From NCBI GenBank assembly GCA_010405405.1, contig MU004242.1, positions 853,769-917,768 of the forward strand: a stretch of DNA of 64,000 nucleotides. Direction: 5' to 3'. The DNA is from Microthyrium microscopicum (Eukaryota; Ascomycota; Dothideomycetes; Microthyriales; Microthyriaceae). Below, one piece after another: positions 1 to 64,000 of the stretch; position 1 is the stretch's first letter, and each line of letters begins with the position of its first letter. The position numbers were made by a program, and so were the translations under genes. The notes beneath the pieces are model-generated. The model was given only the letters and a program-made list of their open reading frames with translations. It was not told where the DNA came from and searched no databases.

Positions 1-371
1 TACTCTAATATGCAACAAGACTTGGGTAGATCAGCAAGTGCTAGGCTAAAGTAGGGGTTGAGTGATCGATTATACTACAAGTATTCACCAAGGTTCTAGA
101 TACTTAGGTACGGTAGTAAGTATTTGATAGAGCGCTAACTAAATGCCGTTAATGAATAATTAGGATATTCTAGTCGTCTTGAAGAGATATATCTTTTTAA
201 AATAATACAAAAGCTCACAACATGAGCAGAAATAACACCCAAGCATATCAAAACATACATACAGGTACCATACATCAGTGAAGTCAACTATAAAAATGTT
301 TATTGCATAGAAACCAAAAAAAAACGATATATTGAAATATCCGCTTGCACATAGACATACATTTTGAAATG
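1..371. other. intergenic, no gene seen
   Basis: AT-leaning sequence with no supported gene. Open frames here are short and lack coding character. The far end abuts the tRNA. Confidence 0.5.
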
Positions 372-442
372 TGCATCGGCCGTGAATCGAACACGGGGCC
401 CATCGATGGCAACGATGGATTTTACCACTAAACCACCGAAGC
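372..442 (-). tRNA. tRNA-Gly, anticodon GCC
   Basis: Read on the minus strand, this 71-base stretch folds into a full cloverleaf without an intron. The anticodon stem is CATCG/CGATG around the loop TTGCCAT, giving anticodon GCC (glycine). The D-arm has the loop AGTGGTA, and the T-arm is CCGTG TTCGATT CACGG. The discriminator base is A and CCA is not encoded, as expected in eukaryotes. One oddity is a T-T mismatch at the third acceptor pair: the 5' strand is GCTTCGG while the 3' strand CCGATGC would pair perfectly with GCATCGG. The internal promoter boxes (the D-arm TGGTTTAGTGG and the T-arm GTTCGATTC) are intact, so transcription by RNA polymerase III is likely. Confidence 0.95.
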
Positions 443-955
443 AAGCTTGGTATTAAACACAAAATCAGCGGCCAAACGTATATATTCTCCTAGCTCTGTC
501 ATTGGATCATATTCACCCAAACTGGAGGTTACTCAATTCTCGTTGGACGTTTTGCATAATTTGACATTTGAGCATATTATTTATCTTGCCAGTTATCGTT
601 GTTTCGTGACGTGGGTAATGCCGTGGACTTTAGGTAAGTGCTTATTATCCTTAGATGCCGAATCCATAAGAATACAGTGGTATAGCACTACCGGTTAGAC
701 TTCAGGACAATCTTTTTTATTATAATTGATCCAAGTTGTAATGTCGTTCGAATACAAGTAAATTCTTCCATTCACAAATTGGGCGAATCAATGCCTGTCT
801 GGCAGCGCCGCCTAGTAGGACTCTTAAACCTGAATCCAATATAGGATCTCTGTTTATGTATCATCCTGATATGACATAAGACGGAACCGGATTTCAATTC
901 TCTTGAGTTACCTCAGCATCTATAATTGGCACTAGTAGGAAAGTATATCATATCG
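443..955. other. intergenic, no gene seen
   Basis: No convincing coding region. An 83-codon open frame at 447-698 overlaps the tRNA edge and has no recognisable features. Confidence 0.4.
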
Positions 956-2690
956 ATGCGGTATCTGCTATTTCTCTTCTCCTATATCCATATCATTTCT
1001 CTATTGGGACTCGTTCAAACTCAACACTATTCAACGCAACCACCAATGACTGTATTCAACGAGCCATAGCCACCTCGGTCAAATAAGGCGCAAATGCCGA
1101 ATCTCTTATCGGGACTGGATCACCCTCTTGCAAGGTTAAACTCTTCCATGTCAGGCAGAAGTTACCACGCATACGAAGATGGGCCACGTTGGCAGCTATG
1201 AGGATGGTGCAAGGCTTAATGAAGTCAAGAAGCCTATCGAAGCTATCCAGTCTCGCCTCTGGTCTGGACTCAGTCCCATGACCGGTGAACAGTGGAAACA
1301 AAAGAACGGCGATGGCACCGTCAACCTTCAAATGGCTGCTGAGTACCTCCGAGCGTTGATCTCTGCTTTCTCGTACCTAAATTCTGACGTCGTCAACTGG
1401 AAGCTTCGCGATACCTACAATCCTATATTCAACGATTTGCTGGAAGTTGGGAATGCTCTGGCGGAGCACTGTGACGAGAAGCCGCTTTGTCGATTCCGTT
1501 ATCGATTCCGTGCAATATGGGCTTCCTGTGTTAGGACTTCTTTCAGATTGTGGCTATTCGAACGCACTCGTGGATCGTCAACCGAGCTCAAGAGCTTATA
1601 CGAATAACAATTGCAAACTTTGAAGCGACTCCTGTAACATCTTCCCAAGAATTTAAATTGGTGGCTGAACAGTTTGTGACCACGACATACTCAATCAGAG
1701 GAGCAATGATTCGTGCGGACCACACAATTTTCGTAGATGCGGAAGAAATCAAAGGCATGAAAAGGTAAAACCCATTCAACCTCACTGTTAAAGAAAGGAG
1801 CAAAAAGCATCAAGAGCGAATACACAAGGCAGGTGTAAGTGATATACAGACGGAACTGCGAAAATTTATTCGGCCATCGAACGAGAACTTGATCACTGCA
1901 AAGAACCTAGGTACCTAGGTGGTCAGTTATCACCACAGAATTGTTGCTGCCCGAAATATATTCCAAAAAGAGATTCGAGGTGATCTCAAACGGCTAGGCG
2001 CAGAACCTTGGATTTCCGGAACTTGAAGCTATGACCGAGAACTCGAAGTCACGCAAACCGGAGAATCAAAGAGTTGACTACGGGTTTGTCGCTTATTGGG
2101 CTTACTTTCTCTCAGACCGAGCAAGAATGAGACAGGCACAAAGAGAAATTGAAAATAGACTTTCACGACTGGGGCACATGGATTGATGGTTTAGAGCAAA
2201 TGAAACCCCATCTCAAACTACAGTGAATCGGCGGCCAACAAGCTAGCCTCAAAGACAACGACAGCAACGGCGCCGTTGCACATTCTAAGCCCTTTCAAAG
2301 CTCTTCACACATTCTACCTGGCATGGAACATGGTGACTTCCTAATCATTGACTCGAAATCCTACGACTCCTACATGGTAGAGCGCACTCCCTTAGCCAAG
2401 CCAACCCCAGGTGATTTTGGCCGGCATGTTATAGTCGTTAAAGCAGACTTTGATCCAGACGGTCGTTTTATGGAGGCACACCTCTGAAAGTGCTGGGCAA
2501 TCTGCTTTGGAGTGATGTGTTTTCACGAATCTTTCATTATTTTGGTGGCAATGATCTCCAAAGTCTGTGGCCTGTGGCAAGAACACATCCGCTACAAGTG
2601 TATGTTGGGCCGCCGACGCCTACGCACAGGAGAACATGGGAAATGCAGAATTTCAGGCTAGTACGAGCTGCCATAACTTACTTATGCTGA
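956..2690 (+). pseudogene. possible decayed or multi-exon secreted-protein locus
   Basis: Several coding-like pieces lie in order on the plus strand but in different frames. An ATG at 956 opens with a hydrophobic signal-like stretch (MRYLLFLFSYIHIISLLGL) and stops after 38 residues. From about 1150 to 1490 a frame reads with good amino-acid character (for example MAAEYLRALISAFSYL). A second frame covers 1550-1768. From about 2260 a third frame carries HILPGMEHGDFLIIDSKSYD and ends at 2487. A fourth continues with FGGNDLQSLWPVARTHPLQV to about 2690. I could not find one set of introns that joins them, so this is either a gene with introns I failed to place or a host pseudogene. No family recognised. 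Confidence 0.3.
1905..1920. repeat. 16-base perfect palindrome
   Basis: ACCTAGGTACCTAGGT equals its own reverse complement. It lies within the doubtful locus at 956-2690. Its function is unknown. Confidence 0.6.
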
Positions 2691-5600
2691 GGAGCATTCA
2701 AGACGATCCGATGGCAGTATCTGCCCAAGGGATATGTTCAATATCACAGAAGGATAGAAATGAGCACAACGGAGCATTAGGTCCAAGTCGCATTGTGCAA
2801 ATTCTGGAGTTTTTCCGATACTAAAGTAGTGTTAGTTGAATTAAGGCTAAGCGAAGGGAGAACAAGAACGGGGATCACAGTGTATGATATCCTGGTGTCT
2901 GGTTAGTGAATCCAGTATGGGTTATAGACTATAGGCACTGGAAATTAGTGGTCCAGCCAACCATAGGCGCATAGCTCCAAAACAGTATTTGAATAAATAT
3001 CCAGTCGTCATCCACTGCAGTGAAGACAGTTGACAGACGGACAGCAGAGCTTGGATTCGCCTTTGCAATGCAGATATGTAGACGCTCATATTCCCGGTTT
3101 CCACAATAACTTCAATGCAATAACCTGACGTCGAATATACCCAAGGAGAAGGACTACATCACTACTGGCCTACGAGATATTGACATGCCCAAAAAGCAAC
3201 AACACTGACAAGGCTGACATTCAGCCTTGCCAGGATTTATGCGTCCTAGCGCTGTCTTATCGAGATCTCAATTGCGGGATGACGAGGTGGCGCATAAGGC
3301 CAGCTATTCGATTTTGATCATTGGTATATTGACAGACACTCGTGACGAGAGGACGGCTCGCTTGTCGAGATTGATGTTTAAGCTCAAGGATTTGCTATTT
3401 TTATTATGGACCGTTTGGCGAAGTATTTGGTGTGATTTCATGGCGTGCATGTTAGAGATAAGGCCCTTGTCCGCGGTTCGACTACGCGCAGGGCATGGCA
3501 AAGATGGGGAAGTTTGGGTTGGTTGAGGTTGGTCTTGGGAGTTCTTGGATTTGAACGTGAATAGGGTCATTTGCATCATGTACTTTCACAGCAGCGATGG
3601 GGGGAATTCACGGTATTGCGAATACTGTCTCTTTTGAATAGGCGGAAAGAATCAGGCTGCGGGCTATCTTAAAGTTGGCATCTGGACTTGGATTTGACCC
3701 GCGAATATAAGGTTTTTTTCTTTTGCAAGACACAGGGTATAAAGAAGCTGAAGTTGTTGTTCCGCCTTAGTTTGAGATACTAATATCTCCTATTTGGCTA
3801 ATGGGAGATTTTTACCAGGTCACTGGTGCAGAGGTGCATGAAATGGAGCTTTTCTATTCCTTTTCTTCATGTATATCCTCCCCGGGACTGTCTGTACTCA
3901 CGATGCCCATGTCATCAGCTACGGCCTGGCCCGCCATGAAACAAGCTTAGAGCAGTGTTGATCGTGGTTGGATGAGTGCAAATCGCAGCTCTGACTGGCA
4001 TGGGTCGTCGACTCGTCTGCAAGGCCAAACAACGCGTTGACTACTGCGAGGATATCAAATAACGAAGCTGCCACAGCTTGCTTTCTCTTGCACATCTCAA
4101 ATGATAGCTGATAAGAAAAGCGAATGACGTCTGTCCAAACTTGGCTGACAGGGAGATGAAGCTCGATCATTGGCTGCCTGTGCAGTCTTGATAGAGTCCC
4201 TAGAAACCCAACTTGCTGGCACGCAGCATCAGTGGCTCGATCAAGCCTAAAGAACTCGATTCGCCCGTCTCTTGGCGTCAGAAAGGACTACAATGCAAGT
4301 TTTGTGTGTCGAATTATGCACGGTGAGCATGTGGTCCTTCTAGAAGCTTTTTTATCGTGCCTGGAGACTTGATAGAAAATTTCACAGCACGCTCAAATGC
4401 GGACTACAGTCTGACCACAGCATTTTCTCATGTCCCCGGCGGCGATGAACACTGGCGTCAAAGGGCAGCAGTGGAAGCATTCGGTTGCTGATGAGTTGAC
4501 AAACGTTTTGCGGCAGTAAAATGGCGCGCTGGGAGTAACGTAAAGCATTGACAGCAAGCGTTGAAGTTAAGATAAGGCTGGCACGTGTGATTGGCTCTGG
4601 AATTTCTCCCCACGCCAAGACTGCCAAGACTAGATATAGCAGCGGGATCCCGGACCAGGCACGCGACTGGGAATCGTGTTTGGAAGCAGCAAAGTGCCAA
4701 GGGAAGCAGCAACGCCACGCGAACAAACCCGATGGGAGGGATCGGAAACCAACTTCATCGACACTCCCTCAACATGCAATTTGTCTGTATATGCCAACCT
4801 GTCCAATTATATTGCTGTGAAATGAGAGTCAGCCTCTCTATCAAAGTTTCTCAAGCGCGAAGCTACTTCTTTGTATGGGCCATTACACAGTGCCCGCACT
4901 AAAGCATCCATTCGATTCAACTCGTTCTGTACGACACACCAACAATTAATTCTTTCCAGTAATATCTCGAGGCAATATCAGACTCCCTATATACTGTATT
5001 ACTATAGTATCATCCCCGCTGTAACAACCAGCGAGGTAACATGAGTAGTACTTGTATCGAGGAGACAAGTCCATGTTTGAATCAGCACTGTCATGTCATC
5101 ATTCCACGCTGAGGCGCACATCCACTTGTCCCGCAGTCGAGTGATCTGCAGCTCATCACAACCCGTGAAGGCATGTCCGAACTGCGAAAAGAGCCTTGTC
5201 GTCAAGAAATTTCTGCTTCGCGCGCCTGATGATGCCGAGCAAGCCAAGCTGAGAAATTGTCTCTCTAGCTACATAAGGTTGTGAAAAGCAATAGAGCTGA
5301 GTGCAGTGTAATGTTACCTTAATATCAAATTTGGGGAGTTGTAGCAGCAGATTGGCCTAGGACAAAGAGCCTCTGGAGTTTAAGCTAGTTTACAGCTACG
5401 AATCATCAAGGCTGACCCTGGCATATCCCGATATATTCCAAAATGTAGCGGCCAAACCTTTCTGCCCTGCGCGGTCTGTGTTTTGTCCAGGCGTGGGTTA
5501 TTCTTTGCAATAATTCTGTCTTGGATTTGCCTCTGGCCCTCTGACGACAAGACAACTCCAAGTCTCCAAGCCTGTGGCTCCCGCACCCCTGCTCTCCCAC

Positions 5601-6344
5601 CAAATCCTCGAATGCGGATCTATCCCAAAACGTCTTGGACCTTCTCAACCATCCATTCCCGTCTATCCAATTGCTCAAAAGACTAGCAAAATGCTTGTCT
5701 CGAGACATTTTTCCACGCCTCTGCCCTTTACCTGTATGTTGCACCACCACGTCTGACCATCCTTTACCTTGCCCCATCAGTCCAGTTCCTCCCGCGCCAA
5801 TGCTGGCTTGTAAGTTGTCCCAGCTGCCAGGACGCTCTTCCAACCCCATATTATTTTCCAAATCGCACTAGTCGGCTTGACATGCACAGTTGCGTGCACC
5901 CGCAGGCCTCTTATTTGCTCCCTTTAGAATATGTCCTTGACCCTTTGCCCGTAACCGTGGATGCTTGGGATGCGCGAAATTTCCTGGCGCGGAAAGCTTT
6001 GGGCTGATTAGCTCTGATCTTTCTTGATACTTTATAAACCGTCCCAGTGCCCGGCTTGTCCACCTTGTATTACTTGTGATCGTCACTTTCCTTTCCTACC
6101 ACTTTGCCCACTTCCCCAAGGGCACCTCTTGTACCACCAAGCTATCGTACACAGAGTGGGTTGCCATTAACCTCATCTGTTCCATTGGATATCACCGGAT
6201 CCAATTCCAGGGCGCAACACCTCTTACCTACCAGCCTTATATAGAGCAACGCCCGAACCGACGACCCTATAATTGGGCTTCATACAGTTCTGTTTCCCGC
6301 TCCTACATCTTTACCTTCTCACAAACACCGAATATCCATTCACC
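2691..6344. other. 3.6-kb gene-poor stretch with the ammonium transporter promoter
   Basis: No open frame here is convincing. The longest (minus strand, 5406-5861; plus strand, 3227-3526) have no motif, no signal sequence and no plausible splicing. The last ~400 bases should hold the ammonium transporter promoter. One HGATAR-type site (CTATCG, 6142-6147) is visible, which is what an AreA/GATA factor could bind, but a single site is weak evidence. Confidence 0.4.
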
Positions 6345-8198
6345 ATGTCATATGCGTGGATTGGACCCCCGGTACCGTACAATGGTACCGCAGGCGACGG
6401 CGGTGATTCCAGTACGTACAAACATCCAAGTCCGAGTTTCGGCGAATCATGAACCATGTCAACCGCGGGCTGGTTCCGGGTCCTCTCCAAAGAATTATCA
6501 TGCAGAAAACATGCAAACCCGATATCCTTTGAAAAATAGTAACTAATTGCTTTTCTTTGCAAATAGGCACAGAAAATCTAAACCAATGGTTTTCGTCGGG
6601 TGATCAGGCATACATCATCGTGGCTTCGGCCATGGTGTTGATTATGGTTCCTGGTCTGGGTTTCCTATACTCCGGTCTTGCGCGCAGAAAGTCAGCCTTG
6701 TCCATGATTTGGGCGTGTATGGCGTCGAGTTCCATCATCACATTCCAATGGTATTTCTGGGGCTATTCGCTGGCTTTCAGCGATACTGCAACCAGTGGCT
6801 TTATCGGAAATCTGCATAAATTTGGTCTTATGAATACTTTGGGTCATCCAAGCGCTGGTAGCCCATTGATTCCTGATCTTTTGTATGCTTTCTATCAGGT
6901 ATGAATTAGCTCCGCAAGTCTCAGCGTTCGAGGAACTGTCACTGACGTGTACTAGATGCAATTCTGTTCCGTTACAGCTGCCATTGTTGTTGGTGCCGTT
7001 GCTGAACGTGGTCGTCTCATTCCTATGATGGTCTTCATCTTCCTCTGGGCTACAATCGTATACTGCCCCATCGCATGCTGGGCTTGGAACGTCAATGGCT
7101 GGGCCTTCAAATGGGGTGTCCTCGATTACGCTGGCGGCGGGCCCGTCGAAATCGGCTCTGGTCTTTCCGCTCTCGCATACTCCATGGTCCTCGGACGCCG
7201 TCAAGAGAGAATGATGCTGAACTTCCGTCCCCACAACGTCTCGCTCATCACACTCGGAACGATCCTCCTTTGGTTCGGCTGGCTAGGCTTTAACGGAGGC
7301 TCTGCATTCGGTGCTAACCTCCGTGCTACTATGGCTTGCTGGAATTCGAATTTGACTGCTGGTTTCGGTGCGATTACTTGGGTTCTTCTCGATTACCGTC
7401 TAGCTCGCAAATGGTCCATGGTCGGTTGGTGTTCCGGCTGCATCTCCGGTCTTGTAGCAGCAACACCCGCATCTGGTTTCATCACGCCTTGGGGCTCCGT
7501 CATTCTCGGCATCGTCGCTGGTGTTGTATGCAATTTTGCTACCAAAGGTATGTCCGATCCTCTTCAAAGCTCTTACCAGCACCGATACTAACACTTTATT
7601 AGTCAAATTCTGGATTAAAATCGATGATTCCCTTGATGTGTTCGCCGAACACGGTGTCGCCGGCATCCTCGGTCTCCTCGCCAACGGTCTCTTCGCCGCA
7701 ACCTACATAGTCGGTCTTGACGGAGTCAACGCCGACGCAACCCTCTACCCAGGAGGCTGGATCAAGCACAACTGGAAGCAACTGTACATGCAATTCGCTT
7801 ACATCTGCGCTGCCTGTGTCTACGCATTCGTCGTCTCCGCCATCCTCGCCTTCGCCATAAATCTCATACCCGGTCTCCATCTGCGTGCTTCAGAAGAAGC
7901 CGAGCTTCTCGGCATGGACGATGACCAGCTTGGAGAATTCGCCTACGACTATGTGGAGGTTAGACGTGATTATCTCGCGTGGACACCAGCGACTGCAGAT
8001 CCAGCGAGTAATGGCGATGTGCCACAAAATGAGCGCCATGGTATTGCTGGCCACTCAGAGATGTTGGGCGGCAAGGAGATGAGTGAGGGCAGCGAGTATG
8101 GCCAGCCGGAACAAAATGGCCACCAAACGAATGGCAATAGCCAGTCGCATACAGGCATCGGTGGTGATCGCCATGCAATCGCCGCGCATGAAGGTTGA
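6345..8198 (+). CDS. ammonium transporter, Mep/MeaA type
   Basis: Plasma-membrane ammonium transporter of the Amt/Mep/Rh family; imports ammonium as a nitrogen source. I read four exons: 6345-6411, 6567-6898, 6956-7547 and 7603-8198, giving 528 residues, all in frame with GT..AG introns of 155, 57 and 55 bases. Family blocks appear in order: the N-terminal helix with VPGLGFLYSGLARRKSAL, the WYFWGYSLAFS block, the GAVAERGRLIP block, DYAGGGPVEIGSG, LLWFGWLGFNGGSAFGANLR, then FAEHGVAGILG. The second pore histidine is present (about His347), but the first is glutamate (about Glu198, in GGGPVEI), as in yeast Mep1/Mep3 and, as I recall, Aspergillus MeaA rather than Mep2. The C-terminal tail from about residue 430 is cytosolic and rich in Glu, Asn, Gln and Gly. 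The start was chosen because the short first exon splices exactly onto the conserved core. Confidence 0.93.
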
Positions 8199-9347
8199 GC
8201 GTACCATTCAATCAATTGCCGCTTGTTGTTGTAGCATGTTGCAGAGATACCATATCGTATAATGTTTTTGGAGCAGGGCGTTTTCATCCACTTGGAAGAC
8301 ACATAACATAGCATGTGTACACACAAAAGAAAGAACTATATTTGAGGCACAATCATTTCTTCTGTTGGTCGAAGCAATACTTGCTGTCGAATGCTTCGAC
8401 GAGCATCACATACAAAAACTGTAAAATAGTTTAGGTCCTTTCAGACTTTTCATGGCAGCACTCGACGTACAAATAAAGTTTTATGTCCTCGGAACATTTT
8501 CAAAGTGCGCTTGTCTTTTGCTGGCAATAAGGCTGATGAGTACGAGATTTTTTGCTTTTGGGCGTGGGTTAGTCCCACTGTTCTTATCGCAATTTGCACC
8601 TTTTAGAGCGTAATATTCGACCGTCGGCGCGAACTTCTGAAGCTTTTTGTAAGATACTTTTAAGGATTTTCTCAACTGTCTTAACTACAATTGGTGACCG
8701 ATTGGAATGTTTTTCTAAATTGCGATTTTCCAAGGTCGTCCGAAGAACGAGAATAATATCCCGTGCCTACAATATATATCATACTAAACTCAGTAACCGG
8801 AAGCCAGAACATCATACACTCTTGTCCTTATCCCACTATCCTCGTTATTTCAAAGTTTAGCACAATTACTACCAATCCTGTGCTAACAATTTTATTCCTC
8901 TATGCTCCGACTTATGAGTCTGATCATGTGGTCTATAACAGTTCATAAGAATCTTATTATTTATGAACATGCAACACGTGGCTCAATATATATATGTCAC
9001 AATAGCGACTTTGAAGCAGTGCTGCTCATATTTTGTCAAACCACTATCGAAACACTTTTGTGAAAGCATAGGATAGCAGGAAGGTGTATTTAATTGCTAG
9101 TGATATCCGACAGAGACCACAATATGAAAAGGAAGGAAAAGAAAGCAAAAGACAAACAGACGTCAAAACCAGAGTATACAGGTAATGACTGGAACGCTAC
9201 TCTATGCTGGCCAAACATATTCAGGACTTGTACGAAAATATAAAACATCCAAAATATGACTTCGCTTGACACACTAAAGAAGTGTTAGTTATATCCCGGC
9301 CAACCTGTCACGTATCATACTTACATCAAAGCCAACAACTTTTATAT
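8199..9347. other. intergenic between convergent genes
   Basis: Holds the 3' ends of the ammonium transporter (plus) and the cysteine-rich protein gene (minus). No gene supported. Confidence 0.5.
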
Positions 9348-9404
9348 TTAAGCCTTGCAGTTACATCCAAGCCACTGACCAGTGCAACGTCCGTTAACGC
9401 CCTG

Positions 9405-9715
9405 TCAGCCTCCTGCAGTACAAGGACCGTCGTCTTTGCCACAGCCATATCCACACTGACAGTCTTTGAATTTACCCTACGACGTAATCAGTACTTTGAA
9501 ACTCAGGCCTGTAATGGGTAATGACTTACAGATTGACAAGTTAGAGTTTGCGGAGTGCCGTTGCACTCGCCAATGTTGCAAGCTCCACTTGGATATGCGC
9601 AGTTCGATCCCGGAGTGGTGTTGAGGGCGCTCTCAGATTGAAGGCCTGGGCTTGCTGTTGGGCTGGCCACGGCGATGGCAGCAAAGAGCGAGAGGGTGAG
9701 TGTAGCAAATTGCAT
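9405..9715 (-). CDS. small secreted cysteine-rich protein (effector-like)
   Basis: Two exons on the minus strand, 9715-9530 and 9476-9405, separated by a 53-base intron (GTAAGT..GTAG, phase 0). They give 85 residues. Residues 1-18 form a classic signal peptide (MQFATLTLSLFAAIAVAS). The mature part contains eight cysteines in a spaced pattern (NCAYP, GACN, GECN, LTC, DCQCG, GCG, PCT), suggesting disulfide bonding. No known family recognised; the size, signal and cysteine density are typical of fungal secreted effector candidates or antimicrobial-like proteins. The 3' end is uncertain: similar cysteine-rich coding character (C.GQWLGCNCK) continues in the same frame beyond the predicted stop, to about 9348. 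Confidence 0.72.
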
Positions 9716-10711
9716 TATTCAAGCTCGTTATGGTGTAGTAGGGAGGTGTTGGAAGTGGTGAAATGATACTGAAGTACTTGAAAATAGTGAAATGATGTTG
9801 TTGTATTCGAATGATCTGGAATGAGAGTGAAGTCTGGATATGACTCGACACCTTCACTTTTCTACGAAAATTCCATCAGAAATGATTATCCGTGACTAAA
9901 GTGTTTTGGCCGTTGTAAGATCCCAAAGGAACATTCTATAAATGCGGCCATCTTGGCCACTGTTCCAAGGCAGTTGTTCCTCTGAACACGAGAACCCAAT
10001 GCAACAATCCTTTGCCGAGAAACATCAATCGCATGGTCGACCGGCAGATATAATTGAATGTTTGTAAATGGTTACCATGGAGTGGGCAAGGTTGAATCAT
10101 AATGAGCCGGAGCTAAGGTCGGAAGTTGTAACAGTGAGCAAAACTTCTAGCTTAGACTGAATATATTAGATACCTACCTTAGTTACAGAAGACTGGAAGA
10201 CGCAAGCAGGTAGGCTGAAGCTACGGCTAGCCGTACCTGCTTACATACTGCGCATACTGCGGTATAAAACAGCCGAATTGAAACAAACTCAGCCTGATGA
10301 ACCGGCCAGACTAGACCGCCTCTCTTCAACTCCGTAAAGACCAACCATCACAACCCCAAGACACTGAGCTCCAACGATAGCAATAGCAATACCATTACAT
10401 TCATCCGCTCTATCTACCATACCATTCCAAAAAACGCCTCGCTATGCGACCCTCATCATTCATAAAAAGAAACATCACCCGCTCCCAGTGCGTCTAATGC
10501 CATCTGTATCTAATTCTATGCTACGCCCAAAATAAAAAAAATGCCAAGGGCAGTTCAGTTTGATACCTTCACCCTGCTTACTTGCTAGCACCAGTCGACT
10601 CAACGCTCAGGTTCTTGCTCGGCTCAATTTTCATGCTCAAGCTCTATTACTTAGGTCGTCTTCATGCTTAGGTTGATTTCTTACTTCCTTACGACCTCTT
10701 CTGATGCGTGT
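9716..10711. other. intergenic, promoter of the cysteine-rich gene and 3' flank of ATG26
   Basis: No gene supported. Both neighbours are on the minus strand. The stretch from 9716 to about 10000 is upstream of the small secreted protein gene. Confidence 0.5.
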
Positions 10712-13700
10712 TCAATCCGATTCGCTGCGTACAATGCCATGCTGATGTCCCAAATCATACACACTCGCACTCAAATCCGTCAAGGAATCAGCCTCCACAA
10801 ATGTCCAGTGCTCCTCAATGTCTTCCGGGGTATTACCCGAACGATCATGTCGCTTGATTAGAGAGCGCGCATATTCGAGATCGCGGTAAATTGCGTTGAT
10901 GGCTGTAGATACGCCGTCTTCCTATCAAAGCATTAATACACAAACACTTTGTAAAGCAGAGAGGCATGTGACTTACACTACGAATCTTCTCCCCCAACTG
11001 GAACGCCTTTTCCCTCATACGTTCATCGCGCGTAGCTGTCCACAGGGCACGAGCAAACATAGTACTGTTGAGTTTCTTGAGATGAATGCCCACGCCCAAA
11101 TCCTCAATTCTCTGACCAAAGAAGAATTGATCGCCAAAGAATGGTTTGGCAACGGTGGGCACGCCTGCGCGTAGTGAAGCACCAGTGGTTCCAGAACCGC
11201 CATGATGTGCTACAGCGTCCATTTTGGGAAAAAGCCAGTCATGAGGAATACTCTTGATGGGGAAAATATCCGAGGGGAGAGGAATTTCGGGTTTTGTGGG
11301 CTCAACTGCCTTAGTAGCGATAGATGTTTTGGTATCAACGGGTTTGGTGGCAGTGGAAGAGGTCGAGGAGCTAGCAATGCGATCACTCCAGCCCTTAGCG
11401 AGGATGCAGCGGACGTCGGCTTTGAGGACTGCTTCGACGACAGTTTTCGTCATGGCTTCGGGGTCTTCGACGAGAATGCTGCCGAAGCCAATGTATACCA
11501 ATTTCTTGCCATCTGCTTTTGCTTTGTCCATGAAAGCGACTAAATCTTTCGGTGGCTTATACCCCCCTGCCTCGTCAAGGAACCAGTAGCCAGTGATTCG
11601 TATCCAGTCCGAGTAGTCTAGTGGAGGCGCGACAACAGATGGACTGAAATTGTAGAGGAATGGGACTTTGTTGGGTTGCATCTTGTCCAGTGAAGTCGCT
11701 GGCAGATTCAACAGCTTTCGCCGCCAGCGGTTCACGTGGCCGGCGATACCTTTCCAAAAGACGCCATCGATGATTACGTACGTGATGTAGTTGTATCCAC
11801 CACCCTGTTTGTGTGATGGAACAGCAAAAGCGTGAGGGTAAGCTCGGGTACGAGTCCACGGCATGGTGAATGCACGGAAATATGGGATTTGTAGTGCTTC
11901 TGCTATGTGAATTCCCGCCATGGCTGACGGCGATTCAATGAGTAGGTCTGTTCCTTGGCAAGCTTCCCAGGCCGAGATGAGAAGTTCGTCGAGCCAGCCA
12001 CGGAACTTGCCATGTGCCTCTTTGAGGAAAGACACGGTAAACATGCCATATTGAATGCAAATGCGCATTAACTCCCCGGGATCACCGCTAACAGGAGCGA
12101 AATCGATTCCATGTTTCCGGATCCAAGGCTCGAATTCGCTATGAGTAGCTATCTTGACACGATGACCATCTGCCATCAACCCTTTGGCGAGTGCAATATA
12201 CGGCTGAACATCGCCTCTACTACCAATAGTCAAACAAGTAATATTGAGTGGCTCAGTAGGTTTGAAATTGAGAATCGAAGCTCGAGGATCATCAAATAGT
12301 ATCGGAGTAGTATCACTTCCGCCAGTATCAATGCGAGCAGGAAGCTTCAAATCATGCTCTGATTTGCCATCTCGACGACCCTCTCTCAAGGCCTGGAATT
12401 CTGCTATCGCTGCACTAGCCTTTGCATTACTAGGTCGTTGAGGATGTACCTTGAGTGATTCCATGGCCAGTATCGAGGTGATGGTACAGTCATCTCGAGC
12501 ATCCAGCTTTGCGAAATCAAAAAAGATCTCTTCGTGTCCACGGATGGTCATAACAAGTCCATGGTAACCTGGCCGATAGCTGGATTTCTTTTTGGTCACG
12601 CTCTCGATATCGGTGATGGGCAACACTAGCTTGGTTCGCGTCCCAGGAAGGAGACTCCGGAAGCAGAAGTAATTCTGTGAGATGTAAATCTTACCATATA
12701 GTGGTAATACTCTCCAGAAGAATGAAAAGTACGTCGCAATGAGTTGCTCAGAATCTGGTAATGCAAAGTGCTCCTGAAATCGAGAGGAATGGAATTCGCT
12801 ATCGATTTCACCTAAACCACTTGGGTCGTCGTCATCCGCTGGCATACCTTCCACAGGGCCGTAATGTCGAGTTGGGGCGTTCCACATACCAGAAAGTTTC
12901 TCAAAGTATCCTATTGATTGAGTCGTGATTTGTGTGCTGAGTCGGCGAGATCCACTGCGTATTATGCCAGCAAGATCTGTCGCGCGGGTGATGGGGTAGG
13001 AACCAGCACGTAATACATTATCCAGAGTTGAAGATGATGCAGTATGGATAGGAATCGGTCTAGAATGTGAGGGTGATTTCGTCGATTCTCGTCTTCGAAC
13101 ATCCACAGAAGGTGATCTCGAACGAATGACATGTTTGGTGGGTCTGAAAACGTCACTACTGTTTAAGATCTGACTTTCCGTGACGGCTTCCGGAGGGTAC
13201 GAGGGTGATCTACTCTCTCGTCTTGGTGTGCTGCTTGAAGGAGACCGGCCTCTCACCTCGACGCTAGATCGGCGAGATTCAAAACTAGATCGTTGAGAGT
13301 GCGGGTCTTCTGTAGGGGACAATAAAGTGTTTCGAACTGATTCTTGAACAGGGACCGTAAGCTTGTCTCGTTCTTCCAATTTTGATTGGTGAAACTCATT
13401 GCCTTCGACCATAACCGTGAGAACCCGTATGGCTTCTGGACCAAAGCCAAAAAATGAGAAGAAATATTCGTCGACTGCATAAGTCTCGTCATTGTCAATA
13501 ACTCGTAGTTTGATAGTATCTGAAACGTCAAGAAATTTCGTCTCTTCAATGTCAATGATGTTCTCGATGGGTAGAAGAATCTTGACACTGTCGCCTTCGT
13601 TATGCGTCCGAAATATGACACGTTGAAATTGTTTGACCCAATCTCTTGCACTTTGCGGACTATCCGCTCGAAACCAGTACTCGCGTTGTTTCGTAAGGAG

Positions 13701-14336
13701 CTTGACATACACGCTATGTTCCTTGGTTTTTGTCTTGTCTCCTTCGAGTGATGCTGAGACACCAAGTCGGAGATCTATTTGCCCACTAGGCATATAGATC
13801 TTCGCCGGATCTTCATAGTATCTCAGAACGTCGCCCTTCAACTCGACATAGTATCGTTTGTATCGCGGATTATGTAGACCACGTTTGCCAAGATAACCAG
13901 ATTTTGAAATGGTGCCTGTATTTTTTGGTAGATATGCGAAGAAGCAAATGTGCTTTTGTGTAACGTAAAGGTAACCCGAGAGCAAAACTGTCTGGAGGAA
14001 CCAGGCAGGGTATTCTCCAATAACTTGTTCAGGCGCGTCTAATTTGAATATGTCCATGAGCTTTTGAGCAAGATTTGAATCGTCGTCTGCGGTTTTGCTC
14101 TTTCCAACAATGATCTTTTGATCGCGTAGAGAGGGTTGTTCGGTCATGTCATTGTCGTCGTCGGCGTCGCTTTCGTCTTCGGATACATCGTCGAGTCGGG
14201 TGCCAGCAGATATCATGTTGAAGAGGCTTTGGTTCATGTACATGGGGTTCTTGGAGGAGGTGACATCTTCAGAATCGTCTTCGCCCTTTAGTCTCTCAGG
14301 CAGCCCTGCCGGGGCTTGAGCTTTTCTCGAAGCCAT
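10712..14336 (-). CDS. ATG26: sterol 3-beta-glucosyltransferase (Atg26/UGT51)
   Basis: Transfers glucose from UDP-glucose to the 3-hydroxyl of membrane sterols such as ergosterol; in some yeasts and plant pathogens it is needed for degrading peroxisomes by autophagy. Two exons: 14336-10977 and 10921-10712, joined by a 55-base intron (GTAAGT..GATAG), giving 1189 residues, within the usual range for the filamentous-fungal family. Domain order is diagnostic: acidic N-terminus, first GRAM domain (about 92-145), PH domain (about 146-241), Ser/Arg-rich linker, second GRAM domain, then the glycosyltransferase from about 697 (TCLTIGSRGDVQPYIAL) to about 1120, with the sugar-nucleotide signature HHGGSGTTGASLRAG at about 1044. 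A Ser/Thr-rich insert of ~35 residues lies inside the catalytic domain near 990-1020. The last exon supplies a 69-residue conserved tail. The gene is complete and shows no damage. Confidence 0.96.
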
Positions 14337-15253
14337 AATGTTGAATAGTAAGGATGAATAGCGGTAGGTGTGGCAGTGGATGAAGGAGGGTGATAATAGG
14401 ATGTATTGGAAGAGCTCGCGTAGGATTTGGCAGGTTTGACAAAGGGGCGGTACGACTGCGGCAGTGACTTGTGCGCCAAAGCTTGTTGGTATGTGGATTA
14501 TGAGCTGCGGTCAGAGTCACATGGCGATGATAGAGATAGCGGGACTGGACACGAAGGGTTGGCGGGGGAGAAGGTGACTCAGTTGCGAGTGAGTCTTGTC
14601 GATAGGGAATCTGTCGAGTGATTGGGGGAGGAGGTCAGAGGATAGATGGATCAAGATGCAACATTTTGGGGGAGTTGCTGAAGAGAGAGACAGTGGAGAG
14701 ACAAGTCACGGTGCATATATGTTAAGATGGAAAGTTGATGGTGTTGGTCAAGTTCAACCGTGAATTGCACCTGCCTAAGTTTAGAGACCGGTCACTGGCT
14801 GCACCTTCCCTGCTGCCGCCTGGTACACTTGGTCGTGCCTGCTCCAAACTGTCCTTTGTACCTGCTGCAGTGGGGCTGTGGCTGGTAATTATCCCATGCG
14901 CCACATCAATCCCTTATGTGGCGCATTTATATCCATGATGAATGGAGAAGTTTGGCTTGATAAAGGACTGTAATTTACGCTAAAGCATGAAGCACCTTGA
15001 TGATAGAGTCAATAAAGCAGACAAGATATGACTCTCTGTTCATTCTTCATAGACTACCGAAATATTCAGACTACCAAACTCATTGGAGCAAATCCAACTC
15101 AATATATACAACTTCCAACCCCCTCTCTCTACTCTAACCAATGCTTTCTTCAATGCTTTCTCCATCCTCCATGCTTGATTTGGGTATCATTATCGCAAAA
15201 AATGCCTCAAAATGCTATGCTGTCATTACCACATTCCCCACATTCCCAGTCCC
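14337..15253. promoter_or_regulatory. ATG26 upstream region
   Basis: 917 bases between the ATG26 start codon and the 3' end of the next minus-strand gene. It should hold the ATG26 promoter and 5' leader. No gene seen; a perfect hairpin-forming repeat lies at 14896-14926. Confidence 0.45.
14896..14926. repeat. perfect 11-bp inverted repeat, 9-base loop
   Basis: ATGCGCCACAT (14896-14906) and ATGTGGCGCAT (14916-14926) are exact reverse complements around a 9-base spacer. It lies about 560 bases upstream of the ATG26 start codon. It could be a binding site for a dimeric regulator or only a chance hairpin. Confidence 0.6.
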
Positions 15254-16180
15254 TTATGCCCTCCCAGCAGTCTCCGAAGCATCAATTCTAAACCTCCTCA
15301 CACTCCCCGCATCACTCCCCCCATCCTCTTCATAAAACTTAGACCCCGTATTCGTCCTCGCAAATCTCGGCATAACTTTATTCCACAGACCCCGTAGACC
15401 GCGATTCTGCCGATCGATGCGTGCGTATTCTTTTTGGCGTGTCTCGTTTGATGTCCAGAACTTTGTCGTCGGATCTGGGATCGTGATCGGCGGAGAAACG
15501 TCTTGTGGTGAGTTGGCGGACAGGGGATTGGAGTTTGAGTGTGGATTGGAGGTGAGGTCTAGATCGTTGAGACCACGCAGTCCGGAGAGTCGATTGCGTG
15601 GTAGGGAGTTATACGTCTGTGTGCTGTGCTGCCGGCGCGTGGGTGGTCTGGATGGCGCAGTGTGTGGACTCGAGATACTCCGATTCAGTGGCTGTGGCGA
15701 CGAGATAATGGGAGACTGTGTACATGATGCAGGTGAAGCAGGGAATAGGCGAAGACTTCGTTCATGCAGGGCGAAAGCTTCTTCTTTGCTCATGGTGGAT
15801 TTCCCAGTTGATTTTCTGCAGGTCATGGTGCTGTTCATGGTGTTGAGACGCGGTCTTTGGGGTCGTCGAGTGACATGTTCCTTTTCTATGGAGGTATCTC
15901 TTGTTGATGGTAGAGATTGTTTTGAACTTGATCGCGAGCCATGGCGACTTGATGTTTGGCGACATGGTCGAGTGCTGGTGGGTTTGGATGAGTAGCCTGA
16001 ATCTCGACGATATGTGTCTATTATTGAATCTTGAGTAGTGGAAGATGTGAGACTAGATGGTCTTTCATAGGCCATGTGGTGCGCCGTTTGCTGGTCCGGT
16101 GCTGTATTTGCGGCATCGGGGGTTTTGCTTTGGTGTCTCTTGGCAGACTCTATGCTGGAGATATTTGTAGAGTCGTGCAT
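15254..16180 (-). CDS. conserved fungal protein, Ser-rich, function unknown
   Basis: One open frame of 308 residues starting at an ATG, no intron needed. No enzyme motif, signal peptide or membrane segment is visible. Most of the protein is low-complexity Ser/Thr/Arg/Pro-rich and probably disordered. Two islands look conserved: a short one near residues 130-145 (SKEEAFALHERSLRLF) and the C-terminal 75 residues (FWTSNETRQKEYARIDRQN, then GLRGLWNKVMPRF, then AGSVRRFR). The charged/hydrophobic C-terminal island suggests a docking or membrane-surface segment, but that is inference. Same strand as ATG26, with 917 bases between them. Confidence 0.7.
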   Translation of the reverse strand: MHDSTNISSIESAKRHQSKTPDAANTAPDQQTAHHMAYERPSSLTSSTTQDSIIDTYRRDSGYSSKPTSTRPCRQTSSRHGSRSSSKQSLPSTRDTSIEKEHVTRRPQRPRLNTMNSTMTCRKSTGKSTMSKEEAFALHERSLRLFPASPASCTQSPIISSPQPLNRSISSPHTAPSRPPTRRQHSTQTYNSLPRNRLSGLRGLNDLDLTSNPHSNSNPLSANSPQDVSPPITIPDPTTKFWTSNETRQKEYARIDRQNRGLRGLWNKVMPRFARTNTGSKFYEEDGGSDAGSVRRFRIDASETAGRA

Positions 16181-18831
16181 GGTGAGGGTTGTGTATATTA
16201 TATTTCAAACATAAGTTGTTGTTTGTAGCACCATCAATGTTAATGTTCAGTGCTTTGAGAAGAGTCGAAAAATCATGCCCCCAAACTGGGGACACGATAA
16301 GTGAAGAGAATGTTTAGGTCAAGTTATCGTGTGCGAGTAGCGTTGTTTATGGTCAATGTTCTATGAGGACCAGTGCGTAAGTAGTCTAAATTGATTGGTG
16401 GTTGAATTTGACGATGTCCAGGAGTATTGCATGGGCTTCATGCGCGTTGCAGGTTGTCAATGGACGCCACCCGTTCTACACCGCTGTGGAGGGGCAGTAG
16501 CTTGCAGAATGTCAAAAAGGCGGGAGGAGAACTAAAATAGCGGTGATGGTAGTGAAGAGTAAAATAATAATACTAAAGTATGGTTAAATGCAAAGAAAGG
16601 AAAAAGAACTGGGGGCGCAACTGGGAATGTGAAGTGTTAAAAGAGTGTCGTCGCAAAGAAGCGAGAGTGATGGCTTGCAGAAGCCCCAGTCTCAACAACC
16701 AGCAGATTGGCTGGCTGTGCTTGTAAAAATCACCATGTGAAAGACTCCGCTGTCGATCATAGAGATTCAAGCAAAGAGATGTTAAGAGACTCTGGCAGGT
16801 GACGGGCGCCAACATCTAGCGCCAAAAGCTAAAAGGAATTCAATATCGGCAGCCGAAATCGGAAAATGACTCTCTCATAGGTCAATAGGTCAGATGCAGC
16901 TCCAGATACATCCAAGTGTGCAAGGGATATCGTGGACAATTGCTGAGACACCGCGGCTTTCGTCTATGAGTTGTCTTTTTCCTAACCAGTCTACCAACCA
17001 GGTCTGCCTGACGAGGACGGACGAAAGCCTCGGACCCTGATGCCCTAGCAACTGAAATTTGCTTTCATCGATTGATTATGGAAGAATATCACTCAGATAG
17101 CGGAAATTCGACTGACAAAAGTGAGAGGGTACTAGGACGGGTCGGAACGCTGCAGAATAATCAATTATAGTCTTGCTCCGCTCGTGCGTCTTGCGAATCA
17201 AATGGCCAGCAAGGTTATCAACTGGCAGGTTAGCGTACCATGTCTTAAATAGATGTTTATCGAGATCAAACGGGAAGGGATCTATTCATACTCTACCTGT
17301 GGATACAAACGATCAAAGTGCTTTGAAACTAGACGGTAGTGTTGTATGTAGTATAACAAACAATGGGGCTTTTCGCGTCATTTCGTAGTATTAGCTTACC
17401 TTTCTGTGAAGCTTATCAGAAATATGAATGTCTCATCCGCATTTTGGCTTCTGATCGTTACGCGCAGATGAGCAACGAATGAATCAAAACGAAACGAAAC
17501 CTTCCAAAAGGATGGGCTCTAGGGTAGATCGCGTTTCTGGAAATGACAGAATAGACAGCGTAATGGTGAATAAGATCCAGACACTCCAGACCCTGAAACA
17601 TGGGCAGGGCGAATGAAATGGCCCGGGGAATGACGGGACGGGTGCATCCTGTGACCACGCTGTCTGCGCCCGTGCCTCGATCCAGAACGGGGAAATGGTA
17701 AAAGGTAGATGGAGGTGTGTGGAAGAGCCATACGCATACCTTGGTGTCTGTTCGCTTCTTAACGAGTACTTTGCCAGCCTGGTAACAATCCTCGAGGCTT
17801 CATCCACAACACGAAATGTCGAGATGGTGAGCAGGGTGGATGAGATGAAGTTGGACAGGCCCACGCGTGGCAAAACATACCGTAGTTTCTCTCCGCGCTC
17901 AAATCGGAACCACGCTCGGAAACATTATCCATGATCGCCATCAAGGCATTGAGCTCACAAGCTTGCAAATATGGAGATCGGACGAAATCTATTACTTCTA
18001 CAAAATTGCACTTTATTCTTACAACTTCAACCATCGTCAAGAAATGAGAACAACTTCACCCGATCCTCTAGAACAATCGGATGACCTATTTTTCACGATC
18101 AATGATAAGCAATCTCAGTTGAACACCATTGCTCTTCAGTGGATCAACTGATTTCGGACAGAATTGGGCGCTGTTGTTCTCTCACAACCTTCATGCGGTA
18201 ACTCGGCTATTAGTGCATTTCACATCCATATAGCAAGTCTTGGCTGCATTCCTGAAGCGCATCTTTCATCAAATTCATATGCATCATTATTTGAAGTTAC
18301 ATATGCATCGAATTGGTATAAGGTAGTGCATGCGCTTAAGTTTTGGCTCCCATTTGGACCCGCGATGTCCAACAATTTACTTCACCGCCTGCGGAATTAT
18401 GGAGGACTCCGCACATCAATGATTCAAACTACATCACAACTCCTCTCGAGTAAAGAAAATCTCTCTTGAGTGGATGTCTTAAAATTCATCCTAGTCGTAA
18501 TCGTTTTGTCAGATGAGTGTTCAATGTGTCAACGAATTTCCCTTCCATGTTAAGTGGAGCGAATGACCAATATATCAAAACAAAACCAACTGACATCTAG
18601 ACAGATTATTACGGATATTTCTACATTTCATATCCGCTATTCCCAAGTGGATTCTACTTTTGGCATATCATGGTGCCTCAGATTGCTCCTTCCTTGTCAT
18701 TAATTGTCCCAAGTTCGGTCCTAACTCCTTGCTCTTATCCGTGAGCAACAGTTACTTGCACGCAGCATTACAATTAAAGTCTATATAGGAGCACGCGGTA
18801 CATCCCTTGCGTGAAGTCCAAAGTCTAGCTC
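16181..18831. other. 2.65-kb stretch without a confident gene
   Basis: The part next to 16180 should be the promoter of the Ser-rich protein gene. Around 17480-17960 the minus strand has coding-like pieces (for example ASRIVTRLAKYSLRSEQ) with possible splice junctions. I could not fix a start or a single consistent frame, so no gene is called. Plus-strand frames at 17867-18151 and 18164-18469 have no recognisable features. Confidence 0.35.
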
Positions 18832-20243
18832 TCATAGTCCCTGAGAATCTAGGTACTGCAACATAACCTCATAACCAGCAGAAGCATTCAAAGAAAGACC
18901 CGTAGCATGCCCAGTTCCCGGCTGCAAATAGTGGGCTATGGACTTCGCATTTGGATACAAGGTATTGGTCAAGCTCTCGTCATAGACGCCCCTGCAATCG
19001 CCGTTGCAGATGTAGTTGTCGTACTCGCCAGTGAAGAACTATGTGAGTTAGTTTATTTTGCCATCTCTTGAGCCGCTTGGGGAAAGGGGAGGAAGAGCAT
19101 GGCTTGATAAAAGACTTACCATAATTGGACCGGTGAAACCGGGTGCGGGTGCGAGTGTACTGTTGCCTTCAGATGAGTACTAAGAATATAGGTCAGCTCT
19201 TGCTGGAGACAGGCAAAGTTTGCACCTGGTTACTAACCGTGCCTACACTCTCTGGCTGTTTTATACTCTCGGTGTAGTCCAGTAACGCCGGGTCGAGAGT
19301 CGCCTTCTGGAAAAAGAGCTTCTGAAGAGTCTGCTTATTGTCAAGGACGAAATACCCAGAGCCCCACTCAGCGAAGCGGACAGGGTCATTCTCCTTTGCG
19401 AAAGCGTGATTGTAGTTGAGCACAGTGAGCGAATTGTTGAGCATCGCGTAGTTGACATACAAGCCCGTCATGAGTGCGCCGTCGCTAAGGTTCGCGTACT
19501 TTTCAAACATGATGGACATTATGTACGACCCGTATGCGTGGCCTACGTGTACAATCTTTGTGGGCTGGTATTCCTGGATGGTAGGTGCCTCATTCTTAGT
19601 TGTAGCCGACATTTTGGACGAGCTGATGAGATTCCCGCTGCGGGCTATCTTGGTTAGGCCGACGAGGACCTCGATGTCTGTAGGGATCTGGACTATGTCG
19701 TATGCGTCGGGTTTCTCGGAACCACCGGTGCCGATGCGATCGTAGGCTAGGACGGAATATCCATTGCTGATGGCGGCGTCGACGTAAGAATACTCCTGCG
19801 GCTGGACATCAACGTCATAATATCTTTGGGCATATATCAGTCAGCTGCAAGTCACTCATTCGTTTGTTTCACAGCTCCGACCTTTTGTCAAATCCTTGGC
19901 CTGCGGTGGCTATATGCAGGATGTCGGCTTTGCTGGTCTTCTTTGATGGAACGCACAGCTGTGCGCTGATGTTGAATGTCTGGTCGACGTGGACAGTTCC
20001 AGTCTGACGCGCGGTGAAGTCTGCCATGTCCCATGTCGTGACATTCACCGTCCAGTCCATAGCGTCGATGTTGCTGTTGACCTGAGGCTGGTCGTAGTGG
20101 TACTGGTCGGCAGCGACTGGAACGGGAATCTGGAGCTGGACGCATAGTTTGGCGGACGTCGCGGACGAGCCTCCAGTAGGAGCACTGCATGCAGTTTGGA
20201 TCAGTACGATGAACGCCGCGGAGGCGAGGAGGATTCCGCTCAT
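18832..20243 (-). CDS. secreted alpha/beta-hydrolase-fold protein, nucleophile Ser replaced by Ala
   Basis: Four exons on the minus strand: 20243-19882, 19823-19238, 19179-19120 and 19038-18832 (introns of 58, 58 and 81 bases), 404 residues, in frame throughout. Residues 1-20 form a signal peptide (MSGILLASAAFIVLIQTACS). The fold is shown by GYSVLAYDRIGTGGSEKPDA (strand and oxyanion region), the nucleophile elbow region VGHAYGSYI, a late acidic residue in FFTGEYDNYICNGDC, and a final GTGHATG histidine. In active members the elbow reads G-x-S-x-G; here it reads G-H-A-Y-G (about Ala217), while the acid and histidine are kept. It may therefore be catalytically dead or have another role. There are many Cys and N-glycosylation-type sites, fitting secretion. 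The substrate is unknown. Confidence 0.82.
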
Positions 20244-21121
20244 AGTGGAATGCGCTGCCTTGAATCTATGATGGGCAATATAAGTGTGGAAGACGTCTGA
20301 TCCGACTGTTCAGGGCGGCGACAGTCCCTTTTTATATCTCATCATACACTTCATACATAAAAATGTTTGTCTTGTTAGCGCAGACATTATGACGCAAGTT
20401 GGGCTGGCATTGGAATCATTCACCGTAGCTTTCCAACTTCCAAGAGTGATTTGTGTTCAAAAAAGTTATATGTGGACTCTGCGAGTGAAGTACGACGTAT
20501 AGACGTACTCGTTTACGCTTAGAGCCTTGGACAAAGTGGCCAGCTACCTTAGGAAATAATGTCCAGATAGACTATTAGAAAACTTGATGCAGAGAGAAAA
20601 TACGAGAATTGTATCGTATCTGTCGAGACAATGATTTGGAAGAAAAATCATCTTTAGCCAGAAACACCCTTTCCTAATTTTTTGCAGACGCTGTGGTCGT
20701 CCTTGCCTCAAAAGTGTAGGTACTTTAACAGTACTCCCTGTACTCCCCGTCGCCTGCTATAGTACTTAACGGAGTTCTGTGCCAGAAAAGCATACAGAAT
20801 CAAAAATAGCATTGAAATCACCAATCTGGATTGGTTGGTATGTACATTCGCTGTGCCGCTCAGCTTGGTGGAATTGGATTCAAAGTAGGCGCCAACGGAA
20901 TGGAAGCAGAGCCGCGCAACGTTCAGGCAGGTCCAGTCACCTGAGGAGCCGCTCTCTTTATTTTTGCCTAAAGTGAGAAGCGTTGCATCACCTTGTTCTT
21001 CTAATCTTCATCATGATATTCTAGTTCTACGGTTTTGTTCGCCACCGAAGCCAACTATTTTCTCTGCACTAAGTCTTTTACCGCTGTGGGGGGTGACATT
21101 GATTTAATTACGCAAGACAGT
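20244..21121. promoter_or_regulatory. shared upstream region of divergent genes
   Basis: Lies between the start codons of the minus-strand hydrolase-like gene and the plus-strand DUF3632-like gene, so it should hold both promoters. No gene supported within it. Confidence 0.45.
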
Positions 21122-22129
21122 ATGAATCTGGATCCTCCACCTACGATTGGGAACGAGACAAAGAATGAAATACGCCAAGAAACATGGACAGCACTGAAAA
21201 GTTTTGCACTCAATCACTCTTTGAAAAGCGAGTTCCTGGTTGACATATTGCTTGATCAAATGAAGCTTCACTCTATTAAGCGTCATAACGTATACGACTT
21301 CTTTGAACCATTAGCCTTTTCAATTTTATGGCTGGCTAAGCAAGAGACGTACTCAAAGGACAACGATGATCGAATTGCTAGTGCCATCATTAGATTACAG
21401 GAAACCTCAGACCCGAAGCTGCGCGATCCGCAATGTGGAGTACTCATACACTCAATATTTGCAGTATACTGTTGTGTTCTTTGGGATGCACCACTAGACC
21501 CTCCCTATGGGGACAGAGCTGACGCACATTGGAGCGATACTGAAAGAGATGGACAGATTGGAAGTCCTAAAAAAGAGCCCAACGAACATGTTCGAATGAA
21601 GTTATACCCCGGCGAATGGACGAATATCAACTCCTTCATGGCACATTTGGTATCTTTCATGAATCCAGAGGACAGTCGCCTTCCACGCGGTGATTGCGTC
21701 ACCTTTAGAGCCTTTCGTACGACAGTTCTGCCGCTAATCAGCGATGCTCTGGAACACTATGATCCCCCAGAATTGCTGGATACCATCTTGCCTGCCGCCT
21801 TATGCTGGATAGTGTACGCTGGTACGTTACTACGACGTTTGGCGTGGCCGGAGTACTTCCACTTAGAACCATCTTCAGGGCGTGAATGGCTAAATCCTGG
21901 GCCATTGTACAAAGGAAATGATATGATAGCAGAAGGTCGTTGGATGGTATGGCATGAACGACTTGTAGAATTGGAAAAGAGTCAAAAACTGGCTGCACCA
22001 ACCCAGTACTGGGTAACAAGAGCTGTTGCTGCCATGACTGAGATCGAGTCCCGGATTCCAGCCGCAGTGTACAAGAAACCACGTTACAAAGCTGGATGGA
22101 CTTTGAACCGGCCCTTGAGCCCAGAATGA
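21122..22129 (+). CDS. DUF3632-like conserved fungal protein
   Basis: A single exon gives 335 residues from the ATG at 21122. The open frame extends further upstream, but without an ATG, so this start is preferred. No signal peptide or membrane span. The central pattern (EWTNINSFMAHLVSF, then AFRTTVLPLISDALE, then ILPAALCWIVYAGTLL, then GRWMVWHERLVELE) resembles the helical DUF3632 family of fungi, whose function is unknown. The match is by recollection of the family pattern, not by a search. About the C-terminal 60 residues (VTRAVAAMTEIESR onward) look like a further helix and a basic tail. It looks intact. Confidence 0.62.
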   Translation: MNLDPPPTIGNETKNEIRQETWTALKSFALNHSLKSEFLVDILLDQMKLHSIKRHNVYDFFEPLAFSILWLAKQETYSKDNDDRIASAIIRLQETSDPKLRDPQCGVLIHSIFAVYCCVLWDAPLDPPYGDRADAHWSDTERDGQIGSPKKEPNEHVRMKLYPGEWTNINSFMAHLVSFMNPEDSRLPRGDCVTFRAFRTTVLPLISDALEHYDPPELLDTILPAALCWIVYAGTLLRRLAWPEYFHLEPSSGREWLNPGPLYKGNDMIAEGRWMVWHERLVELEKSQKLAAPTQYWVTRAVAAMTEIESRIPAAVYKKPRYKAGWTLNRPLSPE

Positions 22130-23370
22130 AAACATAGACGAGGGTCAAAAAACTTTCTTGTAAACTGTCGACTTAGGTAACTTAGACTAAAGGCAAATGG
22201 ACATGCTCTTAGGACGTGTGTCAAAGTTATGAATGTGGATCATTTTGCGGATTGATGGATTCGTTGCGATATTTGGTATACACAAAGCGTGCTTCAGAGT
22301 GCTAATCGTACTTTCAATATCAAGTATTCGCTTCTGATGATAATTAGATTGAGATAACGGCTCTAGTGATCTGTATCTTCATGCGATGTATCAGTCAATC
22401 AGAACATCGATGCGACAGGAGACCGAATTAAAGATGCCATCGGATAAGGTGACACACTGACAGTGGACAAGGCTGAAATTGATGTGGACAAGGCTGAAGA
22501 CATTTGCAGGCCAAAGATAGTTCAGCACATGCCCCAATTCCCGGCCATTTACTAGATAAGGTAATTATCCAAAAGAACTTCATCCCGTGACTTAGAAGAC
22601 CTGGCTCTTTGGCTTGAGGGCGGTATGGATGTTTGTATTCGACCTGAATGCTGTTTGCTATCACTGGTCTGAAAGTAGGTAGACATATCAGACCTTTTAG
22701 CGGTCAGAAAAAATTGCGATCTTAGCAACTCACAAGCAGCACGTGTAAGACCGCTAGCGATGGTGTGACCGCGATTAGTGAACTTTATGGAACCATATAC
22801 AGTCCATGTGATTTGACCGATTGTGATACTATTGTATGGAACATGGGTGGGAAGCTCCAGCCATTCCTTTTACATGAGCGCTTCACAATTACTTTCTGGG
22901 TTAGGACGGTGAATTATTTTAACAAGGTGGTCAAACCACATATTTGAGCTATAAATTAGACTTCAGAACAGTTGATGAGGTTGATTGATCATTATTGACC
23001 TTATGCATCTGTACACTAACGTGATGCTTACTGCAACTTCAATTGCTGTTGAGAGACTTCATACTCAATTGCTAGCCTATTAGTCTGTAAGACTGATAGC
23101 ACAAATCACTATGTTCAAGAAGGACAATACGCTATCACACATGATGCGGAGCTCCGCAAGTTCAAAAAGTGTATAGCATTGTAACGCAAAGCCTTGTGAG
23201 AGCGTAAAGTTTGACACAACATATGATTTACATCATCTTATGACAGCAGGCTATCAAGCCTGAGGTATAAGAGTCGGTAGGCCAATGTAAAGTGTGCTCG
23301 TAAAATTCGTTTCTCGATCTGATCGTTCTACGATTTCTCTTCTTGTGCTCTCACCCTAAATATAGCAGTC
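22130..23370. other. intergenic, no gene seen
   Basis: 1.24 kb with short random frames only. The last few hundred bases precede the small secreted protein gene and should hold its promoter. Confidence 0.45.
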
Positions 23371-23968
23371 ATGTATGTTCGATTTTACGCTATTTTCCTT
23401 CTTCGGCTGGTCACTGGCGCAGCCTTGAGCGCTCCACCACAAATTACCGCTGCTTCAGACGAGATGACTATCTCGTCAAAGATCGCAGCGGATGAGGAAG
23501 TACACCGTATCAGGCTCTGCTCTGAGCGCGATGAGCTTGGCCTATGTGCCAACCTTTTGAAGATTTCACAATGCGGTAAGCGATCTGAAAGATCAACACT
23601 TCAACATGTTGAATCAAATATCTTATTTGTGCTGTAGTCAACCTTGCGCAGTTAGGGCTCGATCGCTGGGTAAACAATATCTCATCCGTCAGGGTGTTTG
23701 AGAACGAAGTTCAGTGGAACCTTTGGAAGTGAGCTCTCAGCTACACATACTCTAGCGTTGACTGGTACAGTAGCTAATTTGTGAAAGTGGGCCATATTGC
23801 AGTGGTATTGGTTGGAAATTCTTTGGTGCTGCTTTATTTGTAAGTTATAAGTTAAGCGTCTACACCGTTTGTACGAAAAATTGACTCATAATACAGAATG
23901 TGGACGCTTCTATTGACCATAAAGAGACTTCAATCAATTGGGTTTCGCGGCCTAATGTACCTGTTTAG
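23371..23968 (+). CDS. small secreted protein, possibly beta/gamma-crystallin-like
   Basis: Four short exons (23371-23575, 23638-23728, 23803-23839, 23897-23968) with introns of 62, 74 and 57 bases splice in frame into 134 residues. Each intron starts GTAAGC, GTGAGC or GTAAGT and ends TAG or CAG. A hydrophobic N-terminus with a likely cleavage site (LVTGAALSAPP, residues 13-23) marks secretion. The mature protein has three cysteines (LCSERDELGLC.., SQC) followed by RWVNNISSVRVFENEVQWNL and GIGWKFFGAAL. The SSVRV element followed by an aromatic-rich strand recalls beta/gamma-crystallin-like fungal secreted proteins, but the resemblance is weak. It is an effector candidate by size and secretion; the real role is unknown. 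Confidence 0.7.
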
Positions 23969-24986
23969 AGAAACAGAATAGGAGTAAGACCGGCATTAGG
24001 GGCAAGACGACAGACAGGTGCAAATGTAGCGATGGGTATACTCTGCTTCGAACCATCTGATCGGAGAGCTTCCTTTGATGTGATGTACTTGATTTGCTGA
24101 TGACCAATTTTTCGAAATTTCGCATCTTCCTGATGTGTCGCATCTTCTTGATTTAATTGCGTAATTGATTAACACGAAATTGATCAATACGATGTTGGAC
24201 CTGTCACTAGTCTAGTGTCCATCCGCTGGAAGGTGACCAAAGTGATAGTGCTGGGCATTGAGGCTCCCGGGACGGATTCGCGATAGAATTCCTATCATCA
24301 AACAAGCAAATCAAGCTTGTTTCCTGGTCGTAGCATCAAACGCTGCAAATCGTAGGTAGAGTGTTTCGACAATTTGTAGACTGACGCATTCATAGTCCCA
24401 TCGCACGTATTCACCTAAATGAATGGACAGTCTCCGAGCAACAAGCAATGGAGCCCGTCGGAGACTGCTAGGCACAGTTCCTATTGTAATGGTCCACCAT
24501 AATAGATAGAATCGCGGGATTTTGCTGTAAGGTAAGGTTGGATGTCAGAGGAAGTCAAGAAGTCCGAAGGGCCTGTAGTCAGGTGCAAGACAATTTCAAC
24601 GCGCTAACGTCGATCTTCCGCCCCCATGCAAATGTCCAAAAACAGAACTTTGTGGCTGGCAATTTTGATGTCAGCATTTGAATGCGGAGGGCCCTTTTGC
24701 TTGAACCTTTTGATGAGGCTCACGCGCCTCGTGTTCTTATTCGATCCTCATCCATTTCGCGAGCAGGTTGCAACATCAGTAACTTCTTCATCATGACATG
24801 TTGCGATACCTGATTCTGCCTCGAGGACTTGATTACGTGTTGCTGACAATCTCATCGCCTTGATGAAGCTATAGCTTTCGTCCAGGCCCATGTCTTTGCT
24901 TTGGCGCAAATCTTCATACACCAGTTGATGCTTTCCCCAGATTTCGAGGGTGTGCAGCAGATTTCCCCACCTAAATAGCTGGGATC
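23969..24986. other. intergenic, CorA-type gene upstream region
   Basis: About 1 kb with no supported gene. The last part should contain the promoter of the CorA-type transporter gene. Confidence 0.45.
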
Positions 24987-27780
24987 ATGGCCTCGTCCAG
25001 AACCGCATCGAATGCGCCATCACTGCATCGCAGAACACTATCTGCTCCTACGCCAACTATAGAGGTTGAAGATGTCAGCCATCCGCTCACAAGCGCAGAG
25101 GAGCTGGATGATGAGCCCATCGACGCCCGTATGAACCCACCAGGCTGACTAGCATTCATACGCAATACCATGCATTTTCTAACTTGTCACAAACAGCGCC
25201 GATAAGAGCAAAAACAATAGGACCGGGTCCAGTCCCCAGCGCCCAGCAATCACAATATCAACACCATCAAAAGCATCTCCAAGGCGTCGCATGGCGAAAA
25301 AAGTGGGATAAAGACCACAATCCTTTCAAAGATGGACGAGTATTAATCGTCGATCTTCTCTCTCGAGGTCTGTTTTATTCCCAACCAACCAATTCTTAGA
25401 ATCTAACTTTTTCCAAGACCAATCCTCCGACAAAAAACGCCAAACCCAAGCCCACGAACTAGGCAGCTTGACGGAATTGAACAACTTTTACACGAACAAG
25501 GATAAAAAGACCCCATGCTTACGAATAGTGCATGTCCAAAACTCACCCTGGGCACGAGACTTTCTGTTCCGCAAATATGGTATCGCCAATCCCGAAGATC
25601 CGGTGTACCGTCGCCAGATGGGAAATGCGTTTAGCAAGTGGGCAATGTACGAAAAGCCGCAACGACGCGCGGGCAGACCAGTATTGAACGCGCGCGCATT
25701 TCGGATTGACAAGAGTCCGATGCGAAATGTATGGCGAACGGGTTTTGGCGCTGATTATTTGAGATATTTCACGCCAGGCCATATTGGAGCTGACGAGGAA
25801 GAAGGGGGTGATAGTAGAGTGAGTGATTTCAAATTATTGGAATTGGACAAATGGATGGGTGCGGAGGGCGATGAAAGTTATCCAAGCCATGGATTTGATG
25901 TTTATGTGCAACGGCTTTCAGTCTATATACAGCGTAACATGGAGAATGCGGGCCTGGTCAATGAGGATTGGAATTATGAGTCTAATCAATTCGGGCCTAG
26001 AGACTCGGAGGAGATTGAGAGGGCTGAACAGGCGAATAATGTGGAGGATAATGAAGAGGCGGACATGAAGACGCAAAATGGGGCCTGGAAGAAACATCGC
26101 GATCAATTCGATAATGGGACTACGCTTGTTGTGTTCGAATCAAGTCATTCAAATCTTGCAAGAGATACGCTGATTGAAGCGAGGGCGGAGATTGAGAAGA
26201 AATGGAGGCGGCTTTTCATGGATCTGCCACGCGATGATTTTGAGAACGATAGTGATCTGGCGTTGGAGTGTATTGACGTGGCGCTAAAATACGTGTTTGC
26301 TGCAGTTCTGGAGTCATGGCAGAAGTTTTTGGCAAAGTGTGAAGAGCATGTCGACATTCTTGAGGAGAAGATATACGAGAATCCGGCTGATGAATCGAGG
26401 GCGCCGGAATTATGGGCAAATCAGAATTTGTGGTTGAAGGTTGAGAAGTTGCTGTATGTTCAAATGGAGGCGGTGGATAGTTTGAGGCAGTATATGCGCG
26501 AGTTAGCGATGGAGGTGAGGGAGTTTGCGCATGATATTCCGGAGCAGTTTAAGCGTGTTGAGGTGTTGATTGAGGAAGAGTTGACGAAACCGACTGCAAG
26601 TTTGAATGACTTGGTATGTGTGTCCTACCAAGTTGACATGATTTTGTGCTGACGAAGTTATAGCTTTACAAAAGTGTTCAGATTCGCGACTCCAGACACT
26701 CATTACAGCTTGGTACTTCCATGTGGAGGTTATCATGGATTACTTTTATATTCTTACCGCTTACATTCATCTCTGGATTCTTTGGCATGAATGTTGATTT
26801 ATTCCAGGTACGAACTCAAGACTGCTGAGACTGTACATCCTACTAACAGAGTTCTAGCCTGATGGAGGATACCCTAGCATCAAATGGTTAGTGGACTTCC
26901 CACATCAATCTAATATTAAGCTTACTGAGATGTTAGGTACTTCATCGTCTCGGTAGTAATGCTAATCCTAGTAATCTGCGGCGTCTACCTCCTCCGAAAC
27001 TCCCTTAACCTCCGCCGCGAAGACCCCTTACGACGCGGCACATTTGAAGGCATATACTACCAATTCGCCCAAGACCATCCAAACCTCTGGTCCCGAAACG
27101 GGCCCCGCAACTGGGTTCGTCCTAAGGGAGCTTTTTCCCGCGTCAAATGGATGCTTCTTTGCCATTGGTATTCAGCTAAAGCTGTGCGCGCCCAACCACT
27201 CGTCGATATCAACGAGATGGGATTGGCAGCACGCATAAAACACCGTTTCGCAAAGAAATGGCTTGGCGAAATCCATGTCCATCCGGACGACGAACTCAGT
27301 GCTGCGGAACGAGCCGAAGCCGACGGAGACTTTGGCGCTGTCATGGAACTCATCAGTGTCGCCACGCCTGTCGCTGCCGCCGATGGCGATCCAACCATCG
27401 CTGCCAGATTAGGCGATACTGCTCTACGTCGAATACTAGTTTCACGAAAGGAAGGATCTCGAAGCAGCTCTGGTAGCCCACGACGAGGCGCATACCGCCG
27501 CAGCAGTCCAAGCGGTCGAAGTGGAGCGCGGACACCAAGCCGTGGGCGGAGTGGAAGTCCAATGTCGGATGGCATGGTTTGTGAAGAGGATGAAGATTCG
27601 CGAAGGAATGACGAGCTGGCGGAGGATGACGGGAATTGGGAACGGGGACGGATAGCAGCCGAAGAACGTAGGGAAAGGGAGAGACGGAGGGAAGAACCTA
27701 CTACTGAAGGCGCGTCGGCACTGTTGGCGATTCCGGCGACTAATAGGCAGGTGTTGACAAGATCGGATCCACGGGCTTGA
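24987..27780 (+). CDS. CorA-type Mg2+ transporter
   Basis: Six exons: 24987-25128, 25197-25367, 25418-26613, 26664-26807, 26858-26886 and 26937-27780, in frame for 841 residues. Four of the five introns are exactly 50 bases. The third exon start was fixed by the branch point CTAAC followed by TTTTTCCAAG. The family hallmark is the G-M-N motif at about 544-546 (FISGFFGMNVDLF), at the end of the first membrane helix (about 524-543), with a short loop and a second helix (about 562-580, YFIVSVVMLILVICGVYLL). Preceding it is the large cytosolic alpha/beta and coiled region. The C-terminal ~260 residues are a long cytosolic tail with an Arg/Ser-rich segment (GSPRRGAYRRSSPSGRSG) and an acidic then Glu/Arg-rich end. 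It probably mediates Mg2+ or other divalent-cation uptake at a membrane; the exact ion and location cannot be read from sequence. Confidence 0.9.
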
Positions 27781-28413
27781 TATATTGGTGTGAGACATAT
27801 CACATATTCCAATGGCCCTTTGTCATGTCCTCAGCATGTTCTTTTGCACAGCTTTCGGTACGTCGCCTATTATATAGGCGGTTTATATGTCGGATTATGA
27901 GGTCAACACATAGCATTTCATTTTCTCCGGACAGTCTGTAGACAGGACGGTAGGGCTGGGAGCCAATCATATGCATTTCCATTATGTATCTTGGTGGATA
28001 CAGTACGGTATGGCTTCGAAGGCAAGAACGCAGGTCATACCTACCTATTTCGATTCTATGATTCCTTTTCTGGGAAAGCACTCAGGGCGTACCTTCCCGT
28101 CGGGCAGCGGCTAAGAACTGCGTAACAATCAACCTCAACTCCAACCATCACAAGAAAACATCGCCACCAACAAACATTGAATATTTTCTTTCCCCCCCAA
28201 AGAACTCATTAGTGATTTTCCTCCCTCCCTTCAAGCGTATTTGACCTCGCTTCGACAACCACGTTGCTCAATCTCATCTGTTTCCAAAGCGGCCGGCCTA
28301 ATTGGGTCCAAAACTGAAACCCCATCTCGGTAGATTTCACCTCATCGCAACACTCAAAATCGCATGCACGCACCCCTTTTTCCGGATAATTCAGCTTGAC
28401 GTGCACTGTTAGG
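27781..28413. other. intergenic, no gene seen
   Basis: Between two plus-strand genes. It holds the 3' flank of the CorA-type gene and the upstream region of the next gene. A minus-strand frame at 27800-28081 has no recognisable features. Confidence 0.45.
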
Positions 28414-29210
28414 ATGGCAGGAATCATGACCGGCGCATTCATAAAAGCAGAGCTACCACAAACTGCACTACCACTACTATCAACTCCCATGGTTTCGTCG
28501 CCCGCCAAACTCAAGAAATCAAGGCCTCCTCCCCCAAAAGCAAGGCACGGAAAAAAAGTATCGTTTCCGAAACACGCTCAAGATATATCTCCGATGCCTC
28601 CTATTGGTATTGAGCATCCGCCGAGATTACCTAGAGGTGCTAATGCGCCGGTGTACAATTCGAATATTAATCGCTGGTATTTGCGGAGGCGGGATGAAGA
28701 TGGTGGGATATATCAGTTTGATCCGGTGTGGGACGAGTGGGTGTTGAGGCCTGACGCAGGTAAGTGGACGATACAGGTCAGGTTGAAATGAACTGGTGTC
28801 TGATATAATCAGCGCCGATATCAAATGGATCACCCGCTCGAAAATCTGCTTCTCGAGTCTCTATCCAGACAACTCATCCAGAGCCAGTAGCACGAGCAGG
28901 TATGTTGAGTTCCTTTCAAGCCAGACACGACACTAACGATTAAATAGCATGGCCGGAGGAAGATGACTGCGATTTCTTCACACCAATCCATGCGCCGCCT
29001 CGAGAGGTCGTCAGTAAGTTCCCAGTCAATCTTCATTCTGGTGAATCACATGTTAATGGTATGCTAGGAACATCGAATTTCTTTGAGTCGAGTGTTGCGA
29101 CGTTGTTGCTGGAGGACTTTGAAGCCTCGGAAAGCTCGTGGGCTGCTCAATCAACGCGGAAGCTATATGAGATAGCTATCAAAGAAGAGGAAGACTATGA
29201 ACTGGGTTAG
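28414..29210 (+). CDS. unknown fungal protein, 213 residues
   Basis: Four exons (28414-28759, 28813-28899, 28948-29013, 29068-29210) with introns of 53, 48 and 54 bases join in frame to 213 residues. No family recognised. The N-terminal third is basic and proline-rich (AKLKKSRPPPPKARHGKK), then comes a compact aromatic island, residues about 80-113 (NRWYLRRRDEDGGIYQF then DPVWDEWVLRP), and an acidic C-terminal half ending in KEEEDYELG. No signal peptide or membrane segment. The clean splicing and the conserved-looking island argue for a real gene. The basic N-terminus might direct it to the nucleus; that is only a guess. Confidence 0.72.
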
Positions 29211-29633
29211 GCAGGCTTGAATACCCATCAGCCTTTTGATTTCTCACTAGCCTTCTTAGGCTGGACGATATTTGCACGATAGCCGGTATCACGAATGTCC
29301 TGATGTGAGACCGATAGGCTCGACTGTAGATTTTGCATCGCTAGTTGTATGAAGATGGTCAGACTAGCTTGAAGATGATACCTCACTTGGCTCGCACCAT
29401 GTTATTTTAACGTTTGACTTTCTTCCATGGCTTACTGCTATTCAGCGTAAAGGCATTGGAGCAAAATAAACTTGTAATACATATTAGCATTAAACTAAGA
29501 CTGCCCCTGTCGCCATTTACTCCCCGTCCCACTCCCCCGCCCACTGCTCTCCGACAGAGCTTAGCGATGAACAATCCGTACATGAGGTTGACTGGGGAAC
29601 GTTTAGTAGCTGCAAGTCGAATACGGGACAAAG
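29211..29633. other. intergenic between convergent genes
   Basis: 3' flanks of the 213-residue gene (plus) and of the interrupted secreted-protein gene (minus). No gene seen. Confidence 0.5.
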
Positions 29634-30389
29634 TCATACCTTGGTTACATTCTTCACGATCAATTGGGCCAACTCCTCCATCCCCCTGTAATCCGCCCGA
29701 CATATAGCAACACTATCATTATCCCGTTGCTTCTTCCATCGCTCGGTCCAAAACGGATCATTTCCACACCAAGGAACAGGATGCTGGGGAAGCTCGGCCT
29801 GCAAAAGCTCATCAGCGACAAGCAGCCTTTCCTTGGTCTTTCTCAGAAGGGTGAGAAAACTCGGCATTGTCGTAGCATCATCTGGCGCGGTCAATTTCGC
29901 CAGTTTAGTACAAGCATTCCAGAGTTGATCATAGCTAAAGGAAGTCTTCTTCAATAGCGTTTTGGTTTTCTGCATCTCAGGAGTATAGTCCCAGTATTTC
30001 TCACCCGGTGGGACAGGTGCATCGACGAGATTACCAAGTGATCTGGACTCGGACAGTAGCCTTCCCGACTCCAGTTCCCGGCTTCCCGGCTCGTCAGTGT
30101 GACAGACAGTTACATTGGATGGTGTGCTGCCACCAGGAAGTTCTATCTTGCCGCCATTGCGATAAACTTGGAGCATAATATGCCTCTTGACGTCTTTCAA
30201 ATTGCTAACGATCTCAGATTTTATAGAAGTTGCGAATTTGGAGTCGAATTCTATACTGGCAATCTCGATACATGTGCGGGATGTTTGGTTGTATAGGTCT
30301 TTTAAGACGTCAATTGTTTGATTTTGTGGTAGATCAGGTTCGTTTGGTGGTTCTTCGGAAGGTCGAGAAATAAAAGTGCCAGACTAAGG
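29634..30389 (-). pseudogene. host secreted-protein gene, 3' part, cut off by the 30-kb insertion
   Basis: An open frame of 748 bases runs from 30381 down to the stop at 29634, with no ATG at its upstream edge; it begins exactly at the border of the AT-rich element. Its missing start lies 30 kb away at 60329-60253, in matching phase, as described under that entry. The protein part is ~249 residues, hydrophilic and helix-rich, with cysteines in TCIEIAS, VTVC, NACTK and AICRAD. It is clearly related to the protein encoded at 61283-62388: both have C-x2-[IV]-A-x-I followed by S-I, and LW-x-AC-x-K later on. About 17 identities in 46 positions are seen by eye from LWNAC. The family is unknown. The frame is otherwise unbroken, so the insertion may be fairly recent or the 3' part still expressed; that is inference. 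Confidence 0.8.
30382..30389. repeat. target-site duplication, left copy
   Basis: GACTAAGG lies directly outside the left inverted repeat; the right copy at 60253-60260 is GACTGAGG. The one difference is TpG to TpA on this strand (CpA to TpA on the other), the RIP type of change, so the copies were probably identical at insertion. Confidence 0.8.
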
Positions 30390-30481
30390 TTATCTCAGCC
30401 AATCAGATCGCGCCAAGTCTCCGCTGGCTGCGACGTAGTTGCGTCTAAGGACAACTCGGAAAATTTTGTAGTAATCCGCTT
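30390..30481 (+). repeat. left terminal inverted repeat
   Basis: Starts TTATCTCAG, then shares with the reverse complement of 60158-60252 the blocks TCCGC, GGCT, CGTAG, GTCTAAGG and CAACT in the same order and nearly the same spacing, ending CCGCTT where the right repeat ends GCGCTT. By eye 29 of 37 positions match from 30420 to 30456. Unlike the interior, its outer part has normal base composition. Confidence 0.82.
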
Positions 30482-31024
30482 CGCAATTTTGTTATTTTTA
30501 TAAATAACTCAATACTATTATACTTATAGCCCCTTAGATTAAAATTAGGACCGTATAAACCTAGAGTTAGAAACTAGCTTTCTAATAAATCTATTTTTAT
30601 TTAGAACTAATACAAAACTATGAAATTAAACTAATCCTTCCTATATACCTAAAAATGACATACGTGTTTATATTTTAGTAAGCGCACTTTTAACTATTAA
30701 CTACCTAATAACTACTATAGTATATATAATTTTATATATATAGATATACTTAAAACTATTATCTATTTTAATCTAGTACGTTATTTTTAGGCTATTATTA
30801 TTAGTAGTAGTATAGACTCTATTTTTATTCTACTAACTATTATATTATTACCTACCTAGTTAATTATTTCCTTATTATAAGATATATATATAAACTATTA
30901 AAGGGTTGTAGTTAATAGACATTAAGAGTCTTTTGGTGCTATATATTAATTAAAGTCTATAAGACGTTAGTAAAATCTTTAATAAGCTTAATAAAGTTGC
31001 TACTTCTTATAAAATCTATATAAT

Positions 31025-31084
31025 GTTAGAAAATCTATAAAGATGTTAGAAGATCTATAAAGATATTAGAAGATCTATAAAGAT
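31025..31084. repeat. subterminal 20-bp tandem repeat, 3 copies (left)
   Basis: Three exact-length 20-base units of the form GTTAGAAGATCTATAAAGAT, about 640 bases inside the left end. In phase, the unit matches the 20-base unit near the right end (59004-59103) at 17 of 20 positions. In DNA transposons such subterminal repeats often bind transposase; here that is inference. Confidence 0.7.
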
Positions 31085-33769
31085 ATTTTGTTGCTCCTTC
31101 TATACCTTACTACTAAACTATTATACTTATTATATGTCTTAGGTCTAAACTATTTTACCTAAGTTAATAATACTATCTAAAAAGATACTAAGAATTTAAA
31201 AGGCGCCTCTAGATTTTAAAAAGAAGCTATTAGCTACGTAAAGGAATAATAAGGGACGATTTAGTAATTATCCTAATAACTAGGAGATATAGTACCCTCT
31301 ATTGCTATATAACCTAAACGAGATAGAGCTAGAAGAACTAGATAAACGTACTAAGAGAATGCCTAAGATAAAACTAGAAACTATTTAGAAGATAATTAAT
31401 ATCTTAACTTAGAATAAAAGTTATTTAGAGAAATAGCCTAGCGTATTAAGAAGTGCTTTAAAATGATTCTATCTAGACATTAAGCCTAAAGAAGCTTAGA
31501 TTTAAGCCCTTTATATATTAATCTATAGTAGTAAAGATATACTTTTAATAGCTAAAACTAGGTTTAGCAAAAGCCTAATCCTATATGCTTATAGTACTCT
31601 AACTAGTAAGATTATACTCTAGATTATTCCTCTTAATAAATTTAGAGAAGACTAATATAATAGCATTAAGAATATAGAAGGATATACTTCTTGTCTATTA
31701 ATAGAGAATTCTAAAGAGAAGATTTAATATTTTACTTATAAGATAAGGAGAGAAGACTTTAGTTATATTTTCTTATCGCTAGAGTTAGTATTATTCTTAG
31801 ACTTCTAAAAACTTCTAAAGGATGTAGAGTTTTAGCAAAGAATTAAGTATATTACTATTAATAAGTATTATTTCGTCTATTAGTGGCGTAACTTTTAAAT
31901 AAAGTTTACTATAATTAGTAAGCTTAGAGTAATACTACTATAGGATATTATTTAGTTTAGATATACTAGTACCTTAAGTTAACTAGCGTAGAAAATAATT
32001 CTTTAGCTTAGTAGCTTTTAATAATTAAGTTAATATTAGTAGTAAACTACTCTATTAAGAATAAGTATTAATTATCTAAATCTTTCTATTATTATATATT
32101 TTATTAAGAAAGATAAGCTTACTTCTTTTAATAATCTTTATAATATTCTATAGTACGCGTTTTAGTAAGTATATAAAATTACTACTTTAGTAGATAAAAA
32201 TTACTATAAAGTAACTACTAGCTAAGAAGAAGTTTATTACTAAGATGTATAGTCTAATAATAAGTATAGTACTAGTATAGATATAGTAAGTCTTAAATCT
32301 AATCTTTATTCTATAAAGGATAAGGATAATACTAATAGCAAACTTTTAGGTAAAGAAGATATTAATATTAATAGTTTTAGCTAATATCCTAAACTTAAGC
32401 ATAAGTATATATATAAACGCTCTAACTATAAGATTAAAGTTAGTAGTTTGTCTAAAATACTAAAAATAATTATTTTTATTAATAGTATCTTTAGTATCTA
32501 AACTATACTTATATACTTTTACTATTTATTAGTTATACTTACTTCTTATCTTCCTAATAGTTACCCTAAGAAGTACTTACATAATCTAAAGGCTAGAGCA
32601 TTTTACGTTAATAGGATTATTAAGAAGTATATATCTTAATTATCTAAGTATAATTAAAATTACTACTATACTACTTTCTATAAACCTAACTCTAAGATTT
32701 AAATTATAGTAGTAATGACTTATTTTAGGCTTAGCTATTATATTCCTAGTATTATGCTTATTATTATTTAGAAAATACTAATTAGTTATAATATACTAGA
32801 TTTTTAGTAGCACGCTAGTTATAGCGTGTAAGGTAAAAGTAACTATAGTATAGTTAAAATTTAGCTCTTATATTACTTATATAATAAATATATAAAAGAA
32901 CAACTTATTTAGGATATACTTAAGCCTAGTATAGTTATAATACGCTAGTAAAAAACTACTATACGTTATATACTTTTATTATATTATGCTATATAATAAT
33001 AATATTAGTCTTAGCTAGCTCTTTCCTAGTAAGCTTTATTGCATCCTTTATTATAAGTATAGATACTAAGTAATATATTAGATATTAGTAAAAATAGCCT
33101 TACTAATATAGAATAAGAATCTACTAAATTAGAATCTCTTATAGCTAGTTTATCTTAGGCTAGACCTTTAACTTAGAATATAGTAGAGAAGTAAAAAAAG
33201 TTAAAGAAAATAGAGTTTTTTTCTAAACCTAAGACTAAGTAATAAGCTAAAACTCTCTAAGAGTTTTATAATTTAGCAAATGCTAATTATATTTACGTTA
33301 TAATCTAGAAGTTTCTTAGTAAAGATTAAATGCTATCTTTACTAGCTTAGAATCTACTACTTTATTATAATAGATATAACCTAGACCTATTACTTCTAAA
33401 GATTACTCCTTATAAAGATAAATTAGCCTAATTAAAACCTCTAGCTCTTAATAGTTATAGCTAGTTTGCTTTAGAAAAGATTATAGCTTAGGTATAATAC
33501 TAAGTATAGAGATTATATCTACTCTCTACTATATCTAAGTATAGTATATTATCTTTTATAGTGCTAAGCTATTATACTTAATAGTAGTTAGCTTATATCT
33601 TTTCTAGTACTATTAAGCTTAGTAACTTACTATCCTTAATAGAATAGGATTAGTTAAAGAGTTAAGTAACTCTTCTTTATAACTAGAATAAATATAATAA
33701 CTATAGTATAGACTTACTTAAAAAGCTTAAGGCATTAGCTATTTTAGTACCTATAAGGTTTACTAAACT

Positions 33770-34390
33770 TAAGTAATAAAGGTAAGAATATAGAAAATAA
33801 AAAGAGGTAATAAGAGACTAAAGCGTATCTTAATTTACTAATTAATAAGTAATTAAGATTAACTTAGCTAAGAATACTAATAAGGCTATTAGATAGCGGT
33901 AAGAAGCTAACTATACTAATATTAAGGCTTATTTTAAAGCTATAGTATATAAATAGGACGAAAAATAATATTACTAGAGCAGCTTACTATCTTAGGCGAT
34001 AAGTATATTTAATACTACGCTAATATCTAGTTTAGCTTTAAGACTATTAGCCTCTTCTCTAGCTTCTAAGCCTTCTTATTACTATACGTTATAGGCTATA
34101 GTTAATACTATAATTCTTAAGGATTCTAAGCTAAGTAGTCTTATATCTTTACTTACTAGTAGAACTATATATTATAGTGCTCTTATAAAGTTGCCTATTA
34201 GCTTAACCTAGGCTAAAGCTAATAAATAAGTAAAAGATACTTTAAGTATACTACTTAGTTATAAAAGAGCTACCTAGTTACTAAGTATCGCTAGTATTAA
34301 ATAAGTAGAGAAGAGAGCTTAATAGAGAATTATTAGATTAAGCTATATCTAGAAAACGTATATTAAATATTTATTAATTCTTATAGAAAA
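33770..34390 (+). other. decayed coding-like remnant inside the element
   Basis: This stretch keeps a weak coding-like bias toward Lys, Arg, Ala and Ser codons in one plus-strand frame, unlike most of the block. No family could be assigned and it is not intact. Confidence 0.3.
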
Positions 34391-37300
34391 GGGGAGGTAT
34401 AATACTATTTTTCTTAACTAATTATTACTTTAGCTTAGTATATTTTTTAATACTAGTATGTAGAGTTCTATACTCCTAGTAGGCTACCTACTTCGTATTT
34501 AATATTAGTAAAATGCTACCTTCTAATTAGTTAATATTAACTAAGATCTTCTAAGATTAAATTAAATTATTCTATAAATTTAAATATATTATAATAATAT
34601 TAAACTTTTACTATCTAGGTATATTATTTTTAGTAGAGTTAGATAAGATAGTATATAGCTATAGGCTTACTAATAATAGAACTATATTTTATTATTATGC
34701 TATTAATAGAAGCTATATATACTAACGACTCTTACTATATTTTTAGCAAAAGTATAATTATAGAATAAGTTATATTATATACTTCTCTTATTAAAGCTTT
34801 TAATTAATATACTATCTACTAGTATAGCCGTCCCTTAGTATAATGCTATTACTCTATAGTATTTAAAGCGTATAAGAAGATATATTTACTTCTTTCTTAA
34901 AAGATCTTACTATAATATTAGTAGCCTCCTATTTATTATAGTATATTACTTTTAGTATTATATCTTACTACGTCTAGGTAAAGATTAGATTTCTATATAA
35001 AGTAACGATTTAAGATAGTAAGCTAAGCATAGTTACTACTAGCTTAACTTAATCCTTATAGTACGTAAGAGGAACTAACTACTACGTAGTAATATCGTTA
35101 ATATTAGTACCTATAGAAAGAAAGTTAGTAAGCTAAAAGGTAAGAAGTAAATATAGCCTACTATAGTACCTACTTAAACTAGTTAAGACTAAAGCCTAAT
35201 AGGTATTTAACTATATCTACTACTCTAGATCCTTTATATCTCTTTATTATACCTTTATTTTATATCTAAGCTTTATAAAGCTTTACCTTATAAAAATATT
35301 TAGTAAGTTTAATATTAATATTAACGTTATATACTATATTACTTATATACCTTTTTATATATAGTTTTAAGTTACTTTACTTACTTAGTAACCTCTAGTT
35401 AATACGTATATAAGGCTATTTAGGTCTATTTCTAAGTTTAACTCTTAGACTAATTCTTATACTTCTTTAGGCCTAATTATTATTTTTATAGTACTAATAT
35501 TAAATCTCTAGTTACTACCTTTAAGTTTATAGCGCTAAATTTAAAATTATATTTACTACTTCTTAGTAGCTTAGTAGCCTAGGAAATTAGGTCCTTATTT
35601 ATATATATTTAGTCTAATATTCTTTACTTATTTATTAAGCCTTATACTAAGAGAGTTCCTTAGGTTAATTTATATTTACTTAATAAGCCTTAAGTAGACT
35701 ATTATATTAAATACTGCCTATTCTAAGCCTATTATAGCTTATCTTTATAGGCTTATAAGTAGCTAGTAAGTAGTTAATATTTAATAGATAATACTACGTA
35801 AATTCTATTAACTTGCTTATAAATAGGTAATAATATAGTTACTAATCTTATAGGTTTAATCCTAGTCTTATAGTATAAGATTTTAGTTACTAAATCTAGA
35901 TAACTTTAGTTTATATAGTAGAGACTATCTTCTAAAATTTATATTACGTACTATTAGACTAAGTTAGACTTCTTCTATTCTAAGGCTTAGAAGTAGATTA
36001 CATAGTAGCTATTTATTCTACGCCTTATAGTAGTAGTATTATTATAGCTTTTAATAAGTTAATCTTATTCTATAATATCTAATTCTAAAATTAATAGTAA
36101 GCACTCTAGATTTTTATAACGCCTCTAGTACTTAAAAAATAGACCTATAGACCTCTTATATCTTTAAGAGATCTATCCTATTATAAGGCTATTATAATTA
36201 GGTAGCCTTATAATATTTATTATTTTATATTATTAACGCTCTTATAGTAAATAGGCTCCTATAAAAACATTCTAGTATATAATTAGCTAATATCTTTATA
36301 AAACTTTGTATAATTTACTAGAACTTTATACTTTAAGAAAGAATAATAAGATATTATCCTTAGGGATAGCTTTAATAGGAAATAATAGCCTAAACTAACT
36401 AGGCTTTATTTCTATAAGAGTACGAGTTAGATAGGAGTATTACTATAATAAAACTTTCCCTTACTCTATATTTTAAAGCTCTTTAACTATATATATATTA
36501 GCTTTATATACCCTTTATAAACGTTAGCTTTTTATTAGACTTTTAAAAATGCCTTAATATTATTAGCTTCTAGTATATTTAGTACGCTATAATATGCTAT
36601 ATATTTATACTAACCTATTTAAGTATAATTTTAAGAGTAAAAAAAAGATATATAGCCTAAAAGCTTACGTAGTAGTTATTAAGAAATCTAGAATAGTCTA
36701 TTAATAAGAGATACGTTTACGCTATAATAAGCGTATAGACCTTCTAAACGTTCTTTCTAATGCTAATAAGTATATTCCTTTACTTTTAAATTATAAATAA
36801 TAATATTAATAATATTATAGTAATAATAATTAAGAAGAATAAGTAGTAATTTAGGGCTTACTACCCTTAAATCTATCTACTTCTCTCTTCTCTCCTCTAT
36901 TATTACTATTACTACTATAGTAGTCTTCTTACGTAGTTACGCCTCTAGGCGTAATTTAATAACTATCGTTATCTAAGCCTAAGCTCTTAAATAAGTATAA
37001 ATACTTTACTTTATCTACTTTCTTATATTCTTCTAGGTAAGAGTTCTTAGCGTTATCTACTAATTTTAATAGCAATTTGCTTACCTTATAAGAAAAGGAT
37101 TTACTTGCTTTTAAAAAGGCTTTTCCTACTATAGAAAAGAAGGATTTATATATATAGAATAGAGATAAGGATAATATGCTAGTCTATAATGATAATTATA
37201 ATAATAATAATAGTTATAATTTATTTATACTTTCTTAGTCTCTTTCTTCTCTCTATTCTTAAGAGAGTTCTACTACTTCTTCTACTAGGACGCCTTAAAG

Positions 37301-40300
37301 CTTTTCTTCTTCCTCTTTCTCTTCTTCTTAGTTAGCTAGTATACTATATTTTAATAGAGTTTTTTCTTACGCTATAAACTTCTTTATTATGTATACTATT
37401 ATATTATTTCTTCTTAACCTACTATTTTTTATTACTCTAATTTCTTCTACTAGTATTTATAATAGTACTACCTATATAGACTTTAATAAGGAAGTTAAAG
37501 CTATAAAAGCCTTACTTATAGCTTATATAGTAGTTACTATTATAGAAGCCTTCTCTTTAAGCCTAGTTAGGTCTTTTAACTTAAAGGCTATAGCTATTAC
37601 TAAGGCCTATAGTTTAGTTAAGAAAATTCCTTAGTATTTTTATAAGAATAGTAATATTTTAAGTTACTCTCTAGTATTAGATTATTTCTAGTTAGTGACT
37701 ATTAACTAGTAGAAAGCTATATTACCTAACTAAAAGCGTAAGGTAACTTATATTAATTATATAGAAGAGATAAATACTAGTAAGACTCTAACTAGTAATA
37801 ATGCTTATAAGCATTACTAGCTTAGGGGTTATATATACTAAGTATATATTTTAGAGGTAAAAAATATACTTAAAAAACCTAGGTTCTAGTATTTATAATA
37901 CTATATAGTAAAGCTACTAAAGGATAGTTATAGTATAGTTAGACCTATAAATATACTAATTAAAAAGAAGAGGGCGTTAGGAAGATTACTAAAGGAACGT
38001 AGAGAATTTATAGTAATTTTACCTATTAGTAGAGGTTTAGCTAATATGTTAACTTAAGTAGTAATAAGTATAGTATAGTAAAGAGTAGTGTTTTAATGCA
38101 CTTTATATATAATAATAGTAACTACCTTAGTATATTTTGTTCTTTATAATTAATAGTTTAATCTAGCTTTATAGGTTTATAAGACTCTACTAAATAACTA
38201 TAGATATTTAGTATAGCTTAATATTATAAGATACGTCTTAATGTACTTTATCTTTATAAAGTAAGGTTTAACCTAGCTCTATAAGCTTAGTCTAGCTTCT
38301 TCTAAATAGCTATAAGTTTTAGGGCGGCCTTAATTATAAAACTCTATATCCTATATAATTATAATAAATAGAATTATTATAATTATATAAACTTAGTTCT
38401 TATTCTTATTATAATTATTTAACTATAACTATTAGTATTTAATATTATATATAGATTAATTTAGGAGGCAAAGTAGCTATACTTTATTATAGTTAGAAAA
38501 GTTATTATATACTTAAAGTTAATAGATATAATACAATTAAAGTACTAATATAAAGATTTAATAAAGTTAATATAAATTTAATAAGATAAAGTTAGAGAAA
38601 GGAGCTATAAATACTAATTAATTAAATACACGCTTTCTATTAGTTAATATTTTCTAATATGTCCTAAGAAAATCAACCTAGCATCCTTAACTTTAATTAT
38701 ATAGTCTCTACTCTTAATAGTTTAGCTTTAAAAGAGCTACTATTATATCTACTATATATCTCCTATAATACTAATACTACTATTCTTATTTACTAGACTT
38801 TAGCTAAATCTTTCTATTATAGAAATAGTACTTCTAATACTAATTTAGTCTATTTATTACTAGCTACTTATTACTATTAACTAGAAGACTACTAGATAGG
38901 CTTTACGTACTTACTATATATTAATATTAAATTATAAAATTAGATAAGTAAGTTACTTAATACTTGTTAAGTTATTACTTATATTAAATACTTATATTTA
39001 TTATCTTACCTTTCCTAAAACCCTTATTCTTATTATACCTTACTTTATATTAGTAAAAGGCAACTTCTTCTTATAAAGATTACTATTTATTAGAACTATA
39101 ATTTTCTTACCTTTTTCTATATATTTAGTTGCTATAATAGCTAATATTAATGCTCTAGCTATAATTACTAACTATTATTACTCTTAGCTATTCTAGTCTA
39201 CGTTTTTCTATTAATATTATAAGTTCCTAGCTTTTATATACTCTTTTAATATTACTAATATTTATACTTACTATTATTACTATAAAAAGATAACTATTTT
39301 TATAGATATTATTATTATTTATAGTATATTAATTATAAAGTTTCTTTAGAATATTATGCTAGTAAAGGCTATTACGTTATATAATAATAGTTATATAGTT
39401 ATTTACTACTTTAGCTTAGGTTATATTATAATTTATAGCTACGCTAATTACTTTTACTTATTCCTTACTAAGTAGATAGCTATTTAATTAGGTTATTATC
39501 TATAAAATCCTTTTACTTATCTATACCTCTATTACTTCTTTATACTACTCTTTAACTCTTTATTAGAGTTCCTTACTCTCTTTAAGAGTAAGAACTTCTT
39601 TATCTTTATTTATTTTAATTACTTATACTATTTACTATATACTATAATAGTATTTTATATTTAGCCTTATATTAAAAGACTATAAGTTTTACTATGCTAT
39701 ATCTATTTAAGAACTAACCTTATTTACTTAGTACTATTAATATAAACTCTTATTTGCTAACCTTTAAAGTAAGGATCTCTTTTCTTTTATAATCTACTAT
39801 TACTTAGTACTTTCTTCTACTACTTATATTAGGAGAAGTAATTCTATTTTAGTCTTTAGCTATTTATTAGCTTAGTAACGAGAAAGCTATAAGTTCTATT
39901 CTATAATTACGTTCTAATGACTTATACTTCTATTTAGCTCTATAGATATATACTTATGCGTATTTATACTTTTCTAGCTACCTAAACTGCCTAATAAATT
40001 AGTCTTTAGTCTTTATAATTTTAGAAGGAAAGCTATTAATATTATTAGTTTATAGTTATTATCTAATTACGCTACTTAGGTAATAGTATAGAACTTACTA
40101 AGAACTTTTTAATCTTTAAATCCTAATATAACTCTAAACTATAATAATAACTTTAAGTACTATACTCCTAATAACTAACTTATAATTCTAACTAAGTCTA
40201 TTATTAATACTATGCCTAGCTTCTACTTCTAGGTTTACTTCTATATATCCCTTATTATTTAGAGCATTTAGTAGTTCTATAAGCAAAACTTCTTCCCCTA

Positions 40301-43300
40301 TATAGTATAGTCTAAGTCTTAGACTAAAGCTAATTTTAATTAGCGTAGTTTTATTCCTATAGTACTTATATTATACTATTATGCTATCTTTATATTAGGC
40401 TAGAAGAGAAAGTATTAAGAGATACTTACGTATATATAATATTAAGCTAACGTTAATACGTAACGTTCTTTTAGTTAAATTAGCCTACTCTTTTAGCTCT
40501 CTACTATAATAGCTATTTATATTACGTTTAGATTAAAGGATAATAGCTTACTCCTTACTTAGTAATAAATAATAATATAAAATTTAAGTAGATAGTTAGT
40601 TTGCTAAGAACTAAATAATAGCTAGTATACTTAAATTAATTTCTACTACTTTTTAACCTATTATATTTTCTAAGTCTTAGTCTAGATTATAAATGTAAGT
40701 ATATATTCTTTAAATTATAAATTATTTTACTAACCTTTAGTTAGGACTTAGGCTTATAGCAACTCTAGATAGTTTCTTCTTATCTAAATAGTTTTCTTAT
40801 AGAAAGTAGTAACTCGTTTCGTATATATATAATTAAAAAGTCTAGTATCCTATACCTAATAGTAGACTTATTCTCTTAAATCTTTTAGTAGTTTAGTACT
40901 AAGATTACTAGTATTTTTATTAAAGCTATAGTTTTATATAGTTATAAGAAATACTATATAGCTAATTAAAAATATACCTAATGCTTATCCTATTACTTAG
41001 TAGTAGTTCCTTATTCTTAGTTCTAAATTAACTAGCTAGTAATAATAAGATACGTTAATCTCTCTAGATATTAAAATAGTTAATATGTATATTATATATA
41101 GGAGAATATATACTATAGTTTTAAAGACGTTATTTTTTATCTACTTACCTTAAGAGATAGAGAATAAATTTATAGTATTATACTACCTAGTTTAGTTCTA
41201 ATAATTAATATTAGCCTCTTACTACTAATATTTTATACTTCTTTCCTTAATATAGCTAATCTTCTAGCTATACTTAACCTATAAGGAAGCATATAGTTAT
41301 AATTATTAGACGTAATTATAGTTAGATAATATCTACTATTTCTAGCTACTATTAATATCTAGTAGCTCTAGATTTAGCTTTAGTTTAGTTACTAAGAGTA
41401 ATATAAGTAGAAGGTAATAACTAATAAGATCCTATATAGTAGTACTTTAAAGGCTTTGCTTACTTATTAGTTATAGCTAAGGAAGATAATACTAGCTTAT
41501 AAACTTAAATCTTTCTAACGTTATTCTTTATAATTATAATATTATTAAATATGCGTATTATTATCTAATATAATTATATAGTTTTAGACTTTAATAAAGC
41601 GCTAGATCTTATATAATAATATAAAGTAGATAGTAATAAGACTATATATAGTTTATATGTAAGAATATACTATAGAATATCTTTATCTAAAGAAAGCTAA
41701 GATTTTTATAATCTATAGCTACTAAACTATAAGAGATATTATTAACTTAATAGAGATAAATAATATATTACCTAGAGTAAAGAACGTGCTTTATAAATTA
41801 TACTCTTTAATTTTGCTATTTAGTTATTATAAATAGTTACTAAAAGGAATTTTAACTAATATAGCTCTTTTACTAAGAAGTACTACTTAAAAAGAGATTC
41901 TATACGATTATTGCTAATATTAGCTAGATAAGATATCTTCTATAGTATAGTTCTAAATAGTAAGTAATGCTAGATGTAGATTCTGTATTAGTATCCTTAA
42001 TATTTAAAGATTAATATAATATATAAACTATAGCTTCTATTAGGAGTTGTTGCTACTTTTATATTTCGCGTTATTACCTCTAATATTTAGTAGCTAATAA
42101 AGAATTTGACGATTAGGCTTTTAATAAGTATATTACTAGTAGCGTATTTTATAAAATTACTACTAATATAGAGATATTAATAAAATATTTAGCAAAGAGA
42201 CTTTAGATAGAAGTACTACTAGATATATATTTTATATAATTATTACTAACTTCTAAAAATTAATAGAATATTTAGTAAGTGGTCTAAAAGGGGCAATAAG
42301 CTAGCTAGTAATTAAACGCAGTTAGCATTAATATAAGAAATAATAGTTAACTTAATAGTTAATCTTATATATAGCTAATAGCTAGCTAGTAGTTAAGGGT
42401 GGCACCTATTATAGATTTATTATTTTGCTAATAGAAATATATAAATTAATACTATAATAAGCTTCTTACGTATAATATAGTAATACTAATTATCTAAATA
42501 ATAAAGCTCTTATTTTAGAGTATAAAGTATTTCTAGATTAGATATATAGTAGGTTAAAGAAATATATAGTAGGCTAGAGAGAAGAGATAGTTTATTTCTA
42601 TTTAATTAATTTATAAAAGGAGTTAGTAAAGTAATCTAGTCCTTTTATAGTAAGGATATTCTACGTCGTAATTATACTAATAGTAAATTAGATAAGGAGT
42701 TATTTATAATTAAAGGTATTTCTATAAGATAGTAGTTCTATCTAGTAGGCTTATCTATTATATTATAATAGCTAATAAGAATATAGTATATAAAATAAGT
42801 ATAAATATTTTATATTATATAAATACTAGTATAAGAATTAAGGAGTAGTAATTATTAGAATTTAGAAGGTTATAGTAAGAGATCTATACGCTACTAATAT
42901 TAATCTTACTAAATCTAGTTAGATAAATAAAGTTATATAATAATCTTTTAAGATCTTAGATAATATTATTACTTCTAAGCTAATTATTTACCTTAATTCT
43001 AATTATATAGTCTATATCTTATCTAGTTCCTAACCTATTAATTTTTAATATTATATTAACTTCTAATTCTTACTAATCTTTACCTCTATATCTTCTATCT
43101 TTTATCTTATAAATTACCTTTTTTATTTCTTACGCTAATATTTAAATTCTATATCCTTGCTAGTATTTTTACTATTCTCTTTACGCCTTTAAAATATCTA
43201 TCTAATCTAAGTACTACTACTCTTTATACTATCTTTTCCTTAGCTAATAGAAACTACTAACTAACCTATAATAACTATTATAAGTATATCTAATAAGCTA

Positions 43301-43339
43301 ACAACTATAATAGTATATTATTATAAAAATATAGACTCT

Positions 43340-43715
43340 ATATAGCTTTAAGAAGAATTATAAAGCATCTCCTACCCTCTAAAATAAGTATATTATGCTT
43401 TTTATTACCTATCTTACTAATAACGTAATACTCTTTATATTATAAAAACATCTATTAGATATTCTACCTTCTAAAATAAGTATATTATACTCCTTATTAC
43501 CTATTCTACTAATAAAGTAATACTCTTTACGTTATAAAAATATCTATTATATATTTTGCCCTCTAAAAAAAGTATATTATGCTACTTATTACTTATTCTA
43601 TTAATAAAGTAATATTCTTTATATCTATAAAATATCTACTATACCTCTTATCCTTTATAATAAGCGTATTATTCTCCTTATTACCTATTCTAATAATAAA
43701 ATAATATTCTTTATA
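43340..43715. repeat. 92-bp tandem array, ~4 copies
   Basis: The marker AGTATATTAT recurs at 43387, 43479, 43571 and, slightly changed, 43663, a spacing of exactly 92 each time. Units have diverged mainly by transitions. Confidence 0.75.
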
Positions 43716-46700
43716 CTAATAGTTATAGTACTTATAAAACTAAAACTATATAATCTAGAAAGGCTTAGATATTATTAGTGCTAGCTACCTAGAATGCTAT
43801 TAAATATTAACTATATAGTTAAACGTCTTTATTCCTTTAGGATATACCTATTATAATATAGTAGTTAGCAATTTACTAATAGAGTAAGTAAGATAGTAAT
43901 AATTATAAAATACGTCTATATATAGCAAAGAAGGACTAAACTAGCTAAGCACTTTAAAGCTCTAAAGCCTTAAAGGCTAAAGCTTTAGTAATTAAGTAAA
44001 GTAGTAACCTCTTATAATAAAGTAATTTTAAGCTTAATAGTAGAAACCTATATTTATAGTTTATTTAATTTCTTAATCTATTAACTTCTCTACTTCTTCT
44101 TCTTCTTTATATTTCTATATCTAAAGAATACTTTAAATAACTATAAGACATAATTTCTTCTACTAAAACTTATAATAATAGCTCTAAAGCGTATATCTAT
44201 AAGCTTTAATATTAAGTATACTATAACTATTTTAAGTATACTAAAAATACCTAGAAGCTTTACTAAAGACCTAATTATCCTAAACTTAGATAAATCCTTA
44301 TTACTAGAATCTACTTAATAAGCTACTCTAATTAAGTAGTCTATAAATCTAAATTAAGTATATTTAGTAAGCTATTAAACTACTCTAATCTAATTACTAT
44401 AGACATTTCTACTTTTTACTAATTCCTAATTTTATAGTAAAAAACTTCCTTATTAAGAAATATTAGTATAATTACTATAAACTCTTTAAAAGCCTAAATA
44501 GGCCTAGCTAGCTATAGTTACTCCTACTAGCAAAATAGTAAATTAACTTACTACGCTATTTATATAAAGCAATAGAAACTAGGCTTCTACTTTTATTAAA
44601 TAATTAGTTAAAAAGGATAAAAGCTATTATAATTATAATTATTTATTAATACTAGTTTATAGTAAAGAGGATACTATTACGATAGAAAGAGGTTTTAAAT
44701 ATAGATTTATTCCTCCTCTAAAAAGAGAAGAAGTATAGCTAACCCTAAATTATAAAGAATTATTAGTAACTATAGTAACTTACTACTATAATAATATAAT
44801 ACTTCTATATAGCGCCTATAAAGAAAATTCGTAGATTTAGTAAGAAAGATACTACATAGCTAGTAGCAAAGTAAAAATAGCTAAATAGCAAAAAGAAGTA
44901 TACTAAAAATGCTAAGTAAGTAACTTAGAACTTATTATAGAAGAGGCTACTTATAGTTAAGTATACGTACGTTAAAGTACCTAAGATAATATAATTAATA
45001 TAGGCTTTATAACTTTATTATGAAATAATATAAAAACTATAATATTACTTAAAAGTCTAATAACTTCTTTAACTTAAGTTATAGTTAAGAAGCTATTACT
45101 ATCCTCTAAATTATTTATAAGTAAGAAGTTAACGCTAAAAGTAGACCTTTAAGTTCTAGTTCTATAGTTCTTAGAGAAGTAATATATATTTAGTAATATA
45201 AAAGTATTTATCTTTAATAATTACGCTAAAACTACTAATATCTAAGTTATATAACTACTCTTCTACCTATTCTAAAAATAGATCCCTAATAATACTAATC
45301 TAATAATACTTTAAGTACTCCTTAAATATTAACTAGTACAAAGTCTATAATAATATAAACGTTCTACTCCTTAACTTATAAATATTCTAAAGATACTATC
45401 TTTACTATATACTATAATAGTATATTACTTTACTATAAGTTAAGTTAAATACTCTTATTAGCGTTACTCTAAAATTTAAAGTTTTAATCTATTCTAAATA
45501 AAGAATAGTAAAGAACTAATATTAGTATATACTACTTATATAATTATAAAAGTTAAGAATAAAAGCGTTCTATTTAAGGAAGCCTATATAAATTATGTTA
45601 TAGAAGGATATTATAAGACTTACTTATTTTATAAGGATAATAAGTAATTAGTGCCTAAGCTACGTCCTAATGTTGTAAAGACTAGAAAGGCTAAGGAAGA
45701 CTTTAGCAAATTTATATCTTAGTAAATTACTTACCTTATTACTAGTAAGAAAAAATAGAACTTATAGAAGACTAAATAATATAAGATAGCAATTAAAGGA
45801 GTAGAAACTTAAGATATAGCTATTTAAAAAGATTTAGTTTAACTAACAACTCTAATAATAATTTCCTATAGAATATATATTATTTACCTAAAGATAGATA
45901 AATAATAATTCTTATTTAATCTTTTAAGACTAAACTTAGAGAATTTCTATTATCTTTAATACTACGTTACTACTTACTAGTAGGCTTATATCCCTATAAG
46001 CTATTACTAAATTCTATAACTCTACTTATACTCTTAGAGTATAAGTAATAATATACTTCTTAACTATAAATAAGATAGGTAATCTACAACTAACTAACTA
46101 TACTATGCTTATAAATTTAGATTAGGTAATCCTTATTTTTAGCTTATCTTGTCTTAATCTATAGAGCCTAATTAGTATAGTAGCATATAAGCTATATTAA
46201 TAGATTATATCCTAGTTAAATATTCCTTATTTTAGCTAACTACATCTAGTAGCAATAGAGCTAAGCTATAGATTATATTTTAAATAATATAATAAACATA
46301 AGCTATCTAATAATATAGTAAAGTCTCTTACTAGCTTACTATTAGAATGTCTTAAACTACTACTAAGTAGTAATACTTTTAGAAGTTAACGTTATAAAGT
46401 TAAAAAGAGATTTCTAAAATCTCTTTCCTTTAGAATAGGATAATAGTAAGTTATATATCTAAATACTAACTAGTCTATATTAGTCTATAAGTTAAACTAT
46501 TTTATAGATCTACTTTAATTATAATTACTTAGAGCTCTATACTAAAAACTAGTAATACTATTACTCTTATTAGTACATTAATAGCTTGCTTTAGCTTAAT
46601 AAGTAACCTAATATTTAAAGATATATTCTAGAGCTTATTATTAACCTTACTTTATAATTATTATATCTATAACGAAAGAGAAGATAATTCTAAGTACTTG

Positions 46701-47399
46701 TATATTATTTATAGAATAAAACTAAATTATAAAGACGAAAGGTATAGTAATAAATTACAAAGCTAGTAGTATTTAAGTAAAGCTAGATTTAAGGTTCTAC
46801 TCTAAATAAGTAGACTAAGATACGCTTAACTACTTTTAGATAATATAAAACGTTCTTAAATAATATTTTAAGTTATATAAAGATATTAGTCTAATTAAAT
46901 AGCTCTTAGTAAGACTTAATTATTAGCATATAATACCTAATATCGTATTATAACTTTAAAGTCTTTTTAACTTTATACTAATATATCTAACTTTAATATT
47001 TATACTTTCTATTATAATATAATTTACCTTAATAACTATAATTTAAGACTAAATATAATTAGCGTTACTTATACTTATAGCTTATATATAACTTCCTTAT
47101 TATCTATATCATAATTTCTCTAGCTATTAGTATTTCTATATTCTTTATTTTATAAAGCTAGCTAATATTAATATTTTCTATGTTTAAAGCAATAATTAAT
47201 TTATATTATAATATATATTCCTACCTATTATAAGATAGTACTAATATTTTCTTAAAAGCTAAAGGTAAAGTTATAAAGCTAATTTTATTATATACTAGTA
47301 TACTAGATTTAAGTATATAGTATAATCCTTTCTAAAGCTTTATACGTACTTAAAAGTCTTATTATAATATTAGCTATTAAGTAGCATTCTTAACTTAGT

Positions 47400-48390
47400 A
47401 TAAGCATTCTCTTTCTTAAAGTCTACTCACTAGCTTTATTCTAAAAGTATAATTTATACGCTAAATACTATATATTCCTTCCTAAAGACTATTACTAAAA
47501 ATCTACTTACTAGCTTTATTCTAAGAATACAATTTACGTGCTAAATACTATACATCCCTCTTTAAAGACTATCGCTAAAAATCTACTCACTAGCTTCATT
47601 CTAAGAACACGATTTACGTACTAAATACTATACATTCCTCCCTAAAGACTATTACTAAAATCCGCTTGCTAGCTTTATTCCAAGAACACGATTCGCTACG
47701 CTAAATACTATTATATCCCTCCCTAAAGACTATCGCTAAAAATCTACTTGCTAGCTTTATTTTAAGAATATAATTCGCTACGCTAAACACTATTATATTC
47801 CTCTCTAAAGACTATCGCTAAAAATCTACTTACTAGCTTTATTCTAAGAATATAATTCGCTACGCTAAATACTATTATATCCCTTCCTAAAGACTGTCGC
47901 TAAAATTCACTTACTAGCTTCATTCTAAGAATATGATTTACTACGCTAAACACTATTATATTCCTCTCTAAAGACTATTGCTAAATATCTACTTACTAGC
48001 CTTCTTCTAATAGTATTATTTATATAATATAAGAATATATATTACTCTCTAAAGACTACTACTAAAAGTCTACTTACTAGCATTCTTCTAAAAGTATTAT
48101 TTATATAATATAAGAATATATCTTACTCCCTAAAGATTACTACTAAAAGTCTACTTACTAATATTCTTTTAATAGTATTATTTATATAATATAAGACTAT
48201 ATCTTACTCCTTAAAGACTACTACTAAAAGTCTACTTACTAGCCTTCTTTTAATAGTATTATTTATATAATATAAGAATATATCTTACTCTCTAAAGATT
48301 ACTACTAAAAGTCTACTTACTAGCGTTCTTCTAATAGTATTATTTATATAATATAAGACTATATCTTCTTCTTAAATACTACTACTAAAA
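47400..48390. repeat. 80-82-bp tandem array, ~12 copies
   Basis: The marker CTAAAGACT recurs every 80-82 bases (near 47483, 47563, 47643, 47724, 47805 and on to 48292). The first half (to about 47950) keeps more CpA and TpG than the surrounding block, so it is less damaged by RIP. In the second half the unit changes to one containing AGTATTATTTATATAATATAA. Confidence 0.8.
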
Positions 48391-48539
48391 CCTCCTTAAT
48401 GCCTAATAGTAAACTAATATATTAACTATAAATATATACTTCCTAGCGTAGTAAAGATTACCTTAAATAAAGCTCTTATTATAGGCTATTAACTAGTATT
48501 TTAGTAACTAAAGATACATATATTTCCTATTTCTTAGTA

Positions 48540-49080
48540 CTTACTATAAGTTATTATTAACTTATTAACTATTAAGAAATACTATATATTGTATACTATA
48601 ACTTATACTTATTTTTCCTTTAGACTACTACTAAATATCTTTCTACTCTTAAATATTAAGAGATACTATATATTATATATTATAACTTATACTTATTTTT
48701 TCTTTAAACTACTACTAAATATCTTTCTACTCTTAAATATTAAAAGATACTATATATTATATACTATAACTTATACTTATTTTTCCTTTAGACTACTACT
48801 AAATATCTTTTTATTCTTAAATATTAAGAGATATAGTATATTATCTATCTTTACTTATACTTATTTTTCTTAGTACTATTACTAAATATTTCCTTATTAT
48901 AGACTATTAAGAGATATAGTATACTACTTATTTTTACTTATGCTTATTTTTCTTAATACTACTACTAAATACTTTCTTATTATAAACTATTAAGAGATAT
49001 AGTATACTACTTATTCTTACTTATACTTATTTTTTATAGTACTACTACTAAATACTTCCTTATTATAGTCTATTAAGAAA
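48540..49080. repeat. 84-bp tandem array, ~6 copies
   Basis: The marker ACTTATACTTATTTTT recurs at 48601, 48685, 48769, 48853, 48936 and 49019. Because 84 is a multiple of three, a repetitive hydrophobic frame stays open across several units (48589-48873); I take it as a by-product of the repeat, not a gene. Confidence 0.78.
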
Positions 49081-51439
49081 TATAGCAAAGTACCTAATAA
49101 TAATAGAACTATTTTTTTCTTTAGCGCTATATTTAAAGGTATATTTTTATTAAAGTCTAAGTAATATAGTAAGTAGCCTAGTAGTATGTATTATTTATTT
49201 CTTTCTAAATATTCTTATCTTCTAGAGTTATAATAGTAAATTACGTAGTTAATTATATTACTATTTACTAGCCCCTTTATTAGCTATGTTTCTTTTTATT
49301 CTAAAAACTTATATTCTAAATTATTTACGTAATTAAATACTTATATACTAAATCTATCTCTATTTTTTCTTTATATTAAACTATAATATAAAATTCTTAA
49401 AAGCTATATCTTTTTATTTAAGTATTTTATAACATAAGATTATAGTACTATCTTATAAAACTAGTAAGCTCTAATTTTTTAAGAATAAATATTAATATTA
49501 TAATATTTAAGGGTTAGAGTTTAACGTAAGTATTATCCTTTTAATATATTAAACATAGTCTTTTTATATACTAACTTTATTATAATCTAAAGACTTAGAA
49601 ACATTAAGTCTCTATACTAAACTAGTACTACTTATAGCTTAATAGCTAAAGATAAGATCTTTATAGTTAAATTTAATTACTATAGTATACTTATTAAAGC
49701 CCTATTTAATCTTATATACTATAAACTAAGTAATAGCTAATGATACGCTTATCTTTTTTTCTTTAATAATCCTAAATATAGTAAAATAAAGTATATACAC
49801 TATAGTATATCTCTTAACTTAGCTAATAATAATTAAAGATATATTTATTATTATTAGTTTATAAAAAGAAGTTCTATAATCTATTATAGAATTAGTTTTT
49901 AGACGTTAGCCCTTTTAGCGTAGCTATTCTTAAAACTATAACTAATAGTATTATAATATAGTAAGTACTTTATACGTAAATAGAGTCTTAAGATTATAGT
50001 ATCTAGAACATAATACTATTTATAGTATTTACGTATAGATTAAAGTATAAAGATATCCTTAGGATGCTCTATAAGTCCTTAGTTCTAATACTAAAATAAT
50101 ATAACTAATAGAGACTACCTCTAGTATTTACGAAATAAAATAATAGGTAGCTTATACTAATATTCTCTTATAAGCTTATTAAATCTAATTACTATACTAA
50201 TATCTAGTTAAATCCCTAACGAGCTTATAGCCTCTATTAATAACCTTTTAAGCTTATTAATAAATCTTATTCTAAGACCTAGTAAAAGCTTTTATAAGAA
50301 GACTATATTATAATTAAGTTTTAAGAAGTTTCTTATAGTACTTAAAGGAAGTACTAAAGCCTAAATGCTACTTAAATAAATTACTTAGTAAATATGTGTA
50401 CTCTATACTAGATTATTATAATAAGTTAATATGCTACCTTTTAGTACGTCTTTAAACTTATTATAATAAGTTAAAGAAGGTATAAAGCTTAATATTAAGG
50501 CTAAAAGATATAAGGATAACTTATCTTATAATATAGAAGTATTTAGTAAAGTATATTAGTTATTTATTAACTCTTCTACTAATATTCTATATAGACATAT
50601 ATTAAAGAAGAAGAAGTAAAAGAAGTTAAACATTAAAAAGACTAAGTAGTTAAATATATATAATTTATTAGCTTTCTTCTATTAGATATAGAGTTAGGCT
50701 AGGCTTTAATATTACTTCTAATAGTTTAGCCTTTTAAACTTTAAAAGTTTAAATATATTATTTACTACTCTATTAAGAAATATCTTAGTCTCTACTTAGA
50801 CGTAGCTATACCTCTACTAAAAGTAATAGTAGTATATAGACTAATTAAAGTTATATCTACTTAATATAATTTAGTAGACTCTAGTTCTAACGCCTTAATT
50901 TACTATAATAACTAAGGTCTAAATAAGAAACTTAAAGCTACTTAAATATAGTATACTATATTTAGATAAAGCGCTAATAATTAGAGTAGTAGAAATTAGT
51001 ATATTTAACTTACGTTAAGAAGTTAGAAAAGTATAGTCTAAGGAAGTTATTACTATTTAATTATAAATCTTTTATATTCTAATAAAATATTAGAAGATAT
51101 TTAAAGATATAGACTAATAGAATACCTTTAAACTTAAGAGTTACTATATAAGATAATCTTTATAAACTACTCTAGACGTTACTTCTAATATTAAAGTTCT
51201 AACCTCTTTCTATAAGAGAAAGATATTAATTCTATATTACTTCTAGCTCTACTATAACTTATCTAACTATAGGCTTTAAGTAGTTAGAAGTCTTTATATA
51301 AGTAGTACTTCCTTAGCTAACTATTTTAGTTTATAACTAATAATATACTAAGCCTTTATTTCTAATAGTATAGCAATAGCTAATATATTCTTACTAACTA
51401 GTAACTAGTATAAATTTACTATATTTACTCTTTCTAATA

Positions 51440-52260
51440 GCTTTATAACGCGCTTTAACGTAATAGCTATCTATTAAGACTTTACTAATAACGTAATGTT
51501 TAATTACTAGAGCCTTAATAGATAGACCTAAAATAACTATAGCTATAGTGCTTTAACGTAATAGCTATTTATTAAGGCTTTACTAGCAACGTAACGTTTA
51601 ACTACTAGAGTAAGAATAATAGGCTTAGAATAAATTATAGCTATAGTACTTTAACGTAATAGCTATCTATTAAGGCTTTACTAATAACGTAACGTTTAAC
51701 TACTAGAGTAAAAGTAATAGGCTTAGAATAAACTATAGCTATAGTGCTTTAACGTAATAGCTATCTATTAAGGCTTTACTAGTAACGTAACGTTTAACTA
51801 CTAGAGTAAGAGTAATAAGCTTAGAATAAACTATAGCTATTATGCTAGCTACTTAGCTAATTATAATAGCTTTACTAGCAATATAGTAAATTAACTACTA
51901 GAGTGAGAGTAATAGGCTTAGAATAAACTATTACTATTATGCTAGCTACTTACCTAACTATAGTAGCTTTACTAGCTATGTAGCCTTCTACTACTAGGGC
52001 AAAAATAATAAGCTTAGAGTAAACTATTTCTAGCCTAGCTAAGTATACTAACTTTGTAAGCTTATAATCTTCTACTACTAAAGTAAGAATAATAAGCTTA
52101 GAGTAAACTATTCCTAGCCTAGCTAAGTATACTAACTTTATAAGCTTATAACCTTTTACTACTAGAGTAAGAATAATAAGCTTAGAGTAAACTATTCCTA
52201 GCCTAGCTAAGTATACTAACTTTATAAGCTATATAACGTTTAACTACTAAAGCTAGTATA
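51440..52260. repeat. 98-bp then 84-bp tandem array, ~8 copies
   Basis: CTTTAACGTAATAGCTAT begins units at 51453, 51551, 51649 and 51747 (spacing exactly 98). Further right the unit shortens to 84 (AGCTTAGAGTAAACT at 52011, 52095, 52179). The two unit types share the TTTAACTACTAGAGTAA part. Confidence 0.78.
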
Positions 52261-55200
52261 TTAAATATTAGCCTTAATTATCTTAATAAGCTACGCTAGT
52301 TATATAACAATTAATTGCTAAGATAAGATTAATAAGCTAGAAGTATAGTAGACCTAAATATTATAATAACTAAGTAATATATAAGTATTTATAACTTATT
52401 TAGCTTACGTAAATAAGCCTAAAACTAAAACCTAAGGAAGAATATATAGCTATAAGATATATATCTATATCTAGTACTAGCTTAATAATATATTCTTTTC
52501 TAGCATAATAATAAGTTAGGTATAAATTAAGGAATAGCTCTAACGCTTTAACTATAAGTTAGGATTTCTCTTATTACTTTATTATTCTTTACTAACTCTA
52601 AGCCTTAAATAACTATATATAAAATAATTATAATAGAATCTTTAATATTATACGTACTAAATTATCTACTAACTTATACCTACTTATACTTATTCTAGTT
52701 AGTATTAGGTAGTCCTACCTTAGTTAAGTTAATATTCTATAGTAAACTCTATAAGAGAGTAAGTTAAAATCTCTATATTACGTACTACTAAGGTAAAGAA
52801 CTATTCTTAGTATTTTATTAGCTAAGATCTTCTAATAAGTTCTAATATTAGATTGTATTATATTAGACGAAAATAAAACTAACCTTACTACTAACTTAAC
52901 TAACTAGCAGTTTACTAATAATAACAATCTATAATTACTAATAACCTACACTTACTAATAACCTATAATTATAATTCCTATTCATTCTAGATACTAGGAA
53001 ATAGCTTCCTAAAGAGTATATTTCCTACTAGGTAAGACAAACCTAAATTACGCGTAAAGTCTCTATTATATAATCTTACTAAGTACTTACTTAAATCTTA
53101 GGTACTTATTATATATTTATATTATAACTTATATTTATTCTATACTTCCTTATAATCTCTATTACTCTAGCATTAGTCCTCTCTTTATTTATATATTATA
53201 CTATATATTAAAATTATTTATAAAAAAGATAGTTACTATCTAATATTAGCTCTATTATTTTTTTGCTTAACGTAGATTATACGTTATATAATAATATAGA
53301 AGTAAAGTATAAGATATACTTAAACTAAGACTTTAGCTTTAATTAATATAATTTAACTAAAGGATAATAGTAATATATATAAGTAGAAAGTAGTAATAGA
53401 TACTAGAGTAATAAAAGAAATAAAATATAAGTAGTATTAAGAAGTATATAGAATAAGTATAAAAAAATAATAAGATTATGCCTACTACTTTAGATAATTT
53501 ATACTAACTATAGTTCTATAGAAAGCAAATTAATGTTCTATTTAGGTAAGCTACTACTATACTTCTTCTTATATAGAGTAAGCTAAAGTACCTAGTAGTT
53601 TTATTATTAATACCTATACTAAATACGTTACCTTTAAGCTTATAGATATATCTTCTATCTTTATCTCTTTTCTAGAAAGTACTTCTAAATAGGCTAAGAT
53701 AAAGTAAAAGACGTATTTAAAGCTAAAAGTACTTTTATATAGGCTAACTCTCCTAAAGAGACTTATAGAGATAGATAATATATCTACGTTAGAAGAATTA
53801 TATATATATCTTAAGTATAAATCCTTACTATAGCCTTATTCTTCCTTAACCTTATCTAAATCGTAACTACTATAAGGAGTAAGTCTACTTAAGAGGTAGA
53901 TAAAGAATATTTTGTATAAATAGTAGTGTAAAAGAATACGTAAACTACTATAATTACCTCTTCCTTTTTATAATAAGTATATACTACTTAATTCCCTAGT
54001 AATTATAGTAACTAAAGTAGCTAGTAATGCTATAACCTTATAACTTATAAATATCCTATTAGATATAGAGGAAACTATAGTTATTAAACCTTTCCTAATT
54101 CTTTACTTATATTATACTATAAAGTAGTATATAAGCTATAGCTACTAGATCTAGCATTACTAGAGTTTAAATCTATATAAATATTTACTAGTTAGTTTCC
54201 TTTCCTATTTATTAATTAATATAAATAGTTATATTAATAGCCTAGATTAGACTTATATATACTCTTTCTTACTAATTAATTATAAATATATAAATAGTAT
54301 ACTTATTAAAATCTACTTTAGTAAGGTTTTCTCTATTTCCTATTATAACTATTTATATTAATATTTATAATTAGACCTAGGTATAGTCTTTCTTGCTAAT
54401 TAACGTAAATATATATAAATAGTATACTTATTAACTTTTACTTTAGTAAGGTTCTAGAGTTATTACCTTACTATATAGGTAGTCTTTAAATAGGTACCTT
54501 AATTAGTATATATACCTTCTAGGTTTATCTATTATAAGAAATAATAAACCTTAAAACTATCTATTAGTTATTTAGAGATAGTAATACCTAAGAGAGCTAG
54601 CTAGTATCTTGCTTTAATAACGACCTTAGTAAAAAGTAAACGTCTAACGTCTAATAAGCTTACTAAATCTACTCTGCTATCTACCTATATGCTACTATAG
54701 CTTCCTCCCTTAGTAATATATATATATATATATATAAATATTACTAATGACTCTTTAGTAATTAGAGAGAACTACTACTAAGTTAAGAGTAATATATAGA
54801 GTAATTAGTAGTTATAGTCTAGGTTACACTAATACGTAGTACCTAAATATTAGGAAAGTAAAGATCTTACTAAAAGAAAAGGATAAGTAAGCTAGTAAGT
54901 ACATTATTTAGTTATAACTTTCTATTTACTTTATTTATATTACTCTTCTTGCTTATCCTTTTTTTTTCTTAAATAATACTTAGAATACTCTTAAATTTTA
55001 CTATATTTACTTCTCTAATAGTATTCTTTTTACTACTTCTAGCTACTATAGCTTTCTACTAAATATTTATATAGTAAGAAGTTAAAAGAACTAATATAGA
55101 GGCTAGCAGAATAACTTTAATAATTAATAAAACTAAAGATACTTAATTATACTCTTTATCTACCCTACGATAGAGTTAAGATATAGCTAATTAACCCTAT

Positions 55201-58200
55201 AGAACTAGTATTAATAGTTACTATAGCGCGCTAGCTATGCTATTTACCTACTCTATAATAAAGCTAATATATAGCTAATTGACCTAATAGAACTAGTATT
55301 AATAACTAGCGTAGCGCATTAGCTACGCTATCTACTTATAAATTAATAACTTTAATATCTAAGTAATTAATCTTACTAAGTTGGCGTTAATAGCTAGCGT
55401 AAGGTACAATATATAATACTATTAATATCTACTATGTAATTACCTAGTAGATTATATAGAAGAAGTAATAGAAGCACTTTAAAATAATCTAATAAATAGA
55501 GAGAGTAATTTAACTATGCTTATAATATTACTAGAGTAAATAAAGTAAATCTACCTATTATAAGTCTTAAAGGTCCTAAATATAGTAATAGGTATATACT
55601 TCTTAATAGAATTACTAAACTCTAAAAGCTTACTAGACTATAGAGAGCATAATATATTATTACTATTTATAGATATATACTACTTCTTTTTCCTCTTCCT
55701 TTTCCTTTAAAAACTCTCTAAAACGTTTATTACTACTTAATAGTAGTTATGACTACTACTAGACTAAATAGTTAATAAACCTTCTATTATACCCTATTAA
55801 TCTATACTAATATTAATATCCTTATTATATTAAATACTATAGCTAATACTAGAGTAGAAAGTTAAAAACTACCTCCTTAGAACTAGCCTACGCGTCTATT
55901 AATTTCCTTACTACCTTAGACGTATATATAATATATCTTACTATACTATAATCTTATTAGATAATATACTAACTTCTTTCTAAGATAAGGCTATATTAAA
56001 GCTAAAGGAGGCTACTACTCTATCTATAGTAAGAGAACCCTAATTACTAACTATTCTTAGATAAAACTTAAAATATTATAGAACTAATACGAGATAGAAT
56101 ATAATTATCTATTATTCTATATATTACCTTATGGGCTTATAGAGAATTCTATATTATAATAAGTAAGGCTAAGATGATAATTTAAACTATTAATATAGAT
56201 AATAGTAGTTTACTTAGTAGCGTAAAATTACCCTTATCTTTATACTTTAAGCTAACCTAGAATAAGCTTAAACTAATAAATAGATATAACTAATGCTTAA
56301 ATAAGAGATTATAGTAACTCTAAACTCCTCTATATTTAACGTATAACGAAGGTTAATATACTATTCTATATCTAAGACGCGCTTAGAGTTATCTATTAAA
56401 ATGATCCTATTATAAAAATAAGAAAGTATTTATTAGTAAGGCTAAATTAAATGGCATAATCCTATTAGCTAATATTATCTTATATTATCTAACATTTTCT
56501 AATATTAATTAGATTATATTATAATAGATAAGATCTTATTATATCCTACTATAATTTTAACCTTATATAAATTATGACTAAAGTAAAAACCTTAAATAAA
56601 TATATATTTATAAATTAACTTCTATAGCTTTAAATATACTAAGATTATCTCTATTAAATAATATATTATCTATAGTCTTCTCTATTATAACCTCTTCTCG
56701 TATATCTAAGTTATTACTATTAACGTCTTAGTTAAGAATGTTAATAGGCCTAGTTATAATATTATTCTCTATATAATCTTACCTAATAGTAGTTTTATAA
56801 TTAAAAGACTTAGCTTTAATATTAAGCTTATTAAGTCCTATTCTCTTTATATCTAGCAAGTTATAATATAAGCTATAGTTCTTAATTACTAATTAGGGTT
56901 AAGACTCTATAAGGCTATCTTTAATTAGATTTTAGTATAATAAGAATATATTATACTTTGTACTAGCGTTAGTATACTTATTACTAGCCTTATGTATAAA
57001 TATATGCGTAAATATGTTTTATAAATAATATATATACGTATTATAAAGGTAGACTTTATTAAATATTACCTTAACGTTATAAGTTAAGTTACTAAATAAC
57101 TTTATGTCTCTACTATAGTTACTATTTAAATACTCTAGTCCTAGATTTATAGGCTTAAAAAAGTTCTTATAGCCTTCCTAATTAACTAAGCTTAAGGCTA
57201 GGATAGACTTTTAAAGTTTAGAAGTATTTATATTAGATAAGTTTTACTTAAGCTATAGCATCTTATTCTTATAGTTATTCTAACTAGTACTATAAAAGTA
57301 AATAGTTAAGAAATTAACTAAGAGGCGTAAAAGTTTAATATTACTATATTAAAGGGTATATTATATAGTTAAGAGTAACTTAATCTCTTATAAGTACTAG
57401 TATATAGTTTAGAACTTAATATTATTACTCTTATCTAGGCGCTTATTCTATACTTTTCTTATAAAGGCTATTTAATAAATATCTTTAATAATCTTATTAA
57501 ACTATTCTATAGATAACTTATTAATATAGGATTTAAGTAGTTCTAAGATAGTAAAGAATAAATTATTAATATACTTAAGGTAGTAACCTTTCTAATCTAG
57601 ACTTTATAAAAATAACGCTAGGACTTTACTACTAAATCCTTATATTAAGATAAGAATAACCTAATAGGTTTAGGTATTATTATGCTTTTTATAACTTCGT
57701 CCCTATATACTAACGTTATATATAATAGAATATAGAGCTAGTATATTAACCTTAGAAGAATTCTAATAGGTTTAAATAATATAGAAGAAGTAGTTTATAT
57801 ATATATAGAACTATCTAGGAACTAAATAAAAGAACTTCCTTAAATCGTATGGTTATATTTTATTAAATACCTTAGCCTTAATAAAGTAGTTAATCTTTAT
57901 ACTTAACTAATTACTATAGGTAAGAAATAGCCTCTTTTTAAAGATCCTAGTACTTAGATTTAACGCTTGTAAACTATTAGTAGAGTTTTTATTGCTAACT
58001 GTACCTAAGATGCTAGATAACGATACTAGTATAGAATCTACTAGAGGAATACTACGTCTAAGATTAGGAGACGTACTTATATTACTAATAAACTTAATAT
58101 CTATACTGCCTTCTTTATTAAACGCCTCTCCTATTTTACTATTATTAAACTTACTTGCGTTATTATCTTTAATATTAATCTACTTATTGTTATAGTTATT

Positions 58201-59003
58201 ATTATAGTTATTATCTTTAAGGCCGCTACTAGATAGAGATATATTCTTAGACATATCTACATTAGATTCGTCCTAGCTAGAGATATAATAGATAAATAAA
58301 CTCTTATTATATATTTAGCTAGAAGACGAATAGGCTATACTAGATAAAGAGGCGTCTAGTCTAGAATTAGGTAGAGAGGATAGAATAGACGCTATAATAT
58401 TTAATAATAAGGCTACGTCTCTTATATTATTAATTAAAGGTTTTAGAAAGCTAAAATATCGTAAGAAGATTTTATTATATACTTAGTAAGTACTATTTAT
58501 TATTTCCTTATTCTCTATAATAGCGCTAAGCTAATTAAACTCTATTTTGTGTAGTATAAGTATATTAATGTCTAGTATACTAGGCTAGTATTTATTCTTT
58601 TTATGCTTTATAATCTAAGGTTTAATAATATTTAGAATGCTACGTTTTAAAGTATCTATAATAAGGTACTAGCTAATAGTTTTAATATATTTATCTCCTT
58701 AGCTGTTAGCTTTTACTAATAGGCCTTCCTATATTAATTTCTAGTTAAACTTCTTTATTAGATTGTATATATCTTATATTAGTCCTCCTAGAGGTAAGAA
58801 TAGATAGATCGTAATAATAGTAGTAGTAATAGCTACTATACTTATAGTATTACCTATTATCTTATTATACTTATAAGATATAAAGTTTATATTATTATAA
58901 TATAGGATAGCCTAATAGTTTAGTACGCATTATCTAATATTTCTCTATATATTAGGCGTTAGTAATATATAAGGTTTTTTAAGGTTATAAACTTAAGATT
59001 TTT

Positions 59004-59103
59004 AAAGATCTTATAAGATATATAAAGATCTTATAATATGTATAAAGATATTATAAGATATATAAAGATCTTATAATATATTTAAAGATTTTATAAGATC
59101 TTA
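59004..59103. repeat. subterminal 20-bp tandem repeat, 5 copies (right)
   Basis: Five units of exactly 20 bases of the form AAAGATCTTATAAGATATAT, starting at 59004, 59024, 59044, 59064 and 59084, about 1.15 kb inside the right end. Related to the 3-copy array at 31025-31084 in the same orientation. Confidence 0.75.
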
Positions 59104-60157
59104 TATTTAATATTAAGTATAGTATTATTATATACTAAGGCCTATCTTAAAACCTTCTTTATATATCTTAGTATAATCTTATAACTAGTATATATTCTAA
59201 GAGCTACTAGTAAGTTTATAATCTATCTTTTTATACTTAACCTAAGTAAATAGATACTAAGCGTTACTACTAGATAGTTATTTATTTCTCTACTCTGCTA
59301 ATAAAGAATAATTGCTATAATTATATATATAAGCTTCTATCCTAGCTTGTTATTTCGTTTATATGTCTTATAGTCCTAATTATATATAAGTTTATAAAAG
59401 AAGGCTATCTAAATAGGTATAGTATTTCTTATCTTCTTAATAGCTTTCTTAAAGTTAATGTTTATACTATCTACTTTACTACTAAAGTAGTTAAAACCTA
59501 TAAGTTTTATAAGGGCATAAAACTCTATTTATAGTCTAGAATTAGTATAATACTCTAGTATAATCCTATTACTTAATAACTATTCTATAATATCCTTTAA
59601 GAGCCTATAATAAATAGTAACGTTAGTATACTTATTATTATTAAGGATAATCTTCCTATAACTATCCTTTTAACTAACCTATAATAGAAGAAAGGATCTT
59701 ATTAATATCTTCTAATCTTAGATATATTTAAGTATTATAGTAAGCTTTTATTTAGCTAAGTTTAGGCTCTACTATAGTATTATTATTGCTGCTAGTTATA
59801 AACAACCTAATAGTTTAGCATTATTAAGCTTATATTAAATCCTACTTAAGGTATTTATAGGATCTATTATAGTAGTAATATTGCTAGAGATATATAAATA
59901 TATACTCTTTATTATTATAGAGATAAATCTACCTTTGCTACTATTATTATTAAAGAGAGATATACCTAGCCTATATAGAAATTAGGTTATCTCTATAAAA
60001 CTCTCCTCTATGACGCGTACTTCTAATAAGAGATATAATTTATAGAATTAATAGAGGAAAAGATAGTAATTATAATAATAGTAGAATTATTAAAAATAAT
60101 TATATATTAATAGTAAGGACATAATTGCAATAATATAGGCATTTACTAATAACTATA

Positions 60158-60252
60158 AAGCGCGTTACGCTAAAAAGATTTAAGTTGGCCTTAGACCCTC
60201 CTACGGAGGGAGCCCGCGGACGGGCAGGGTTAGGGTCTGAGAACTGAGATAA
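60158..60252 (-). repeat. right terminal inverted repeat
   Basis: Reverse complement matches 30390-30481 as described there. It contains its own short hairpin, CCCTCC-TAC-GGAGGG (60196-60210), absent from the left repeat. The outer ~80 bases have normal composition, and the drop into AT-rich sequence is at about 60170. Confidence 0.82.
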
Positions 60253-60260
60253 GACTGAGG
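60253..60260. repeat. target-site duplication, right copy
   Basis: GACTGAGG, directly outside the right inverted repeat; seven of eight bases match the left copy at 30382-30389. It lies inside the signal-peptide exon of the interrupted gene. Confidence 0.8.
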
Positions 60261-60329
60261 GGCTGGAGTTGCGAATGATGCCCAGGCAAGCATCATGGCC
60301 CAGGCAGTCAGTAAAGCAAAGAATTGCAT
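60253..60329 (-). pseudogene. host secreted-protein gene, 5' part with signal peptide
   Basis: From the ATG at 60329, the minus strand reads 25 codons plus two bases to the element border at 60253. The peptide is a textbook signal sequence (MQFFALLTAWAMMLAWASFA) followed by TPAPQ. Reading on into the element gives a stop within ~17 codons. The 3' part of the gene begins at 30381 on the same strand: counting one copy of the 8-base duplication, 77 + 748 = 825 bases, exactly 275 codons including the stop, so the two parts are in phase. A TATA-like stretch (ATATAATTATA, 60387-60397) lies about 60 bases upstream of the ATG. The host gene is thus split by the 30-kb insertion. Its product, a secreted protein of unknown family, is a paralogue of the neighbour at 61283. 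Confidence 0.8.
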
Positions 60330-61282
60330 GATTGGATTATGCAGTCTTGCTGAAGAGATGGTCCGGAGGTGAATTGGTGGGAAAGGATATAATTATAGCC
60401 CGCTGTGTGTGCAATGAGGCCTTGTGTTTGGCTCACTAAGAAACCCAGAGTCTCGGACCCTTATATTTGGATTTGCACTTCAGCAAGGTACAAGCAGGAT
60501 TCATATTCGTTTTTTCAGAGTGCAATCCTACGCAAGAGCCCAGGCAATAGCATGGCAAAATAAGTGGCGTGCTCCTAACAACTCTAATAGCTACCACCAG
60601 TACTGCTAACTAAGAGGTGCTTCAATTCCCGTCCTATCTGGTAAATGCTCTTAATTCGAAGCCCTTTATGGCAGATAAAGCACTCGATAATATAGCGTAG
60701 CGTTGAGGGGCCATTAGAGTTGATGGGAGTATGCCATTTATTTTGCCATGTAGTTGCCTCACTTGGTTATATTGTACACCAATAGTTCTCATACCTAACT
60801 CGTCCCCTAGTGAAAAACCATATCCCAAACTGGATCAGTCTTCCATCTATTTCTAACAACACCTACTGAACTGAAAGATAACTCCACTCCCGGTCAGGTT
60901 ACAGTAATGGTTGATACCTGGTTCCAAATCAGGCTTCGGTAGCCGCATTATCGTAGACTAGACTATTGACATCTGTATTTCTATTGGAGAGATACTGGGT
61001 AGGCTACCTTTTAGTAATTTAGCCACTTGGAAAATATCATGGAATTCTAAAAAATAAAATCTCACTACGTAGAAAGTTTTAGTGCCTACGTCTTATCTTC
61101 TCTCGTTTCACTTTTGGTCAGCTAGCAGGAAATGTTCTCGTTCTTCTATTGATGTTGGAAAGGCTATCTGGCTTCAATCGACAGTGGGAATTTATGCATG
61201 CACATCGATATCTAGGCACCTACTTACCTGACTAAAAGACTCCCTCATCAAAAGTTGACAGTAATATCTATCTGAGTCCAAG
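60330..61282. promoter_or_regulatory. shared upstream region of a head-to-head gene pair
   Basis: 953 bases between the start codons of the interrupted gene (minus, 60329) and its paralogue (plus, 61283), so it should carry both promoters. Normal base composition and no gene inside. Confidence 0.5.
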
Positions 61283-62388
61283 ATGGTGTCCAAAATTTAT
61301 ATAATTGTACTGTTTGGACTTCAAGCAAGCAGTGTCTACAGTGCATCGATTCCCAGGAAGCCTCCACTCAGGATCGAAACAGTGTATCCAGAATTTGATC
61401 AAGGCAAGTTTTACCCTACTCAGACAGAAAATGAAGTCAAACGATCTTGCCAGCTGGCTAATATTGTACAGATACTTTTGAGCTTTTCAAAGAAACATCA
61501 GTCATCTGCGATCAGGTCGCAAACATCCCACCATCATCCCCGTTTCTGGAGTCTATTGTGCCGTACGTACTTCTGGAGATGCAAGAAACCAAGGATTCAA
61601 TCTTAAGGACGTTATTTGCTACTCATCGCCGAGGAAGCACTTCATACCCTATCAATACAGGTGGGGTCGCACTTCCAATCGACGATTCATTATGTGAGCA
61701 AGAGGAGGAAACGGATATGGCAACAGCTTGCCGGTCGCATTGCAAATCTGTGAGTAGTTTCCCAAATAAGACCAGCTCCAGCCCAACCGTTCTGCACATA
61801 TTCTTTCCTTTGATTAGTTGCAAGAAAGCAATTCCATCGAGTTCTTTAGATCTTCTGACCGGATGCTCATTGCTTGACCTTCAACTGATTTGCCAGATCT
61901 TGCACTCTGAAATTCATCCTTCAGCACTACCTAGTACCGAAACTCTCAAGAAATGGAAACTCAGTCCAGCATTCCCGACTCGAATGCCAGAGTCCCCGGT
62001 GGACCTTGTTCAAGAAATAAGTGAATATTCCACGCCAGATGTGAGATTTCTGGTAAATCTCAAAACTCTATATAGCAAACTCTGGACAGCTTGCAACAAG
62101 ATTGAAGAGCTTAATGACCCCCAAGCGGACGATAGTGTTATCGTAACGACGTTCTTGCGCACTCTGAAGCATGCAAAGGACAGTATCATTCTAGCCAGGC
62201 GGCTATTGACGGAAGCAACGCCTCCTGCCAGAGTAATTATTTATACAATCCCGCATCCAGATGCGACGAAGATATGGGACACGGATAATTTCAGCAGTCC
62301 AATATGTCGTTCGAACAACGGCGAGCTGTATAATATTGCCGGAGATTACATAACCAGCTTGAAGAAGTTTCAGCAAGTATCTGATTGA
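61283..62388 (+). CDS. secreted protein of unknown family, paralogue of the interrupted gene
   Basis: Starts with a signal peptide (MVSKIYIIVLFGLQASSVYS). I read exon 1 as 61283-61403 and exon 2 as 61472-62388, 345 residues, with a 68-base GC-AG intron (G|GCAAGT..TGTACAG, branch-like GCTAAT before the acceptor). The joint places DTFELFKETSVICDQVANI in frame, which lines up with the related gene's DVLKDLYNQTSRTCIEIASI; this supports the splice. Later LWTACNKIEEL and FLRTLKHAKDSI match LWNACTKLAKL and FLTLLRKTKERL of the paralogue. The middle (about 135-220) is longer than in the paralogue and might contain a further intron (GTGAGT at 61750), but removing it breaks the frame, so I keep it. Helix-rich, no catalytic motif seen; function unknown. 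Lies about 1 kb from the 30-kb RIP block. Confidence 0.68.
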
Positions 62389-63048
62389 ATAAAATACTCG
62401 AAGATCCAGAAACCTGTTGGTGGCATGGTCATATATTTCTTGTGCAAACTAATAAATAGCCTATGGCCATTGGCCTGGTTGCATCAGATGCCCAATGTTG
62501 TACTAAAGATAAACCTGGAAGTTCCAAGGTTGGGAATGAGGTACTCGCCACCCCCTGAATTCATCTATCACGACGCTGACATGAAGTGTCAACCAGTGGA
62601 CAAGAAAATAGCACCCCCCATCGATCAAGATGCTTCCGATCGTAGCTAGTCACAGGATGGTGCTTTATTATCCAGCGAATCCCAGAAATCGCCAGTTACT
62701 CATGAATGTCTTTGGGCAGTAAAGTACACGGTGATAGAACGAAGGATATGGGAGCCAGCGAAGCTTGATGGGAGCACGTTAGGCATTTTATCCTTTGGTT
62801 GAGCAGTCCTGTTACTCTGATAAATATAAACTCTTGAAAACTTGCATCCGATCCGATCATTCAGATATTGCTATACCCATAGCGAATGTCGGGTTAAATG
62901 AAGGCTTTTCGGTCCTGATTGCACATGGCGAAAGTTGTCTTCATGATATAGACTTCATTGAAACATATCTGCGTATCCACATCAAGTCTATCGATCAAGC
63001 TCGAAGGATCAACTACCCAAGACCGTCCAACAAATCCCCGTCACCAAT
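62389..63048. other. intergenic between convergent genes
   Basis: 3' flanks of the secreted-protein gene and RAD54. Plus-strand frames at 62425-62649 and 62795-63052 have no recognisable features and the second overlaps the RAD54 stop, so neither is called. Confidence 0.45.
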
Positions 63049-64000
63049 CTAGTGACTAATATACTGGAACACAGCACTAATATCCTTCTCCTCAGTCTCC
63101 TGCCGCAGCAACAAATCCTCGATCTTTCCCATAGGACCTTTTGGTCCATCGTTGATGAAATGGTTCCACGTACTTGTATCTCCAAGAAGCATGGCACTGC
63201 TCTTGACAAACTGATGACCGTCTGGCTTACATCTTTTGCATCTGAACTTCTCGTGGGTATCAGACAGCGTTTCAGCTTGGTACTGGAATAATTCTCGCAG
63301 TGAGTCAAGGCTGAAATGCCGCTCCACGTCTTCAGCGCAATCAACAACAGCGTTACTTAGCGAAGCCTTGTGGCCTTGACGCTGGAAAATCTTCTCTTCA
63401 ATGGTACCCGTCGCAATGAAGCGGTAGACGAAACAGTCTTTCTTCTGCCCATCACGCCATACACGCGCAAGAGCTTGTTGGTCGGCAGCGGGATTCCAAC
63501 TGGAAATTGGTTAGTATAAGCTCATCGTAAGACATACGGTTTTGGTGAAATTCCTTGTTGAACAGTTGCTGCTCTGCTGAAACGCAATTTATTGGTATCC
63601 CACCAAATTGATGTTCAGCAAATCATGAAAGGTATGGATTTGGGGAGGTTTAATGCGGGTGAACTCACTCTGGGTCGAAAAGAATCAATCGGTTCGCGCC
63701 GATAAGATTGAGGCCGCAGCCTCCAGCTTTGCTACTCAACAGGAAAACCGACTCGGTCCCGGCTGGGTCGTTGAATTTGTCCACGAGCTTCTTGCGCTTG
63801 CTGGTTGTCATGGTGCCATCCAAACGTAAACAGCCATAGCCACGAGTGTGACATAGGCGACTAAAGATGTCCAGAGTCTGCGTGTAATTGCTGATGAGGA
63901 CAATTTTGTCATTGGTGTCGGCGTGAATTCGAGCAAGCATGCGGTCCAGAACTTGCATTTTTCCAGAGTACCAGGCTTTGACATCTCTATCGCGCCCTCT
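63049..64000 (-). CDS. RAD54: RAD54-family DNA repair ATPase, C-terminal part
   Basis: Swi2/Snf2 DNA translocase that works with Rad51 in homologous recombination. Only the C-terminal part is in the window: exon from the window edge (64000) to 63669, a 169-base intron (63668-63500, GTGAGT..TTCCAG), then 63499-63049, about 260 residues. The second RecA-like lobe is clear: [36 protein letters not shown], then the helicase motif V region [20 protein letters not shown] and motif [22 protein letters not shown] with its arginines. The tail keeps the Rad54-specific stretch [35 protein letters not shown] and a CKRC pair, which separates it from chromatin-remodelling relatives. The intron was placed by the [12 protein letters not shown] joint. 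No damage seen. Confidence 0.93.

What the first reader, a model, noticed from the sequence alone, without database searches (positions are those of the whole stretch)
30382..60260. A 29.86-kb inverted-repeat element split a secreted-protein gene, with an 8-base target duplication
The AT-rich block is bounded by imperfect ~92-95-base inverted repeats (both start TTATCTCAG; shared inner blocks TCCGC, GGCT, CGTAG, GTCTAAGG, CAACT in order). Directly outside are GACTAAGG and GACTGAGG. A signal-peptide exon without its continuation lies on the right (60329-60253) and an ATG-less open frame on the left (30381-29634), same strand, and their lengths sum to 825, exactly 275 codons with stop. Three independent lines (repeats, duplication, reading phase) point to one insertion event. 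I know of no family with this combination of size, 8-base duplication and RIP saturation, so the element may be undescribed.
Basis: seen in the sequence. Interest (0 to 1): 0.92.

Follow-up and report, generated by a model that had tools for sequence, protein, structure and literature searches.

The report
Giant helicase-bearing fungal transposon family
A 30-kilobase piece of fungal DNA is a copy of a giant jumping element that carries a helicase gene and an uncharacterised gene that is probably its mover, and it jumped into and broke a gene before the fungus's repeat-mutation defence ruined it.

Summary
Window 30390-60252 (29,863 bp) is one mobile element with imperfect ~95-bp inverted ends and an 8-bp target duplication (GACTAAGG/GACTGAGG), inside an open frame whose two parts keep phase. 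The genome matches Microthyrium microscopicum (Dothideomycetes) at two proteins. It holds at least eight long copies with both ends and three ~720-bp short copies. One copy, on contig 6, escaped repeat-induced point mutation (RIP; GC 0.473) and shows the genes: a RecQ-like helicase at one end and a DUF6589 gene at the other, facing each other, plus accessory genes. Two further families (20 kb; 35-47 kb), hardly alignable in DNA, keep the facing helicase/DUF6589 pair, the terminal motif TTAYCTYA and 8-bp duplications. Over three families 15 of 15 insertions tested have the 8-bp duplication: 11 perfect, 4 with one RIP-type transition. A six-frame Pfam scan of nearly all of the intact copy found no known transposase, recombinase, integrase or viral gene. 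Best reading: a giant terminal-inverted-repeat DNA transposon superfamily with DUF6589 as probable transposase and a RecQ-like helicase partner. No paper in the open library searched names DUF6589. Its catalytic role is inferred.

The parts
30382..30389 (.). left copy of the 8-bp target duplication, GACTAAGG
   Evidence: 15 of 15 insertions tested carry an 8-bp duplication (11 perfect, 4 with one transition)
30390..30484 (+). left terminal inverted repeat, TTATCTCAG... with inner block GTCTAAGGACAACT
   Evidence: 9 left ends of long copies in the genome
31146..34412 (+). RIP-broken RecQ-like helicase gene (intact 1092-codon frame in the contig 6 copy)
   Evidence: C13:884914-888180, 102 stops; Pfam DEAD and Helicase_C on the intact copy
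36813..38045 (+). RIP-broken accessory gene (415-codon frame in contig 6 copy; no Pfam family)
40080..41299 (+). RIP-broken accessory frames, one with a sub-threshold DUF3716 match in the contig 6 copy
44181..45839 (+). RIP-broken accessory gene (554 codons in contig 6 copy; DUF3716-like below Pfam's cut-off, E 0.0016)
47426..49078 (.). minisatellite arrays (80-84 bp units in the contig 6 copy)
51452..52237 (.). second minisatellite region (98- and 84-bp units in the contig 6 copy)
56611..58953 (-). RIP-broken main exon of the DUF6589 gene, the probable transposase
59133..59888 (-). RIP-broken upstream exon of the DUF6589 gene (residues 34-285 of NCBI protein P0001)
60158..60252 (-). right terminal inverted repeat
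60253..60260 (.). right copy of the target duplication, GACTGAGG (one RIP-type transition from the left copy)
60253..60329 (-). 5' part of the interrupted open frame (start codon and signal-peptide-like sequence)
29634..30381 (-). 3' part of the interrupted open frame, open in the matching phase only; no Pfam family above cut-off

Best explanation
The block is a RIP-ruined copy of a ~30-kb terminal-inverted-repeat DNA transposon. Shown: common ends, 8-bp target duplications at every insertion tested, dispersed copies, short non-autonomous derivatives with the same ends, and a conserved pair of genes (RecQ-like helicase near the left end, DUF6589 gene near the right end, facing inwards) kept in three families that hardly align in DNA. 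Inferred: the DUF6589 protein is the transposase that cuts at TTAYCTYA and inserts with an 8-bp stagger; the RecQ-like helicase helps unwind, resolve or repair the long ends during movement; the short ~720-bp copies are moved in trans. After spreading, the copies read were saturated by RIP, all but one. The contig 6 copy either arrived or jumped after the last RIP episode, or was spared because the ruined copies are now too different from it to trigger RIP.
For: Both ends at 8 loci. 8-bp duplications: 8 of 8 long copies with both ends, 3 of 3 short copies, 2 of 2 family-2 and 2 of 2 family-3 insertions tested; 11 perfect and 4 with one RIP-type transition. Intact copy: 30,168 bp, GC 0.473 with short flanks, with a 1092-codon helicase frame and a DUF6589 gene (PF20231, E 3e-62); the latter equals an NCBI-predicted 1062-aa protein. 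Six-frame Pfam scan of the intact copy finds only the helicase, DUF6589 and weak DUF3716 matches, plus one sub-threshold DUF4006 match. Outside family 1, 8 of 9 DUF6589 loci have a relative of this helicase 14-44 kb away and all 8 pairs face each other. The two accessory proteins searched are found only in family 1, apart from two short matches to the 415-aa protein elsewhere, so the helicase and DUF6589 look like the core. Window against intact copy: 7,304 of 7,572 differences are C>T/G>A.
Against: No empty site or sister genome could be read. DUF6589 and helicase co-occurrence was shown in one genome only. Only 4 of the 8 pairs outside family 1 were tested at their ends. Outside family 1, one DUF6589 locus and three RIP-damaged helicase loci are unpaired. 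Two of the eight long copies were read only at their ends. The ninth copy's right end reads N.
Confidence: 0.72

Rival explanations
1. DUF6589 is a diverged transposase of an already named superfamily with 8-bp duplications (KDZ/Zisupton, hAT, Mutator or similar), so this is a giant lineage of a known superfamily.
For: 8-bp duplications and inverted ends occur in Zisupton, and 8-bp duplications are usual in hAT (PMC12730594, passages). Cryptococcus KDZ1 is ~11 kb with 241-bp ends and 8-bp duplications; KDZ2 and KDZ3 are 9-10 kb with 4-8 bp duplications (PMC12810828, passages).
Against: Nine DUF6589 proteins match no Pfam transposase family in a scan at E up to 10, though HMMER's filters drop most matches above 0.1; PF18758 has no hit in the genome, though no control rang; [quoted passage not shown]
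Confidence: 0.25
2. The helicase, or an accessory gene, is the engine, and DUF6589 is a regulator or DNA-binding partner; movement is replicative rather than cut-and-paste.
For: The helicase is the other core gene. Much of the element (15.5-26.3 kb of the intact copy) holds no open frame above 265 codons, the longest lying in a minisatellite, so an unusual mechanism is not excluded.
Against: A RecQ-like helicase alone is not known to make an 8-bp staggered cut (recalled), and Helitrons lack inverted ends and target duplications (PMC4522978, passages).
Confidence: 0.1
3. An integrated virus or Polinton-like element rather than a transposon.
For: Size of 20-47 kb and inverted ends.
Against: No capsid, DNA polymerase, packaging or integrase family in the six-frame Pfam scan; no relative in 2 of 2 scans of viral contigs.
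Confidence: 0.03
4. A chance AT-rich block between two unrelated repeats.
For: None beyond imperfect ends.
Against: Eight loci with the same paired ends and their own 8-bp duplications, six of them read through and largely collinear.
Confidence: 0.005

Closest known systems
KDZ / Zisupton DNA transposons (fungal Dileera, Cryptococcus KDZ1-3)
   Same: Inverted ends, 8-bp target duplications (4-8 bp for KDZ2/3), long for DNA transposons (9-11 kb in Cryptococcus; PMC12810828, passages read).
   Different: About two to five times longer here; no KDZ Pfam domain found; a RecQ-like helicase gene, and no TET/JBP family in the Pfam scan.
KolobokH (Kolobok DNA transposons of fungi with a RecQ helicase)
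   Same: Fungal inverted-repeat DNA transposon with a RecQ helicase (PMC9587614, passages read).
   Different: Kolobok duplicates TTAA (4 bp) and KolobokH's helicase lies downstream of the transposase domain; here 8 variable bp and a separate, facing helicase gene.
Starship giant transposons of fungi
   Same: Giant size in filamentous ascomycetes, a gene close to the edge, accessory genes.
   Different: Starships are led by a DUF3435 tyrosine recombinase at the 5' edge (PMC12506042, passages read); none was found in this element, which has inverted ends and 8-bp duplications.
Subtelomeric RecQ-like helicases of fungi (for example M. graminicola)
   Same: RecQ-like helicase in multiple low-GC copies (PMC4522978, passages read).
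   Different: Described there as subtelomeric genes, not as part of a transposon; a link to this element type is untested.
hAT transposons of Dothideomycetes (9.5-kb histone-H3-carrying family)
   Same: 8-bp duplications and RIP (PMC6710886, passages read).
   Different: ~20-bp ends and a hAT domain there; none found here.

Membership tests
TIR (class II) DNA transposon | Inverted terminal repeats at both ends of dispersed copies | tested here: met
   8 long copies with both ends (a ninth has a readable left end only), plus 3 short copies
TIR (class II) DNA transposon | Fixed-length target duplication | tested here: met
   15 of 15 insertions tested in three families, 8 bp; 11 perfect, 4 with one transition
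TIR (class II) DNA transposon | DDE/RNase-H-like transposase | tested here: inconclusive
   DUF6589 has invariant acidic residues (D301 in 5 of 5 rows with a letter there; D629, E888 and others in 9 of 9), but structure prediction was off and no PDB relative was found
KDZ / Zisupton | KDZ transposase domain (PF18758) | tested here: not met
   Not found in the six-frame Pfam scan of the intact copy; genome search had no hit, without a ringing control
KDZ / Zisupton | 8-bp target duplication | tested here: met
hAT | hAT transposase domains | tested here: not met
   no hAT family in the six-frame Pfam scan
Kolobok (KolobokH) | TTAA target duplication | tested here: not met
   the eleven family-1 duplications are 8 variable bases; TTAA rule
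Starship | DUF3435 tyrosine recombinase at one edge | tested here: not met
   absent from the six-frame scan of the intact copy; PF11917 search of the genome had no hit, no control rang
Helitron | Rep/helicase protein, no inverted ends, no target duplication | tested here: not met
   inverted ends and 8-bp duplications present; rule
Polinton / Maverick | Protein-primed DNA polymerase, integrase, capsid genes | tested here: not met
   none in the six-frame scan; defining genes recalled
Mutator-like, P, Novosib, Merlin | Family-specific transposases | tested here: inconclusive
   No Pfam transposase was found; whether Pfam holds a model for each of these was not checked

The most novel reading that the evidence does not exclude
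A previously undescribed superfamily of giant eukaryotic DNA transposons, defined by a DUF6589 transposase, a facing RecQ-like helicase, termini TTAYCTYA and 8-bp duplications. It spans at least three families here and, judging by DUF6589 and helicase relatives in other fungal and metagenome data, perhaps many fungi; some 'subtelomeric RecQ helicases' of fungi would be its remains.
Probability: 0.5. Interest if true: 0.85.

Novelty: new variant of a known kind. Interest (0 to 1): 0.76.

Why it matters
It would give a function to a Pfam family that has none (DUF6589), might explain why some fungi carry RecQ-like helicase genes in dispersed, low-GC copies, and would add a second kind of giant DNA transposon to filamentous fungi beside Starships, this one with inverted ends. 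One genome holds ruined copies, a RIP-free copy and short derivatives side by side, so the minimal parts can be tested directly.

Tried and rejected
Rejected: chance inverted repeats (0 of 1,000 shuffles reach the score); Starship, Helitron, Kolobok, Polinton and virus readings (see membership test). Viral contigs gave no relative of DUF6589 or of the helicase (2 of 2 scans empty), so co-occurrence outside this genome could not be shown. No PDB relative of DUF6589. Homolog searches gave sequences without gene neighbourhoods.

Against or loose: one DUF6589 locus (contig 7) and three RIP-damaged helicase loci (C4, C1:3716 kb, C14:4 kb) outside family 1 are unpaired; two more weak helicase matches without stops (C2:2867 kb, C12:1075 kb) are probably ordinary cellular helicases. 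The ninth family-1 copy (contig 11) has no readable right end. The intact copy's right end is printed twice around a 10-N gap, probably an assembly join; the outer end carries the matching duplication. The two long copies (73 and 79 kb) were read only at their ends and, in the 73-kb one, one inner 1.5-kb stretch; the 79-kb copy has its DUF6589 gene split by about 7 kb. DUF3716 matches are below Pfam's cut-off, and the one genome hit over the cut-off is outside the elements. One of nine DUF6589 proteins has a weak match to Gp37 (E 0.15), taken as chance. Families 2 and 3 were first written as unalignable in DNA on a test of family 2 alone. A recheck gave 0 matches of sampled family-2 and family-3 DNA to the intact copy, but family 2 aligns with the RIP-saturated window copy over 0.3-0.4 kb of DUF6589 at 68-70% identity, and there are a few short matches of 41-145 bp. 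PF18758 and PF11917 genome searches had no ringing control. The six-frame Pfam scan left out the first ~381 bases of the element.

Full report
What was checked. The window ends at 30390 and 60252 were read directly. Both start TTATCTCAG and the 95-bp ends align far above chance (score 58; best of 1,000 shuffles 34). The flanking 8-mers are GACTAAGG and GACTGAGG. The long piece matches no Pfam family above cut-off, so what the gene does is unknown.

Copies. The genome (36.9 Mb, 20 contigs) holds 9 left ends of the long kind and 8 right ends (counts are lower bounds); they pair into 8 elements with both ends. Six were read end to end: 29,863 (window), 30,625, 29,585, 29,903, 29,804 and 30,168 bp (two of them contain 6,242 and 5,504 N). 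Two more, on contig 2, span about 73.3 and 79.3 kb and were read at their ends. All 8 have 8-bp duplications: 6 perfect, 2 (window and the 79-kb copy) with one transition. Three short elements of 719-723 bp on contigs 1, 8 and 10 have the same kind of ends and perfect 8-bp duplications; a search with one of them found no fourth.

RIP. The contig 6 copy has GC 0.473 against 0.21-0.30 for the five other copies read, short flanks included. Against it, the window copy has 7,572 differences over 29,953 aligned bases, of which 7,304 are C>T/G>A, 69 the reverse transitions and 199 transversions; 94% of CpA, 77% of CpG, 19% of CpC and 13% of CpT cytosines are changed. The four other copies give 78-97% of CpA. 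Transversions are only 0.4-0.7% in the five, so the copies look young; RIP, not age, made the block AT-rich. The four mismatched duplications are all of the TG>TA or CA>TA type, as expected of RIP spilling over the border.

Genes. The intact copy has a 1092-codon frame at element 754-4029 (DEAD E 1.9e-12, Helicase_C E 1.3e-7), related to RecQ helicases (best PDB relatives are WRN and RECQ5), and on the other strand near the right end a DUF6589 gene (PF20231, E 3e-62). The latter equals a 1062-aa NCBI protein of Microthyrium microscopicum whose model adds exons upstream; the helicase equals another protein of that species. Between them lie a 415-aa frame, two frames with sub-threshold DUF3716 matches and minisatellite arrays. 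A six-frame Pfam scan with X at stops covered contig 6 1228400-1258399, that is all of the element but its first ~381 bases. At E up to 0.1 it found only these families and one sub-threshold DUF4006 match; the helicase and DUF6589 served as positive controls.

Three families. With the helicase and DUF6589 proteins as queries, the same genome shows nine more DUF6589 loci outside family 1. Eight of them have a relative of the helicase 14-44 kb away, and all eight pairs face each other. Four pairs were tested at their ends. Family 2: contig 12 149807-170268 (20.5 kb; CCTATCCA/CCTATCTA) and contig 2 3257397-3277474 (20.1 kb; GTCTAGAT twice). Family 3: contig 1 556340-603212 (46.9 kb; AGTTCAAT twice) and contig 2 1370651-1405893 (35.2 kb; ATTCTCAG/ATTCTTAG). 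Their borders were found as the points where two copies stop being alike; the terminal motif TTAYCTYA and the duplications then appeared. Sampled DNA of family 2 (8 loci) and family 3 (4 loci) has 0 matches to the intact family-1 copy at E 1e-5; against the RIP-saturated window copy family 2 aligns over 0.3-0.4 kb of DUF6589 at 68-70%, and the two families share one 145-bp match. The DUF6589 proteins read from the ruined frames are 26-32% identical to that of family 1. The two accessory proteins searched were not found in families 2 and 3, though the 415-aa protein has short matches at two other loci, so the helicase and DUF6589 look like the core.

How it probably works. The 8-bp stagger and inverted ends imply a transposase. 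DUF6589 is the only strong candidate: it is in all three families and has many invariant acidic residues in an alignment with eight relatives, which are 45-51% identical over the searched region. Its fold was not tested. The helicase is likely needed to handle the long ends or to repair the donor site; this is inference.

Against what is known. See membership table. KDZ and hAT share the 8-bp duplication; KolobokH shares a RecQ helicase; Starships share size and hosts; none of their defining genes was found. Papers: passages of PMC12730594, PMC12810828, PMC4522978, PMC9587614, PMC6710886 and PMC12506042 were read, and the outline of PMC6431247; further papers were seen only in search listings. 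Searches for DUF6589, DUF3716 and PF20231 gave no relevant paper. The library lacks most subscription journals, the 2014 KDZ paper was not held, and Repbase could not be searched, so an existing name is possible.

Noticed in passing
G000 contig 2, 445000-446500 (L061): A different AT-rich repeat lies inside the 73-kb copy and inside the 79-kb copy, in the same relative orientation, and at seven other places in the genome at 90-94% identity; possibly another giant element of ~43 kb.
   Followed up: partly
contig 6, 1228613-1258780 (L034-L037): A single RIP-free copy beside five read copies with 78-97% of CpA sites mutated; it may be a late arrival or an escape, and tells something about the RIP threshold in this species.
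   Followed up: partly
window 47426-49078 and 51452-52237: Minisatellite arrays of ~80-98-bp units in the middle of the element; gapped alignments suggest that their length varies between copies.
   Followed up: partly
contig 14, 4161 and contig 11, 34518 (left end): Some helicase-bearing copies lie within about 4-63 kb of contig ends, recalling the subtelomeric RecQ helicases of other fungi.
   Followed up: no
left ends of the three families, starting 54, 110 and 82 bp inside: An inner block (GTCTGAGGACAACT, GTCTAAGAGACTCT, GCCTAAGAGACACT in families 1, 2, 3) resembles an inverted copy of the terminal motif; in family 1 the right end has it too, at 57. Possibly a transposase-binding site.
   Followed up: partly
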